DNA of 55,367 nt from an uncultured bacterium (GTDB lineage: Bacteria > Bacteroidota > Bacteroidia > Bacteroidales > Bacteroidaceae), in the NCBI GenBank assembly GCA_945869305.1, contig CAMBOH010000004.1:1-55367 (forward strand), read 5' to 3'. How positions within the stretch are numbered: the stretch's first letter is position 1; every line of letters begins with the position of its first letter. The notes under the pieces are model-generated. The model saw nothing but the letters and a program-made list of their open reading frames with translations, searched no databases and was not told the origin of the DNA. Made by a program: the position numbers and the translations under genes. Shown here piece after piece: positions 1-55,367 of the stretch.

Positions 1-49
1 CCACGCGCGAGTTCATCTTCTTTTGTTTACTTCCACCTTTTTTAGCCAT
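1..49 (-). CDS. exbD: Second ExbD/TolR-type protein, N-terminus only
   Basis: Only the first 16 codons are in the window, beginning at an ATG whose complement lies at 47-49; the gene runs off the left edge. The visible peptide is MAKKGGSKQKKMNSRV, a lysine-rich cytoplasmic leader like those before the single membrane helix of ExbD proteins. It starts 13 bases after the stop of the exbD gene at 63-671 and on the same strand, which matches the exbB-exbD-exbD order common in Bacteroidales, usually followed by tonB. The assignment rests mainly on context because the membrane helix is not in view. Confidence 0.6.
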   Translation of the reverse strand, partial: MAKKGGSKQKKMNSRV

Positions 50-62
50 AACTGTGTAATGT

Positions 63-671
63 TTAATCCTCTACGCCTTTGAGAGAGGTGATGAGATTGT
101 AACGGTTCTCTTCAATCTCGCGCAGAGAGTCCATAACTCGTTTGATTACGGCGTAGGAAGTAGACTTGTCGGCCTTGATGGCCACGCGCATACTTTCGCC
201 ACACGCCTCGCGGGCTGTGCTTACCCAAGTCTTCAACTCATTGTTTACGCTGTCGCAAGGAATGCCTGCTTCTTTGCTCTTGGTGAGGAGTTCGTTCTTC
301 ACGTCCGATGCGAGCCAGCCCTTCATGGTGTTGAGCGGCGTGCCGAAGGTAGGTGCTTGCGCGAAGATTTCCACTTCTTCAGGAGTGAGGCTCAGCTTGC
401 CTGCCTCGTTCATGGCATTGGCGAGTTTGCGAAGGCCGTCGGGCGAGTCCATGGTCATGAACACCTTACCGCCTTTTTCGACAAAGATCGTGAGGAGGTT
501 GTTGGCAGGAATCTTGATTTCAGATACCGAACCCGGTGTGTTGACCTTGACGGGCTCTTCCTTGACAAAAGTGGCAGTCAGCATAAAGAAGGTAAGCAGC
601 AGGACCATGACATCGCTCATAGGCGTCATGTCTATGAACGTATCTTGTTTTTTGACTTTAAAACGTCCCAT
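63..671 (-). CDS. exbD: Biopolymer transport protein ExbD/TolR family
   Basis: A 202-residue inner-membrane protein with a short cytoplasmic N-terminus, one membrane helix at about residues 20-37 and a periplasmic remainder. The segment DMTPMSDVMVLLLTFFML carries the family's conserved aspartate (Asp19 of SDV), which takes part in proton translocation with ExbB. The protein is longer than the usual 130-150 residues because of an insertion around residues 90-150 in the periplasmic part, as seen in Bacteroidales paralogues. It lies 24 bases after exbB and 13 bases before another ExbD start, so the three genes are probably one operon. With TonB these proteins power outer-membrane transporters such as the SusC proteins at the other end of the window. 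Confidence 0.9.
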   Translation of the reverse strand: MGRFKVKKQDTFIDMTPMSDVMVLLLTFFMLTATFVKEEPVKVNTPGSVSEIKIPANNLLTIFVEKGGKVFMTMDSPDGLRKLANAMNEAGKLSLTPEEVEIFAQAPTFGTPLNTMKGWLASDVKNELLTKSKEAGIPCDSVNNELKTWVSTAREACGESMRVAIKADKSTSYAVIKRVMDSLREIEENRYNLITSLKGVED

Positions 672-695
672 GTCTTAAATACCTTGTTTATGCGA

Positions 696-1568
696 TTAGT
701 GAGTTGCAGAGAAAGTTTCTACGATGGTGAAACCTACTTCGTCGAGTGAGAAGGTGAGGCGGTCAATCTTGTTGGTGTAGTAGTTGTAGGCGATAACGGC
801 GAGTGCACCGGTTGCGATACCCGAAGCCGTGTTTACAAGTGCCTCAGAGATACCCGTTGAGAGGGCTGCGGAGTCAGCACCACCATCGCCGCTGGCCATT
901 GCCGAGAACGACTTGATCATACCCAACACCGTACCGAACAGACCGGTCAGTGTACCGAGGGTTACGATAGAACCGATGATGGGCAGGTTCTCCTGCATCA
1001 TAGGCATTTCGAGGGCAGTGGCCTCTTCGAGTTCCTTCTGGATGGAGAGAATCTTCTGTTCCTTGGTCAGGATGGTGTTCTCTTCCATTTCCTTGTACTT
1101 CTTGAGGGTTGCGCCTACCACGTTGGCTACAGAACCGCGCTGCTTGTCGCAAATCTGCTGGGCCTTAGCCATGTCGTTCTGCTTGAGAGCGACCTTGATG
1201 TCGGCAACGAACTTCGTGAGGCTGGTGCGACCGTAGGCGTTGCGGATGGCGAAGAAGCGCTCGATGGCGAGAGCTACAACGGTGATGAGGAGGGTCCAGA
1301 TGATAGGTACAACGAAACCACCTTTGTAAACCGTACCCATCAGGTTGGCGGGCTCAAGTGAAATCTCATCGGGGGTGAGGAACGAGAAGGCGTAGCCGGT
1401 CTCGGGACCTCCCTTGAAGTTGGAGATGCTGCCGAAGCCGAAGAGGTAGATGGCCACTGCAATCAAGGCGCAGACGATGATTACAGAAAGACCAGACTTG
1501 ATGCCGGTGAAACCTTGGGATTGTTTCTTGGGGGCACTTTTGGGTGCATTAGCATTTGTAGTTGCCAT
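696..1568 (-). CDS. exbB: MotA/TolQ/ExbB proton channel family protein
   Basis: A 290-residue inner-membrane protein. A hydrophobic segment lies near residues 28-46, a second at about 88-105 (FVVPIIWTLLITVVALAIER), and the paired TolQ/ExbB helices at about 195-215 and 240-262, with the glycine-rich stretch IGSIVTLGTLTGLFGTVLGM typical of the channel core. The first helix plus a periplasmic loop before the canonical domain is the Bacteroidetes form of ExbB. It is the first gene of the leftward exbB-exbD-exbD unit and has a good promoter 92 bases upstream. It forms the pentameric proton channel that drives TonB. Confidence 0.92.
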   Translation of the reverse strand: MATTNANAPKSAPKKQSQGFTGIKSGLSVIIVCALIAVAIYLFGFGSISNFKGGPETGYAFSFLTPDEISLEPANLMGTVYKGGFVVPIIWTLLITVVALAIERFFAIRNAYGRTSLTKFVADIKVALKQNDMAKAQQICDKQRGSVANVVGATLKKYKEMEENTILTKEQKILSIQKELEEATALEMPMMQENLPIIGSIVTLGTLTGLFGTVLGMIKSFSAMASGDGGADSAALSTGISEALVNTASGIATGALAVIAYNYYTNKIDRLTFSLDEVGFTIVETFSATH

Positions 1569-1659
1569 TGTTGTAAAGATTTAGTTTGTAGAAATTGATA
1601 GTTATTGGTTTTCAGTGATTTGCCACATTGGCATTGCATTCTGATTCTTTACGACGTGG

Positions 1660-1692
1660 CAAAGATATATATTTTAGTGTAAAGTGAGCAAA
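1660..1692 (-). promoter_or_regulatory. Promoter of exbB operon
   Basis: Reading leftward, TTTG (complement of 1689-1692) is followed after 21 bases by TATCTTTG (complement of 1660-1667). This is a full match to the Bacteroidetes sigma-ABfr promoter. The start site would be near 1653, giving a leader of about 85 bases. Confidence 0.75.
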
Positions 1693-2100
1693 TTAGATGT
1701 AGTTTTTTTTGCAGTGCTGCGTTTTTGCCCGCGTGTGGCGCGAGTGGGCTCCCCTGCATCCGACACACACATGGACCGTTGAAGGGTGTTTTCCCGCATG
1801 TTGCGCGAGTGGCCTCTCTTTTCTGTAAAGAAAATCTTCTTCTGTTCTTCCTTTCTCCTTATACGTATTCTTATTGTTGCTGTTTGTCGTGCTGTTTGTC
1901 GTGCGGTTTCCGATGGTTATCCACAAAAAACTTTTGAGTCTTCAAAGCTTTTCGGGTGGAGTGGAGGGCTGCGGACGACTGCTTCTTCAGATGGCTGTAA
2001 CGTATGTGTTCCAGCAGGTTCCAGCATGCGATGTGTGGCTATGTCTGGAGAGAAGGAAGAGGGGAATTTCGCGTGCTTGCGCGTCGTGCTATTTGTCGTG
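1693..2100. repeat. Gene-free stretch with short degenerate direct repeats
   Basis: No credible gene is visible between the exbB promoter and the stop of the acyltransferase gene. A 12-bp unit, GCTGTTTGTCGT, occurs twice in tandem at 1879-1902. Its variant GCTATTTGTCGT occurs twice at 2088-2111, with a partial unit before it. A looser repeat pair around the shared core GCGCGAGTGG lies near 1737-1747 and 1803-1813. The second array overlaps the stop codon of the acyltransferase gene. Confidence 0.55.
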
Positions 2101-3174
2101 CTATTTGTCGTGCGGGTTTTCTGTGTCCTCCGGTGCGTTTCCGGTCTGTTCCCGACGGCCTGCCGGCTCTGCTTTGACCGTCAGTCTGAAGGGCAAGAGG
2201 GGACGTAGTTTGTCGATGAGGATGCAGGCCAGACCGATGCCGGCGAGCGTGAGGACGAAGGTGAGCAGGCAGACGACACCGTCGGTGTGTTGCCAGAGGT
2301 AGCGGCAAAGCTGTTTGTAGTCGTTGCGCAGGAAGGGGCTGTTGTGGATGAGGTAGATGGCAAAGCTGGAGCCGGCTAACCAGTTGACTGCGCGGCTGGT
2401 GAAGCGTAGCTGTACGAAGCAGAGCAGCAGGCTGAGCGAGGAGAGGATGATGAGGGGCGAGTTGTACTTCAGACACAGCGGTTCGCAGGGGAACCGGTAG
2501 CGGATGGTAAGGCAATAGAGCCCTGTGAGCAGCAGGGTAGTGAGCAGGTAGGCTGCGGCGTAGTGTCGGGCTGCATAGCGCTTCCAGCCAGTGGCGTGCA
2601 GGCGGACGTAGCGTGCCAGCAGGTAGAGGCCGATGAAGGAGAGGGTGGAGTAGCCGCAGTCGTAGTTGGCAAAGTCGCGGAAGGTGCCGTAGACTAACTG
2701 CAGGCCCAGATAGAGCAGTGTGAAGCGTAGAAGCTGCCGGGGGGCGGCCTGGGCGATGAAGGCATTCAGCGGTTTGGCCAGCAGATAGAGCAGCAGGTAG
2801 GCCGGCACAAACCACCAGCCGCCACCCAGGCACAGTGTATCTACCACCAGGTCGGCTGGCGGCAGCTCGCCGTGGTATGCCGCATAGGCGAGGAAGGTGA
2901 CGGCTGCGGCAAACAGCACCTGTGTCAGCAGTCTGCTTGCGCCGCGCCAGCTGGGGTTGATGCCGAACCATCCCGAAATGAGCACAAAGACGTTGACGGC
3001 CACCAGACATCCCTCTTCGAGGAACAGGCGCAGGATGGCGGGCAGGGGGTCGCTCTCCAATTGGGTGGCAGTGGGTACACCCAGCGAATAGAAGTTGGCG
3101 TGCAGGGCCAGCACGAAGAACATGGCCAGCAGCCGCAGGGCTTCCATGTTGGATTGTCGGATGGTCGGGGACAT
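2101..3174 (-). CDS. Acyltransferase family 3 membrane protein
   Basis: A 357-residue polytopic membrane protein of the acyltransferase-3 family, which transfers acetyl or other acyl groups to sugars of surface polysaccharides, peptidoglycan or lipids. The N-terminus has the family signature (RQSNMEALRLLAMFFVLALHANF), including the arginine-leucine and histidine residues of the first helix. About ten hydrophobic segments follow. The first ATG is chosen because the RQSN-ELLR block must be included. It lies downstream of a terminator that ends the preceding leftward unit, so it probably has its own promoter. Its stop codon TAG sits inside a 12-bp tandem repeat, with a second in-frame TAG one unit later. 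The substrate cannot be inferred. Confidence 0.85.
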   Translation of the reverse strand: MSPTIRQSNMEALRLLAMFFVLALHANFYSLGVPTATQLESDPLPAILRLFLEEGCLVAVNVFVLISGWFGINPSWRGASRLLTQVLFAAAVTFLAYAAYHGELPPADLVVDTLCLGGGWWFVPAYLLLYLLAKPLNAFIAQAAPRQLLRFTLLYLGLQLVYGTFRDFANYDCGYSTLSFIGLYLLARYVRLHATGWKRYAARHYAAAYLLTTLLLTGLYCLTIRYRFPCEPLCLKYNSPLIILSSLSLLLCFVQLRFTSRAVNWLAGSSFAIYLIHNSPFLRNDYKQLCRYLWQHTDGVVCLLTFVLTLAGIGLACILIDKLRPLLPFRLTVKAEPAGRREQTGNAPEDTENPHDK

Positions 3175-3195
3175 GGGCGGATAGGTGATGGGAGG

Positions 3196-3243
3196 TTTTA
3201 AAAAAGAGGATGGCGGGCAGCCTGCAAAGCTGCGCCCGCCATC
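3196..3243 (-). terminator. Terminator after the coiled-coil lipoprotein gene
   Basis: On the minus strand a GC-rich stem (GATGGCGGGCGCAGC with GCTGCCCGCCATC, small internal bulge, loop about 7) is followed by a run rich in T (complement of 3196-3207). It starts 22 bases after the stop at 3266. Confidence 0.8.
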
Positions 3244-3265
3244 CAGGTGTCAGGTTTGGGGGTGT

Positions 3266-4153
3266 TTACTTGTCAATCTTCATGCTGCCAGAGCCTATCA
3301 TCTGGCCGTCGGCAAAGATGTAGGCCGTGTAGCTGCCTGCTCCGAGGAATTCAGATACAGGCACATAGAGCGTGACGTGCGTTTCCTGTCCTGTATATTC
3401 CACGTTCTTGGCGGCAGAGTAGGAGATGGTGCGGTTCTCGTAGCTGAAGCGGCCCGACTCTCCCACCACCTGCTGGTTGGGCTTGAGCAGACGGACGTAG
3501 ACCGTGCGGTTGCCTGCCTGTGCGGTCACGTTGCGTGTGATGGCAAAAGACACGCTGAAGCGCGTGATGTCCTTGCTGCGCTTGGCCACCTTTCCGTTCT
3601 TCTTGATCGGTGTGACCGTAATGCCTGTGGCATTCAGCTGGGCCGCAATGGCCACCCGCTCATTGAGCTGCGTGTTCTGGTCCTTGATGTTGGAGTTCTC
3701 GGCACGCTGGCGTTCGGCATCGGCCAGAGCCTGGTCGCGTTCGCCGATGAGTGCCATGTTGAGCTGTTGCAGCGAGTCGACTTGGCGTATGTAGTCGCGC
3801 AGTACGGCCCTCACGGTGGCCAGTTCGCGCTTGAGGCGCAGAATCTCGGCCGAGCTGTTGGCCTTGGTGTGCTTCAGTTCTTTCAGCAAGGCTTCGGCGC
3901 GGGCCTGTTCCTCGTTCAGCCGGGCCATGAGCGAGTCGTCGCGTACGTTCTTTTTCAGTTCGCCGTATTGGCTGGCAAATTCGGCATACTGGTTCTCCAT
4001 CTCGCGCTTGTCGAGTTCGGCGAGTTGGCGGAGTTCTTCCAGTTCCTTCTCCTTGTCGGCCAGTTTCTTGGCGTCGCCGTTGCATCCCATGAGCAGGGAG
4101 CTGGCCAGTGCCACGATGAGCAGGCCGACAGCAAGTGAAATGTTTTTCTTCAT
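3266..4153 (-). CDS. Coiled-coil lipoprotein, function unknown
   Basis: A 295-residue protein starting at the ATG at 4153; a longer reading from 4183 would place ten residues before the signal peptide. The N-terminus is a lipoprotein signal (MKKNISLAVGLLIVALASSLLMGC, lipid cysteine near residue 24). Residues about 30-165 form a charged heptad-rich coiled coil (KEKELEELRQLAELDKRE and onward). The C-terminal part, about 180-295, looks like a beta-rich domain ending SYTAYIFADGQMIGSGSMKI. It starts 39 bases after ilvE and ends at a terminator, so it is probably cotranscribed with ilvE. It may be an envelope-spanning or periplasmic scaffold; no enzymatic motif is visible. Confidence 0.75.
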   Translation of the reverse strand: MKKNISLAVGLLIVALASSLLMGCNGDAKKLADKEKELEELRQLAELDKREMENQYAEFASQYGELKKNVRDDSLMARLNEEQARAEALLKELKHTKANSSAEILRLKRELATVRAVLRDYIRQVDSLQQLNMALIGERDQALADAERQRAENSNIKDQNTQLNERVAIAAQLNATGITVTPIKKNGKVAKRSKDITRFSVSFAITRNVTAQAGNRTVYVRLLKPNQQVVGESGRFSYENRTISYSAAKNVEYTGQETHVTLYVPVSEFLGAGSYTAYIFADGQMIGSGSMKIDK

Positions 4154-4192
4154 AGGTTGTCGGATGGAGGGTTGTAGCGGCACGCCATGGCT

Positions 4193-5215
4193 TTATTCGA
4201 TGACCGTCACCCAGCCGTGGAGGTCGGGTTCGGTGCCGTATTGGATGGCGCGGAGCTTGTTGTAGAGTTTTTCCGAGATGGGTCCGGGCTTTCCGTCCTT
4301 GGCAATGACGTAGCTCTTGTGGTTCGCCAGGTCATCGATTTTGCGAATAGGGCTGATTACGGCAGCCGTGCCGCATGCTCCGGCCTCATCGAAGGTTTCG
4401 AGTTCTTCTTCGGGTATGGGTCGCACTTCCACTTCCAGTCCCAGGTCGAGCGCGAGCTGCTGGAGGCTGCGGTTGGTGATGGAGGGCAGAATCGAGGTCG
4501 ATTTCGGCGTGATGTACTTGCCGTCCTTGATGCCGAAGAAGTTGGCTGCGCCACATTCGTCGATATACTTCTTTTCGCGGGCGTCCAGATAGAACTCCGA
4601 GGCGTAGCCGGCTTCGTGGGCAATCTGGTTGGCCTTGAGGCTGGCTGCATAGTTGCCGCCCACCTTGTAGCGGCCGGTGCCGAGCGGTGCGGCGCGGTCG
4701 TATTCGCGGATGATGACATAGTCATTGGTGGCAAAGCCGCCGCGGAAGTACGGGCCTACAGGCGAAACGAAGATCATGAACAGGTATTCGTCGGCGGGGT
4801 GAACGCCCACTTGTGCGCCTGTGCCGATGAGCAGCGGGCGGATGTAGAGCGAGGCACCGCTTTCGTAGGGCGGGATGAACCGTTCGTTCAGCTTGACCAC
4901 CTTGCGTACCATCTCTTCGAACAGTTCGGTGGGTAGTTCGGGCATCATGATGCCGCGGCAGGTGCTTTGCAGGCGTTCGGCATTGTCCTTCACGCGGAAG
5001 GCGCGGATTTTGCCGTCGGGGCAGCGAAAGGCCTTCAGGCCCTCGAACGCTTCCTGGCCGTAGTGGAGTGCGGTGGCAGCGATGTGTATGTTGATGATTT
5101 CGGAAGAGGAGACTTCCACTTCGCCCCATTGGCCGTTGCGGTAGTAGCAGCGGACATTGTAGTCGGTTGGCATGTAGCCGAACTTCAGATTAGCCCAGTC
5201 AATATTCTGCATCAT
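4193..5215 (-). CDS. ilvE: Branched-chain amino acid aminotransferase
   Basis: A 340-residue fold-type IV PLP enzyme that makes leucine, isoleucine and valine from their 2-oxo acids with glutamate as donor. The substrate-binding segment HYGQEAFEGLKAFR is at about residues 51-64. The PLP lysine is Lys184 in GRYKVGGNYAAS, as in the long (eukaryote-like) BCAT subgroup, and the segment EAGACGTAAVISPI near residue 275 binds the cofactor phosphate. Two adjacent ATG codons can start the protein. A good promoter lies 36 bases upstream. The coiled-coil lipoprotein gene follows closely in the same unit. Confidence 0.95.
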   Translation of the reverse strand: MMQNIDWANLKFGYMPTDYNVRCYYRNGQWGEVEVSSSEIINIHIAATALHYGQEAFEGLKAFRCPDGKIRAFRVKDNAERLQSTCRGIMMPELPTELFEEMVRKVVKLNERFIPPYESGASLYIRPLLIGTGAQVGVHPADEYLFMIFVSPVGPYFRGGFATNDYVIIREYDRAAPLGTGRYKVGGNYAASLKANQIAHEAGYASEFYLDAREKKYIDECGAANFFGIKDGKYITPKSTSILPSITNRSLQQLALDLGLEVEVRPIPEEELETFDEAGACGTAAVISPIRKIDDLANHKSYVIAKDGKPGPISEKLYNKLRAIQYGTEPDLHGWVTVIE

Positions 5216-5250
5216 GCAATCTAAGTTTAATTGTTATGTGATTCCGGTGG

Positions 5251-5283
5251 CAAATGTATACAAAATCTGCGAGATTCGGCAAA
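5251..5283 (-). promoter_or_regulatory. Promoter of ilvE
   Basis: On the minus strand TTTG (complement of 5280-5283) is followed after 21 bases by TACATTTG (complement of 5251-5258), a full match to the Bacteroidetes promoter. The expected start site is near 5244, giving a short leader of about 30 bases. Confidence 0.75.
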
Positions 5284-5434
5284 GACAGGCTGAATAACCT
5301 CATTTCTTCTGGCAAAAGTCAGTGTCGGATGGGGTGATTGTCTCCGGGACAGCGCAATCAGGTGTCACGTAGGAGCTTTAGGTGGCTGGCGCTCGGACTC
5401 CCGGAGCGTGTCGGACTCGCGGAACAGGTACGTA

Positions 5435-5478
5435 AAACTCTCCGGCAGAAGGCTGTTGCGCCCTGTGCCGGAGAGTTT
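5435..5478 (-). terminator. Probable terminator of glmM
   Basis: A perfect 12-bp stem (AAACTCTCCGGC with GCCGGAGAGTTT) encloses a 20-base loop 23 bases after the glmM stop. Leftward it is followed by only four T residues, so termination strength is uncertain. Confidence 0.5.
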
Positions 5479-5501
5479 GCGGAATATGGGAGACGGGTTC
5501 G

Positions 5502-6863
5502 CTATGCGCGGAAGCCGCACGAGTCGATGGCATCGGTCACAATCTTGATGCACTTGCGGCAGGTTTCGGTGTCGGCCGCTTCGGCCATGACGCGGATGAG
5601 AGGTTCTGTGCCCGATTCGCGCACCAGCATACGGCCGTTGCCATCAAGCGCGGCTTCGGCACGTTCGACAGCCTGCTTGACGAGCGGAGCATTCATGACG
5701 ATGCGCTTGTCGGTGACGCGCACGTTTTCGAGCACCTGCGGATAAATCTTGACAGGGGCAGCCAGTTCGGCCAGCGACTTTTTGGTGGCCAGCATCACCT
5801 CCATCATCTTCAGGCTCGTGAGGATGCCGTCGCCCGTGGAGGCATATTTCGAGAAGATGATGTGGCCCGACTGCTCGCCGCCCACCGTGTTGTGGTGAGC
5901 CGCCATGTAGTCGTAGACGTTCTTGTCGCCCACGGCGGTCTTGGCATAGCCGATGCCCAGTTCGTCGAGAGCCTTGAAGAGGCCGAGGTTCGACATCACG
6001 GTAGCCACCACCTCGTTGTCCCGCAGCTTGCCGCGCTCTTTGCGGTAGCGGGCGTAGATGTACATGATCTTGTCGCCGTCCACCACGTTGCCGTTTTCGT
6101 CAACACAGAGGCAGCGGTCGGCGTCACCGTCGTAGGCAAAGCCCGCGTCGAGCTTGTTTTCCACGACAAAGCGTTGCAGCCCTTCGATGTGTGTGCTGCC
6201 GGCATTGTTGTTGATGTTGATGCCGTTGGGCTCGGCATTGATGACATAGGTCTTGGCGCCGAGCGCATTGAACACCGCCGGCGCAATGTTCCAGGAGCTG
6301 CCGTTGGCACAGTCGAGGGCGATGCGCTTGCCCTTGAAGGAATAGAGGCCCAGCGAGATGAGGTAGCCCATGTAGCGGTTGCGGCCCGAAATGTAGTCGA
6401 CCGTTTCGCCGATGTCAGCCCCAGTGGCATAGGGAGGGATGCCGGCCCGACCGTCCAGGAAGGATTCGACCTTGGCGATGGTCTCGTCGTCCATCTTCTC
6501 GCCCTGGTCATTGATGAGCTTGATGCCATTGTCACAGAAGGGGTTGTGGCTGGCCGAGATCATGATGCCGCAGTCAAAGGAGTCGGCCTTGGTGATGTAG
6601 GCCACGGAGGGCGTGGTCGTCACGTGCAGCAGGTAAGCATCCGCTCCCGAGGAGGTGATGCCTGCCGCCAAGGCATATTCGAGCATGTAAGACGAGCGGC
6701 GGGTGTCCTTGCCGATTACGATGCGTGCATGGCTTCCGGGCTTGTCCTGGTGGTTCTGGTTGAAATACCAGCCTAAATAGCGTCCGATCTTGAAGGCGTG
6801 TTTAGCGGTAAGTGTGACATTGGCTTCGCCTCTGAAGCCGTCGGTTCCGAAATACTTTCCCAT
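5502..6863 (-). CDS. glmM: Phosphoglucosamine mutase
   Basis: A 453-residue member of the alpha-D-phosphohexomutase family. It interconverts glucosamine-6-phosphate and glucosamine-1-phosphate on the way to UDP-GlcNAc for peptidoglycan and lipopolysaccharide. The phosphoserine loop is MISASHNP with catalytic Ser105, the metal-binding loop is YDGDADRC near residue 245, and the phosphate-binding loop is RESGTEPLIRVM near residue 420. N-terminal FGTDGFRG is the GlmM form, which favours GlmM over phosphomannomutase. It is a single-gene unit with its own promoter and a probable terminator. Confidence 0.92.
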   Translation of the reverse strand: MGKYFGTDGFRGEANVTLTAKHAFKIGRYLGWYFNQNHQDKPGSHARIVIGKDTRRSSYMLEYALAAGITSSGADAYLLHVTTTPSVAYITKADSFDCGIMISASHNPFCDNGIKLINDQGEKMDDETIAKVESFLDGRAGIPPYATGADIGETVDYISGRNRYMGYLISLGLYSFKGKRIALDCANGSSWNIAPAVFNALGAKTYVINAEPNGININNNAGSTHIEGLQRFVVENKLDAGFAYDGDADRCLCVDENGNVVDGDKIMYIYARYRKERGKLRDNEVVATVMSNLGLFKALDELGIGYAKTAVGDKNVYDYMAAHHNTVGGEQSGHIIFSKYASTGDGILTSLKMMEVMLATKKSLAELAAPVKIYPQVLENVRVTDKRIVMNAPLVKQAVERAEAALDGNGRMLVRESGTEPLIRVMAEAADTETCRKCIKIVTDAIDSCGFRA

Positions 6864-6941
6864 TGTGTTTATACAGTTAAGTTGTTGATAGTGCAGTGTA
6901 GGTGTGGCCGATCGTCGCCTTGCCTATGGCTTTGGTGCGTG

Positions 6942-6971
6942 CAAAAGTAGGGATTTTTGCATACGAAGCAA
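6942..6971 (-). promoter_or_regulatory. Promoter of glmM
   Basis: Leftward TTG (complement of 6969-6971), 19 bases, then TACTTTTG (complement of 6942-6949). The leader would be about 70 bases. Confidence 0.7.
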
Positions 6972-7079
6972 CATCTTTGTCCTTTTTTCTTGGTGTGCCG
7001 GCCCGGCTTTGTGTGGCTTCATCTTCACCGGGGCGGCATATTCTTCTGTCTGAAAGAGGCATATTTCATGGTTATTATG

Positions 7080-7087
7080 TACTTTTG
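7080..7087 (+). promoter_or_regulatory. Probable -7 box for the DUF554 gene
   Basis: TACTTTTG fits the Bacteroidetes -7 element and lies 49 bases before the ATG at 7136. No convincing -33 TTG is seen at the right distance. Confidence 0.5.
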
Positions 7088-7135
7088 CTTCGCGAAGCAG
7101 TAGTAACCGATGCTTATTCTTATATCAACCAAAAC

Positions 7136-7825
7136 ATGTACGCAATTATCATCAATGCTGTGGCCGTGGTGGTGGGTTCTGCCATCGGGGCACTCTTCAG
7201 GCGGGGTATCAGTGAGAAATATATCAACGTGCTCAACACGGCCATGGGTCTTTGTGCCTTGGTGCTGGGCAGCAAGGTAGCCATGGAGAACATGCAAAAG
7301 TCCAACTACCCGGTGCTCTTCATCTTCTGTCTGTCGTTGGGCGGTCTGGTAGGCACTGTGCTGAAGCTGGACCAGCGCATGGAACGTGCCACCAAGCGTA
7401 TCTCGACCACGAATCTGGCCGAAGGAATCACCACCGGCGTGCTGTTGTGCTGTGTGGGTACGCTGGCCATGATGGGTCCGGTGATGAGTGCGCTGTATGG
7501 CGACAACACCTACTTGATGACGGCGGCCACCCTGAACCTCGTGACGATGATTGTGCTGGCCTCTTCCTACGGCTTCGGAACGGCGGTCACGGCCATTGTC
7601 GTATTTGTGTGGATGTCCTCGATCTATGGCATCGCTCTGGTGTCGAAGACGTTCATCTCTGAAGAGCTGATCTGCGAAGTGTCGTTGGTGGGCGGCATCC
7701 TCATTGCCGCTTCGGGTCTGGGTGTGCTCCACATCAAGGACTGCAAGACCATCAACCTGCTTCCGGCCCTGGTCATGCCCATGGTGTATTTTGCCCTGAA
7801 GGCCCTGTTAGGCTATATACTTTGA
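7136..7825 (+). CDS. DUF554 family membrane protein
   Basis: A 229-residue integral membrane protein with about seven hydrophobic segments. The start at 7136 (MYAIIINAVAVVVGSAIGALF) is chosen because DUF554 proteins begin with this first helix and glycine-rich turn; the open frame continues upstream but that part is not like the family and overlaps the promoter. The conserved block GEGITTGVLLCCVG-like (here AEGITTGVLLCCVGTLAMMGP) is near residues 100-120. DUF554 proteins are often described as putative membrane transporters, without a proven substrate. The thioredoxin gene follows after 64 bases. Confidence 0.85.
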   Translation: MYAIIINAVAVVVGSAIGALFRRGISEKYINVLNTAMGLCALVLGSKVAMENMQKSNYPVLFIFCLSLGGLVGTVLKLDQRMERATKRISTTNLAEGITTGVLLCCVGTLAMMGPVMSALYGDNTYLMTAATLNLVTMIVLASSYGFGTAVTAIVVFVWMSSIYGIALVSKTFISEELICEVSLVGGILIAASGLGVLHIKDCKTINLLPALVMPMVYFALKALLGYIL

Positions 7826-7889
7826 CGTGCCGGGCCTCCCTGTGTGTGGAGGTTGCGGCTAAGGTCCCTATTTCATATCAATTCTAACC

Positions 7890-8192
7890 ATGGAAACATT
7901 CAAGGACGTTATCGCGGGCGACCAGCTTGTTCTGGTCGACTTCTATGCCACCTGGTGTCAGCCGTGCAAGATGATGCACCCCATTCTGACGCAGGTGAAG
8001 GACGTGTTGGGAAGCAGCATCCGCATCATCAAGGTCGATGTCGACAAGTACGGTGAAACGGCCAGCCTGTACCGGGTGCAGTCTGTGCCCACGCTGATGC
8101 TGTTCAGGCGGGGCGAAGTGCTTTGGCGAACGAGCGGCGTGGTGCAGAAAGCCGACCTGCTGGCTACGATAGACCCCTTCCTGACCCGCTGA
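7890..8192 (+). CDS. Thioredoxin-family protein
   Basis: A 100-residue single-domain thioredoxin fold, with LVDFYATWCQPCKMMHPIL at about residues 14-32. Cys23 and Cys26 form the redox pair in WCQPC; glutamine replaces the usual glycine of WCGPC. The cis-proline segment SVPTLMLFRRGE is near residue 70. There is no signal peptide, so it acts in the cytoplasm. It probably forms a two-gene unit with the DUF554 gene and ends before a strong hairpin. It is a thioredoxin-like reductant; whether it is the main TrxA cannot be told. Confidence 0.88.
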   Translation: METFKDVIAGDQLVLVDFYATWCQPCKMMHPILTQVKDVLGSSIRIIKVDVDKYGETASLYRVQSVPTLMLFRRGEVLWRTSGVVQKADLLATIDPFLTR

Positions 8193-8289
8193 GCTGCATG
8201 TGGGAGGCGGCAGGTTGCCGGTGAGCCGACAGCCACGGTCGCATCTCCCGACCACAGCCTACCCTTCGTTCTCTCTGAGAATTATCGGG

Positions 8290-8340
8290 AAACAGGCTGA
8301 AGGGTTTGACTTTTAAACCCTTCAGCCTGTTTCAGCTTTT
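8290..8340 (+). terminator. Terminator after thioredoxin gene
   Basis: A perfect 18-bp stem (8290-8307 with 8315-8332) with a 7-base loop is followed by CAGCTTTTT. It lies about 100 bases after the thioredoxin stop. The T run is offset by four bases. Confidence 0.75.
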
Positions 8341-8371
8341 TGGGCGAACGTAAATTACCGCGAATGGTCGT

Positions 8372-8499
8372 AAATGTTCATCCGCTTAGAGGCGACGGTG
8401 CACTGGGAGGGCAGGCATCCTGCCTGCTCTGGTCGTTGAAGCAGGCAGGATGCCTGCTCTCCCAGTGCCTTGAACGCTTGAAGACAATAGCTCAGAATG
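8372..8499. repeat. 128-bp palindromic repeat, copy 1
   Basis: This is the first of two nearly identical 128-bp direct copies set 254 bases apart between convergent genes. Its core is an inverted repeat of about 23 bp per arm (GGGAGGGCAGGCATCC... and ...GGATGCCTGCTCTCCC) with a loop of about 11 bases. Each arm also contains a small internal palindrome (GGCAGG-CAT-CCTGCC). No coding potential. Confidence 0.85.
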
Positions 8500-8625
8500 A
8501 TATTTTCACAAGGGTGAGCCCAGACAAGAACAGTGACAAGACGGAGGCTGGGCCAGGAGCGACGACTCGGCGGATTGTTGCGCCTAAGCCTGGACTTGTC
8601 GGCATGGGTCGGGAGATACCGGAAA

Positions 8626-8753
8626 AAATGTTCATCCGCTTAGAGGCGACGGTGCACTGGGAGGGCAGGCATCCTGCCTGCTCTGGTCGTTGAAGCAGGC
8701 AGGATGCCTGCTCTCCCAGCACCTTGAACGCTTGAAGACAATAGCCCGGAATG
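8626..8753. repeat. 128-bp palindromic repeat, copy 2
   Basis: Second copy of the element at 8372-8499, in the same orientation. It differs at a handful of bases near its right end (CAGCACC for CAGTGCC, CCCGG for CTCAG). It ends 5 bases before the stop codon of the leftward S9 peptidase gene. The 126 bases between the copies are unique and show no gene. Confidence 0.85.
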
Positions 8754-8758
8754 TTCGT

Positions 8759-10591
8759 CTACAGGTGTGCCTGCAGGAACTTTTCGACCGCGCGGTAAAA
8801 GTCGAAGCGGTTCTCCTGGTTATGGAATCCGTGCCCCTCGTTGTCCTTCACCATATACTCTACCGTGATGCCGCGCTGGCGCAGGGCTTCGACCATCTGG
8901 TCGCTCTCGGCCTTGTTGACGCGCGGGTCGTTGGCCCCCTGGGCGATGAGCAGTGGCACGCGGATGTTTTCGGCATGTAGAGCGGGCGAGGTGGCAGCCA
9001 GCTGCTCGCGGTCGGTCTCCGGGTTGCCCACCTGCTCGTACATCATTTCGAGCATGGGCCGCCAGTAAGGCGGGATGGTCTGCATGAAGGTGAACAGGTT
9101 GCTCACCCCCACATAGTCGATGCCGCAGGCATAGAGTTCGGGCGTGAAGCAAAGCCCGGCCAGGGTGGCATAGCCGCCATAGCTGCCGCCGTAGATGGCT
9201 ATGCGCCCGGGGTCGGCAATGCCTTGGCCGATGAGCCACTCCACACCGTCGGTGATGTCGTCCTGCATGCGCAGGCCCCACTGCTTGTAGCTGGCTTCAA
9301 GGAAGCGGCGTCCGTAGCCCGTCGAGCCACGGTAGTTCATCTGGAACACGGCGTAGCCCCGGTTGGCCAGGAACTGTACTTCCGACGAGAAACCCCATGT
9401 GTCGCGTGCCCAAGGGCCGCCGTGTGGGTTAACCACCACAGGCAGGTTGCGGGCTTCGTCGAGGCTGAGTCCGTCGGGCAGGGTCAGGTAGGCTTCGATG
9501 TGCAGGCCGTCGCGGGTGGTGTAGTCCACGGGCAGCATCTCGTTCATTTCGGCCTCGTCCAGCCAGGGAGCCAGGTCGGCCATGTGGGTGGCCTGGTCGG
9601 TGGTGGCATCATAGAGCCAGTAGGCTCCGCGGGTGCGGTCGCCGCCCACATAGACCAGATAGTGCTCTTCGGCCTTGTCGGAGTCAGCCATGCCGAAGCG
9701 CCGTCCGGGAAAGTGTTCGCCGATGCGTTTGCGCAGCTGCCGTTCCTCTTCGTCGAAGTAGTGGCGCACGGGCTCCTTGTGTCCGGTGCAGTATACGCTG
9801 AGCAGCTTCTTGCGTTTCCGCGAATAGCTGATGCTTTCCACGTCGTAGCGGTCGTCTTCGTAGAGCACTTCGAGCTCTTCGCAGGTGGCAGGGTCCATGC
9901 GCACGAGCACAGTCTTGTCGCGCCCCAGGTTGGTGGCGGCATACACTTCGCGGTTGTCGGGCGTAAACTCCATGAAGCTCACCACGTCCTTGAAATTCGT
10001 GGTGAGTACGGGTCTGAAGGGCTCTTCCTCCGTGTCGCGGTAGAGCAGCTGCGTGTTCACACCGTCAACGATTGCCACGGCAGCGCGCAGCTTGCCGTCG
10101 TGGTCGGTCATCCAGCCCTGGTAGTTGCCCGGATTCTCGGCCAGCAGGGTCAGTTCGCCCGTGGCCAGATTCAACCGGTAGGGGTCGAACACTTCGGGGT
10201 TGCGGCGGTTCATGCAGATCAGGATGAAGTCGGGCTGTTCTTCCAGGTCGTCGATAATGCCCGAGCGCACGCCCTCGAAGGCTGTGTAGGCGCGCAGGTC
10301 AGAGCCGTCGAGCCTGACGCCATACAGCTGGTAGTTCTCGTCGCCGGCCGTATCTTTCGAGAAGATGAGCCGTTCGTTGTCGGCCCACATGTATCCGGCC
10401 AGACTCCGTTCGGTCTCGGCGGTGAGTCGCACGGCCTCGGCATCCGGGCGGTCGATGGGGCGCACAAAGAGGTTCAGGCGGTCGTGCCAGGGAGCCAGAT
10501 AGGAGATGTGGCGTGCGTCGGGCGACAGCTGGTAGCCGGTGCGTTCAGAGTTCCTGAAGAAGTCCTCGAGGGGTATGGGGCGGTGTTGCAT
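8759..10591 (-). CDS. S9 family prolyl oligopeptidase / acylaminoacyl peptidase
   Basis: A 610-residue serine peptidase with an N-terminal beta-propeller (about 20-340, WD/TolB-like blades such as GYQLSPDARHISYLAPW) and a C-terminal alpha/beta hydrolase domain. The nucleophile is Ser470 in GGSYGGYA. The aspartate is in GANDPRV (near 555) and the histidine in NEGHGFHN (near 588). There is no signal peptide, so it is probably cytoplasmic and works on small peptides, unlike the secreted DPP-IV type. It is a single-gene leftward unit, convergent with the thioredoxin gene across the duplicated palindromic element. Confidence 0.9.
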   Translation of the reverse strand: MQHRPIPLEDFFRNSERTGYQLSPDARHISYLAPWHDRLNLFVRPIDRPDAEAVRLTAETERSLAGYMWADNERLIFSKDTAGDENYQLYGVRLDGSDLRAYTAFEGVRSGIIDDLEEQPDFILICMNRRNPEVFDPYRLNLATGELTLLAENPGNYQGWMTDHDGKLRAAVAIVDGVNTQLLYRDTEEEPFRPVLTTNFKDVVSFMEFTPDNREVYAATNLGRDKTVLVRMDPATCEELEVLYEDDRYDVESISYSRKRKKLLSVYCTGHKEPVRHYFDEEERQLRKRIGEHFPGRRFGMADSDKAEEHYLVYVGGDRTRGAYWLYDATTDQATHMADLAPWLDEAEMNEMLPVDYTTRDGLHIEAYLTLPDGLSLDEARNLPVVVNPHGGPWARDTWGFSSEVQFLANRGYAVFQMNYRGSTGYGRRFLEASYKQWGLRMQDDITDGVEWLIGQGIADPGRIAIYGGSYGGYATLAGLCFTPELYACGIDYVGVSNLFTFMQTIPPYWRPMLEMMYEQVGNPETDREQLAATSPALHAENIRVPLLIAQGANDPRVNKAESDQMVEALRQRGITVEYMVKDNEGHGFHNQENRFDFYRAVEKFLQAHL

Positions 10592-10653
10592 GGTGTGGGT
10601 TCTTGGAGTGTAGTTATATATGGAGTAGAGCCCCCTACTGTTTCAGGGGCTTG

Positions 10654-10684
10654 CAAATTTGCGAAAAGAATTTCAATGGGCCAA
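10654..10684 (-). promoter_or_regulatory. Possible promoter of the S9 peptidase gene
   Basis: Leftward TTG (complement of 10682-10684), 20 bases, then CAAATTTG (complement of 10654-10661). The -7 box deviates from TAnnTTTG in its first base. The start site would be near 10647, a leader of about 55 bases. Confidence 0.45.
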
Positions 10685-10773
10685 GTCCGGAGGCTGCTAC
10701 AGGTTGCGGGAGGGCTGTCTGTATAGGTCTGTGGCTGTCGGTAGGGGGCTACAGTTCCCCATAGGGATTCCTG

Positions 10774-10843
10774 GCAAAAAGCCGGGGCGAGCTTGGCTTT
10801 TTGCGCTCACTTGCGCTATCTTTGCGCTTGTTTTGCGCTGCCT
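10774..10843 (+). promoter_or_regulatory. Promoter with four phased TTGCGCT heptamers and a hairpin
   Basis: TTG at 10793-10795, 21 bases, and TATCTTTG at 10817-10824 make a good promoter pointing to the MORN/GH25 gene. The heptamer TTGCGCT occurs at 10801, 10811, 10822 and 10833, spaced 10-11 bases, so all lie on one face of the helix and straddle the -7 box. A 10-bp inverted repeat (GCAAAAAGCC at 10774-10783, GGCTTTTTGC at 10795-10804) overlaps the -33 region and the first heptamer. This looks like an operator, but no binder is known. From here to the start at 10996 there is a leader of about 165 bases. Confidence 0.5.
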
Positions 10844-10995
10844 TGGCGCAGCCATGGCATGAACCTCGCCCGAAGAAGTAGTACTTGCTTTGCCATGGGC
10901 TGTGCCTCCTTGAGAGGAGCATGTTGCAGGACGGGAGAAAAAAGTTGACAACGAAAAGAGAAGCAGATGCTGCGTGTGGCGCAGCGGGAACACCT

Positions 10996-13071
10996 ATGAA
11001 CAGAAAAAGAGTGATATGGCTGTTGGCCGCATGTGGTTTGCTGCTGGCGGTATTGCTGGCAGTGTATGTGCCCAGCTCCGAATCCAAGAAGCTTGCGGCC
11101 GTATGCCGCCTGGAAGCCCGCACGGCTTATGCGCTTCCGATTCCCGGTGGCGACACCTTGTATTTGGCTGTGCGTCCCGATGCAGAGCGTCAGGCGGCGT
11201 TTTGTGCCGATTCGGTGAGCCTGAAGCTCGAAGCCTCGGGCGCGTTCGTGTCGGGTCGGGGCCACCTGCTCACTACGGCCGACCTGCTCGGCGGATGTGC
11301 CGACACATTGCGCGCCGCCGAAGTGAGGCGGCGGTTGGCCGCCATCGACACACTGCTCGAACGCCGCCGGGCTACGCTCCGCGATGAGCAGCAGGCACTC
11401 GACGAGTATGCCTCCACCCACAGCGTGGTCGACGACGGCTTCAACCAGGTCATGGCCTATGCCAGCGACAACCGCTGTCTGCTGGCCACCACCGATTCGC
11501 TCCATCGTTGCGTCAGACAGTTGCTCCAGCAGCCCCAGGTGCCGCAGGCCGTGATGCATGTGCGGGCCGTACTGGCCAACGATTCGGCATCCTTGCAGCC
11601 GCTGGTGGTGGTGAGCCGGTCCGAGGAGCTGCTCTTGCTCGCCGTGCCCGAAGGACGTTTGCCGCAGGGTTTCAGGCGGGTGACCGTAGGCCGCTTCGGC
11701 TCCTACTACCACGGGGCACGGCTCTTGGCCTTCAACGATTTCGGTGCAGCCACGCGTACAGCCGCCCCCGTGAGTCTCAGCCGTGAGTCTCCGCGCTATG
11801 CGCTGTGTGAAGGGGCGGCCTGGGTCAATGCTTCCGGCCACCTCAGCGGTGTGGAACACCGGGGGCAGCGCATACCGTCGGCCCGTGTGGGAGCGTTCTT
11901 GGCCTCCGTACACAGTGAGCCCGTGTGGTGGTGGCTGAATGCGTCGGCCTGGGTCAGGCGGCTCCTGGACCGTCCGGCCAGGGCGCAGCAGGCGGCACCG
12001 AAGGCAGCATCGGCCGACTCGTTGGTGTGCCGGCGTGTGGTATGGCCCGACTCCCTGAGCTACGAGGGGCAGGTCTCTGCCACCTGCGGAAGGCGCCAGG
12101 GCTGGGGCGTATGCCTTCTGTCCGACGGTACGCGCTTCGAGGGCCGCTGGGATGCCGACACCCTGGTGTGGGGCGAGAGGCGCGATTCGGTGTCGCGCTA
12201 TGTGGGCAGCTTCAACGCAGCCATGCTGCCCCATGGCATGGGTCGCGAGACCCTGCATGACGGCGAAGTGTATGAAGGGGAATGGACCTGCGGCAAGCGT
12301 GCGGGCCATGGCTTTGCCGTTCGCGGCAGCAGTCTGGTGCGCTGCGGCTGGTGGAAGAAAGGACGCTTCAGCGGAGAACGCATGGTCTACACCTCCGACC
12401 GTGTGTACGGCATCGACATCTCACGCTACCAGCACGAGCATAAGAAGGCCCGCTATGGCATCGACTGGAAGCGCGTGCGCATCACGAGTCTGGGTCCGGG
12501 CCGCAGGGTGCAGGGCAAGGTCGACTATCCCGTGTCGTTCGTCTACACCAAGGCCACCGAAGGACGGTCCGTGACAAACCGCTACTACGCCTCCGACATG
12601 AAGCAGGTGCGCGCGCTGGGCATACGGGCCGGCTCCTACCACTTCTTCCGACTGACGTGTCCGGGTTCGGTGCAGGCCGCCTTCTTCCTGAAAAAGGCCT
12701 CCATCCACGCCAAGGACCTGCCTCCCATGCTTGACCTCGAGCCGACCGACGCTGAAATCCGTAAGGCGGGCGGTGAGGCTGCCATGTTTCGCGAAGTGCT
12801 GGTGTGGATGAGGGCTGTCGAGCGTGCCTGCGGCAAGCGGCCTGTGCTCTACGTGGGCCAGAGCTTTGTAAACAACCACCTGAACCATGCGCCCGAGGAG
12901 TTGCGCGACTATGAGGTGTGGATTGCGCGCTACGGCGAGTTCAAGCCCTACGTGCGTCTGCTGCACTGGCAGCTCACTCCCTACGGACGGGTCAGGGGCA
13001 TCCGCGGCGAGGTGGACATCAATGTGTTCAACGGCACGCGCGAGCAGTTTGAGGAGAAGTACCCCCTGTGA
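10996..13071 (+). CDS. MORN-repeat protein with C-terminal GH25 muramidase domain
   Basis: A 691-residue protein. The start at 10996 places an uncleaved or cleavable signal helix (NRKRVIWLLAACGLLLAVLLAVY) at the N-terminus; earlier in-frame ATGs would bury it. Residues about 30-330 are of unknown fold and contain a histidine/serine protease-like stretch too weak to call (ASGAFVSGRGHLLTTADLLG). About 345-460 hold MORN-like repeats (YEGQVSA, FEGRWDAD, YVGSFNAAMLPHGMG, YEGEWTCGKRAGHG). About 470-691 are a glycoside hydrolase family 25 domain: YGIDISRYQ, FVYTKATEG, GSYHFF and MLDLEPTD carry the expected acidic residues. It probably cuts peptidoglycan in the periplasm or remodels the wall. It is monocistronic, with an unusual promoter. 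Confidence 0.82.
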   Translation: MNRKRVIWLLAACGLLLAVLLAVYVPSSESKKLAAVCRLEARTAYALPIPGGDTLYLAVRPDAERQAAFCADSVSLKLEASGAFVSGRGHLLTTADLLGGCADTLRAAEVRRRLAAIDTLLERRRATLRDEQQALDEYASTHSVVDDGFNQVMAYASDNRCLLATTDSLHRCVRQLLQQPQVPQAVMHVRAVLANDSASLQPLVVVSRSEELLLLAVPEGRLPQGFRRVTVGRFGSYYHGARLLAFNDFGAATRTAAPVSLSRESPRYALCEGAAWVNASGHLSGVEHRGQRIPSARVGAFLASVHSEPVWWWLNASAWVRRLLDRPARAQQAAPKAASADSLVCRRVVWPDSLSYEGQVSATCGRRQGWGVCLLSDGTRFEGRWDADTLVWGERRDSVSRYVGSFNAAMLPHGMGRETLHDGEVYEGEWTCGKRAGHGFAVRGSSLVRCGWWKKGRFSGERMVYTSDRVYGIDISRYQHEHKKARYGIDWKRVRITSLGPGRRVQGKVDYPVSFVYTKATEGRSVTNRYYASDMKQVRALGIRAGSYHFFRLTCPGSVQAAFFLKKASIHAKDLPPMLDLEPTDAEIRKAGGEAAMFREVLVWMRAVERACGKRPVLYVGQSFVNNHLNHAPEELRDYEVWIARYGEFKPYVRLLHWQLTPYGRVRGIRGEVDINVFNGTREQFEEKYPL

Positions 13072-13197
13072 GAATCGGGCAATCAGGTTATAGAGGTGTC
13101 CCAAGCGTCAGACCGGGCCGGATGGTGGATTTTGAGAGGCGGCATCTTGTGTGGTGTCGATTCGCTTGCATGGCTTCGATTGCCCCTGGCCGCGGTT

Positions 13198-13217
13198 CGG
13201 CATGCTCCCCCATGCCG
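13198..13217. terminator. Short hairpin between convergent genes
   Basis: CGGCATG and CATGCCG form a 7-bp stem with a 6-base loop right next to the nrnA stop codon. There is no T run, so its role as a terminator is doubtful. It is the only structure seen in the 146 bases between the MORN/GH25 and nrnA genes. Confidence 0.35.
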
Positions 13218-14255
13218 TTACCCGAGCATGTCGCGGTAAGCCTCGATGGCCCGCTCGGCCGTCTTGACCGCCTCGCTGAGCGGGAAGGGTAGTTCGCCGC
13301 CAGAGGCATTGAGATGTCCGCCGCCGTTGAAGAACTCTTCGGCCATGCGGTTGCACGGGAAGTCGTCGGTCGAGCGGAGCGACACCCGCACCACGTCGCG
13401 CTCGGTGTCTTCGCGCAGGGAAATGCTCAGGCGCATGCCCTTCACCTGCAGCGGCATGTTCACCAAGCCCTCGGCATCGCCTCGGATGAAGTGGAAGCGC
13501 TGCATCTCCTCGCGGCTCAGCGTGAACACCGAAGCCTTGCCCTGGGCAAAGAACAGGAGCTTCTCGTACAGGATGTAGCCCGTGAGGCGCAGCCGGTCGA
13601 TGGAGAACACGTGGAACACATTGCGGTAAATCTTGTCTTTGTCGAAGCCCTTGGTGAGGAGCATGGAGATGATTTCGAAGATTTCGGGACGGCTTGAGTT
13701 GTAGGTGAAGCCGCCCGTGTCGGTCATCATGCCCGTGTAGAGGCAGATGGCACCCGCCTTGCTCAGACTGTCGAATCCGCCCAGCTGGCAGATGATGCGG
13801 AACACGGCTTCGCAGGTGGAGCTGAGGTTGGGGAAGCAGTACACCTGGCTGCCCAGCTTGAGGTCGGGGTCCAGGTGGTGGTCAATGACCACCTTCTCGG
13901 CTTTGGCGCGCTGTACGGCCACGCTCATTTCCTGCAGGCGGCCCGGCTGGCTGAAGTCGAGACAGACGATGAGGTCGGCTTGGTCGATGATGCGCGTGGC
14001 TTGCCGCTCGTGGTGAATATAGAACTGTACGAGGTGGCTGCCCGGCATCCAGCGCAGAAAGTCGGGGAAGGGGTTGGGCAGAACGACCTGTACCTGTTTG
14101 CCCAGTGTTTGCAGATAGTCGGCCAAGCCCAGCGATGAGCCCACGGCGTCACCGTCGGGACTGCGGTGGGCACAGATGACAATGCGTTTGCTTTGCCTGA
14201 TGGTCTGCATCAGGCTGGAGAGTTGGTTGCCGGAGAGTAGGGGAGAGAGTTCCAT
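13218..14255 (-). CDS. nrnA: NrnA-type DHH phosphoesterase (nanoRNase / pAp phosphatase)
   Basis: A 345-residue DHH/DHHA1 protein. Motif HRSPDGDAVGSS is at about residues 31-42, the aspartate of VCLDFSQPG lies near 98, and VIDHHLDP near 122 is the DHH signature; these hold two manganese ions. The DHHA1 domain near the C-terminus has GGGHLNASGGELP, which binds substrate. Family members degrade 2-5 nucleotide RNAs and dephosphorylate 3'-phosphoadenosine 5'-phosphate. It starts 41 bases after rpe on the same strand and is probably cotranscribed with it. Confidence 0.88.
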   Translation of the reverse strand: MELSPLLSGNQLSSLMQTIRQSKRIVICAHRSPDGDAVGSSLGLADYLQTLGKQVQVVLPNPFPDFLRWMPGSHLVQFYIHHERQATRIIDQADLIVCLDFSQPGRLQEMSVAVQRAKAEKVVIDHHLDPDLKLGSQVYCFPNLSSTCEAVFRIICQLGGFDSLSKAGAICLYTGMMTDTGGFTYNSSRPEIFEIISMLLTKGFDKDKIYRNVFHVFSIDRLRLTGYILYEKLLFFAQGKASVFTLSREEMQRFHFIRGDAEGLVNMPLQVKGMRLSISLREDTERDVVRVSLRSTDDFPCNRMAEEFFNGGGHLNASGGELPFPLSEAVKTAERAIEAYRDMLG

Positions 14256-14296
14256 GAAGGCTTTGGGACGAGGGTGAAGAATGAGGGAGGGGATGG

Positions 14297-14944
14297 TCAG
14301 AGATTGCGCAGGGCCTCGATTTCGGCTTTGGGGTCGGCAGCCTTGAATACCGCCGAGCCAGCCACCAGCACGTCGGCACCGGCTGCTACCAGCTTGGCGC
14401 CCGTTTCGCGGTTCACGCCGCCGTCAATTTCAATCAGCGCGTTCGACCCGGTGCGGTCCACCAGCTCGCGCAGGCGGCGCGTCTTCTCTACTGCGTGCTC
14501 AATGAAGCGTTGTCCACCGAAGCCGGGATTGACCGACATGAGCATCACCAGGTCGAGGTCGCCAATGATGTCTTCGAGCACGCTGACGGGCGTATGCGGG
14601 TTGAGGGTTACGCCGGCCATCATGTCGTGTGCCTTGATCTGCTGTACCACGCGGTGCAGGTGTGTACAGGCCTCGTAGTGAACGTTCATCACCTTGGCAT
14701 TGAGGGCCTTGACCTCGGCCACGAACTTTTCGGGCTGTACGATCATCAGGTGTACGTCGAGCGGCTTCTGGGCATCGCGCGCCATGGCCTGCATGACGGG
14801 GAAGCCGAACGAGATGTTCGGCACAAACACACCGTCCATCACGTCCAGGTGGAACCAGTCACACTGGCTCTCGTTGAGCATCTGTATGTCGCGGCTCAGG
14901 TGGCCGAAGTCGGCCGAAAGCAGGGAAGGGGAAACTAAGGGCAT
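14297..14944 (-). CDS. rpe: Ribulose-phosphate 3-epimerase
   Basis: A 215-residue TIM-barrel enzyme of the pentose phosphate pathway that interconverts ribulose-5-phosphate and xylulose-5-phosphate. The start at 14944 (MPLVSPSLLSADFGHL) matches the family N-terminus; an upstream ATG would add 29 unrelated residues. Metal and catalytic residues are seen in FHLDVMDGVFVPN (about 32-44), DVHLMIVQP (about 63-71) and EIDGGVNRET (about 175). The phosphate loop is ADVLVAGSAVF. Upstream of nrnA in a two-gene leftward unit. Confidence 0.93.
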   Translation of the reverse strand: MPLVSPSLLSADFGHLSRDIQMLNESQCDWFHLDVMDGVFVPNISFGFPVMQAMARDAQKPLDVHLMIVQPEKFVAEVKALNAKVMNVHYEACTHLHRVVQQIKAHDMMAGVTLNPHTPVSVLEDIIGDLDLVMLMSVNPGFGGQRFIEHAVEKTRRLRELVDRTGSNALIEIDGGVNRETGAKLVAAGADVLVAGSAVFKAADPKAEIEALRNL

Positions 14945-15028
14945 ACGTCTGTATATATAATAAGGGGTGGATAAGCCGATGAAGGGGCCCGGCGCAGGAG
15001 TTGGCGGGGCCTTGCGCCTAAGCAGGGA

Positions 15029-15036
15029 CAAAAGTA
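15029..15036 (-). promoter_or_regulatory. Probable -7 box of the rpe-nrnA unit
   Basis: TACTTTTG read leftward fits the Bacteroidetes -7 element. The start site would be near 15022, about 78 bases before rpe. No TTG is found at the usual -33 distance. Confidence 0.5.
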
Positions 15037-15311
15037 TATAAAACCCGCGAGCTTCTACCCGGCATGATAAAGAAAATCAAGTTGCGCAGGGTCATTCTTG
15101 TTTGTTCTTGTCTGTTGTCGGTCGTTCAAGGCTTGCCCTGAATGGGTTCAGCGCATGGTCCGGGACTGCGCCCTGCATTGGGTGCCGCGACGATGTGCGT
15201 CCTTCAAGGGTTAAGGCCGGACTTTTCGCCACTTCTGTGCCCCGCAAGGCGACTCCAAACCCCTCTCGAACCACAAATTCGCGTCGCGTCCTCACTTTTT
15301 TCGCCAAAAAG

Positions 15312-15342
15312 TTTGGCAGTTCGAAAAAGTGTCGTACTTTTG
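15312..15342 (+). promoter_or_regulatory. Promoter of the tRNA gene
   Basis: TTTG at 15312-15315, 19 bases, then TACTTTTG at 15335-15342: a full match to the Bacteroidetes promoter, ending 40 bases before the tRNA. The 270 bases to its left, back to the rpe promoter, show nothing else. Confidence 0.8.
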
Positions 15343-15382
15343 CACTCGCAATCGGGGAGGTAAGGCTTCCTCAAGCGCAAAT

Positions 15383-15456
15383 GGCGCGATAGCTCAGCTG
15401 GTTAGAGCGCATGATTCATAATCATGAGGTCGACAGTTCAAGCCTGTCTCGCGCTA
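15383..15456 (+). tRNA. tRNA with CAU anticodon (elongator Met, or Ile2)
   Basis: A full cloverleaf folds from 74 bases. The acceptor stem is GGCGCGA with TCGCGCT, leaving a G1-U72 wobble. The D stem is GCTC/GAGC, the anticodon stem CATGA/TCATG with loop TTCATAA (anticodon CAT), and the T arm GACAG-TTCAAGC-CTGTC. The discriminator is A and CCA is not encoded. The anticodon stem lacks the three G-C pairs of an initiator, so it is not tRNA-fMet. Whether it is elongator methionine or a lysidine-modified isoleucine tRNA cannot be told by eye. Confidence 0.9.
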
Positions 15457-15467
15457 CTCCTGGTCAG

Positions 15468-15500
15468 AAGGCAGTTACATCTCGGTGTAACTGCCTTTTT
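15468..15500 (+). terminator. Terminator after the tRNA gene
   Basis: A 12-bp stem (AAGGCAGTTACA with TGTAACTGCCTT) with a 6-base loop is followed by five T residues. It starts 12 bases after the tRNA. Confidence 0.85.
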
Positions 15501-15544
15501 CGCGATTTCCCTTGCACAGGGTGCGCAGATAAAAAAAAAGGTTG

Positions 15545-15552
15545 TACTTTTG
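15545..15552 (+). promoter_or_regulatory. Probable -7 box of the LptF/LptG-like gene
   Basis: TACTTTTG follows a nine-base A run. The ATG used is at 15681, so the leader would be about 120 bases. A -33 TTG is not seen at the normal distance. Confidence 0.5.
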
Positions 15553-15680
15553 CTTCGCTATGGCCGCAGTCCTGCGGCTGGTGTGGCCTTGAAGACGGGC
15601 CGCCGGCTGTCAGGGCCTCCCTCATGGAGGTCGGCTTGGCGCTGAAACGGGGCACACACCTCACAGCCCTCCGCCAACCT

Positions 15681-17837
15681 ATGTTAGGAATCAAGATATT
15701 AGACAAATACGTTCTGGGCAAGTTCCTGCTGATTTTCGTGGGAGCTTTCTTTATCTGTCTCTTCGTGTTCATGATGCAGTTCACATGGCGATATGTGGAC
15801 GAGCTTATCGGCAAGGGTCTTTCGCTGGAGATTCTTGCCCAGTTCTTTTGGTACATGGGGCTCACCTTAGTGCCGCAGGCCCTGCCCTTGGCCGTGCTGC
15901 TGGCAGCCCTGATTACCTTTGGAAACATGGGCGAGAGCCTGGAGCTGCTGGCCATGAAGGCGGCTGGCGTTTCGCTCATGCGCGTCATGCGTCCCATGGC
16001 CTTCTTTGCCCTCTTCGTGACCGGCGTTTCCTTCTATTTTCAGAACAAGACCTCGCCCGAGGCACAGGTCAACCTGCGCACCCTGCTGTTCAGCATGAAG
16101 CAGCAGTCGCCTGCCGTGGAGATACCCGAAGGCGTGTTCTACAACGGTGTGCCCAACATCAACCTCTATGTCGAGCAGAAGGATGCCCGGACGGGCATGC
16201 TCTACCAGACCATCATCTACAAGACCGACCAAGGCTTTGAGCGCGCACAAATCGTGCTGGCCGATTCGGCGAGGTTGGAGATGACGGCCGACAAGATGCA
16301 CCTGCGCCTCGACCTCTGGAGCGGAGAACAGTTCGAAAGCCTCCAGTCAATGGGAGGCGCACAGATGCTCCAAAGCCAGGCGCAGCAGCCCTATGACCGC
16401 GAAACCTTCCAGTTCAAGCAGCTGCTCATTGACTTTGACAGCAACTTCAACCTGATGGACAAGGAACTCCTCTCGGGCATGCCCCAGGCCAAGAACATGA
16501 GACAGATAGAACACTGCGTCGACTCGATGGAGCACAGCATGGACTCCGTCGGCAAGCAGTACTACCGCGAAATGTCCCAAAGCTATTTCCGCAAGGCCGA
16601 CCTGTCCAGAAACGACTCCTTGGCCTTGCTGAAAATCAGGCAGGGCAAGCAGCCCGCGCCCGACTTCGACCAGCTGCTGCAGGCAGCGTCTGTGTCCAAG
16701 GTTGAGGCCGCCCGCCATACGGCACTGGGCAGCATACAGTCGCTGAAGTCGGAACTGGAGTGGAAGAGCATGGTCGTGCATGACTGCGACTACAACATAC
16801 GCCGCCACTGGGTCGAGTGGCACCAGAAGATGACACTCTCTCTGGCCTGCCTCCTCTTCTTCTTTGTCGGCGCTCCGTTGGGGGCCATCATCCGCAAGGG
16901 CGGCTTGGGTATGCCCACGGTCATTTCGGTCATCATCTTCATCTTTTGGTACATCATCAACACGTCGAGCATGAAGCTGGCCCGCGACGGCAGCACCAAC
17001 ATGCTGTTGGGCATGTGGGTGAGCACGGTGGTCATCGCCCCGTTCGGCATCTTCATCACCTACAAGGCCAACCGCGACTCGGTTGTGTTCAACACCGACG
17101 CCTACCTGAGCCTCCTGCGCCGCCTGCTCGGCATACGCACCAAGCGCCACCTGTTCCGCAAGGAGGTCATCATCGACGACCCGCGCATGGACGTGCTGCC
17201 CACACTGATCGACGGCCTGCGCGAGTCGTGCCGCGCCTACAACCGGCAGAACCACCTTCTGCGCCTGCCGGGCTACGTGCGCGTGTTCTTCCGCTACCGG
17301 CCTGACCACGAGGTCGAAGCCATCAGCGAGCGCATGGAGGCCATCATCGAAGAGCTGGGCAACAGCAGGGACCCCAAGATACTGGGCCTGCTGAACGAGT
17401 TCCCCATGCTCTACACCACGGCCCACACCTCGCCGCTCCACTCGCCCCGGGCCAATGCCCTGGCGGGCTTGCTCCTGCCCTTGGGCCTGGTGTTGTGGTT
17501 CAGAATATGGCGTTTCCGCCTGCGCCTTTACCGCGACATGCGCATCATCGTGCGCACCTGCGACCGGCTGGACCAGGTGATGGCCGGCACGCAGGCCGAT
17601 GCCGAAGCCGAAGGGTCGGGCGTGGAAAGGGAGCTCAACGAGGAGGCCGTGAAGCACCGCAAGCTCAAGCGGGTGGTCAAGGTCCTGCTGCTCCTTCTCA
17701 TCCTGGCCTTGGTGGGCCATGTCGTGTGGAACGGCTGGCAACGCCAACGCTACAAGGCCCGCTCCGAACAGCCCGCCCCGCCGCCGTCACTGCACGGCAG
17801 CGACGCGCGGCCCGCTGAGCCACTCAGACTGAAATAG
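15681..17837 (+). CDS. LptF/LptG family permease (YjgP/YjgQ)
   Basis: A 718-residue inner-membrane protein. The start at 15681 (MLGIKILDKYVLGKFLLIFVGAFF) matches the N-terminus of LptF/LptG; the open frame extends upstream through the terminator and tRNA and is not coding there. Three helices lie in about residues 10-125, then a periplasmic jellyroll-like region to about 375, then three helices at about 385-465 (LACLLFFFVGAPLGAIIRKGGLG is highly conserved). The C-terminus, about 480-718, is longer than in proteobacterial LptF/G, with another hydrophobic pair near 590-615 and one near 670-690. In Gram-negatives LptF and LptG with LptB extract lipopolysaccharide. Only one such gene is in this window. 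Confidence 0.88.
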   Translation: MLGIKILDKYVLGKFLLIFVGAFFICLFVFMMQFTWRYVDELIGKGLSLEILAQFFWYMGLTLVPQALPLAVLLAALITFGNMGESLELLAMKAAGVSLMRVMRPMAFFALFVTGVSFYFQNKTSPEAQVNLRTLLFSMKQQSPAVEIPEGVFYNGVPNINLYVEQKDARTGMLYQTIIYKTDQGFERAQIVLADSARLEMTADKMHLRLDLWSGEQFESLQSMGGAQMLQSQAQQPYDRETFQFKQLLIDFDSNFNLMDKELLSGMPQAKNMRQIEHCVDSMEHSMDSVGKQYYREMSQSYFRKADLSRNDSLALLKIRQGKQPAPDFDQLLQAASVSKVEAARHTALGSIQSLKSELEWKSMVVHDCDYNIRRHWVEWHQKMTLSLACLLFFFVGAPLGAIIRKGGLGMPTVISVIIFIFWYIINTSSMKLARDGSTNMLLGMWVSTVVIAPFGIFITYKANRDSVVFNTDAYLSLLRRLLGIRTKRHLFRKEVIIDDPRMDVLPTLIDGLRESCRAYNRQNHLLRLPGYVRVFFRYRPDHEVEAISERMEAIIEELGNSRDPKILGLLNEFPMLYTTAHTSPLHSPRANALAGLLLPLGLVLWFRIWRFRLRLYRDMRIIVRTCDRLDQVMAGTQADAEAEGSGVERELNEEAVKHRKLKRVVKVLLLLLILALVGHVVWNGWQRQRYKARSEQPAPPPSLHGSDARPAEPLRLK

Positions 17838-17876
17838 CAACAACACTTTTCAAGAAATCAATAAAAACTACCCCAA

Positions 17877-18334
17877 ATGAAACGTTTAGCTTTCCTCTTC
17901 CTGCTGTGTCTCACTTGTTCGTTTGCCACAGCCACGACCACAGCCAGCCAAGACGATAAACAGTATGCCCTCAAGGTCAAGGAGCTGTTGGAGGTAACCC
18001 ACTCCTTTGATGCCACCAAGCCAGTCCTTGCCCAGCAATACAAGGCGATGAAGTCGCAGATCGGGCTGAACGACCACCAATGTGACCTCCTGGCCGAAGA
18101 GATCATCGTCATTCTCCTCAACCACAGCGAGGAAATCTTTGTGCCTGTCTACAAGAAGTACTTTACCCTCGAAGACCTCAACGGCTACTGGCATTCTACC
18201 GCACTCCCTTGGGCAAGAAAATGGCCGACAGCATGGTCCTCGTGACGAATGAGACCATGACGCAGGTGCAGCAGGTCATGCCTATGCTCGGTGGAGAAAT
18301 CATGGAAGCCATTGAGCGTGTGAAGACAAAGTAG
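17877..18334 (+). pseudogene. DUF2059-type exported protein, broken by a frameshift
   Basis: The frame beginning at 17877 encodes a signal peptide (MKRLAFLFLLCLTCSFATA) and a helical region. After LEDLNG (codon 18183-18185) it turns into an implausible tail and stops at 18245. A one-base shift at that codon restores LLAFYRTPLGKKMADSM and continues to a stop at 18332-18334, matching the end of DUF2059 proteins (LxxLLAFYxTPxGKK). A single missing base in the codon before CTA explains it. This is either a real inactivating mutation or a sequencing/assembly error. Full-length DUF2059 proteins are small periplasmic proteins of unknown role. It follows the LptF/G-like gene by 39 bases. Confidence 0.82.
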
Positions 18335-18443
18335 CCTTTCTGACGCCAGACCCGCGCTGGCCTTGCGAAACACTCACTCCTTTTTCCGAATCACCTAATC
18401 CAGACTTTTTCCCCCAGCGGACAAGCTCCGCTCCCTTTTCAAC

Positions 18444-19655
18444 ATGGAAACATTCAAGCTGGCCACCATCGAGGAGGCCATCCAAGATTTCAAGGACGGC
18501 AAGTTCGTCATCGTAGTCGACGACGAGGACCGGGAGAACGAAGGTGACCTTATCATGGCCGCCGAACTCGTCACCCCCGAACACGTAAACTACATGTTGC
18601 GCAATGGGCGCGGCGTGCTCTGCGCTCCCATCACCATCGAACGCTGCAACCAGCTTCAGCTGCAACATCAGGTGCAGGACAACACCAGTATGCTCGGCAC
18701 TCCCTTCACCGTGACAGTCGACCTGCTCGAAGGCTGTACCACCGGAGTGAGCTGCCACGACCGTGCAGCCACCATCCGCGCACTGGCCAATCCCGAAAGC
18801 CGTCCCGAGAACTTCGGCCGTCCGGGCCACATCAATCCTCTCTACGCCCAAGACCGTGGCGTGCTGGCCCGCGCCGGCCATACGGAGGCTTCGATCGACC
18901 TGGCCCGTCTGGCCGGGATGCAGCCTGCCGCCTGCCTCATCGAGATTCTCAATGAGGACGGCACCATGGCCCGTATGCCCCAGCTGCAGGAGTTCGCCGC
19001 CCGCGAGGGACTCCACATCATCACCATCAAGGACCTCATCGCCTACCGGCTGAAGAACGAGTGTCTCGTGGAACAGGGCGAGGAGGTCGACATGCCCACC
19101 GCCTACGGCCACTTCCGCCTTATCCCCTTCCGCCAGAAGAGCAACCACCTGGAACACGTGGCCCTCATCAAGGGCAGCTGGGAACCCGACGAACCCGTCC
19201 TGGTGCGCGTACATTCCTCGTGTATGACGGGCGACATCTTCGGCTCCGAGCGCTGCGACTGTGGAGAGCAGCTCCACAAGGCCATGCAGCAGATTGAGCA
19301 GGAAGGCAAGGGCGTGGTGCTCTACCTCAACCAGGAGGGTCGCGGCATCGGGCTGATGGCCAAGATTGCAGCCTACAAGCTTCAGGAGCAAGGCTACGAC
19401 ACGGTCGATGCCAACGTCCACCTGGGCTATGACCCCGACGAGAGGGACTATGGAGTCGGTGCACAAATCCTGGGCCTGCTCGGCGTACACAAGATGCGCC
19501 TGCTCACCAATAATCCCGTGAAGCGCGTGGGACTGGAAGCCTACGGCCTCGAAATCACCGAGAATGTGCCTATCGAGACCACGCCTACGCCCTACAACGT
19601 CAGGTATCTCCAGACCAAGAAGGTGCGCATGGGCCACACGCTGCACCTGAAGTGA
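18444..19655 (+). CDS. ribBA: Bifunctional DHBP synthase / GTP cyclohydrolase II
   Basis: A 403-residue fusion that makes both precursors of riboflavin. Residues about 1-205 are 3,4-dihydroxy-2-butanone-4-phosphate synthase: [13 protein letters not shown] near residue 27 and the segment [16 protein letters not shown] near 147. Residues about 206-403 are GTP cyclohydrolase II: the zinc site is in [15 protein letters not shown], and NQEGRGIG binds GTP. The start is the ATG at 18444. It is followed after 82 bases by the Bax-inhibitor-1 gene; no FMN riboswitch is seen in the 109 bases before it. Confidence 0.96.
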
Positions 19656-19737
19656 CCGCGACCGGGTCAGGCTGCCTTGATGCCTCGCCCCATCGTGACC
19701 CCTTTGACTGTTTAACCCTTTTCCCCTTTGAAACGTT

Positions 19738-20451
19738 ATGAACAATCCTTACAGCTTTGACCCTATCGTGGAGGAGCGTCGCAGCTCTGTCAGCTTTCCG
19801 GCACTGATGTCGAAGGTCTACCTGTGGATGATGATGGCCTTGGTCATGACCGCCCTGACCGCCTACGGCGTGGCAGGAAACGAGCGGCTGGTCTACGCTA
19901 TCATGTCGAGTAAACTTTTGTTTTATGGTCTGCTGCTGTCCGAGCTGGCCGTGGTCGTGCTTCTGTCGGCCCGTATTGGCAGGATGTCGTTTCTCACTGC
20001 GGGCCTTTCCTTTGCCGTCTACGCCATCCTGAACGGCGTGACCATGTCTGTTATTCTGATGGCTTACACGGAGACCAGCGTAGCCATGACCTTCTTCGTC
20101 ACGGCGGGCACCTTCGGTGTCATGTCGCTGACCGGCCTCTTCATCAAGCGTGACCTCTCCCGCATAGGCCGCTTCCTGTTCATGGCACTCATCGGCCTGA
20201 TTGTAGCCACGTTGGTCAACTACTTCATGAAGGTGGAGGGACTTGCCATATTCCTCAACTATCTCGGCGTGCTGATTTTCTGCGGCCTGACCGCCTACGA
20301 CACGCAGAAGATGAAGGAAATTCTCGCCCAGAGCCAGGATGCCGGCAGCGAGGACATGCAGAAGGTCGCCCTCTTGTGCAGCCTTTCGCTCTATCTGGAC
20401 TTCATCAACCTTTTCCTCCATCTGCTCAGCATCTTCGGCGACAGAGACTAA
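19738..20451 (+). CDS. Bax inhibitor-1 / YccA family membrane protein
   Basis: A 237-residue protein with seven hydrophobic segments, beginning after a cytoplasmic leader (NNPYSFDPIVEERR). The family features are YLWMMMALVMTALTAYGV in helix 1 and a C-terminal half with GLTAYDTQKMKEI, which carries the conserved aspartate of the pH-sensing pair. Such proteins act as calcium leak channels or interact with FtsH in other bacteria; the role in Bacteroidales is not settled. It sits between ribBA and an aminotransferase on the same strand with gaps of 82 and 33 bases, so cotranscription is likely. Confidence 0.9.
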   Translation: MNNPYSFDPIVEERRSSVSFPALMSKVYLWMMMALVMTALTAYGVAGNERLVYAIMSSKLLFYGLLLSELAVVVLLSARIGRMSFLTAGLSFAVYAILNGVTMSVILMAYTETSVAMTFFVTAGTFGVMSLTGLFIKRDLSRIGRFLFMALIGLIVATLVNYFMKVEGLAIFLNYLGVLIFCGLTAYDTQKMKEILAQSQDAGSEDMQKVALLCSLSLYLDFINLFLHLLSIFGDRD

Positions 20452-20484
20452 GTATTCATCACCACACAACATAAACTAACAGAT

Positions 20485-21672
20485 ATGTTATCATCACTCG
20501 TACAACGTTTGGCGCCATCGGCCACACTGGCCATGTCGCAGAAGAGCGCGGAGCTGAAGGCTCAGGGCGTCGACGTTATCAACCTCTCGGTCGGTGAACC
20601 CGACTTCAACACCCCCGACCACATCAAGGAAGCCGCCAAGCGTGCGGTAGACGAGAACTATTCGCGTTACTCGCCCGTGGCCGGCTATCCCGCCTTGCGC
20701 AAGGCTATTGTAGACAAACTCAAGAACGAGAACGGACTGGACTATACCCCCGAGCAGATAGTCTGCTCCAACGGTGCCAAGCAGTGTGTGTGCAACGCAG
20801 TGATGGCTCTCGTTTCGCCCGGCGAAGAGGTCATCATCCCGGCACCTTATTGGGTGAGCTATCCCCAGATGGTGCTCATGGCCGACGGCAAGCCCGTGTT
20901 TGTCGAGGCTGGCATCGAACAGGACTTCAAGATTACGCCCGCCCAGCTCGAAGAGGCCATCACGCCTCGCACAAAGGCCATTATCCTCTGCTCGCCCAGC
21001 AACCCCACGGGTGCTGTCTACAGTGCTGCCGAACTGGAGGCACTGGCTGAGGTGCTGCGCCGCCATGAGCAGGTGTACGTCATCAGCGATGAAATCTACG
21101 AACACATCAACTATGTCGGTGCGCACGCTTCGATAGCTGCCTGTGAGGGCCTCTACGACCGCACCATCGTCATCAACGGCGTGTCGAAGGCATACGCCAT
21201 GACCGGCTGGCGCATCGGTTTCTGTGCAGCTCCGCTGCCTTTGGCCAAGGCTTGCACCAAGCTTCAGGGCCAGTACACGAGTGGTCCCTGCTCTGTGAGC
21301 CAGGTGGCTGCCACCGAGGCCTTTGCCGGACAGCAGGAGTGTGTCGAGGAGATGCGCCAGGCCTTCGAGCGCCGCAAGGAGCTGATCGTGCGCCTCGCAC
21401 GTGAGATTCCCGGTCTGGAGGTCAACGAGCCTCACGGGGCTTTCTACCTCTTCCCCAAGTGCAGCGCATACTTCGGCAAGCGGGCCGGCGATAAGGTCAT
21501 TGAGAACTCTACCGACTTTGCCCTCTACCTGCTCGAAAAGGCACACGTGGCCACAGTCGGTGGCGATGCCTTCGGTTCGCCCGCCTGCTTCCGCATGAGC
21601 TATGCCACCAGCGACGAGAATATCGTCGAGGCGATGCGGCGCATCAAGGAGGCTCTGGCCGAACTGCATTGA
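20485..21672 (+). CDS. PLP-dependent aminotransferase, aspartate aminotransferase type
   Basis: A 395-residue fold-type I aminotransferase of class I/II (subgroup Ib, as in Thermus and Bacillus AspB). NLSVGEPDFNTPDHI is near residue 32, NPTGAVYS at about 173-180 with the cofactor-ring asparagine, and DEIYEHINY near 203. The PLP lysine is Lys235 in NGVSKAYAMTGWRIG. It probably converts aspartate and 2-oxoglutarate to oxaloacetate and glutamate; some members also accept prephenate. It is the last gene of the rightward run and ends 118 bases before a strong terminator. Confidence 0.92.
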   Translation: MLSSLVQRLAPSATLAMSQKSAELKAQGVDVINLSVGEPDFNTPDHIKEAAKRAVDENYSRYSPVAGYPALRKAIVDKLKNENGLDYTPEQIVCSNGAKQCVCNAVMALVSPGEEVIIPAPYWVSYPQMVLMADGKPVFVEAGIEQDFKITPAQLEEAITPRTKAIILCSPSNPTGAVYSAAELEALAEVLRRHEQVYVISDEIYEHINYVGAHASIAACEGLYDRTIVINGVSKAYAMTGWRIGFCAAPLPLAKACTKLQGQYTSGPCSVSQVAATEAFAGQQECVEEMRQAFERRKELIVRLAREIPGLEVNEPHGAFYLFPKCSAYFGKRAGDKVIENSTDFALYLLEKAHVATVGGDAFGSPACFRMSYATSDENIVEAMRRIKEALAELH

Positions 21673-21790
21673 ACGGCTGAGGTCTCCTGATAGGCTGTAT
21701 ACTCCGGCAAGCACGTACAAGCCGGCACCAAAAGCCTTCCGCTTGTAGCACACAGCCCGGCACATGGAAGTTTCCAAGCGGTTCATAGAA

Positions 21791-21842
21791 AAACGCCACC
21801 CGGCGATTCGACATCCACGTGTCGAATCGCCGGGTGGCGTTT
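21791..21842. terminator. Bidirectional terminator
   Basis: A perfect 23-bp stem (21791-21813 with 21820-21842), with a 6-base loop, starts in A residues and ends in T residues. It lies between the convergent aminotransferase and NADH dehydrogenase genes and can work in both directions. Confidence 0.9.
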
Positions 21843-21857
21843 GCTGTCAGGGCGGTG

Positions 21858-23237
21858 TTATTTCTCGTTGGCCGTGTGCGGGTATTCCGAGCCTTCGCTC
21901 AGGAGGTCGGTGCCCCAGTGGGTCGAGGCCAGACGTTGTTCGCGTTCAATCACCTCCTTGGCCTTCTTGGCGTAGATGATCATGCGCAGCGATTGGGCAT
22001 AGGACATGTAGTTCCACAGCCAGTTGAACAGCACAATCATCTTGTTGCGCACGCCCAGAATGGAGCGCAGGTGGACCACCAACCAGAGCAGCCAGGCCAT
22101 GAAGCCTCCGAACTTCATCTTGCTGAACTCCGCCACGGCGCGGTTGCGTCCTACGGTAGCCATCGTTCCGAGGTTGCGGTACTTGAAGGGCTTCATCTCT
22201 TTGCCCTCTTCGAGCCTTTTCAGGTTCTTGGCCAGCAGGCTGCCCTGCTGAATGGCCACTTGGGCCAGCTGCGGGTGTCCGCCGGGCCAGTTGTCATCGC
22301 CTTCGGGCATGATGCACTGGTCGCCGATGCTGAACACGCCGTCCAAGCCCGGCACGCGGTTGAAGGCGTCGACCACGATGCGCTTGCCGCGTCCCAGGTG
22401 TGAGGGGTCGAGGTTGCCCACGGGCTGTGCCATCACACCACTCACCCAGATGAAGGTGCGGGTGGCGATGGAGCTGCCGTCCTTGAGCAGTACGGTGTGG
22501 TCCTTGTAGTCGGTCACCATCTTGTTGAGCAGCACGTTCACGCCCATGGTGCGCAGATACTGTTCGACCTTCGCGCTCGACTCCTGGCTCATGGCAGGCA
22601 GCAGGCGCGGGCCGGCCTCGATGAGGTAGATGTGCATCAGCGAGTTGGGCAGGTCGGGGTAGTCCTTGGGCAGCACGAAGTTCTTCATTTCGCTCAGTGC
22701 GCCGGCTATCTCCACACCCGTGGCACCGCCGCCCACGATGACGATGTTGAGCAGCTCCTGCCGTTCCACGTCGGTGGCACACGTCAGGGCGCGCTCAAAG
22801 TTGTCGAGCAGCGCATTGCGCAGGCCCATGGCTTCGCTCACGTTCTTCATGGGCATGGCTTCGGTCTCCACGTTCTTGTTGCCGAAGAAGTTGGTGGTAG
22901 CACCGGCGGCCAACACCAGGTAGTCGTAGTTCACCTTTCCGATGGAGGTCTGGATAATCTTGTGTTCCGGGAAGATGGAGCGCACTTCGGCCATGCGGTA
23001 GGAGAAGTCCTTGCGCTTCTGGAACAGCTTGCGGAAGGGGAAGGATATGGAGCTTGGCTCGATGCCGGCCGATGCAATCTGGTAAATGAGCGGAGGGAAC
23101 TGGTGGTAGTTGTTGCGGTCGATAAGCACTACCTGAAAGTTCGACTTGCGGAGCTTGTTGGCCAGTTTGAGTCCGCCGAATCCTCCGCCTACAATGACGA
23201 CTCTCTTCTTGTCTGATTTAGGAAGGTTGAAGCTCAT
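21858..23237 (-). CDS. ndh: Type II NADH dehydrogenase (NAD(P)/FAD-dependent oxidoreductase)
   Basis: A 459-residue flavoprotein starting at the ATG at 23237; a longer frame upstream has no family similarity. KRVVIVGGGFGGLKLANKL (about 10-28) binds FAD. The second dinucleotide site is IVIVGGGATGVEIAGAL near residue 172. DGVFSIGDQCIM near 300 is the second FAD contact. A hydrophobic and amphipathic C-terminus (FMAWLLWLVVHLRSILG) would attach it to the inner face of the cytoplasmic membrane. It oxidises NADH and reduces quinone without pumping protons. It is a single-gene leftward unit. Confidence 0.9.
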   Translation of the reverse strand: MSFNLPKSDKKRVVIVGGGFGGLKLANKLRKSNFQVVLIDRNNYHQFPPLIYQIASAGIEPSSISFPFRKLFQKRKDFSYRMAEVRSIFPEHKIIQTSIGKVNYDYLVLAAGATTNFFGNKNVETEAMPMKNVSEAMGLRNALLDNFERALTCATDVERQELLNIVIVGGGATGVEIAGALSEMKNFVLPKDYPDLPNSLMHIYLIEAGPRLLPAMSQESSAKVEQYLRTMGVNVLLNKMVTDYKDHTVLLKDGSSIATRTFIWVSGVMAQPVGNLDPSHLGRGKRIVVDAFNRVPGLDGVFSIGDQCIMPEGDDNWPGGHPQLAQVAIQQGSLLAKNLKRLEEGKEMKPFKYRNLGTMATVGRNRAVAEFSKMKFGGFMAWLLWLVVHLRSILGVRNKMIVLFNWLWNYMSYAQSLRMIIYAKKAKEVIEREQRLASTHWGTDLLSEGSEYPHTANEK

Positions 23238-23427
23238 AGTGCAGTGTGCTGTAATGGTTCTTGAAGGGTGCGTGCCTCCTGCCGTACCCTGGTTGGAGAC
23301 CAGGCCAGGCTGTGCCTGAGATGGGAGCTTGGCCAGGCCGCGGCCCATGCTTGCTGTCTGGCAACTGTCGGGCCTGGGGCAGTGGGCGTGTGGTCGGGGC
23401 AGGGAGGGCGTTGCTGTTTGATACGCA

Positions 23428-23435
23428 CAAAGTTA
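23428..23435 (-). promoter_or_regulatory. Probable -7 box of ndh
   Basis: TAACTTTG read leftward fits the Bacteroidetes -7 element. The leader to 23237 would be long, about 180 bases and GC-rich. No TTG at the -33 distance. The region 23436-23592 up to the chromate transporter stop shows only an AT-rich tract. Confidence 0.5.
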
Positions 23436-23592
23436 AGGCGTTTATTGCTTATGATTTGTTTTTTTTCAGAGAAAATACCCGCTTGTTACGTTTTTTGCAA
23501 GGTGTTGCGGGGAAATGGAATACCGAAGTGGCAAAAGCTGCGGCGGGTCTTTCGGTATGGCTGGCACGTGTCGGCGTGTTGCGGGCTGGGGG

Positions 23593-24165
23593 TCAGAAGA
23601 GCACCCATCCGGCTATGCCGCACAACAGTACCATGAAGGCAGCATGGAAGCGGAATACAGCCACCCCCAGCAGCGTGCTGACAAAGAGGAACAGGCTGAC
23701 CCAGAAGTCCCACGGGCTTTGGGTGGGCGAGCCGAAGTTGTCGCCGCGCATCATGAGCAGGGCAGCGGCTGCAATCAGGCCTGGCACCAACGGACGCAGC
23801 AGGGTGAGCACACAGTCCAGTAGCCGCTTGTAGGTTTGCTTCTGCTCCAGACGGTCGATGACAGCGGTCCAGAACAGTGAGGGCACGACCAGTCCGGCTA
23901 CGGCCGTGAGGCTCGCGGCCACGCTGCCCCAAAAGCCGAAGGTGGCAGCCGAAGCCGCCGAACCGCCCAGCACGGCCGCGTTGAGGCCCGTTCCGCCAGG
24001 CAGTGTGCGGCAGAACACCATGAGGTCGGCCAGCTGTTCGGGGCTCAGCCAGTGGTGGAGCGTGAGCAGTTCGTGTTCGAGCAGGGCCTGTGAGCCGGCA
24101 CTGCCGCCTAAGCCCAGAAGGCCGACTTGGGCAAAGCTGAGAAAGAGAAACAGGAAGGCAAGCAT
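23593..24165 (-). CDS. Chromate transporter family protein, second half-type
   Basis: A 190-residue membrane protein of the short-chain CHR family, with five to six hydrophobic segments. FAQVGLLGLGGSAGSQALLEHELL near residues 10-33 is the degenerate form of the CHR motif, and LPGGTGLNAAVLGG around 55-68 corresponds to the family's PG-containing segment. It starts 14 bases after the other CHR gene. Short CHR proteins act as heterodimers of two such halves with opposite topology. Transport of chromate, or sulfate in its place, is the family role; the actual substrate here is unknown. It is more diverged than its partner. Confidence 0.8.
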   Translation of the reverse strand: MLAFLFLFLSFAQVGLLGLGGSAGSQALLEHELLTLHHWLSPEQLADLMVFCRTLPGGTGLNAAVLGGSAASAATFGFWGSVAASLTAVAGLVVPSLFWTAVIDRLEQKQTYKRLLDCVLTLLRPLVPGLIAAAALLMMRGDNFGSPTQSPWDFWVSLFLFVSTLLGVAVFRFHAAFMVLLCGIAGWVLF

Positions 24166-24179
24166 GGGGTGGGACAGGG

Positions 24180-24725
24180 TTAGTCGTTGTTGTATACCAT
24201 TACGGCATAGAGCAGGCCGAGGGCCGTGAGTGCCAGGATGATGTAGGTGGGCGAAACGCCGAGCAGGCCGGTGCCGATGGCCGCTCCAACCGGAATCCAC
24301 ACGGTACTGAGCGTGATGCCAGATTGCCGCCACAGTTGGAAACAGGGCAGGGCAATGAGTGCCACGATGGCCGGACGTGCGCCGCGCAGGAACGATTCGA
24401 CTGCGGCAAAGTGGCGGAAGTCGTCGAAGAAGGTGGCAAACACAATCAGAATGACCACGGCGGGCAGGGTCATGCCCAGCAGGCAGGCCACACTGCCCGG
24501 CCAGCCCTTCAGCTTGCGGCCCAGCCATACGGCCAGGTTGATGTTGAAGATGCCGGGCATGGCGTGGACTACGGCTAAGTGGCGTGCAAACTCTTCTTCG
24601 CTGAGCCAGCCGCATGACTTCACCAGTGCCTGGCGCAGGGGCTGTACGGTGGCGTAGCCGTCGCCGATGGTCAGTCCGCCGGCTTTCAGAAAGGTGATGA
24701 AGAGGGTGAGGAGGTTGAGAGGCAT
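24180..24725 (-). CDS. Chromate transporter family protein, first half-type
   Basis: A 181-residue membrane protein of the short-chain CHR family. LFITFLKAGGLTIGDGYATVQPLRQALV near the N-terminus is the CHR motif, followed by the tryptophan-containing CGWLSEEEF. The central AMPGIFNINLAVWLG matches the conserved PGPxxxNxAxxxG region. It is upstream of and nearly touches the second CHR gene, so the two are translated together. The gene is preceded by 198 bases without a gene. Confidence 0.85.
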   Translation of the reverse strand: MPLNLLTLFITFLKAGGLTIGDGYATVQPLRQALVKSCGWLSEEEFARHLAVVHAMPGIFNINLAVWLGRKLKGWPGSVACLLGMTLPAVVILIVFATFFDDFRHFAAVESFLRGARPAIVALIALPCFQLWRQSGITLSTVWIPVGAAIGTGLLGVSPTYIILALTALGLLYAVMVYNND

Positions 24726-24759
24726 TTCGCAGGGGTGCTAAGTTGGCTTATGTCAAAGG

Positions 24760-24913
24760 GGGGAAGTGGAAGCGGGCGGGCGCGCAGTGTTCTCTGTCGC
24801 CGTCCGATTCCAGTTCCCCACTTGATTCAGGTGTGCAAGCCCGTCGGGTGGTTTATGGGCGCGCAGCCCGCACAGGCTGCGGTACGGGGCTGCGTGCGGT
24901 TGGCGCGCAGCCC
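24760..24913. repeat. Gene-free gap with inverted and direct repeats
   Basis: GGGGAAGTGGAA (24760-24771) and TTCCAGTTCCCC (24808-24819) form a 12-bp inverted repeat with one mismatch. Further right, GGCGCGCAGCCC occurs twice as a direct repeat, with a GGGGCTGCG in between that can pair with either copy. This may serve to end the leftward DUF4301 transcript but lacks a T run. Confidence 0.5.
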
Positions 24914-24923
24914 CGGTCAGGGT

Positions 24924-26447
24924 CTATTGATGCTGTTCGCGATACAGGTCGTTCACGGTCTTCACGGGATTGAACGTCGAGAGGGGCACTTCGACAAACA
25001 CCGTGCTCCAGTTGCTCATGGCTCCGTTCCAGAGTCCGGGCAGTTCGAGTGCCTTGAGTTCCTTGCCGTCCTTGCTCTTGTGGGAGATGAAGCCGGTCTG
25101 CGGGTCAACGAAGTCGGGCAGGTTGAAGGCTCGTCCCTGATAGTCCTTCACGGCACAGACAAGGTCAACGGGGTTGAAGTGCGTGCCCTTCTCGAACATG
25201 GCTTTCTTTTCGGGGTCGGCCATGTCGATCTGTGAGCTTTCCAGAATCTGGAGCGAGATGGTTCCGTCGGGGTTGTAGGCCAGGAAGGGGCCTCCGCCCG
25301 GTTCGCCCACGTTGCGCACCATGCCACACACGCGCATGGGGCGGTTCAGCTTCTTGCGCAGGTAGATGGCCAGCTCCGTGTCCTCCAGCATCTTGGTGTC
25401 GGGGTTCTTGGTGCAGAGGTCCTTCTGTACGAATTGCAGCATTTCGCGCAGGTCGTCCATCGAGTACTTTCCGCTGTCGAGCTTGCGCAGGTAGCCGAAG
25501 GCCTTCTGTTGCAGCGTGACCAGCACGCCGGCCAGCAGCTGCTTGTAGCGCACGGTGTCGTCCTTGATGCGGTCGGGCACCACGTTGTCGATGTTCTTCA
25601 CGAAGACCACGTCGGCCTCAATGTCGTTGAGGTTCTCAATCAGTGCGCCGTGGCCGCCAGGGCGGAACAGCAGGGAGCCGTCGGCCTTGCGGAAGGGCGT
25701 GTTGTCGGCGTTGGCAGCCACCGTGTCGGTGCTGGGCTTCTGTTCGGAGAAGCTCACGTTGTAGCGAACGCCGTACTTCTGCTCGTAGGCCGGCACTACT
25801 TCGGCCACGAGCTTTTCGAACAGGGCGCGGTGCTCGGGTGAAACGGTGAAGTGGACGTTGACGCAACCGTCGTTCTGACGGGCGTAGAGCGCGCCTTCGA
25901 CGAGGTGCTCTTCGAGCGGGGTGCGCGTTTCAGCCTCATAGCGGTGGAACTTGAGCAGGCCCTTGGGCAGGGCACCGTAGTTCAGGCCGTCGGCATCGAG
26001 CATGGCGCGAACCACAGTCTTGTATTGTCCTTCAGACAGCAGCGTGTCGATGTCCTTGCCGTGCAGCCGCTGGCAGGCAGCGTTGAGGTCGGCATAGAAG
26101 GCGGCGTCGTGAATCCGGGCAAAGAAGGTCTGCTCGAAGCTGGTGGTCGGCACGTCATAGGGAGCGTCGGCAAAGGCGAACATGTCCTTGAACATGCGGC
26201 TGGCCGCACCCGATGCAGGCACGAACTTCACCACCTTGTGGGCCGCGTCTGCGGTGTAGGCCTTCCAGGCTGCCAGGTAGTTGGCCTCGGCCTCGGCGGC
26301 GGGCACCAGGATGCCTTTTTCCACACTGGCGGCTCCGGCCAGCTTCAGGAAGGGGAAACCCTGGACAAAGCATGCTAACTGTGCGTTCAGCTTCTCTTCG
26401 CTGATGCCCTTGCGGTTCAGCAAAATCTTGTCGTTTTCTGTGATCAT
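24924..26447 (-). CDS. DUF4301 family protein
   Basis: A 507-residue cytoplasmic protein starting at the ATG at 26447 (MITENDKILLNRKGIS); an upstream extension in the same frame crosses the promoter and is rejected. The segment VKFVPASGAASRMFKDMF near residue 65 looks like a nucleotide-sugar pyrophosphorylase loop (compare GxGxRM), and GHGALIENLNDIEADVVFVKNIDNVVP around 260-290 resembles the metal site of nucleotidyltransferases. This is similarity by eye only; the DUF4301 reaction is unknown to me. It is a monocistronic leftward gene with a structured leader. Confidence 0.8.
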   Translation of the reverse strand: MITENDKILLNRKGISEEKLNAQLACFVQGFPFLKLAGAASVEKGILVPAAEAEANYLAAWKAYTADAAHKVVKFVPASGAASRMFKDMFAFADAPYDVPTTSFEQTFFARIHDAAFYADLNAACQRLHGKDIDTLLSEGQYKTVVRAMLDADGLNYGALPKGLLKFHRYEAETRTPLEEHLVEGALYARQNDGCVNVHFTVSPEHRALFEKLVAEVVPAYEQKYGVRYNVSFSEQKPSTDTVAANADNTPFRKADGSLLFRPGGHGALIENLNDIEADVVFVKNIDNVVPDRIKDDTVRYKQLLAGVLVTLQQKAFGYLRKLDSGKYSMDDLREMLQFVQKDLCTKNPDTKMLEDTELAIYLRKKLNRPMRVCGMVRNVGEPGGGPFLAYNPDGTISLQILESSQIDMADPEKKAMFEKGTHFNPVDLVCAVKDYQGRAFNLPDFVDPQTGFISHKSKDGKELKALELPGLWNGAMSNWSTVFVEVPLSTFNPVKTVNDLYREQHQ

Positions 26448-26519
26448 GGATATAGGAGATAAAGGGTTGTAGAGACAGGCTGGGCCGGCAGCATGGCCTG
26501 CGGGTCCTGCTGGACGGCG

Positions 26520-26551
26520 GGCCGCCGCACCGGGTGCGGACTGTGGCGGCC
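26520..26551 (-). promoter_or_regulatory. Structured 5' leader of the DUF4301 gene
   Basis: Between the -7 box and the start codon are about 158 bases that are much more GC-rich than the surroundings. GGCCGCC (26520-26526) and GGCGGCC (26545-26551) enclose an inner CCGCAC/GTGCGG stem. It could be a regulatory RNA structure; no known riboswitch class was recognised. Confidence 0.4.
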
Positions 26552-26612
26552 GAAACTCAGGGCGGTGCGCACCTCGCACGCGGCGGGTGCGGCGCAATGG
26601 CCCTGTTCCCTG

Positions 26613-26620
26613 CAAATGTA
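26613..26620 (-). promoter_or_regulatory. Probable -7 box of the DUF4301 gene
   Basis: TACATTTG read leftward fits the Bacteroidetes -7 element. No TTG at the right -33 distance. The start site would be near 26606. The rest of the divergent region, 26621-26843, shows no gene. Confidence 0.5.
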
Positions 26621-26843
26621 GACATATATCCCGATTCGCGTGACCGTGTTTCCGATAAAAATGTGCTGTTGAAGTCAAAATAGGACAATATTGGACGAAA
26701 ATGCGCACAGATGCGAAAAAGAACAGATTTGGCGAGAAAAGAAAGAGTAAGTCCTGGCCCAAGTTTGGCAACTTTGCATGTCGTGAGCCGGCCTGCGCCG
26801 GAGCGCGGCTTCTTCTGTAAAGGAATCCATAACGACAACAATC

Positions 26844-27863
26844 ATGAACGGCAAGCTATGTGCAGTGATGCTCAGCCTCTTGCCCTTGCAGCAAGTCAGG
26901 CCCGAGTGTCCGCTTCGGGTGCAGCCACCTGTTGCCGCCCCGGCCTCGTGTGGAACGGCAGCCACGATAGAGGGGCGGTTCGTACCCTTCAGGTACGGCC
27001 ACTTCGACACCTGGGTGGTGCGCCACATCAAGGAGTCGGCCGTCATTGGCGGCAACCAGAAGACCCTCTATGAGATAGGCCCTTCGATGACCTTGGAGGG
27101 TAGCACCCCCTACACCAACCAGGGCGGTTCGCCGTGGGCCACCTCGAATGTACTGGCCCGCGTGTCGGGCATCACGAAGACCAACAATTCTGTATATCGC
27201 GACACCCACGGCAAGGGCTATTGCGTGAAGATGACCACCCACATCGAGCAGGTGACGGTGCTCGGCGTGGTCAACATTCGCGTGCTGGCCGCCGGCTCCA
27301 TCTTTCTGGGCGACATGAAGGAACCCATCACCAGCACCAAGGACGCTGAGAAGGCCGTGAACTGGGGCGTGCCCTTCAAGGACAGGCCCAAGGCCCTGCG
27401 CTACGACTACCGCGTGGCACTGAGCGGAGAGCCGAACCGCGTGAAGCAAACAGGCTTCGGAAGCAAACAGACGGTCAGCGGCCGCGACAAGGCCATCACC
27501 GTGCTCTACCTGCAAAAGCGCACCGAGGATGCCAAGGGACAAATCACCGCCAAGCGCGTGGGCACCTGTGTGGTCACTTACGGCCAGTCGACCAAGGGCT
27601 GGGTGGAAGGGGCTACCTATGAGATTCTCTATGGCGACATACGCAACCATCCCGGCTACGATGCCACGCACATGGGGCTGCGTACGTGTGACTATGCCCG
27701 CAACAGCAAGGGCCAGAGTGTGCCGGTGCGCGAAACGGGCTGGGCTTCACCGACCGAAACGCCCACTCACCTCATCCTGCAATTCTCGTCGAGCCACGGT
27801 GGTGCCTATGTGGGCAGTCCGGGCAATACCTTCTGGGTGGACAATGCCGGGCTGGTGTACTAA
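26844..27863 (+). CDS. PCMD-domain protein (putative carbohydrate metabolism domain)
   Basis: A 339-residue protein. The N-terminus is short and only weakly hydrophobic (MNGKLCAVMLSLLPLQQV), so export is uncertain. From about residue 45 to the end it resembles the PCMD family of Bacteroidetes surface proteins: FDTWVVRHIKESAVIGGNQ, TLYEIGPSM, WATSNVLARVSGITKTN, KGYCVKMTTHI and, at the end, SSHGGAYVGSPGNTFWVDNAGLVY. PCMD proteins are commonly surface lipoproteins next to SusD-like genes, but no lipobox is seen here. It is 108 bases before the barrel gene on the same strand. Confidence 0.75.
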   Translation: MNGKLCAVMLSLLPLQQVRPECPLRVQPPVAAPASCGTAATIEGRFVPFRYGHFDTWVVRHIKESAVIGGNQKTLYEIGPSMTLEGSTPYTNQGGSPWATSNVLARVSGITKTNNSVYRDTHGKGYCVKMTTHIEQVTVLGVVNIRVLAAGSIFLGDMKEPITSTKDAEKAVNWGVPFKDRPKALRYDYRVALSGEPNRVKQTGFGSKQTVSGRDKAITVLYLQKRTEDAKGQITAKRVGTCVVTYGQSTKGWVEGATYEILYGDIRNHPGYDATHMGLRTCDYARNSKGQSVPVRETGWASPTETPTHLILQFSSSHGGAYVGSPGNTFWVDNAGLVY

Positions 27864-27971
27864 TGGCTCGCGACCATAGCCAGAGGCAATGAGGCTCAGG
27901 GCCATACGCACAGAGCGCCGTTCCGTGGCGCGCTGAGCCGTTCCCTTCTTCCTTACCTCCCTACCTTCTTC

Positions 27972-29162
27972 ATGAAACTCTTTACCTTTCTCCTCCTCTT
28001 TTTACTCCTCACCCTCCTCCTGCCCGCAGTCCCGGTACGGGCATGTGGGGTGGCTGTAGACGGCACGTGTGCCGACTCCGTAGCGGCTGACAGCCTGCCG
28101 CAGCCTCATGTGTCGTGGACGAAACGGCTGTTGGACTATTTCAACGATGCCAACAAGAACAAGCGGCACAAGAAGTTCGACTTCAGCGTGATCGGCGGTC
28201 CGCACTACAGCACCGACACCGAGCTGGGCGTGGGGCTGGTGGCAGCCGGACTTTACCGTACGGCACAGGCTGACAGTTTGCTCCCGCCTTCGAACGTGTC
28301 CCTCTACAGCGATGTGTCGACAGTGGGCTTCTATCTGTTGGGTATTCGGGGCAACCACCTCTTCCCGCAGGGCCGCTATCGGCTGGACTACACCTTGTTC
28401 TTCTTCTCCTTTCCCTCCAAGTTCTGGGGTATCGGCTATGCCATGGGCAACGACAAGCGAAACGAGAGCGACCTGAAACGGTGGCAGGCGAGGGTGAAAG
28501 CCTCCTTCCTGGTCCGTGTGGCCGACCATTTCTATATAGGTCCGACAGCTGAGTTCGACTATGTGACGGTGCGCGACATGGAGCGGCCCGAGCTGTTGCA
28601 GGGCATGGACCGCAGTGTCTGGAACGTGGGCGGCGGCGTGTCGATGGTCTACGACTCACGCGACGTGCTCACCAATCCGCACCGAGGAACTTATGTCGAG
28701 GTGGCACAGTCCTTCCGCCCGGCCTTTCTGGGCAACGACTATGCCTTCAGCACCACCGAGTTGCGTGTGAGCGGCTACCAGAAAGTCTGGAAGGGCGGTA
28801 TTCTGGCAGCCGACTTCCGCTCTACGCTCAACTTCGGAAATCCGTCGTGGGGCATGATGGCCCAGTTAGGCAACTCCATGTCGATGCGTGGCTATTACGA
28901 GGGCCGCTATCGCGACAAGTGCAAGGTCGAAAGCCAAGTAGAGCTGCGCCAGCATGTGTGGAAGCGGAACGGCATCACGCTGTGGGTCGGCGCAGGCACC
29001 GTGTTCGACAAGTTTAGTTCGCTGCGTGCCAAACACGTGCTGCCCAACTACGGCATAGGCTACCGCTGGGAGTTCAAGAAAGACGTGAACGTGCGCTTGG
29101 ACTACGGCTTCGGCAAGAGCGGTCAGTCCGGCTTTCTGTTCAACATCAACGAAGCATTCTGA
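27972..29162 (+). CDS. BamA/TamA family outer-membrane beta-barrel protein
   Basis: A 396-residue protein with a signal peptide (MKLFTFLLLFLLLTLLLPAVPVRA) and no room for POTRA domains. From about residue 68 it has the alternating strands of a 16-strand Omp85-type barrel (FDFSVIGGPHYSTDTELGVG, VYDSRDVLTNPHRGTYVEV, the last being the family's conserved NPxxG segment) and ends in phenylalanine (FLFNINEAF), as barrel substrates do. Short POTRA-less members are common in Bacteroidetes; the function is unknown. It lies 12 bases before the EptA-like gene, so the two are translated from one message. Confidence 0.85.
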   Translation: MKLFTFLLLFLLLTLLLPAVPVRACGVAVDGTCADSVAADSLPQPHVSWTKRLLDYFNDANKNKRHKKFDFSVIGGPHYSTDTELGVGLVAAGLYRTAQADSLLPPSNVSLYSDVSTVGFYLLGIRGNHLFPQGRYRLDYTLFFFSFPSKFWGIGYAMGNDKRNESDLKRWQARVKASFLVRVADHFYIGPTAEFDYVTVRDMERPELLQGMDRSVWNVGGGVSMVYDSRDVLTNPHRGTYVEVAQSFRPAFLGNDYAFSTTELRVSGYQKVWKGGILAADFRSTLNFGNPSWGMMAQLGNSMSMRGYYEGRYRDKCKVESQVELRQHVWKRNGITLWVGAGTVFDKFSSLRAKHVLPNYGIGYRWEFKKDVNVRLDYGFGKSGQSGFLFNINEAF

Positions 29163-29174
29163 TTCTCATCTCCG

Positions 29175-30794
29175 ATGAAGGAAAAAGTCCTGTACTTCTA
29201 TGCCGTGGCGGCCCTCCTGTTGCCCAACGTCGGCCTGTGCTTTACAGAAGGCATGGGCCTCTGGGCCTGTGTGGCCAATCTGGTCTTTCCCTTGGGACTG
29301 GCGGTATGTCTGCTTACGGTCTTCCGCAATCCCGGCAAGTCGGTGTGGATGGTCTTCCCCTTCGTGTTCCTTGCCGCCTTCCAGTTGGTGCTGCTCTACT
29401 TGTTCGGACAGGGCATCATATCGGTCGACATGTTCCTGAACGTGGTGACTTCCAACTCCGACGAAATCAGGGAACTGCTCGACAACTTGGTGCCGGCGGT
29501 GGGCAGCGTGTTTGTCATCTACCTGCCTTTGCTTGTTGCCGCCGTATGGGCATGGCATGGGCGGCACACGCTCACAGTCCTCTTCCTGCGACGGGCGCGA
29601 CAGGTAGGCGGTGTGTTGGTCGTTGCGGGTACGCTGTGTGTCGAGGTGGCCGTGCGTCGGGAGGGGTATTGCGTGAGCGAACAGCTCTATCCTGTCAACG
29701 TGTGTTACAATCTGGGACTGGCCCTGCAACGAGGCTATCAGCAGCTGCATTACGTCGAAGCTACGGCCGGCTATCGCTTCGAGGCCCGCAGCGAACACCC
29801 GGCTGACAGCACTGAGGTGTATGTATTGGTGATTGGCGAAACGGCCCGTGCCCACAACTTCGCGCTTTATGGCTACAGACGCGACACCAATCCGCGGTTG
29901 TCGCGGCAGGAGTCGTTGGTGGCGTTCAGCCGTGTCACCACGCAGTCGAATACCACTCACCGCAGTGTCCCCATGCTCCTGACAGCTGCCACGGCGACCG
30001 ACTACAACCGCCTGTATCATGAGAAAGGCATTCTGGCGGCATTCCGAGAGGCGGGTTTCCACACAGTTTTCCTGTCGAACCAGCGGCGCAACCATTCCAT
30101 CATTGACTTTCTGGGGATGCAGGCCGACGAGTGGGTCTTTCTGAAAGAACAGAAGGATGCCGCCGATACAGACCGGTCGGACGAAGGGCTGGTCGATGCG
30201 CTGGATTCGGTGCTGGCCCAAGGTCGCACGAAGGAGTTTGTGGTCTTGCACACCTACGGCTCGCACTTCAACTACCGCGAACGCTATAGCCGCGAGTGGG
30301 CTTTCTTTACCCCCGATGACCGTGCGGAGGCTGTTGCCGAAAACCGTAGCTGTCTGCTCAATGCCTACGACAACACGTTGCGTTTCACCGACCACCTGTT
30401 GCATCGCATCATCAGTCTGCTACAGGCGCGGGGAGGTTTGTCGGCCATGCTCTACACCAGCGATCATGGTGAAAACATCTTTGATGATGACGGCAGCCTC
30501 TTTCTTCATGCCGGCCAGAAGGCTTCGCGGTATGAGTTGCACGTGCCTCTTTTAGTGTGGACTTCTGACAGCTATAATGAACTGTTTCCGTCCGAGGTCC
30601 AGGCGTTGCAGGCCAATAGGGAACGGCAGGTTGAGAGCAGTGTGTCCACCTTCCACACCCTGCTGCAACTGGGCGGGGTACATACACCAGTCCGAGCAGA
30701 TTCGCTCTCGTTGGCCAGCGGTTCTTTTGAGGAGCGTCCGCGCAGTTATGTGAACGACCGCAACGAGGCCTTGCCGATCGATGTGGAGCTGTAG
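29175..30794 (+). CDS. Phosphoethanolamine transferase-like enzyme (EptA/sulfatase fold)
   Basis: A 539-residue inner-membrane enzyme. About five helices fill residues 1-160, then a periplasmic sulfatase-fold domain from about 215 to 520. VYVLVIGETARAHNFALYGY contains the metal-binding glutamate. TQSNTTHRSVPMLL carries the threonine that takes the phosphoethanolamine in EptA enzymes. Further metal ligands lie in YTSDHGENIFDD and LFLHAGQ. Family members move phosphoethanolamine from phosphatidylethanolamine to lipid A or other glycans, which fits the phosphoethanolamine-bearing lipid A of Bacteroidales. It follows the barrel gene by 12 bases. The exact acceptor is not known. Confidence 0.85.
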   Translation: MKEKVLYFYAVAALLLPNVGLCFTEGMGLWACVANLVFPLGLAVCLLTVFRNPGKSVWMVFPFVFLAAFQLVLLYLFGQGIISVDMFLNVVTSNSDEIRELLDNLVPAVGSVFVIYLPLLVAAVWAWHGRHTLTVLFLRRARQVGGVLVVAGTLCVEVAVRREGYCVSEQLYPVNVCYNLGLALQRGYQQLHYVEATAGYRFEARSEHPADSTEVYVLVIGETARAHNFALYGYRRDTNPRLSRQESLVAFSRVTTQSNTTHRSVPMLLTAATATDYNRLYHEKGILAAFREAGFHTVFLSNQRRNHSIIDFLGMQADEWVFLKEQKDAADTDRSDEGLVDALDSVLAQGRTKEFVVLHTYGSHFNYRERYSREWAFFTPDDRAEAVAENRSCLLNAYDNTLRFTDHLLHRIISLLQARGGLSAMLYTSDHGENIFDDDGSLFLHAGQKASRYELHVPLLVWTSDSYNELFPSEVQALQANRERQVESSVSTFHTLLQLGGVHTPVRADSLSLASGSFEERPRSYVNDRNEALPIDVEL

Positions 30795-30832
30795 GGTGGG
30801 GCTGTGTGCGGTTTGTGGGTTTGAAGCACATG

Positions 30833-30959
30833 GAAGCGGGCGCAGTCCCAACAGACAGAGCGGGTTTTCCAACTGGCGACAAGTTGCTTCAGCATGGGTG
30901 GTAGCTGTGCTTGTCGTGTATGGAAAACCCGCTCTGCCTGTTGAGGCTGCGCCCGCTTC
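30833..30959. repeat. Long inverted repeat between convergent genes
   Basis: Two 39-base arms (30833-30871 and 30921-30959) are reverse complements with three mismatches, separated by 49 bases. They lie between the EptA-like and glsB genes. The structure is much longer than a normal terminator and lacks a T run. Confidence 0.85.
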
Positions 30960-31052
30960 GGGGTGTATGCCCCGTCAGTGCAAGGCAGCAAGCATATCGG
31001 CATCATGTCCGCACGGGCCGTTTCAGCGATGTGCGGCTTGGCCTTGGAGCTG

Positions 31053-32030
31053 TCAGTTTTTCTTCTTGAACAGTTCGGTGAAGAGGTTCAGGCTGTCGGG
31101 ATGCTCTTCGACAAAAGAGTCAATGTGGCGCATCCGTTTTTGTTCCAGAATCTCGTCGACTGCAATCAGAATGCCCGTTTCTTCCACTTCGCCAAACTCA
31201 TGGTTCACGGCTGTGCCGAACATGCGCATGGTGGGACTGAGTCCCATGTAGGCGTTCACCAGGGGCGGAATGTTGTAGCCGCGCTTGCGTACCTCGGTGT
31301 TGAGCGTGCGGTAGTCCTGCTTGAAGTCGTCGTTCACAAAGAGCTGTCGGAGCTCCTCCTCGGGTGTTTCGATGTGGAGGGGGCACATGGGCACGACCAG
31401 CTTGTCGGGGTCGCCGAAGTGCTTGTTGAGGAAGAAGAGGATCATGTCGCGCGCCTGGCGGTTGAACGACGGGTACATGGTCATCTTTCCGAAGAAGTAC
31501 TTGAGGTTGGGTATGACCACCGTGAGCGCACCCAGTCCGTCCCACAGGTTGTCGAGGGCGAAGATGCCCTTGCTCAGTGCGCGGGTGCTTTGATATTCAA
31601 GTGTGACGAACGAGCGGCCCAGTTCCACCGTGTCGGACAGATAGGTGTGCATGAACTCCTCGGAGAAGTGGAACATGTGGGCAGTGGCCAGACTGGGCTG
31701 TCCGTCAGCATTGAGGGAGATTTCGTTGCCCGGCAGGAAGCGGTAGCCACCCAGAATCTGCTCCTCTTCGGGGTCCCACACGATGAGCTGGTAATAGGGA
31801 TGCTCGCAGGTGTCGAACTCATCCCAGTCGAGTTCCATGCCCGTGCCGCCTCCAGCAGCTCTGAAGGCAATCTCCCTGAGGCGTCCGATTTCGCGCAGCA
31901 CGTTGGGGGCCTGCTGGTAGGTGACGACGTATATTTCATTGCCGGCTTTGTTGGTGGCACGCAGTCGCCTGTCGGGTGTCAGCTCGGCTTGCAGAAGTTT
32001 CTTGTCAACGGGGGGGATGATAGCTTGCAT
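31053..32030 (-). CDS. glsB: GNAT-fold N-acyltransferase, GlsB/OlsB type
   Basis: A 325-residue cytoplasmic or membrane-associated protein of the hemolysin-like acyltransferase family (OlsB, GlsB). FRAAGGGTGMELDWDEFDTCEHPYYQLIV near residues 57-85 is a hallmark, followed by ILGGYRFLPG, LSDTVELGRSFV and FGKMTMYPSFN. In Bacteroides the GlsB homologue adds a 3-hydroxy fatty acid to glycine, the first step to the glycine lipids. The GlsA-like O-acyltransferase gene lies 124 bases upstream on the same strand, which supports this role. Confidence 0.78.
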   Translation of the reverse strand: MQAIIPPVDKKLLQAELTPDRRLRATNKAGNEIYVVTYQQAPNVLREIGRLREIAFRAAGGGTGMELDWDEFDTCEHPYYQLIVWDPEEEQILGGYRFLPGNEISLNADGQPSLATAHMFHFSEEFMHTYLSDTVELGRSFVTLEYQSTRALSKGIFALDNLWDGLGALTVVIPNLKYFFGKMTMYPSFNRQARDMILFFLNKHFGDPDKLVVPMCPLHIETPEEELRQLFVNDDFKQDYRTLNTEVRKRGYNIPPLVNAYMGLSPTMRMFGTAVNHEFGEVEETGILIAVDEILEQKRMRHIDSFVEEHPDSLNLFTELFKKKN

Positions 32031-32154
32031 CTGGTTTCAGACTAAGAAAAGTTGCGGATGGTTTGAAATATTGGCTTGGGAATGTGGGCCGCGGGCGTTC
32101 CTCCGGCGGTCTGTCGGCCTGCTGTGGGAGCGCGGCGGCTGGCGATGGGCGCGT

Positions 32155-32985
32155 TCAAGGGAGTTGGTAGACCTGCTCCTGTACCCATGCAGCCCATTCA
32201 GCGGGTTTGCGGCTGCGGTCGAAGGTCTGCCAGGGAATGGGCTTGCCGATGTGCAGGCTGAAGGTCTTGTGCCGGTTCTTGAAGGTCTCGTCGGCCAGAT
32301 AGAGCATGGCGATGTTGAACTTCAGGCCCAGGCGCTTGCCGAAGTTGGCCAGGTTGTAGAAGCGGTCTGAATTGCGCCCGCTGAAGTAGATGGGTACGAC
32401 ATCGCGCTGGGTCTCAACGCTTTTCGTGACAAACGTCTTGTTCCAGGGCAGGTCGCGTATGACACCCTGCTGGCGGCGCGAACAGAGTCCGGCGGGGAAC
32501 ATGATGATGTGGTTGTCACTGCCGAATGCTGCTTCGACCAGTCGCGGGAAGTCGCGGCTTTGCTTGCCGGTCTTGTTGATGGGCACGCAGAGGGGAGCCA
32601 GTCCGTGAAGGTTCATCAGCAGGTCGTTCACCAGATAGCGTATGCGTCCGTCATAACGGTGCCCCAGCACTTGGCCGATGGCTATGCCGTCGGGTCCGCC
32701 CAATGGATGGTTGCTGACAAAGGTGAAACGCTTGCCGTCGGCATCATCGGGCAGGTTTTCCATACCGTGAATGTCGAGCGTGACATCGAGAAACTCCATG
32801 ACTGCATCCAACCAGGGAACCCCTTGCTTGTTGCCGGCACTTTCCAGAAATCCGTTCACCTCGTCTTGATGCGCAATGCCTTTCAGCCAAGTACGTACAA
32901 ATCCCGGTACAAAGCGGGCCTTGCTGCCTGCCTTGTTGTCCAGAATCTGGTCAATGTCTATTTTAAAGAAGGTGTTGTTGCCCAT
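32155..32985 (-). CDS. glsA: Lysophospholipid-type O-acyltransferase, GlsA-like
   Basis: A 276-residue PlsC-superfamily enzyme starting at the ATG at 32985 (MGNNTFFKIDIDQILDN); the frame upstream runs through the promoter. The catalytic HX4D motif is NHPLGGPD near residue 92. The acyl-acceptor segment is IIMFPAGLCSRR near 160, corresponding to FPEGTR. In Bacteroides the GlsA homologue adds a second fatty acid to N-acyl glycine to give the diacyl glycine (and further serine-glycine) lipids. The pairing with glsB downstream fits. General lysophosphatidic acid acylation is the alternative. Confidence 0.75.
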   Translation of the reverse strand: MGNNTFFKIDIDQILDNKAGSKARFVPGFVRTWLKGIAHQDEVNGFLESAGNKQGVPWLDAVMEFLDVTLDIHGMENLPDDADGKRFTFVSNHPLGGPDGIAIGQVLGHRYDGRIRYLVNDLLMNLHGLAPLCVPINKTGKQSRDFPRLVEAAFGSDNHIIMFPAGLCSRRQQGVIRDLPWNKTFVTKSVETQRDVVPIYFSGRNSDRFYNLANFGKRLGLKFNIAMLYLADETFKNRHKTFSLHIGKPIPWQTFDRSRKPAEWAAWVQEQVYQLP

Positions 32986-33064
32986 GGGATTGCCTTGATG
33001 GGGTTGGTCCTTCCGATTGGCCTCCGGACACAGCGCAGGTTGCAATCGGTGATGAAATGTTGTG

Positions 33065-33072
33065 CAAATGTA
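33065..33072 (-). promoter_or_regulatory. Probable -7 box of glsA-glsB
   Basis: TACATTTG read leftward fits the Bacteroidetes -7 element, about 80 bases before the glsA start. A -33 TTG is not clear (ATG at the expected place). Confidence 0.5.
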
Positions 33073-33189
33073 CGAATTATTTCGGGCCGACATCAGCCTG
33101 CGGCTATTAAGTTTTTGTCTCTCTTGCCGCTTTGTGCACTTTCTGTCGTTTGCCTGCAGGTTGCCGGTCCAAAAGGCAGGGATGCTTTG

Positions 33190-33276
33190 GCAAACAGCAA
33201 TTGCCGGCAACGTCCCGGCAGTTGTCATGGTGTTCATGTTGGGATTGCGGGTAGGTTGCTGGCAATTGCTGTTTGC
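33190..33276. repeat. 22-bp inverted repeat between sigma factor gene and glsA
   Basis: GCAAACAGCAATTGCCGGCAAC (shown as arms 33190-33211) and its reverse complement at 33255-33276 match at 21 of 22 positions, with a 43-base spacer. Related TTGCCGG pieces occur just to the left and in the spacer. It lies downstream of the leftward sigma factor gene. No T run. Confidence 0.8.
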
Positions 33277-33412
33277 AGGCTCGCGTAACAGGGCTGCGGG
33301 CTGTCAGGAGCGTACCGGAAAGCGGCAAAGCATTTTCGGCAGATGCCTGTTTGTCATCGGTTGAGCCTGTCCTGGAGCGGGAGGGTCGGCTGTGGGCAGG
33401 CTGCGGACGGGG

Positions 33413-34003
33413 TCATACGGCCAACGAGATGTGGTCTTGGGAAGCCATGCGTCGCATGTTGAGTATGGCGTAGTGCATCCGCCCCAGGGCCGTGTTGATG
33501 CTGACCCCGGTGATGTCGGATATTTCCTTGAAACTCAGGTTCTGATAGAAGCGCATGTGCACCACTTCGCGCTGGTTGGCGGGCAGGTTGTCCATGAGGC
33601 GGCGCACGTCGTTGAGCACCTGTTCTGTCACCATCTCGCTCTCCCGGTAGGAGTCCTCCAGCAGGGCTGCGTTCTGCCACGCGTTTTCGGCATCATCTTC
33701 ATACAGGATGTTCTCGTTGCGTTCCAGGCGGAACTGGTCGATGAGCAGGTTGTGGGCGATGCGGGTTAGCCAGGCGTAGAACTTGTCGCTGTGTTTGTAG
33801 CGGCCTTGGCGTAAGGTTATGATGGCCTTGACAAACGTCTCTTGGAACAAGTCGTCTGCCATGTCTTCGTTTCGTACAATGTATGATATGTAGGAATAGA
33901 GCCTATCTTGGTAGCGTAGCAACAGCACATCGAATGCCTCGTTGCAGCCGGACACAAAAAGAGCGACCAACTCATCGTCGGTGCGCAAAGTCAATTCTTC
34001 CAT
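33413..34003 (-). CDS. ECF sigma factor (sigma-70 family)
   Basis: A 196-residue extracytoplasmic-function sigma factor. Region 2 spans about residues 20-95: YQDRLYSYISYIVRNEDMADDLFQETFVKAI for core binding, then FYAWLTRIAHNLLIDQFR for -10 recognition. Region 4 spans about 130-190, with LPANQREVVHMRFYQNLSFKEISDITGVSINTALGRMHYAI as the helix-turn-helix. There is no anti-sigma (FecR) gene beside it and no membrane anchor. It is more like the free-standing ECF sigma factors conserved across Bacteroidales than the FecI-type partner of a SusCD operon, although two SusCD pairs lie 2-15 kb to the right. Confidence 0.9.
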   Translation of the reverse strand: MEELTLRTDDELVALFVSGCNEAFDVLLLRYQDRLYSYISYIVRNEDMADDLFQETFVKAIITLRQGRYKHSDKFYAWLTRIAHNLLIDQFRLERNENILYEDDAENAWQNAALLEDSYRESEMVTEQVLNDVRRLMDNLPANQREVVHMRFYQNLSFKEISDITGVSINTALGRMHYAILNMRRMASQDHISLAV

Positions 34004-34071
34004 TACTTATAGATATGTTGATATTGCGAAGTAATGTAGTTCGATAGGCTTTAGGGTATTGGTTCGTGATG

Positions 34072-34102
34072 CAAAAATAGTTTTTTCTGTTTGAAACAGC
34101 AA
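34072..34102 (-). promoter_or_regulatory. Promoter of the ECF sigma factor gene
   Basis: Leftward TTG (complement of 34100-34102), 20 bases, then TATTTTTG (complement of 34072-34079). The start site would be near 34065, a leader of about 60 bases. Confidence 0.65.
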
Positions 34103-34596
34103 GCGTTGCGCAATAAAATGCGCTTTGTCTCGTTTGTTTCTTCTTTCTGCTTGTCGTTCGTTGGGTCGCGTGTGCCTTTCCGTCGGCGGTGTGCTACATG
34201 ACGGATGTTTGGGGTTTCTCTGTGAATTGGCATTACGCAGATATGTATTGCACATTTTGCAGAGTTTTGTGTAAGATATAAGCCGCTTGGATTCGTCCGA
34301 TTGCCGGGAAAAAATTTCTGCCTTTTTCAGCTTAATTGTTTAATAGGAGGAGCTTTTCTGAACAAATCTTGGAACTCAATGGAAAAGAAGGCTTGTTTGG
34401 TAAAAAGAATTGACGTTTCAGACTTTCGGAAATAGCCTTAAAAGATACCTGTCGGGCAGTCCATAGGACGAAAGCAGGGGTTTTGGGCAAAACCGGCAGG
34501 CCGCCTTGTAGTGTAAGAGCGGTTTGTAAGCTACTAGCCTCAGACGGTGAAGGCAAAAAAACGTGGTGGCTGAAAGGGGAGATAAAAATCTTTCGT
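34103..34596. other. Gene-free divergent region
   Basis: About 490 AT-richer bases between the sigma factor promoter and the promoter of the Rid-like gene. No convincing gene is seen on either strand. A small hairpin, GGTTTT-GGGC-AAAACC, lies at 34479-34494. A small RNA cannot be excluded. Confidence 0.5.
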
Positions 34597-34748
34597 TACT
34601 TTTGCACGCAATTTGAGGCAGGCAGCCGCTATGCAGCGAAAGTCAGGCCTCATGGGCTACGACAGGGGCTCTGTCTGGATAAACAGGGAGAACCTTTGTC
34701 AGAAAGTAAGAGGAAAAGCCTTAGACTAACGAGTATTCCTAACTATTC
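34597..34748 (+). promoter_or_regulatory. -7 box and structured leader of the Rid-like gene
   Basis: TACTTTTG at 34597-34604 gives an expected start near 34611 and a leader of about 138 bases. The leader can fold GAGGC with GCCTC around an inner CCGCT/AGCGG-type stem (34614-34652), and then GACAG with CTGTC. No known riboswitch class was recognised. The -33 element is weak. Confidence 0.5.
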
Positions 34749-35837
34749 ATGGAAAATTGTCGCTTTTATGTATTGCAGCCCGAAGCGGGCCAGACCCTGC
34801 TGCAACAGGCCGACGACCTGTTGCGCCAGATGGAAAACCTGCTCAGAGCAGGCGAATGCAGTTTGGACGCACTGCTGCAAATGCGTATCTATGTGACCGA
34901 TGCCGCAAACCAATGTGTCGATTTGCGTGCCCACCGCTTGGTGGCAGACTTTTGCGGACTGGGCGTGGTGAGCTTCGTGGAACAACCTCCGTTGGGAGGC
35001 GGCAAACTGGCTGTGCTGCTCTGGTTCGTGGCGGGCAAGGTGGAAGGCCGTGAGGTAAGGCAGCTGCCCGACGGGCAATGCGTCAGGCTGACGGTTGACG
35101 GATTGGATTATCTGTTCCAGACAGTCCGGTGGACGGGTGAAGGAATGCCCGAAACGCCTGAACTACAGACAAAACAAGCCTTCTGTAGCCACGAAGCGCA
35201 GTTACGGAGCCTGGGCTTGAATCTCAAAGATCACTGCCAGCGCACCTGGATTTACGTGCGTGACGTAGACAATCAGTATGCCGAAGTTGTCAAGGCACGC
35301 AACGATGTGTTCGGCCAATGTGGCTTGACACCCGAAACACACTTTATCGCATCGACCGGCATTGGCGGAGCCAGTGAGTGTGTGAATGCTTCCGTGGCCA
35401 TAGACTTCTTTTCGGTCGGCGGACTGCCAGCCGAAGCGGTGTCTTATCTGCACGCTTTGGACTATCTCAATCCCACCCATGAATACGGTGTAGCTTTTGA
35501 GCGCGGCACGCGTCTTTCGCTGCCCCGCGAGCAACTGTATATGATTTCGGGCACAGCCAGCATAGACCGCACGGGTGCTTGTGTCCATCGCGGCGATGTG
35601 CTCACCCAGACCGGCCGCCTTTTCTTGAACATCGAAAAGCTGCTGCAGTCGGGCGGGGCTTCGCTGGCCGATGTGTCCTACTTTGTGGTCTACCTGCGCG
35701 ATGTGGCCGACAAGGCCTCCGTCTCGCGCTACTTGCGGTTGCGCTTTCCCGATGTGCCCTGTTTGGTGCTGTCGGGTAGGGTGTGTCGTCCCGAATGGCT
35801 CATTGAGGTAGAGTGCATGGCGGTAAAAGCGTATTGA
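34749..35837 (+). CDS. Rid/YjgF-fold protein, chorismatase-like
   Basis: A 362-residue protein without signal peptide. It appears to contain tandem Rid (YjgF/YER057c) folds: about 1-115 (LLQQADDLLRQMENLLRAGECSLDALLQMRIYVTD) is a diverged copy, about 120-235 a middle copy (QRTWIYVRDVDNQYAEVVKARNDVF, ETHFIASTGIGGA) and about 240-362 the last copy (ISGTASIDRTGACVHRGDVLTQTGRLFLNIEKLL). This tandem layout and the GIGGASECVNASVAIDFF segment recall chorismatases (FkbO/Hyg5/XanB2 type), which cut chorismate to hydroxybenzoates or dihydroxy acids. Catalytic residues were not verified, so the reaction is open. It stands alone, divergent from the sigma factor gene. Confidence 0.65.
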   Translation: MENCRFYVLQPEAGQTLLQQADDLLRQMENLLRAGECSLDALLQMRIYVTDAANQCVDLRAHRLVADFCGLGVVSFVEQPPLGGGKLAVLLWFVAGKVEGREVRQLPDGQCVRLTVDGLDYLFQTVRWTGEGMPETPELQTKQAFCSHEAQLRSLGLNLKDHCQRTWIYVRDVDNQYAEVVKARNDVFGQCGLTPETHFIASTGIGGASECVNASVAIDFFSVGGLPAEAVSYLHALDYLNPTHEYGVAFERGTRLSLPREQLYMISGTASIDRTGACVHRGDVLTQTGRLFLNIEKLLQSGGASLADVSYFVVYLRDVADKASVSRYLRLRFPDVPCLVLSGRVCRPEWLIEVECMAVKAY

Positions 35838-36004
35838 GAATCAACGGGTTAATTGTCTGTTATCTGCACTTCGCCAATGACGCGCGTATGTACATCGACG
35901 AAAAAAGCTTACACTTTGCTCTTTCCGAGCTGAGAAGCGTTTAACATTTCCCCTCATTTTTACTCTTAATAATTCTTAATCGCCTAAAAAGTAGCCCTGC
36001 AGTC

Positions 36005-36269
36005 TTGGCCGTTGCCATGAAAAAACGATTAAATTTGCAGTCACTACATGGCCTGTGCCTGCGTGTCTGGTGGCAATTTGCATTAAGAGACGTTTAGGTA
36101 TAGCTGCGCGTTTTGAAGTGTTGGCTTTTAAAAATCGCCGCTTAGAGGCCCTGCTGTTGACCTATCCAAATCTTTATACATACCCTTTCGGTTGCGTCAT
36201 CACCTATAGCTGGCACAACCCTCCTAAATCCTTCAGGAAAATATAAAACAAAAAGAACTAATCTAATTA
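36005..36269 (+). promoter_or_regulatory. Promoter and long leader of the FAS1/SusCD operon
   Basis: TTG at 36005-36007 and TAAATTTG at 36030-36037 (spacer 22) fit a Bacteroidetes promoter. The start would be near 36044, which leaves a leader of about 225 bases before the first ATG. No other gene fits in 35838-36269. The last 35 bases before the ATG are A-rich, as is usual for strong translation in this phylum. Confidence 0.55.
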
Positions 36270-39200
36270 ATGCGTATGAAAAACCGTTTTTGCAGAATGG
36301 GAAAGACGCTGCTTGGTGCAGTGTGTTTGCTGTCGACATGCGGCGTAACGTACTCATGCTCCGATGATTTCGACCTCGACGAAACGAGTCCGTCATTCCT
36401 TGGAGAGAGTATTTACGACGAGTTGAACAAAAGGCAGAATTTCACGACGGTAATCAAGTTGATTGACGAACTCGGTTACAAGGACGTGATGTCGCAAACG
36501 GGTAGTAAGACCCTCTTCGTTGCCGACGATGAGGCTTACAAGAACTTCTTTGCCACACAAACAGCCTGGGTGGATGGAATGGGTAACCCCGTTCGCAGTT
36601 ATGACCAGCTCTCGACCAGCCAGAAGCGTCTGCTCCTGAATGGTTCTATGCTGAACAACGCTTATGTGCTGGAGATGCTCACCACCATTCAAGGACCGGT
36701 GAAGAATCTTTGCTTGCGTCAGCTGTCGGGTATCTCGGCAACTGACTCTGTGCCGTTCTTCCGTTCAGAGGAACTCTTTGAGAACCTGAACGAAGGCCAG
36801 CTTGATGAAAACGGAAAGCCGACGAACGTGGACAAGAAGTTCTGGGACAAGTACCGCAATGGCGGCAAGGGCCTCTATCTGGCTCTCGACAAGACTGAGC
36901 CCATGTTCACCCACTTCCTCGAAGCTCAACTGAAGGAAAAGAAGATTACTCACGGAGATGTCTCGTTCGTTCTGAACCTGGACAATACAGATAAGGAGTG
37001 GAGCGATGAAAACACTGAGAACCGCAGTTATGCTTATGATTGTCAGATTACGGAGGCCGACAATGTCTGCTTGAACGGTTACTTCCACGTGCTCGACAAG
37101 GTGATGGTTACGCCCTCCAATATGGCAGAGGTAATCCGTACCAACGGTTCTACCAACCTCTTCAGCTCGATGCTGGAGCGCTTCAGCGCACCTTACTACG
37201 ATGCTACGCTGACACAGGAGTACAAGGCACTGCACAACATTGCCGCCGACTCCGTGTTCCAGAAGCTCTATATCTCGCAGCGTTCGCAAATCGGTGCCAT
37301 TACGCTTGATCCTGATGGAGAAACATTGGGTGACTATCCTTCGCTGGCCTATGACCCGGGATGGAATACCTACAGTGTGAACAACTCGACCAAGGAACAG
37401 GACATGGCTGCCATGTTCGTGCCCTCTGATGAGGCTATGCGCGAATACTTCGTGAACGGCGGTGGCAAGATGCTGATCGAACGCTACGGTACGCGTCCCA
37501 ATACCTACGAGAACCTGCAGTTCAACCTCTTCCAGATTCCTCTGAACATCGTGAAACCTCTGATTGCCAACCTGATGAAGGAATCGTTCAACGAGTCTGT
37601 GCCCAGCAAGTACCTGACCATCATGAACGATGCCCAGGACCAGATGTTCAGTGCCGAGACCTACAAGTCTATTGCCGAATACAAGGCCCTGTTTGACAAG
37701 GTGCTGCTGGCCAACAACGGTGTCGTATATGTCATGAACCGTGTCATTGGTCCGGCTACCTACTCCTCAGTCATGGCTCCGGTGCTCTATAACGAAGGTA
37801 CCCAGGTGATGAACCGTGTGATTCACGCTGATGACAACTTCACGACGACCAACTACCAGAACGCTCCGTTGCGTAAGTTCTACAGCACCTACCTGCTCGC
37901 CATGCAGTCGAACTTCACCCTGTTCGTTCCGACCGACGAAGGTTTGAAGAACTACGGTATGATTGACCCCATGAGCCTTTCGGCTGCCCGTAAGACCAAC
38001 TACCGCTTCTGGACCTTCCAGCCCGAAGAGGTGAAGGCGTCGGGTGGCAAGCGTCTGGCCGTACGTGCCGAGGCTTATGCCTTTGACCAGAAGACTCCGC
38101 TGAACGAGTCTACCGGCGGCACACCCAAGCAGACGGTATCGGCCGACATCGACCTCGACACAGAATGGGGTAAGGTGAAGGCACAGATGCTGACCGACAT
38201 GCTCGACCAGCACATCCTGGTTCATGAGAACAGTGACGAGGGCGAACTGGGCGTGAACACTTCTCGCCAGTACTTCCTCTCGCGCAGCGGTGCACCTGTG
38301 TTTATCAAGTCCGGCCGCAACAACGGCTCCAATGTGGGCATGAAGGTTGAAGGCGGTATGCAGAACTGGCTGAACAACGACGCGTATGACACCAACGACT
38401 TTGACTGTACCGTACAGGCCAGCCACGACATGAGCCGCGGCACCAATGGCTACGGTAACGGTATGACTTATTTTATTGACCGTCCTATCCAGGCTACAGT
38501 GAACAATGCCTATCGCGTGATGAGCACCACTGACAGCTATATGGACTTCTTCAACGCTTGTCTGGAACTCGACCGCAACACCGAACTGGTGTACACCCTG
38601 TTCCATGAGGACGATATGGAAGATGCCGATTGGAAGAACGAATCCAAGAAGTATCAGATCTTCTCCAGCGAAAACGAGCGCTACACCCAGTATGACCTGA
38701 CCACCAAGACTTACACGCAGTTGGTTCGTTTCTTCAACAACTACCGCTACACGATTTTCGTACCCTCTGCCGATGCCATGCAGAGCGCCTTCAACAACGG
38801 TTTGAAGACCATCGAGGAAATCCAGCAGTTTGTTGACGAGAACACTGACGAAAACAATGTGCTTGACCCTGAAGCCAAGGCCAAGGCACAGGCCATGCTT
38901 GTCTGCTACGTAAACTTCCTGAAGTACCACTTCTGTGACCAGTCGGTATTTGTTGATAACTGTACGGACGAAGTTCAGTGTCAGTCGGCTTGCTCCGATG
39001 AAGAGGGCAACTACCTCAGCGTCTATGTACACCAGACTCCCGGTGCCATCTCACTGACCGACCACAGCAACCGCTCGATCAACGTGACGGGTACTTACAA
39101 CCAGTTGGCACGCGATTTTGAGCTGGATGCTCCGACCGACAATGCCCGCGCCATTCGTTCGTCTTCTTACGTGGTGCTGCACAATGTGAACAATTATCTC

Positions 39201-39293
39201 CTCTTCGACAGCAGCCTGAAGGACAACTTCAGTAAGGCTTGGGAAACTCCCGCCGAAGCAAAGGCATTTGTGAAGAAGTTCCGTCTTATGTAA
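36270..39293 (+). CDS. Fasciclin (FAS1) domain lipoprotein with four repeats
   Basis: A 1007-residue exported lipoprotein; the signal ends at TYSC with lipid Cys30, followed by SDDFDLDE, an acidic stretch that in Bacteroidetes marks lipoproteins sent to the cell surface. Four FAS1-like units are visible by their C-terminal boxes: NGYFHVLDKVMVTP near 270-283, NGVVYVMNRVIGP near 482-495, NGMTYFIDRPIQAT near 730-743 and SSYVVLHNVNNYLLF near 970-985. The matching N-terminal boxes read TLFVADDEAYKNF, MFVPSDEAMREYF, FTLFVPTDEGLKNYG and YTIFVPSADAMQSAF. FAS1 domains bind carbohydrates, proteins or other cells. First gene of the seven-gene operon; SusC starts 13 bases later. Confidence 0.88.
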   Translation: MRMKNRFCRMGKTLLGAVCLLSTCGVTYSCSDDFDLDETSPSFLGESIYDELNKRQNFTTVIKLIDELGYKDVMSQTGSKTLFVADDEAYKNFFATQTAWVDGMGNPVRSYDQLSTSQKRLLLNGSMLNNAYVLEMLTTIQGPVKNLCLRQLSGISATDSVPFFRSEELFENLNEGQLDENGKPTNVDKKFWDKYRNGGKGLYLALDKTEPMFTHFLEAQLKEKKITHGDVSFVLNLDNTDKEWSDENTENRSYAYDCQITEADNVCLNGYFHVLDKVMVTPSNMAEVIRTNGSTNLFSSMLERFSAPYYDATLTQEYKALHNIAADSVFQKLYISQRSQIGAITLDPDGETLGDYPSLAYDPGWNTYSVNNSTKEQDMAAMFVPSDEAMREYFVNGGGKMLIERYGTRPNTYENLQFNLFQIPLNIVKPLIANLMKESFNESVPSKYLTIMNDAQDQMFSAETYKSIAEYKALFDKVLLANNGVVYVMNRVIGPATYSSVMAPVLYNEGTQVMNRVIHADDNFTTTNYQNAPLRKFYSTYLLAMQSNFTLFVPTDEGLKNYGMIDPMSLSAARKTNYRFWTFQPEEVKASGGKRLAVRAEAYAFDQKTPLNESTGGTPKQTVSADIDLDTEWGKVKAQMLTDMLDQHILVHENSDEGELGVNTSRQYFLSRSGAPVFIKSGRNNGSNVGMKVEGGMQNWLNNDAYDTNDFDCTVQASHDMSRGTNGYGNGMTYFIDRPIQATVNNAYRVMSTTDSYMDFFNACLELDRNTELVYTLFHEDDMEDADWKNESKKYQIFSSENERYTQYDLTTKTYTQLVRFFNNYRYTIFVPSADAMQSAFNNGLKTIEEIQQFVDENTDENNVLDPEAKAKAQAMLVCYVNFLKYHFCDQSVFVDNCTDEVQCQSACSDEEGNYLSVYVHQTPGAISLTDHSNRSINVTGTYNQLARDFELDAPTDNARAIRSSSYVVLHNVNNYLLFDSSLKDNFSKAWETPAEAKAFVKKFRLM

Positions 39294-39306
39294 TAAATCT
39301 AATATT

Positions 39307-42300
39307 ATGAATAACATCAAGTTTCTATTGACGCTTGCGCTGTGCTTTTGCTGCTCCCTTTCGTACGCACAAAAGCGCATCTCGGGTCGTGTCTGGAGTA
39401 AACAGGACGGACCGATTGTCATGGCGTATGTTGTAGAGCAGGATAAGAATAACCGTAACGTTACTGCAGCACAGACCGATGCCAACGGTAACTTCTCGAT
39501 GGTTGTGAAGAATCCTGAGAACAAATTGAGAGTATCTTACATCGGTTATCAGACCAAGGTGCTGGCTATCGGTGCAAACACCAAGTTCAACATCGAGCTG
39601 ATCGACAAGAATACTTTTAAGGAAGCTTCGGTTACGGTGACCCGTAAGACGCGCTCCAATGGTCTGGTCATTCCCGAACGAGAAATTTCGACAGCCCAGC
39701 AGACACTCGACATGGACCAGATGGCCGGTCTGTCGTTCGAAACGGCAGCCGACGCACTCCAGGGTGAGATTGCCGGTTTGGATATCGTGTCAAACTCTGG
39801 TAACCTGGGTTCCGGTTCGAGTATGCGTCTTCGTGGTGTTTCATCTATCAACGGTAGTCAGGAACCTCTGATTGTAGTTGATGGCAACATCCTGGAGGAC
39901 TATAACAATGATGATCTCGACCTCGACAACATGGAGAACGAAGAGCAGTTCGCCACTCTGTTGCAGGTAGCTCCCGAAGACATCGCCAGCATCAAGGTGC
40001 TGAAGGATGCTGCGGCAACGGCTATCTGGGGTTCGAGAGGTGCAAACGGTGTAATCGAAATCACTACCCGTCGTGGTGCCCGCGGCAAGACCCGCGTGAA
40101 CTTCAGCTACCGCTTTTCTGGTGCCTGGCAGCCCGAAGGCATGAACATGCTGAACGGTGACGGCTACACCATGATGTTGAAGGAAGCATACCACAATCCC
40201 CGCATCCTGTCGGAAGAGCAGTCGAACATCGCAGAAATCATGTATCTGCAGAACTACTCCTCTTATTATGGTAACTATAACAAGAACACCGACTGGGTGA
40301 AGGAGGTTACACAGTTCGGTCAGACTCACAACTACTCCGTTTCGGTTTCGGGTGGTGGTGAAAAGGCCAACTTCCGTGTGTCAGGTACCTATGACCACGA
40401 GACCGGTACCATCATCAAGCAGGCTCTTGACCGTTTGACAACCCGTCTGGCACTCGACTACTGGGTGTCTGACCGCATCAAGTTCTCGTCAACGTTTGCC
40501 TTGACTTACACCAAGAACAAGAAGAACTACACCAGCGACCTGTTGGGCCGTGCCTACAACGCCATGCCTAACATGTCGGTATACCGTAATGAGTATCGCG
40601 AAACCGCCGACGGCGTAGGCGAATACTTCAACACGGGCGAATACTTTATCATGCCTCCCGCAGCCGGTGAAAGAGGTCTGATCAGTCCTACCAGTGGCAA
40701 GTCGTCTTACTTCCTGAGCGACATGGTTGAAAACGGTAACCCTGTGGCAATTGCCAACCTGGCTTGGGCCAACACCTCTTCTTACACCATCCAGCCCCAG
40801 TTCCAGCTTGAGTACAAGCTGTTGGGCAAGAGCGACGACGAGACGCAGCTGGACTATCGTGGCGAGGTTTACCTCAACGCCTTTACGCAGACCGACGATT
40901 CTTACTATCCCGGTGCACTGACCTCGAAGAGCTGGTACGATTCGGGCGGTACGAACCTTACTTCTGACTACGAACAGAAGCACCTCAAGTTCACGACCCG
41001 TCATCAGCTGACCTTCCATCCCCACTTCGCCAACGACCAGCACCAGCTGCAGGTAATGGGACGCTTTGAGGTATCAAGCCAGAACTCCACTACCCAGTAT
41101 CTTTCTTCTAACGGTATTGTCGGTGGTATCTCCGACCCGACAGTTCCCGGCTATCTGACCGACTCCTGGACCGGTACGGGCAAGGGCCATGAAGCATCGG
41201 GCTTGGGCTCTCTGCACTATGCCTACGGTTCGAAGTACGTGTTCGACGTGACGGTGCGTGCCGATGGTAGCACCCGTTTCGGTTCGGGCAACAAGTGGGG
41301 TGTATTCCCCGGTATCTCCGGCCGTTGGAACATTTCGGACGAAGCTTTCTTTGAACCTTTGAAGAAGGTAGTCAGCATGTTCGCCTTGGCTCCGGGTTGG
41401 GGTATCAACGGTAACACGCCGGGTTCCGAAGGCTTGATGTACAACAAGTACGCCAGCAACAACACCGCCTACAATGGTACACAGGTGATGTATCCCTCCA
41501 ATCTCAAGCTCACCGAAATCCGCTGGGAGAAGACCAAGTCATGGAACGTCGGTGTTTACTTGAACCTGTTTGAGGACCTGATTCAGTTGAACCTGAACGT
41601 CTACAACAAGAAGACCACCGACCTGTTGAACTCCAACGTGCGTGTTCCTTCTACCTCTGGTTTCTCCTACCTGTCCTATGCCAACGTCGGCGACATGGAG
41701 AACGAAGGTTGGGAACTCTATGCCAGCACCCGTGAAATCTTCAAGGTGGGCAAGTTCAGCATGAAGCTGCGCGGTAACATCGCCCAGAACCTGAACACCA
41801 TCACCAAGATGGATGCTTCGGTATTGGCTTCCAACAATGTGGACTATGGCTACGCCAACGGTGAATACATGAAGCGCGTGCAGATCGGTAATGCTCTCGG
41901 TGGCATCTACGGTTTCCGCTTCAAGGGCGTTTACGCTTTCGACTATGACCACAACGGTTACTTCACCAACGACGAGAAGAACCAGTGGTACGATGCACAG
42001 GGCAACCAGAATACGGCTGCCGCCCAGACTGACCCTGCGCTTCGCAAGTCTACGCCTATCGTATTCGATGCTGCCGGCAATGTAGTATACGACAAGAACG
42101 GCAACCCGCTCCCCATGTACTTCAACTACGGTGGCAAGAACTACCAGTTCCAGGGTGGTGACGCCATCTATGAAGATATCAACCACGATGGTAACATCGA
42201 CGAGCTTGATATTGTCTATCTCGGTACCTCCAACCCCAAACTCAATGGTGGTTTCGGTCTGGAGTTCAAGTATGACCGCTGGACTTTGAAGACCAACTTC

Positions 42301-42732
42301 AATTTCCGCGTGGGCAACAAGATCATCAACTTGGCCCGCCTGAATGCCGAGAGCATGTTGAGCAACAAGAACCAGAGCCAGGCTGTAAGCCACCGTTGGC
42401 GCAAGAACGGTCAGGTAACGACCATGCCGCGTGCCATCAACCAGGCTGTGACCTCCAGCTTCAACTCTTTGGTTAGTGACCGCTACGTAGAACCCGGCGA
42501 CTTCCTCCGCTTCCAGTACTTCCAGCTGTCCTACAGCGTGAAGCCCGACAAGCTCAAGAAGCTCGGTCTGAGCTCGCTGAACATTGCCGCTTCGGGTAAC
42601 AACCTCATCTTCTGGTCGCGTTACTCCGGTGTTGATCCCGAACACTCTTGCGGCGGTATGAATCCCTGTATCGACAACTCGCAAACTCCGCGTTCTCGCT
42701 CGTTCACGTTCAGCTTGAACTTCGGATTCTAA
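39307..42732 (+). CDS. SusC/RagA family TonB-linked outer-membrane protein, first copy
   Basis: An 1141-residue TonB-dependent transporter. A signal peptide (MNNIKFLLTLALCFCCSLSYA) is followed by a carboxypeptidase-regulatory-like domain (ISGRVWSKQDGPIVMAYV, about 23-105). The plug follows at about 115-260, with the SusC-type LRGVSSINGSQEPLIVVDG and SIKVLKDAAATAIWGSRGANGVI. The barrel fills the rest and ends in phenylalanine (FSLNFGF). There is no STN domain, so it does not signal to a FecI/FecR pair. It pairs with the SusD downstream to form a lidded uptake channel driven by TonB-ExbBD. Codon use is biased (many CGT, GGT, AAG, ACC), as for a highly expressed gene. Confidence 0.96.
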   Translation: MNNIKFLLTLALCFCCSLSYAQKRISGRVWSKQDGPIVMAYVVEQDKNNRNVTAAQTDANGNFSMVVKNPENKLRVSYIGYQTKVLAIGANTKFNIELIDKNTFKEASVTVTRKTRSNGLVIPEREISTAQQTLDMDQMAGLSFETAADALQGEIAGLDIVSNSGNLGSGSSMRLRGVSSINGSQEPLIVVDGNILEDYNNDDLDLDNMENEEQFATLLQVAPEDIASIKVLKDAAATAIWGSRGANGVIEITTRRGARGKTRVNFSYRFSGAWQPEGMNMLNGDGYTMMLKEAYHNPRILSEEQSNIAEIMYLQNYSSYYGNYNKNTDWVKEVTQFGQTHNYSVSVSGGGEKANFRVSGTYDHETGTIIKQALDRLTTRLALDYWVSDRIKFSSTFALTYTKNKKNYTSDLLGRAYNAMPNMSVYRNEYRETADGVGEYFNTGEYFIMPPAAGERGLISPTSGKSSYFLSDMVENGNPVAIANLAWANTSSYTIQPQFQLEYKLLGKSDDETQLDYRGEVYLNAFTQTDDSYYPGALTSKSWYDSGGTNLTSDYEQKHLKFTTRHQLTFHPHFANDQHQLQVMGRFEVSSQNSTTQYLSSNGIVGGISDPTVPGYLTDSWTGTGKGHEASGLGSLHYAYGSKYVFDVTVRADGSTRFGSGNKWGVFPGISGRWNISDEAFFEPLKKVVSMFALAPGWGINGNTPGSEGLMYNKYASNNTAYNGTQVMYPSNLKLTEIRWEKTKSWNVGVYLNLFEDLIQLNLNVYNKKTTDLLNSNVRVPSTSGFSYLSYANVGDMENEGWELYASTREIFKVGKFSMKLRGNIAQNLNTITKMDASVLASNNVDYGYANGEYMKRVQIGNALGGIYGFRFKGVYAFDYDHNGYFTNDEKNQWYDAQGNQNTAAAQTDPALRKSTPIVFDAAGNVVYDKNGNPLPMYFNYGGKNYQFQGGDAIYEDINHDGNIDELDIVYLGTSNPKLNGGFGLEFKYDRWTLKTNFNFRVGNKIINLARLNAESMLSNKNQSQAVSHRWRKNGQVTTMPRAINQAVTSSFNSLVSDRYVEPGDFLRFQYFQLSYSVKPDKLKKLGLSSLNIAASGNNLIFWSRYSGVDPEHSCGGMNPCIDNSQTPRSRSFTFSLNFGF

Positions 42733-42778
42733 GCATGAAATCTTCAAACTGCGCTTTCACCGCGTGCGCGCCACGCAG

Positions 42779-42845
42779 GGCAAAGCCGCTTTGCCGGGTG
42801 TGAATCGCAGGTTCGAGGGTCTGAAGCCCCCCAGGGTGAAGGCTC
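42779..42845 (+). promoter_or_regulatory. Intercistronic hairpins between susC and susD, first pair
   Basis: In the 137-base gap GGCAAAG/CTTTGCC (42779-42795) forms a tight stem, and GTTCGAG can pair imperfectly with CTCGTGAAC further on. The gap is GC-richer than the genes around it. No promoter box is seen. It may set the ratio of SusC to SusD messenger by processing or partial termination. Confidence 0.45.
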
Positions 42846-42869
42846 GTGAACACAAATAATCTCTTTATC

Positions 42870-44843
42870 ATGAAAAGTAAGAAAATATATACAAAGCTTC
42901 TTTTGGCTGGAAGTCTGGTCCTGACAAGTGCTTCGCTGTCTTCTTGCGATGATTTCTTGACCATCCTTCCTACTGACCAGATTCCTGAAGAGAACTTCTG
43001 GCAGGACAAGGCCGACTTGGAGAACGTGCGTGCCGGTGCGTATCAGCTGCTGGCACAGGGCGGCCAAACCTCGAAGATTCTGCTTTGGGGTGAGGTTCGT
43101 GCCGACAACCTGTCGGTCAACGATATGTCGCAAACCAATCTCAGCTATTTGCAGGATGCTGTGCTGCAGCCCAGCTTGAACATGTTTGACTGGTCGGGCT
43201 TCTACACGGGCATCAACTATTGCAACCTGGTGATTGAGCAGGGTGAGGCCATGACTCGTCCTAATGAGGAGGTTGACCCGAGTTTCACGCGGGCTGACTA
43301 TCGTGCCATCCGTGCAGAAATGCTTGCGCTCCGCTCGCTCTACTACTTCTATTTAGTAAAATCCTATCGTGATGTTCCCTACATCACCAGCTCCATCCGT
43401 ACTGATGCACAGGCCAGCAAGGAAAAGCCTGCCGCCACGTCAGGTGTAGCCATCTTGGGTGCCTGCATCGACTCGCTCGAGGCCAACATGGCCTTTGCCG
43501 TGGAGAATTACGGTAGTGAAGCCAAGAACAAGGGACAGTTCACGAAGCTCAGTGTCCATGCCCTCCTCGCCGACATGTATCTGTGGAGAGCCTGTATGCT
43601 GAAGAATTTCACGGCAAAGGGCAATACCCTCTATGCCAATGTGAACATGGCCAACAAGGGCCAGGTGAACCTTTCGGATGTCCGCAAGACCGACGAGCAG
43701 GGTGTTGCCATTGACGGTTACCTTACAGCCGACGGTCAGGAAATCACCGACAGCTACTGCAATACGCTGGCTTCCCAGTGTCTGCAGAAGTCCATCGAAC
43801 ATGCTGACTGGGTGATTAACAAGATCAAGGCAGAATACGACGAAGACCTGAGCAACAACAACAGCGTTGTGTCGCAGGAAGAGCTGAACCAGCCCTATCC
43901 CCTCTATCTCAACCAGAAGTCGGGCTTAGGAATCAGCGACATGCCTTATCTGTATAACTTCGGTGCGCAGAATTCCCGCGAGTCTGTGCTTGAACTCCAG
44001 TATAACGGTACGAACACGACCAACTCTACGGTGAACACCTACTTCTCCGTCTTCCAGAACGGTTCGCTCAATGCCAAATATCTGGCCATTTCAAGCAACC
44101 TCATCGGTTCGGCCACGAGTGTAAATCCTGATGCAGGCTTTGGCAAGACCGACTTCCGTCTGTTCGAAACCTGTAACTATTTCTCGAAGGAAGCCAAGAA
44201 GCCCATCTCCAAGTTTGTGGTGACCGGCTTGTCTTTCATGGATATCAAGGACCTCACGACCAACTCCACGGGCAGCACGCCGTTCACTTCCTATCGCTTG
44301 TCTGACTCGAACGATGCACACTGGCCCATTTACCGCCTGGCCGACATGATGCTCATCAAGGCCGAGGCCATTGCCCGTACGGGTACAACCGACCGCAACA
44401 CGCTGCAGGAAGGTTACCGTTTGGTCAACCAGTTGTTCAAGCGCAACAATCCTGCTCTGGTCGGCCCGAACGATCCTATCGCTTCTTCGACCGATGAAGA
44501 ACTTATCTGCGACCGCGTAGACGACAAGTACGGAGTGAATGCCGACGGCAACTTCGAGAAGACGGCAGCCGACTTGCTCGTGCTCACTTACAGAGAGCGT
44601 CAGCGCGAGTTCGTCTGCGAAGGCAAGCGTTGGTTCGACTTGGTTCGTCAGGCTGAGTTCTCCAACGATACCAAGACAACCCTGAACACCTATGCTGCTG
44701 TCAAGTCGTCCGTAAGAACCCGTCTGAGCGACCTCTGGGGTTTCTACATCCCCATTTACAATGAGGAACTCAAGGTGAACGGCATTGAGAACGGTGGCAA
44801 CCTCTACCAGAATCCGGTTTGGGATCGTTACACTAAAAATTGA
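42870..44843 (+). CDS. RagB/SusD family lipoprotein, first copy
   Basis: A 657-residue surface lipoprotein starting at the ATG at 42870; another ATG 24 bases earlier would add eight residues in front of the signal. The signal MKSKKIYTKLLLAGSLVLTS ends at SLSSC, followed by DDF. DFLTILPTDQIPEENFWQDKADLENVRAGAYQLLA is the typical SusD start, the helical TPR-like region includes ALRSLYYFYLVKSYRDVPYI near residue 160, and the C-terminus has WPIYRLADMMLIKAEAIARTG and RQREFVCEGKRWFDLVR. It is the lid of the channel formed by the first SusC. Nine bases separate it from the next gene. Confidence 0.95.
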   Translation: MKSKKIYTKLLLAGSLVLTSASLSSCDDFLTILPTDQIPEENFWQDKADLENVRAGAYQLLAQGGQTSKILLWGEVRADNLSVNDMSQTNLSYLQDAVLQPSLNMFDWSGFYTGINYCNLVIEQGEAMTRPNEEVDPSFTRADYRAIRAEMLALRSLYYFYLVKSYRDVPYITSSIRTDAQASKEKPAATSGVAILGACIDSLEANMAFAVENYGSEAKNKGQFTKLSVHALLADMYLWRACMLKNFTAKGNTLYANVNMANKGQVNLSDVRKTDEQGVAIDGYLTADGQEITDSYCNTLASQCLQKSIEHADWVINKIKAEYDEDLSNNNSVVSQEELNQPYPLYLNQKSGLGISDMPYLYNFGAQNSRESVLELQYNGTNTTNSTVNTYFSVFQNGSLNAKYLAISSNLIGSATSVNPDAGFGKTDFRLFETCNYFSKEAKKPISKFVVTGLSFMDIKDLTTNSTGSTPFTSYRLSDSNDAHWPIYRLADMMLIKAEAIARTGTTDRNTLQEGYRLVNQLFKRNNPALVGPNDPIASSTDEELICDRVDDKYGVNADGNFEKTAADLLVLTYRERQREFVCEGKRWFDLVRQAEFSNDTKTTLNTYAAVKSSVRTRLSDLWGFYIPIYNEELKVNGIENGGNLYQNPVWDRYTKN

Positions 44844-44852
44844 TTGTAGGTT

Positions 44853-46991
44853 ATGAAAAAGAATAAGATGTATATAAGCCGTTGGGCCGGATTGCTGGGT
44901 GCTGGTATGCTTATAGCCGCTCCCTTCGCAATGACCGGATGCAAGGAGGACATCAGCGAGGATGCATACGCCATCAAGACTATGCAGACCATGATGGACT
45001 GCATCAACTCCACGGACTCCCTGTCTGAAATCAAGGCACTTTTTGAAGAGGTGCGTTTGGGTCGTTCGAGCAATGCTTCGGTGTTGGCCAGTGTGCTTTC
45101 GGCACGTGGTAACTACACCGTGTTCGCTCCCTCCAACCGTGCGGTGCGCATGTATCTGCAGCAGGTCACCGGCAGTGAGTCTGCCACACTGGCTGACCTC
45201 ACCCAGGAACAGAAGGAACTGGTGGCCCTGAACTGTATCATCGACAACGGTACGAACGGTGCCTATGAAATTGCCGATTTCCCCAGTGATGGTGGCACCT
45301 TCAGCACGTCAAACCTGAAAGACAGACGTTTGGCTTGCGAGCAGAATGCCAGCAATGACTATGTAATCAACGGCAACGCTGTGGTTACGCAGTCCAACAT
45401 CGAAGTGTCGAACGGTATGCTCCACGTGGTTGACCATGTGATTGCCCCCTCGACCAACTCCGTGGCCGAGCTGGTACAGGCTGCCGACAACATGCACATC
45501 ATGGGTCAGCTGCTCACCATTACCGGCTGGGCCGACTCTTTGGCGGTAAACACCACGTCGGAGGAGGAGTACGAGAACGAAAACATGGCCTACGCCGGTT
45601 CTACCCGTCGTTTCGCCAGCTTCGATTTCCCCTACATGGAAAAGCGTGTGAAAGGCTATACGGCCTTCATCGAGACCGATGCCGTATTCCAGGCCGACTG
45701 GGGTGTTCCTGCTCCTGAATACGACGAGGTGAATGGTGTTGTCACCAACTGGGACGGTGCCAATGGTGTGTTCGAAGTGTTGAAGTCCAAGCTGGCTGCT
45801 GCCCTTGGCATTGACGCCAACAACTTCCCCACCGACTACACCAGCCCGACCAACCCGCTCAACCAGTTTGTGGCCTATCACATCGTGGACGGTGGTATGG
45901 CAACCGATGAGTTTGTTCACCACCACAACGAGTATGGCTATGACTACGGTACCGACCTCAAGAACCCCTTGAAGTCCGGTTACAGTGTCAACGTGTGGGA
46001 CTACTACACCACCAAGGGCAGCCCCCGAGGCTTGCTCAAGATAACCCAGTTGCCCGACGGCGATACCGATTACTATCTGAATCGTATCAGCTCTTACGAC
46101 AACGGCTTCGACGGTGACTACCACGAAACAGGCTTCGTGCCCAACACACCGACCAATGGTTTGAATGTACGTGTGAACCCCTTGAACGGCGAAAACGACA
46201 ACAACGCACTCAATGGTTTCTACTTCCCCATTGACAACGTGCTGGTCAACTCGCCCGAAACCCGTTCGGCATTGGGCAAGGAAAGAATCCGCATCGACAT
46301 CAGCACCATGTTGCCCGAAATCGTGTCGAACGACCTGCGCGGCCGTTCCGCCCGCTATTTCCCGCAGGGTTACTTCTCTAACATCTGCAACGAGAACCAG
46401 GGCACACAGATTTACTATCTGCAGGACGGCTATGTGGCCAGCAATGGTTCGTGGAAGGACTATCAGGGTGATGAAATTCTGGTTTCCGGCCGTTTCGACT
46501 TTGTGTTGAAGTTGCCCCCCGTGCCCGAAGACGGTACTTACGAACTGCGCATGGGTGCTTCTTTGAACACTTTGCGTTGCATGGTGCAGGTATACATCGG
46601 TGAGTCGCCTTACTCCACCACACCTATCGGTCTGCCTATCGACGAGCGCGAAACCGTCTCGATGATTCCCGGCCAGCCTTGGGTAGCAGATACGGGTGAT
46701 GAGGTAACCGACCGTGAGAACGACCGCAACCTGCGTAACCAGAACTACATGAAGGCACCCAACTACTTCTGCGTGGATGGTTCGAAGGGCAAGGAAACCT
46801 GCCGCAATGCCAGTCCGAGTACACCGGCTTTGCGCCGCATCCTCAACCAGCAGTTCTTCTATCGCAACAAGACCTACTATCTGCGCTTCAAGTCAGCCAT
46901 TGAGAGTGATGTCACGCAGCTCATGCTCGACTACTTCGAGTTTGTACCCACAAATATTTACAACGGCGAAGAGCCTGAGGATATCTGGTAA
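44853..46991 (+). CDS. Fasciclin (FAS1) domain lipoprotein, second in operon
   Basis: A 712-residue exported lipoprotein; the signal ends at MTGC and is followed by KEDISED, a surface-export type of acidic tail. FAS1 unit 1 spans about 45-200 and is clear: YTVFAPSNRAVRMYL and NGMLHVVDHVIAP. Unit 2 spans about 205-468, ends in NGFYFPIDNVLVNS and is more diverged. The rest, about 470-712, is a beta-rich domain with RFDFVLKLPPVPEDGTYELR and LRCMVQVYIGE. The same layout is found in the next gene, so the two are paralogues. It probably binds a ligand or partner at the cell surface alongside the SusCD channels. Confidence 0.88.
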   Translation: MKKNKMYISRWAGLLGAGMLIAAPFAMTGCKEDISEDAYAIKTMQTMMDCINSTDSLSEIKALFEEVRLGRSSNASVLASVLSARGNYTVFAPSNRAVRMYLQQVTGSESATLADLTQEQKELVALNCIIDNGTNGAYEIADFPSDGGTFSTSNLKDRRLACEQNASNDYVINGNAVVTQSNIEVSNGMLHVVDHVIAPSTNSVAELVQAADNMHIMGQLLTITGWADSLAVNTTSEEEYENENMAYAGSTRRFASFDFPYMEKRVKGYTAFIETDAVFQADWGVPAPEYDEVNGVVTNWDGANGVFEVLKSKLAAALGIDANNFPTDYTSPTNPLNQFVAYHIVDGGMATDEFVHHHNEYGYDYGTDLKNPLKSGYSVNVWDYYTTKGSPRGLLKITQLPDGDTDYYLNRISSYDNGFDGDYHETGFVPNTPTNGLNVRVNPLNGENDNNALNGFYFPIDNVLVNSPETRSALGKERIRIDISTMLPEIVSNDLRGRSARYFPQGYFSNICNENQGTQIYYLQDGYVASNGSWKDYQGDEILVSGRFDFVLKLPPVPEDGTYELRMGASLNTLRCMVQVYIGESPYSTTPIGLPIDERETVSMIPGQPWVADTGDEVTDRENDRNLRNQNYMKAPNYFCVDGSKGKETCRNASPSTPALRRILNQQFFYRNKTYYLRFKSAIESDVTQLMLDYFEFVPTNIYNGEEPEDIW

Positions 46992-47018
46992 GCTTTAACT
47001 TGCACAATACATTCAATT

Positions 47019-48986
47019 ATGAAACGATTAACCAACAATACGGTAATGGGTGGTATCTTGGGAGCTGCAATGCTCCTGGGATATACCTCCTGTACCGACG
47101 ACCATTTCGACATCAGAACGGATGTTCCCTCAGCCACCAGCACGTTGTGGCAGAACATCGAGGCCAATGAGCAGTTGAGCGATCTGGAGGCCATCTTGAA
47201 GCGCGTGAAGGTGTACACCAAAGAAGAGGACACCAAGCGCAGCATCACCTATGCCGACCTGCTCAACCAGTCACAGAGCTTCACCTTCTGGGCTCCACTG
47301 AACGGTACCTACAATGCACAGACCTATCTGGAGCAGCTCGACCAGATCGACCAGCTGCGCAGCCAGATTGATGCACTCAGTGCCCAGCTCGGTTCGAGAG
47401 CCGACGAAGACGGCGAAGTTCCTCCTGTTGACGGTGAAGGAGAAGACGGTTCTTCCGACAGTGAGATTGCCAAGCAGATTGCAGAATTGCAGAAGAAGGC
47501 CAACCTGCTGGAGTACAACGTGGGTGTGCAGTTCGCACAGAACCACATTGCCCGCTTCAACTACGAGTCGCAGCCTGGCACGCAGGAAGTGCGCCTGCTG
47601 AACGGCAAGCTCTGCACCTATGATGCAGCAGCCGGCCAGTTCAACGGTGTGCCTCTCCATGCCGACATGAAGACAATCCCCGCTGCCAACGGTACCATGC
47701 ACGTCATCGAAGGCGTTGCACCTTTCTCCTATAATGTATATGAGTACTTCGGTGCCCATTCCGACATTTTCGACAATGTATACAGCACGCTGACAGCCTA
47801 CGACAAGAACACATTCTGGGCTGATGGCAGTGTGCAGGGTGCCATGAATGAGAAGGGCGAAATGGTTTATGTTGACTCTGCCTACATCAACCAGAACGAA
47901 CTGCTGAACCAGTCGCTGGCCCAGATCAAGAACGAGGACAGCCTCTATGTGACAGTGGCTCCCACCGATGCCGCATGGGAGGATGCCTTGGAGAAGGTAC
48001 GTCCCCTCTTCAAGTATGCCACTTCCTACAAGTATGACTACAAGAACAGCAAGTTTGACTTCGCTTCGCAGCTGAAGGATCTTGATGCCGACTCCTTGTC
48101 AGAGTACAACCTGCGCAAGGCATTGCTCACCAGCATGTACTTCTCGCCCTCCATCTTCAGTCAGAAGTTCGAGCGCAATGACATTGCCGGCATAGCCAAC
48201 TATGCAGAGCACGCCGACTCGCTCATCTCCACCAACGGAACCATCTACTACAATCCCAATGCCGAAACCAAGGGCAAGAACCCGCTCTTTGGCAATGTGA
48301 ACTACGTGAAGGCTTCTAACGGTATCATCTATCCTTTGGAATCCTACGATTTGGATCCCAGCTATTCGTTCATGCGTAACCAGACCATCGACCTGCGCAA
48401 CTCCTACAACATCGGTAGCGTGGTGAACGGCCGTAACGGTGACTATGGCGAAACCTTCGTGCTGACCGAGGGCCAGAATCTGAACCCCAATGTCGACGTC
48501 TCGATTATCGAAGACGGCACCTACCGCTATTTCCAGAACAACGGTTCGCAGGTGCTCCAGGTGTACATCCCGTTGCGTAACCTCTACAGCGGCAAGTACC
48601 GCATCCGCGTACAGTTGCTGCCCAATAACGCCAACGTCGACAAGGCCTGGATTGACCAGCCTGCCACCGACGAGGAACCCGAAACGTATCTTGCACAGAA
48701 TACCAAGCTGACTGCCACTCTCTATAGCGATGACGGCGACGTGATTGCCAACTTGGGCAAGGCCGACGCTGTCACCATCGAAGAAGATGCAGCCAAGTTC
48801 TACACCCTGTGGGAGAGCGTAGAGTTCCCCAAGTGCTACGTAAACCTGCCTTCGGGCATCAACAACTCCTTCCCGCTTCTCATGCTCTCGGTAGCTCCTG
48901 CCAACCAGGAAGAAAAGAAGGCCCAGCATGCTCTGAGTATCGCCAAGATTGTTGTTGAGCCAGTGCATCCCGAGGACGTGCAATGA
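47019..48986 (+). CDS. Fasciclin (FAS1) domain lipoprotein, third in operon
   Basis: A 655-residue exported lipoprotein; the signal ends at GYTSC followed by TDDHFD. FAS1 unit 1 (about 30-235) has FTFWAPLNGTYNAQTYL and NGTMHVIEGVAPF and is split by an insertion at about 100-165. That insertion contains a coiled coil (LEQLDQIDQLRSQIDALSAQL), an acidic linker SRADEDGEVPPVDGEGEDGSSD and a second helix (AKQIAELQKKANLLEY). Unit 2 ends in NGIIYPLESYDL near 430-444. A beta-rich domain follows (LQVYIPLRNLYSGKYRIRV). It is a paralogue of the preceding gene, 27 bases away. The coiled-coil insertion is the main difference and suggests oligomerisation or partner binding. Confidence 0.86.
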   Translation: MKRLTNNTVMGGILGAAMLLGYTSCTDDHFDIRTDVPSATSTLWQNIEANEQLSDLEAILKRVKVYTKEEDTKRSITYADLLNQSQSFTFWAPLNGTYNAQTYLEQLDQIDQLRSQIDALSAQLGSRADEDGEVPPVDGEGEDGSSDSEIAKQIAELQKKANLLEYNVGVQFAQNHIARFNYESQPGTQEVRLLNGKLCTYDAAAGQFNGVPLHADMKTIPAANGTMHVIEGVAPFSYNVYEYFGAHSDIFDNVYSTLTAYDKNTFWADGSVQGAMNEKGEMVYVDSAYINQNELLNQSLAQIKNEDSLYVTVAPTDAAWEDALEKVRPLFKYATSYKYDYKNSKFDFASQLKDLDADSLSEYNLRKALLTSMYFSPSIFSQKFERNDIAGIANYAEHADSLISTNGTIYYNPNAETKGKNPLFGNVNYVKASNGIIYPLESYDLDPSYSFMRNQTIDLRNSYNIGSVVNGRNGDYGETFVLTEGQNLNPNVDVSIIEDGTYRYFQNNGSQVLQVYIPLRNLYSGKYRIRVQLLPNNANVDKAWIDQPATDEEPETYLAQNTKLTATLYSDDGDVIANLGKADAVTIEEDAAKFYTLWESVEFPKCYVNLPSGINNSFPLLMLSVAPANQEEKKAQHALSIAKIVVEPVHPEDVQ

Positions 48987-48990
48987 TAAG

Positions 48991-49057
48991 TAAGTGAACA
49001 GGCAGGGTAGGGGACGAAGCCTCCCGAAGGCCACACTCCTTCCCTGCGAGACACTTA
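48991..49057 (+). promoter_or_regulatory. Intercistronic hairpin before the second susC
   Basis: In the 102-base gap TAAGTG and GCAGGG (48991-49007) pair with CCCTGC and CACTTA (49042-49057) around a GC-rich loop. No T run follows directly and no promoter was recognised, so the operon probably continues through it. Confidence 0.45.
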
Positions 49058-49088
49058 TTGCTTCTCACCCATTTAAAAATCGAAAGTA

Positions 49089-52000
49089 ATGAATAATACC
49101 AAGAAAATTCACTTGATGCAGGGAGCACTTCGTGCAGGTGTCTGTCTCTTCATGCTTTCGGGTGCCTGTGTACTTTCAGCACAAACACCGGAAGACGCTG
49201 CTGACGTGGTTGCCGACAATACCGAATCGGTTGAACCTGCAGCAAAGAAAGCCGAAGCACCCCAATATAAGATGAAAGAGGTTTCGGGCTATGTCTACGA
49301 CATTGCCACGAAAAAGCCCTTGGCCGGTGCCAAAGTACAGGCTTTGAACAATCGTTTCTATTCTGCCATTACTGAAGACGATGGCAAGTACACGATACGT
49401 GTGCCCGAGTTCGTGGGCGTGCTCTACATTGCCATGCAGGACTACAATCCCGTACAGCTGGCAGTCAAGGGCAACGAGAGCCAGAATGTGTATCTCACCT
49501 CAGGCATGAAGAAGGACTTCTTCTTCGATGGAACCTCTCTCAACAACAACCAGACCGCGTGGTTCAACGAACCCAACGCCCTGACCATGGAAGAGGAAAT
49601 CGAAAAGGAACTGGGAGGTTCGGTACGCACCATCAACCGTGGCGGTATGCCCGCGCAAGGTGCCGCCATGTTCATCAACGGTTTGAACTCGCTCAATGCC
49701 AATGCCCAGCCCTTGGTCATTGTCGACGGTGTGATGATGGACATGCAGTATGACCGTACCACCCTGCACCAGGGCTTTGTCAACAATCTCTTCAATATCA
49801 TCGACCCCGACGACATTGAGAGCGTTGAGGTTGTGAAGAACGGTACAGCCCTCTATGGTGCCAAGGGTGCCAATGGTGTGCTGCTCGTCAACACCCGCCG
49901 TGGCAAGAGCATGGTAACGCGCATCAACTTCCGCGCATACGGTGGCTTTGAAACCGCTCCCGAACAGATGCAGATGATGAATGCCAGCCAGTACCGCAAC
50001 TACTTCACCGAAGTGGTTGGTACCGTGCCCGACACCAAGATCATCAGCAGCTCGCTCACCATGCCCTACTTCAATGAGGACCCCAGCTACATCTACTATA
50101 ACATGTACCACAACGACACCGACTGGCAGAAGGACCTCTACCACGACGTGTTCACCCAGAACTACAAAGTCAGCGTAGACGGTGGTGACGATGTGGCCAT
50201 GTACCACCTGTCGCTGGGCTACTCGCAGGCCGATGCAACAGCCAAGTGCAACGACTTCAACCGTCTGAACATCCGCTTCAACACCGATGTCAACCTGTTC
50301 AAGGACTTTGTCACCGGCATGGACTTCTCTTATGCCCGCAATGCCTACAACATGCGCGACAACGGTTGGGCAGCCGACTATTCGCAGCGCAACATCTCCT
50401 CGCCCAATGTGCTCGGACTCATCCAGTCGCCCAGCTTGAGCCCTTATGCCCACTACGTGCGCTACACCGAGGGGCTGGGTCTGAATCTGGTGTCGACCGA
50501 CCGCGTCTATTCAGGCAAGGAGTACAGCGATGCCACCAACCCCTTCCGCTATGCTGAGAGCTACGGCTACAACGCCTTGGTCAACCCCTATTGGGTACTG
50601 CTGAACGGACAGGGTGACAACAAGAACTATCAGGAACAGACACAGTTCAACCTGAACATTTCGCCCAGCTACAAGATCAACAAGCACCTCACCATTAAGG
50701 ACCGCTTCAGCTACGTGCTCAACCGCAACAATGAGCGCTACTATCTGCCCAAGAACGGTACTCCTTCGAAGTACGTTGAGGGCCTCGGTAACGTGACCAG
50801 TGTGGTAAGTACGCAGTTCGGCAAGGAAACCACCATCTACAACGACCTGAGCTTCGACTGGCGCAACAACTACGGCAAGCACGACATCGCTGTGCTTGGC
50901 GGCTTCCGCTATTCGTCCTATTCCTACGGCGAAAGCAATATCACCGGTTACAACAACGACCAGGACAAGATGCCTAACATGTCGTATGCCCTGCAGTACA
51001 AGTCGTATGGCGGTACAAACGACAACTGGACCAACCTGGCCTATTACCTCAATGCAGCCTACAGCTATCAGAACAAGTACTTCCTCACCTTGACCAGCAG
51101 CATGGAGTCCTCTTCGCGCTTTGGCAAGGAAGCCGACAGCGGCATCAAGTTGGGCGGTGTTGTCTGGGGGCTCTTCCCCTCGGTACAGGCCGCATGGGTC
51201 ATTTCGGCCGAAGACTGGTTCAATGTCAAGCCCGTCAACTACCTGAAGCTCACCGCAGGTTACGAAATGAGCGGTAACGACAATATCGACTACTACGCAA
51301 CCCGCACCTACTTCGAGAACACGAAGTTCATGGACAAGGCCACGGCACTCGTGCTGTCCAACATCCAGAACCCCAAGCTCCAGTGGGAGACCACCAAGCG
51401 TTTCAATGTAGGTTTGCAGGCCAGCCTGTTCAACAACCGTTTGAACTTCGGCGTTGAATACTTCAACAGCAAGACCACCGACCTGCTCACACGCAAGTCC
51501 GTGAGCGACATCACCGGCCTTACTTATATGTGGACCAACGACGGAGCCTTGAAGAACAGTGGTGTAGACTTCAATGTCAATGCCATGATTGTCCAGACCA
51601 AGAACTTCCGTTGGCAGGCAGGCTTCTCTATCGGTCACTACAAGAACGAAATCAGCGAACTGCCCCAGGCAGCCAACAACCTCATCAAGACCTATGCACT
51701 TGATGAAAACGGCCGCAAGGTTGAGTCCAGCGAGCGCACCATCCAGGGTTACACCAGCTCCATCTACGGTGACAACAACATCCTCACCGCAGTGGGCCAT
51801 GCAGCCGGCGTGTTCTATGGATACCAGACGAACGGTGTGTTCAGCACGGATGCCGATGCAGCAGTAGCCGGCAAGTACGGCTATCTGCGTTACCCCACCG
51901 GTATTGCTGAAACACCCTACCGTGAGTTCAAGGCAGGCGACATGAGGTTTGTCGACCAGAACGGAGACGGTTGGATCAACGAGGCCGATATGGTTGTCAT

Positions 52001-52511
52001 CGGTGACCCCAACCCCGACATCTACGGTAACATCTACACCTCGTTCAGCTGGAAGAGCCTCACGCTCGACGTGAACTTCAAGTACTCTCTGGGCAACGAC
52101 GTGTTCAACTATCAGCGCTCACAGCTCGAATCACTCAACGGAAGCTGGAACCAGACGACGGCAGGTGTCAACCGCTGGCGTTATGAAGGCCAAGTCACCG
52201 ACATCCCCCGTGCAGTCGATACCCGCAGCGAGAGCTGGGTCAACAACGAACGCTTCTCTGACCGCTGGATTGAGGACGGCTCGTTCCTGAAGCTCAAGAA
52301 GGTGCGCCTCACCTACAAGCTGCCCGTCGAACTGAGCTGGCTGCTCGGTCTCTCGGTATGGGGCGAATGCAACAATGTGTTCACCATTTCCAAGTACACG
52401 GGCACAGATCCTGAGTTCTCGGCAGGCAACGGCGTGCTCTATCAGGGCATCGATGCTGGTTTCCTCCCCCAGAGCCGCAACTTTAACTTGGGTGTAACAA
52501 TTAACCTCTAA
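49089..52511 (+). CDS. SusC/RagA family TonB-linked outer-membrane protein, second copy
   Basis: An 1140-residue TonB-dependent transporter. After the signal peptide (cleavage near SGACVLSAQ) comes an alanine- and glutamate-rich linker of about 35 residues (PEDAADVVADNTESVEPAAKKAEAP is its span), then a carboxypeptidase-regulatory-like domain (VSGYVYDIATKKPLAGAKV, about 66-150). The plug has FINGLNSLNANAQPLVIVDG and SVEVVKNGTALYGAKGANGVLLV, and the barrel follows. There is no STN domain. It is clearly diverged from the first SusC in the loops, so the two pairs may take up different ligands or different parts of one ligand. Ends in FNLGVTINL. Confidence 0.95.
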   Translation: MNNTKKIHLMQGALRAGVCLFMLSGACVLSAQTPEDAADVVADNTESVEPAAKKAEAPQYKMKEVSGYVYDIATKKPLAGAKVQALNNRFYSAITEDDGKYTIRVPEFVGVLYIAMQDYNPVQLAVKGNESQNVYLTSGMKKDFFFDGTSLNNNQTAWFNEPNALTMEEEIEKELGGSVRTINRGGMPAQGAAMFINGLNSLNANAQPLVIVDGVMMDMQYDRTTLHQGFVNNLFNIIDPDDIESVEVVKNGTALYGAKGANGVLLVNTRRGKSMVTRINFRAYGGFETAPEQMQMMNASQYRNYFTEVVGTVPDTKIISSSLTMPYFNEDPSYIYYNMYHNDTDWQKDLYHDVFTQNYKVSVDGGDDVAMYHLSLGYSQADATAKCNDFNRLNIRFNTDVNLFKDFVTGMDFSYARNAYNMRDNGWAADYSQRNISSPNVLGLIQSPSLSPYAHYVRYTEGLGLNLVSTDRVYSGKEYSDATNPFRYAESYGYNALVNPYWVLLNGQGDNKNYQEQTQFNLNISPSYKINKHLTIKDRFSYVLNRNNERYYLPKNGTPSKYVEGLGNVTSVVSTQFGKETTIYNDLSFDWRNNYGKHDIAVLGGFRYSSYSYGESNITGYNNDQDKMPNMSYALQYKSYGGTNDNWTNLAYYLNAAYSYQNKYFLTLTSSMESSSRFGKEADSGIKLGGVVWGLFPSVQAAWVISAEDWFNVKPVNYLKLTAGYEMSGNDNIDYYATRTYFENTKFMDKATALVLSNIQNPKLQWETTKRFNVGLQASLFNNRLNFGVEYFNSKTTDLLTRKSVSDITGLTYMWTNDGALKNSGVDFNVNAMIVQTKNFRWQAGFSIGHYKNEISELPQAANNLIKTYALDENGRKVESSERTIQGYTSSIYGDNNILTAVGHAAGVFYGYQTNGVFSTDADAAVAGKYGYLRYPTGIAETPYREFKAGDMRFVDQNGDGWINEADMVVIGDPNPDIYGNIYTSFSWKSLTLDVNFKYSLGNDVFNYQRSQLESLNGSWNQTTAGVNRWRYEGQVTDIPRAVDTRSESWVNNERFSDRWIEDGSFLKLKKVRLTYKLPVELSWLLGLSVWGECNNVFTISKYTGTDPEFSAGNGVLYQGIDAGFLPQSRNFNLGVTINL

Positions 52512-52528
52512 TCTAATGGTGTAATCAA

Positions 52529-52582
52529 GCCGGACACCGGATGCAAGGTGTTCTGCATAACAGCCACATTCGGTGTCCCGGC
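52529..52582 (+). promoter_or_regulatory. Intercistronic hairpin between susC and susD, second pair
   Basis: GCCGGACACCG (52529-52539) pairs with CGGTGTCCCGGC (52571-52582) with a one-base bulge and a 31-base loop. It occupies most of the 97-base gap and again precedes a susD gene. There is no T run. Confidence 0.55.
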
Positions 52583-52608
52583 AGCATTCACTTTATAATT
52601 ATACCACA

Positions 52609-54774
52609 ATGAAATACAAATCGATTTTAAGCCTCTTCATCTTCCTCTTGGGATTTGGTGCCACCACCACGTCTTGCGAAGATATGTTGACGCCCGATAT
52701 GGATCGTTACAGCGAAGGCTTCAGTGGAAAAGACACCGTCTATTTCTACTTGGGCATCCTTCGCAACGTACAGGATATGGTGGAGCAGAACGAGCTGTTG
52801 GCCGATTTGCGCAGTGACCTGGTCACCACCACTTCCTACAGTAGCGACAGCATTGCCGACATCATTAACTACCAGCGTGGCAAGAATGGCGACAACGGTC
52901 TGCTTGACCGTTCGGCCTACTACAAGGTCATCAACCAGTGTAACTTCTATCTGGCCAAGGTCGACACCAATGCGGTGAAGAACAACATCTACTACATGCG
53001 TCGTGAATACGCCCAGGTAGTGGCCATCCGAGCCTGGACCTATCTGCAGTTGGTTCAGACCTACGGCAGGGTGCCCTTCATCAGCAAGCCCGTTGACAAT
53101 GCCAACACGGGTTGGGAGACCAATCCTGCCGAAGGATGGGCTACCCCCGACAATCTCCTCGACCTGCTCAAGGATGAGCTCGAAAAGGCACAGGCTTTTG
53201 AGCACACGCTCGGTGCGCCCAACTACGGCACCTACAACACCGGTAGTGTCTCTTTCAACAGCAGCTACCTGCGCTTCTACACCGACCTCATCATGGGCGA
53301 CCTCTATCTGCTGCGCGGTCAGAGTCGTGAGGACTATGTGATGGCTGCCAAGAACTACTACCGCTTCTTGAAGGACGGTGCCAAGGCAGGCAAACGCGTC
53401 ACCTCGTCAGCCGCTACGTTCAACAAGTTTTCCATTGCCGGCAAGGATTACTACTATCCCGTCATCAGCAATTATGTGTCCAACGGTCTGTCTGCTACTT
53501 CGCTGGTGAGCAATGAGAACATCACCATCATTCCCTCGGCTGCCAACAGCACCTTTGGTCGGGTACTGACCAAATCCGCACAGATTTATGGCTTCGATGC
53601 CAGCTCCTACAACTCCACCACCGGTGGTGAGAACAATGCCACCGATGCCACGACTTCGGGTGCTGTGAGCCTTAGGGCTAACCTCCGCTCGCGTCAGGTC
53701 GGCCCCTCACAGGCATACTTGAAGCTCTGTGCTGCCCAGACCTATGCCGTTGTCGAGAACAAGGGAAGCTCCAACGTAGAGTCGGAGTCAGAGGTCGATT
53801 ACTATGAAGGTGCAGGCGATGCCCGCGTATATGCCAACGTGCCCACCTTCGAAACGACCGACGGCAAGGCACAGTACATCGTGAAGAGTGCCCCTGTCAC
53901 CAACGTCAGCAACGACGGCGAGGCATTCAACGCCTCCTTCAAGTACTACAAGTCGCTCTACCGCCTCTCGCAGGTCTACCTGCGCTATGCCGAAGCCATC
54001 AACCGCGCGGGCTATCCTCGTATGGCTTATGCCATTCTGCGTGACGGTATCAACTTCGAGAAGATGCCTGCACTGGCCGATTCCGTACGCTATGACGACG
54101 TGAACCAGACCAAGCAGACGGTATTCTACCTGGACAGCGCCACAGTCATCGATGCCGTCAACTATATTGGTGTCGACGAGCTGCGCCGTGCACAGGATGA
54201 GCCCCTCTACACCGAGTTCATCGACTTCAGCAGCAACATCTGGTCGAACCAGGGTATCCATGAGCACGGTTGCGGCACCGCTTCAACGCTCGATACGCTG
54301 TTCTGCTACGACAACACCATTCCTCAGCGCATTGCTGACCAGAATGCCCTCTATCAGGCACTCGGTCTCTCTGCTTCGGTTCAGCCTGCTCAGGTGAGCC
54401 GAGCCGATGAGGCAGAAGGCGAAGAAGGCGGTGAAGGCGAAGGTGAAGAACCCGACCGCAGCAACTACGTGGAGATTGACCCCGAACCTTACCAGCAGGC
54501 CAATCAGGACGAAATCGATGCCGTAGAGAGCCTCATTGCCGATGAACTGGCACTCGAGACCGCTTACGAAGGCACCCGTATGTTCGACCTCATCCGTATT
54601 GCTCGCCACAAGGATGTGGCCAATCCCGGATATGGTACCCACTGGCTGGCATGGAAGATTGCCCGCCGCGATGTAGACCTGCTTCCGTTCGAGAACCTCA
54701 CACAGTTCAACGCTACGCTCTACAGCCTGTTGCTCAATGCAGAGAATTGGTACATTGCCAATCCCGAATATTGA
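52609..54774 (+). CDS. RagB/SusD family lipoprotein, second copy
   Basis: A 721-residue surface lipoprotein starting at the ATG at 52609; an in-frame ATG 36 bases earlier lies within the hairpin region and would place twelve residues before the signal. The signal MKYKSILSLFIFLLGFGA ends at TTSC with EDMLTPD after it. AIRAWTYLQLVQTYGRVPFI near residue 140 is the SusD TPR signature, and LYRLSQVYLRYAEAINRAGYP and ETAYEGTRMFDLIRIARHKD mark the C-terminal half. Near residues 595-620 there is an acidic insertion, SRADEAEGEEGGEGEGEE, unusual for SusD and echoing the linker of the third FAS1 protein. Last gene of the operon. Confidence 0.93.
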   Translation: MKYKSILSLFIFLLGFGATTTSCEDMLTPDMDRYSEGFSGKDTVYFYLGILRNVQDMVEQNELLADLRSDLVTTTSYSSDSIADIINYQRGKNGDNGLLDRSAYYKVINQCNFYLAKVDTNAVKNNIYYMRREYAQVVAIRAWTYLQLVQTYGRVPFISKPVDNANTGWETNPAEGWATPDNLLDLLKDELEKAQAFEHTLGAPNYGTYNTGSVSFNSSYLRFYTDLIMGDLYLLRGQSREDYVMAAKNYYRFLKDGAKAGKRVTSSAATFNKFSIAGKDYYYPVISNYVSNGLSATSLVSNENITIIPSAANSTFGRVLTKSAQIYGFDASSYNSTTGGENNATDATTSGAVSLRANLRSRQVGPSQAYLKLCAAQTYAVVENKGSSNVESESEVDYYEGAGDARVYANVPTFETTDGKAQYIVKSAPVTNVSNDGEAFNASFKYYKSLYRLSQVYLRYAEAINRAGYPRMAYAILRDGINFEKMPALADSVRYDDVNQTKQTVFYLDSATVIDAVNYIGVDELRRAQDEPLYTEFIDFSSNIWSNQGIHEHGCGTASTLDTLFCYDNTIPQRIADQNALYQALGLSASVQPAQVSRADEAEGEEGGEGEGEEPDRSNYVEIDPEPYQQANQDEIDAVESLIADELALETAYEGTRMFDLIRIARHKDVANPGYGTHWLAWKIARRDVDLLPFENLTQFNATLYSLLLNAENWYIANPEY

Positions 54775-54823
54775 TTCGGCTGCCAACAGTGAATCCTTTA
54801 GGCTGTAAGTCAGCCTTACCCAG

Positions 54824-54856
54824 GGGGATGTGCCAATCCGGCACATCCCCTTTTTT
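54824..54856 (+). terminator. Terminator of the FAS1/SusCD operon
   Basis: A perfect 11-bp stem (GGGGATGTGCC with GGCACATCCCC), with a 5-base loop, is followed by six T residues, 50 bases after the last susD stop. Confidence 0.9.
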
Positions 54857-55207
54857 CTGCTACCGGGAGCGCAAGTTTCCAGCCTGCTGTACAGGGAGAA
54901 CGGGCCGGATGCCCGCATTTTATGTCGTAAGGCAGGCTGAAGGTCTGCTATCCTGGTGTCACATTGCCTGTAAAAACATGGTTTCATGAGCAGAATACCT
55001 GTTGTTCTGCCACTTCCACAACACCTTTGCATCGTTCCGCTGGCCCTGACTGATAGTTGTGTCAAGGTCCGAACACGTTGCGACTCCTTAATTTTCATGC
55101 ATGCAATTGTGGTATATGAATAATTTTTACGATATTTGCGGGCAACTGAGCGCAGTGTCAAACTTGTTAAAAGATGGAATGCGCGCATTCTTCTTAGGGA
55201 AGTTGAA
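54857..55207 (+). promoter_or_regulatory. Gene-free tail with a possible promoter
   Basis: No gene is seen. TTG at 55107-55109 and GATATTTG at 55131-55138, with a 21-base spacer, resemble a Bacteroidetes promoter with one mismatch. If real it reads into the repeat array and beyond the window. Confidence 0.4.
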
Positions 55208-55209
55208 GG

Positions 55210-55253
55210 CATCTCTTCGAGAAGTAGATTACATCTCTTCGAAAAGCAGATAG
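55210..55253. repeat. Two degenerate 22-bp units
   Basis: CATCTCTTCGAGAAGTAGAT(TA) at 55210-55231 is followed by a variant of it at 55232-55253. Each contains a CTTC/GAAG or CTTC/AAAG dyad, like the 23-bp array to the right. Confidence 0.65.
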
Positions 55254-55267
55254 GATTGTTTTCCGAA

Positions 55268-55367
55268 GCAGTATATCTTCTGTCGCCAACGAAGTATATC
55301 TTCTGTCACCAATGAAGTATATCTTCTGTCGCCAATGAAGTATATCTTCTGTCGCCAACGAAGTATA
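55268..55367. repeat. 23-bp tandem repeat array, running off the window
   Basis: Four full units (55268-55290, 55291-55313, 55314-55336, 55337-55359) and the first 8 bases of a fifth. The unit has the form GAAGTATATCTTCTGTC(G/A)CCAA(C/T). The unit length is not a multiple of three, so it does not code for a repeated peptide in one frame. There are no spacers, so it is not a CRISPR array. Each unit holds a GAAG-TATAT-CTTC dyad. Confidence 0.9.

Follow-up and report, generated by a model that had tools for sequence, protein, structure and literature searches.

Among the described systems closest to the locus reported here, RagAB of Porphyromonas gingivalis is a SusCD-type pair without a glycoside hydrolase, as in the present unit; it consists of a single pair, its ligand is peptide, and we know of no FAS1 proteins in it. 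FAS1 domains are found in TGFBIp and periostin, which are animal matrix proteins and, like fasciclin I, related to adhesion. In the levan and dextran utilisomes of Bacteroides thetaiotaomicron (the latter BT3087-3090), each locus encodes a single SusCD pair, assembled as SusC2D2, together with a surface glycoside hydrolase and a binding lipoprotein, one of each. Searches of the open-access literature on fasciclin/FAS1 together with SusCD, polysaccharide utilisation loci (PULs), or Bacteroidota, a scope outside which most subscription papers lie, turned up no description of the module considered below.

The window, i.e., the whole stretch of DNA analysed, is 55,367 nt long and constitutes one complete contig of an Alloprevotella/Prevotellamassilia-type bacterium. 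Positions 36270-54774 hold seven plus-strand genes in the order F1, SusC1, SusD1, F2, F3, SusC2, SusD2 (Table 1), exactly as the sequence-only reading had given it. The genes are separated by 9-113 bp when measured from the first start codon of each frame, or by up to 137 bp when the two SusD genes begin at their ATG codons. The single terminator proposed by the same reading was recovered as the sole strong terminator-like site on the plus strand. Its single promoter region stands less firmly, as the candidate TAAATTTG, which resembles the Bacteroidota -7 consensus TAnnTTTG, offers weak support and has no good -33 partner. A riboswitch or other RNA leader was rejected, since an Rfam scan at gathering score matched one tRNA and nothing else.

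Table 1. Coordinates of the seven-gene unit and its putative regulatory sites.
Feature	Position	Strand	Description
F1	36270..39293	+	Predicted surface lipoprotein, 1007 aa, four FAS1 domains; Pfam Fasciclin 50.3 bits, model, TGFBIp/periostin alignment
C1 (SusC1)	39307..42732	+	SusC-type TonB-dependent outer-membrane transporter, 1141 aa; TIGR04056 630.7 bits
D1 (SusD1)	42870..44843	+	SusD-type lipoprotein, 657 aa from ATG 42870; GTG frame start at 42846
F2	44853..46991	+	Lipoprotein; two FAS1 domains at about 44-467, then a CBM-like jelly roll at the C-terminus (about 472-703)
F3	47019..48986	+	Lipoprotein with a divergent N-terminal FAS1 domain, by profile-profile comparison
C2 (SusC2)	49089..52511	+	Second, different SusC-type transporter, 1140 aa; TIGR04056 593.6 bits
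D2 (SusD2)	52609..54774	+	Second SusD-type lipoprotein, 721 aa from ATG 52609; GTG frame start at 52573
Intrinsic terminator-like site	54822-54852	+	13-pair stem followed by a T-run
Candidate -7 element TAAATTTG	36030-36037	+	Resembles Bacteroidota TAnnTTTG; weak, without a good -33 partner

Three of the products are fasciclin lipoproteins, as had been claimed. F1 and F2 (56.3 bits) exceed the Pfam Fasciclin cut-off, and their predicted folds agree. The F1 model (pLDDT 78.4) aligns domain by domain to the four FAS1 domains of TGFBIp and periostin over about 970 columns, which supports the fourfold repeat first assigned to this gene; the arrangement between domains differs (rmsd 13-18), and both ends of the model also align singly to FAS1 structures. 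F2 (pLDDT 79.6) is predicted to contain two FAS1 domains followed by a carbohydrate-binding-like jelly roll, the nearest folds to which are xanthan-binding modules (7ehg; xanthan lyase 6f2p) at 15-20% identity; this common jelly roll does not identify the ligand of F2. For F3, Pfam gave no FAS1 match, and the assignment comes from its N-terminal part, which hhalign matched to the FAS1 profile of F2 (97.4%, E 9e-12). Against the TGFBIp profile, F3 reached E 3.5e-8 over the whole sequence, with no single stretch significant by itself, and profile comparison of its middle and C-terminal parts with their F2 counterparts gave no convincing match. A defence system was rejected because F1-F3 had no PADLOC match.

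Surface (LES) lipoproteins carry an acidic export signal directly after the lipid Cys. Acidic residues follow this Cys in all five predicted lipoproteins of the window, as first noted (YSC-SDDFD, SSC-DDFLT in SusD1, TGC-KEDIS, TSC-TDDHF, and TSC-EDMLT in SusD2), and all five are therefore LES-type by sequence and may be surface-exposed. In relatives, an acidic residue lies within three positions of the Cys in 12/22 F1, 14/28 SusD1, 17/20 F2, 26/28 F3, and 23/26 SusD2 proteins, a crude pattern count in which the wrong Cys was chosen in some sequences.

Both SusC proteins score well above the curated TIGR04056 cut-off of NCBIfam (368.25 bits), which places them in the SusC/RagA family. SusD1 matches Pfam SusD_RagB (60 bits) and SusD-like_3 (56.7 bits), and SusD2 matches SusD-like_3 (32.6 bits, cut-off 27) and SusD_RagB (27.7 bits, cut-off 23.1); with their lipoboxes, both are SusD lipoproteins. 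SusC2 is 26% identical to SusC1 by BLASTP. In a tree over 42 loci, with an outgroup of three SusCs only, each forms its own clade (support 0.997 for SusC1 and 1.0 for SusC2), and by this phylogeny the two are separate old clades. Pfam lists no STN domain in either protein, and control through such a domain was thus rejected.

The two transporters are strictly paired. SusC2 lies 6-13 kb downstream of SusC1 for 107 of 111 SusC1 genes, the pairs spanning 14 genera. This count is independent of the F1/F3 selection used for gene order and comes from a strict search (E 1e-270, at most seven candidates per genome) that a weaker lone SusC1 could escape. Contig breaks probably account for three of the four partnerless SusC1 genes, in whose genomes an unpaired SusC2 sits on a different contig; the fourth, in G121, stands alone and is the weakest full-length match (927 bits).

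The sequence-only reading had suggested searching other Bacteroidales for the same arrangement, and the genes proved not to be scattered. The order is intact in 133 of 134 F1-anchored stretches, as far as each reaches and with all frames counted. F1 or F3 matches served to select these stretches, with hand-picked paralogous copies added; they are not independent, include at least eight genomes in duplicate, and many end within the module, so that 49 of the 134 reach SusD2 and one (L143) shows F1 alone and is uninformative. Exceptions to the order comprise F1 without SusC (L177), F2 without the remaining genes (L178, L179, L182), F2 after SusD2 rather than before F3 (G257), and an extra F2 after SusD2 with SusD1 split over two frames (G227). 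Two or three F2 frames occur in L107, L124, L144, L176, and G030, and SusC2 is split over two frames in G447. Chance co-location was rejected on the strength of the pairing and the order. Of 19 good Alloprevotella genomes, 18 carry F1 (at most two candidates scored per genome) and 18 carry SusC2, making the module close to core there. Copies are multiplied in some genomes, with at least seven in G087.

Pfam and NCBIfam matched no enzyme family among the seven products, and the span from F1 to SusD2 leaves no space for an enzyme gene (gaps of at most 136 bp in 28 stretches). The unit itself thus lacks the glycan-active enzymes by which a PUL is recognised. It had been allowed that hydrolases might lie just past the right edge of the contig, and this did not prove to be the case. 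In the sister genome G482, a 97% identical contig continues past the module through a spacer of about 1 kb into lipid A genes: within 8 kb of SusD2 come frames of lpxD and lpxC-fabZ size, judged by length, and then LpxA and MiaA, identified by Pfam. The lpx genes are the next plus-strand genes in five of seven same-genus genomes, two minus-strand frames intervening in G064. The claim that no degradative enzyme is present holds within the seven genes but not in every neighbourhood: in G142, one of the seven same-genus genomes, the gene for a GH77 glucanotransferase begins 196 bp past SusD2 in the same orientation, and in other relatives GH67, GH43, GH-core, M64, or M6 genes adjoin the module (the upstream-neighbour scan covered 72 of the 77 genes meeting its length and gap limits, and 25 of 61 families were listed).

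Ten proteins encoded to the left in the window were scanned, and most are envelope or housekeeping proteins; upstream of the module, frames resembling the same lpx/miaA/PBP cluster are also seen in some distant relatives. A transferred PUL was rejected on these grounds and on the lpx context within the genus. Because some distant relatives have a similar cluster and the genus shares the lpx context, the module likely descended mostly vertically. Plasmid carriage was also rejected, as tblastn with SusC2 returned only SusCs less than 60% identical.

The operon is best read, with a probability of roughly 0.6, as encoding one surface complex of the SusCD kind that captures and imports oligomers, probably of glycan, cut elsewhere. 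The earlier interpretation is thereby supported in part, its surface capture with two SusCD channels being the portion retained. F1, F3, and F2, the last with its carbohydrate-binding-like tip, would sit on the outer membrane as FAS1-repeat lipoproteins, where they may serve as binding proteins or scaffold for a polymer or pieces of it and supply the two different SusCD channels, through which the pieces would be imported with TonB energy. Since the unit has no cutting enzyme, it would scavenge oligomers set free by other microbes or by enzymes whose genes lie elsewhere.

A glycan or glycoconjugate is the more likely ligand than plain peptide. Uptake of peptides or glycopeptides supplied by secreted peptidases, as in RagAB, is nevertheless the strongest competitor, though an unlikely one: an M64 peptidase is the module's neighbour in several relatives from the rumen, M6 peptidases adjoin it in three others, and RagA is among the solved relatives of both SusCs (E 5.5e-44 for SusC2). 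However, the top solved chain for both is the dextran SusC (8aa4, E 3e-82 for SusC1), which outranks RagA; the best solved SusD relative of SusD1 is the sialic-acid-binding NanU, a weak match (51 bits); glycoside hydrolase genes neighbour the module too; and F2 has its predicted CBM-like tip.

That TGFBIp, periostin, and fasciclin I are the closest folds to the FAS1 proteins, and that Candidatus Symbiothrix carries the module, as do many Bacteroidales of gut and mouth, would suit a structure mainly for adhesion, in which FAS1 proteins attach to surfaces of the host or of neighbours and SusCD-like proteins serve as anchors. Yet anchoring alone would need no strict joining of two complete, well-conserved SusC/SusD pairs, and the multiplied copies resemble nutrient loci, which leaves this reading improbable. 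Slightly more improbable still is an ordinary PUL with its enzymes elsewhere in the genome, merely one more SusCD locus; enzymes encoded apart from SusCD are known in Bacteroidota, and the glycoside hydrolase genes beside related copies agree with it, but two distinct SusC lineages kept together in so many places and genera seem more rigid than would be expected of fast-shuffling loci.

The unit holds two of the only five SusC genes above cut-off in the incomplete host genome and is near-core in Alloprevotella; it thus probably meets a basic requirement of bacteria common in the gut and mouth. The retained pairing of SusC1 and SusC2 offers a natural test of whether SusC transporters can work as mixed pairs, and of how a SusCD machine functions when it has no enzyme of its own.

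Compared with known systems, the unit resembles the B. thetaiotaomicron utilisomes in joining a SusC TonB transporter, a SusD lid, and extra surface lipoproteins in one locus, and both SusCs are nearest, among solved chains, to the dextran utilisome transporter. It differs from the levan and dextran loci in that it has a second, different SusCD pair, contains FAS1 lipoproteins, and lacks a hydrolase. With RagAB it shares the kinship of both SusCs to RagA. F1 has the row of four FAS1 domains of TGFBIp and periostin and F2 has two, whereas F1-F3 are predicted bacterial lipoproteins and F2 adds a jelly roll, with the xanthan-binding modules as its nearest folds. It is tentatively conceivable, if somewhat doubtful, that SusC1D1 and SusC2D2 are halves of one mixed twin-barrel transporter, unlike the known SusC2D2 dimers, with FAS1-repeat lipoproteins as the scaffold where other utilisomes hold a hydrolase, giving a scavenger, peculiar to Bacteroidales, that is enzyme-free and obligately two-channel.

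The module comprises three predicted FAS1 (fasciclin) lipoproteins (F1 to F3), two SusC transporters (C1 and C2, or SusC1 and SusC2) and two SusD lipoproteins (D1 and D2). All seven genes claimed in the sequence-only reading were found in the order F1-C1-D1-F2-F3-C2-D2, with intergenic gaps of 9-113 bp counted from the first start codons. That reading had also assigned the genes one promoter and one terminator. The terminator is borne out by the sole strong site among the only three + strand terminator-like sites in 35800-55367. The promoter is weakly supported: its box has no good partner element, and the transcript start is less certain.

Features of the module and of the surrounding window
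Feature	Position	Strand	Remarks
S9 prolyl-oligopeptidase family protein	8759-10591	-	26 kb from module
LptF/LptG-type permease	15411-17837		envelope gene
EptA-type phosphoethanolamine transferase	29175-30794		envelope gene
Rid-like protein	34749-35837		362 aa; upstream of module; weak likeness to FkbO/Hyg5 chorismatases
Promoter-like box TAAATTTG	36030-36037	+	
F1	within 36270-54774	+	1007 aa
C1	within 36270-54774	+	SusC
D1	within 36270-54774	+	SusD
F2	within 36270-54774	+	712 aa
F3	within 36270-54774	+	655 aa
C2	within 36270-54774	+	SusC
D2	within 36270-54774	+	SusD
Terminator-like site	inside F1	+	7 pairs; terminator scan
Strong terminator-like site	54822-54852	+	13 pairs; terminator scan
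Terminator-like site	54901	+	5 pairs; terminator scan
23-bp tandem repeat	55270-55367		4.3 copies, 94% match; reaches contig end

The gene order recurs in other Bacteroidales, where it had been proposed to look for it. All-frame profile searches covered 139 stretches of relatives' DNA (L-numbers), 134 of which contain F1, and the order F1-C1-D1-(F2)-F3-C2-D2 is kept in 133 of these as far as the DNA extends. Forty-nine of the 133 reach D2, two of them with an F2 after it. F2 is absent from at least 30 stretches, and a few have two or three copies of it. Dysgonomonas and Candidatus Symbiothrix are among the named loci, together with Prevotella-group genomes from rumen, gut and mouth. Single or tandem F2-type lipoproteins are also found apart from any module SusC (L179 on G099:C3, L178 and L182).

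The pairing of the two transporters was examined with separate SusC1 and SusC2 profiles in 101 family genomes, so that loci were not selected through F1. SusC1 gave 111 matches in 63 genomes and SusC2 110 in 62, with equal numbers per genome in all 62 that have both (at least seven of each in G087). For 107 of the 111 SusC1 genes, SusC2 lies on the same strand 6.4-13.2 kb downstream (median 8.9 kb), figures that apply to this pair alone; of the other four, three are apparently cut by contig ends and one stands alone. Across 42 loci, SusC1 forms one clade (support 0.997), as does SusC2 (support 1.0), and distances among six slots, F2 being left out, are correlated at r 0.78-0.96 (200 permutations gave no value above 0.22). 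Inheritance of the unit is as one block, and the split between its two channels predates its spread.

Within the genus, F1 was detected in 46 of 58 genomes and C2 in 42 of 58, each in 18 of the 19 good ones. The wider searches scored no more than two candidates per genome. F1 matches at 1e-60 or better were obtained in 116 of 298 family genomes (14 of 22 genera); across the order, 38 of 295 genomes gave some match at 1e-3 and only 11, including the window's own, a match above 400 bits. In the phylum sample (n=392; few of the listed genomes are Bacteroidales), F1 matched at 1e-40 or better in the window's own genome only.

The window is the entire contig C4, and the tandem repeat at its end probably broke the assembly there. 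Genomes of the same genus match Alloprevotella rava, Alloprevotella sp. Lung230 and Prevotellamassilia timonensis, and the nearest named record is the MAG contig CALZRA010000014.1 (97% identical). Hydrolases past the right edge were to weaken the idea of a module without a degradative enzyme. None was seen just past D2 in the sister genome G482, whose 31070-bp contig, equated with that record, continues for ~1 kb beyond D2 and then has two lpx-size frames (375 and 461 aa) followed by LpxA and MiaA. In G015, D2 is followed by LpxD, LpxC-FabZ and LpxA, then by a gene of unknown function, MiaA and a penicillin-binding protein. Of seven same-genus genomes read, five have related lpx genes as the first + strand genes past D2. 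In G142, however, the next gene, 196 bp past D2 on the same strand, encodes a 4-alpha-glucanotransferase of family GH77 that carries a starch-binding domain, and in G114 the large frame that comes next lies on the opposite strand. The few downstream neighbours scanned include one BNR protein resembling a sialidase (G040) and one amidase, which lies 12 bp past D2 (G030).

Upstream, the nearest same-strand gene is 100 bp or more away in 52 of the 56 loci that have one. The 72 such neighbours scanned include eight GH-core domains, seven M64, three M6 and three GH43, and many are housekeeping genes. A GH43 gene precedes the module in Dysgonomonas (L116), as do GH43-CBM6 and esterase genes in L139, the nearest lying 386-652 bp from F1; other neighbours there resemble GH2, GH3 and GH31 by eye. 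GH67 and GH43-CBM6 adjoin two paralogous module copies in one genome, and GH20 adjoins a lone F2 in P. timonensis (the hexosaminidase of L178). Rumen relatives (L089, L090, L093, L100, L103, L119 and L122) share a block upstream of F1 in which a gene resembling uvrA by eye is accompanied by an M64 peptidase and a ~960-aa GH-core protein. Relatives of the window's Rid-like protein occupy the same place in G015, G099 and L069. Secreted proteins of ~1060-1090 aa adjoin the module in several relatives (L107:3227-6406, L181:610-3867 and L065:16776-19998) and gave no Pfam match; that of L065 (G029), downstream of the module, has a HETNH motif by eye and is perhaps a new metallopeptidase family.

The content of these neighbouring genes favours glycans as the ligand, although this may instead be glycoproteins or peptides. 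The module is read as an uptake complex for a mainly glycan ligand (probability about 0.6). Because SusC1 and SusC2 are strictly paired, a mixed C1D1-C2D2 twin barrel is a real possibility, albeit an unlikely one; the pairing is not proof, as the same pattern would result if one ligand came in two sizes and each size had a channel to itself. No mixed SusC pair was found in the accessible part of a review (PMC11658791).

Full-text literature searches, including those on SusCD heterodimers and utilisomes, returned no FAS1 proteins with SusCD as one unit. Among the nearest reports, each available in part, a figure legend on a Gramella PUL names a FAS1 protein (PMC4891872), and a mussel symbiont highly transcribes a FAS1 gene, its SusCD pairs being separate (PMC10199937). 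Known SusCD loci, in the portion of the source available, form SusC2D2, a dimer of two SusCD pairs, in which the SusC lip carries one hydrolase and one binding lipoprotein (PMC7618045). By analogy with such loci, F1, F2 and F3 of the putative uptake complex would decorate its two SusCD pairs.
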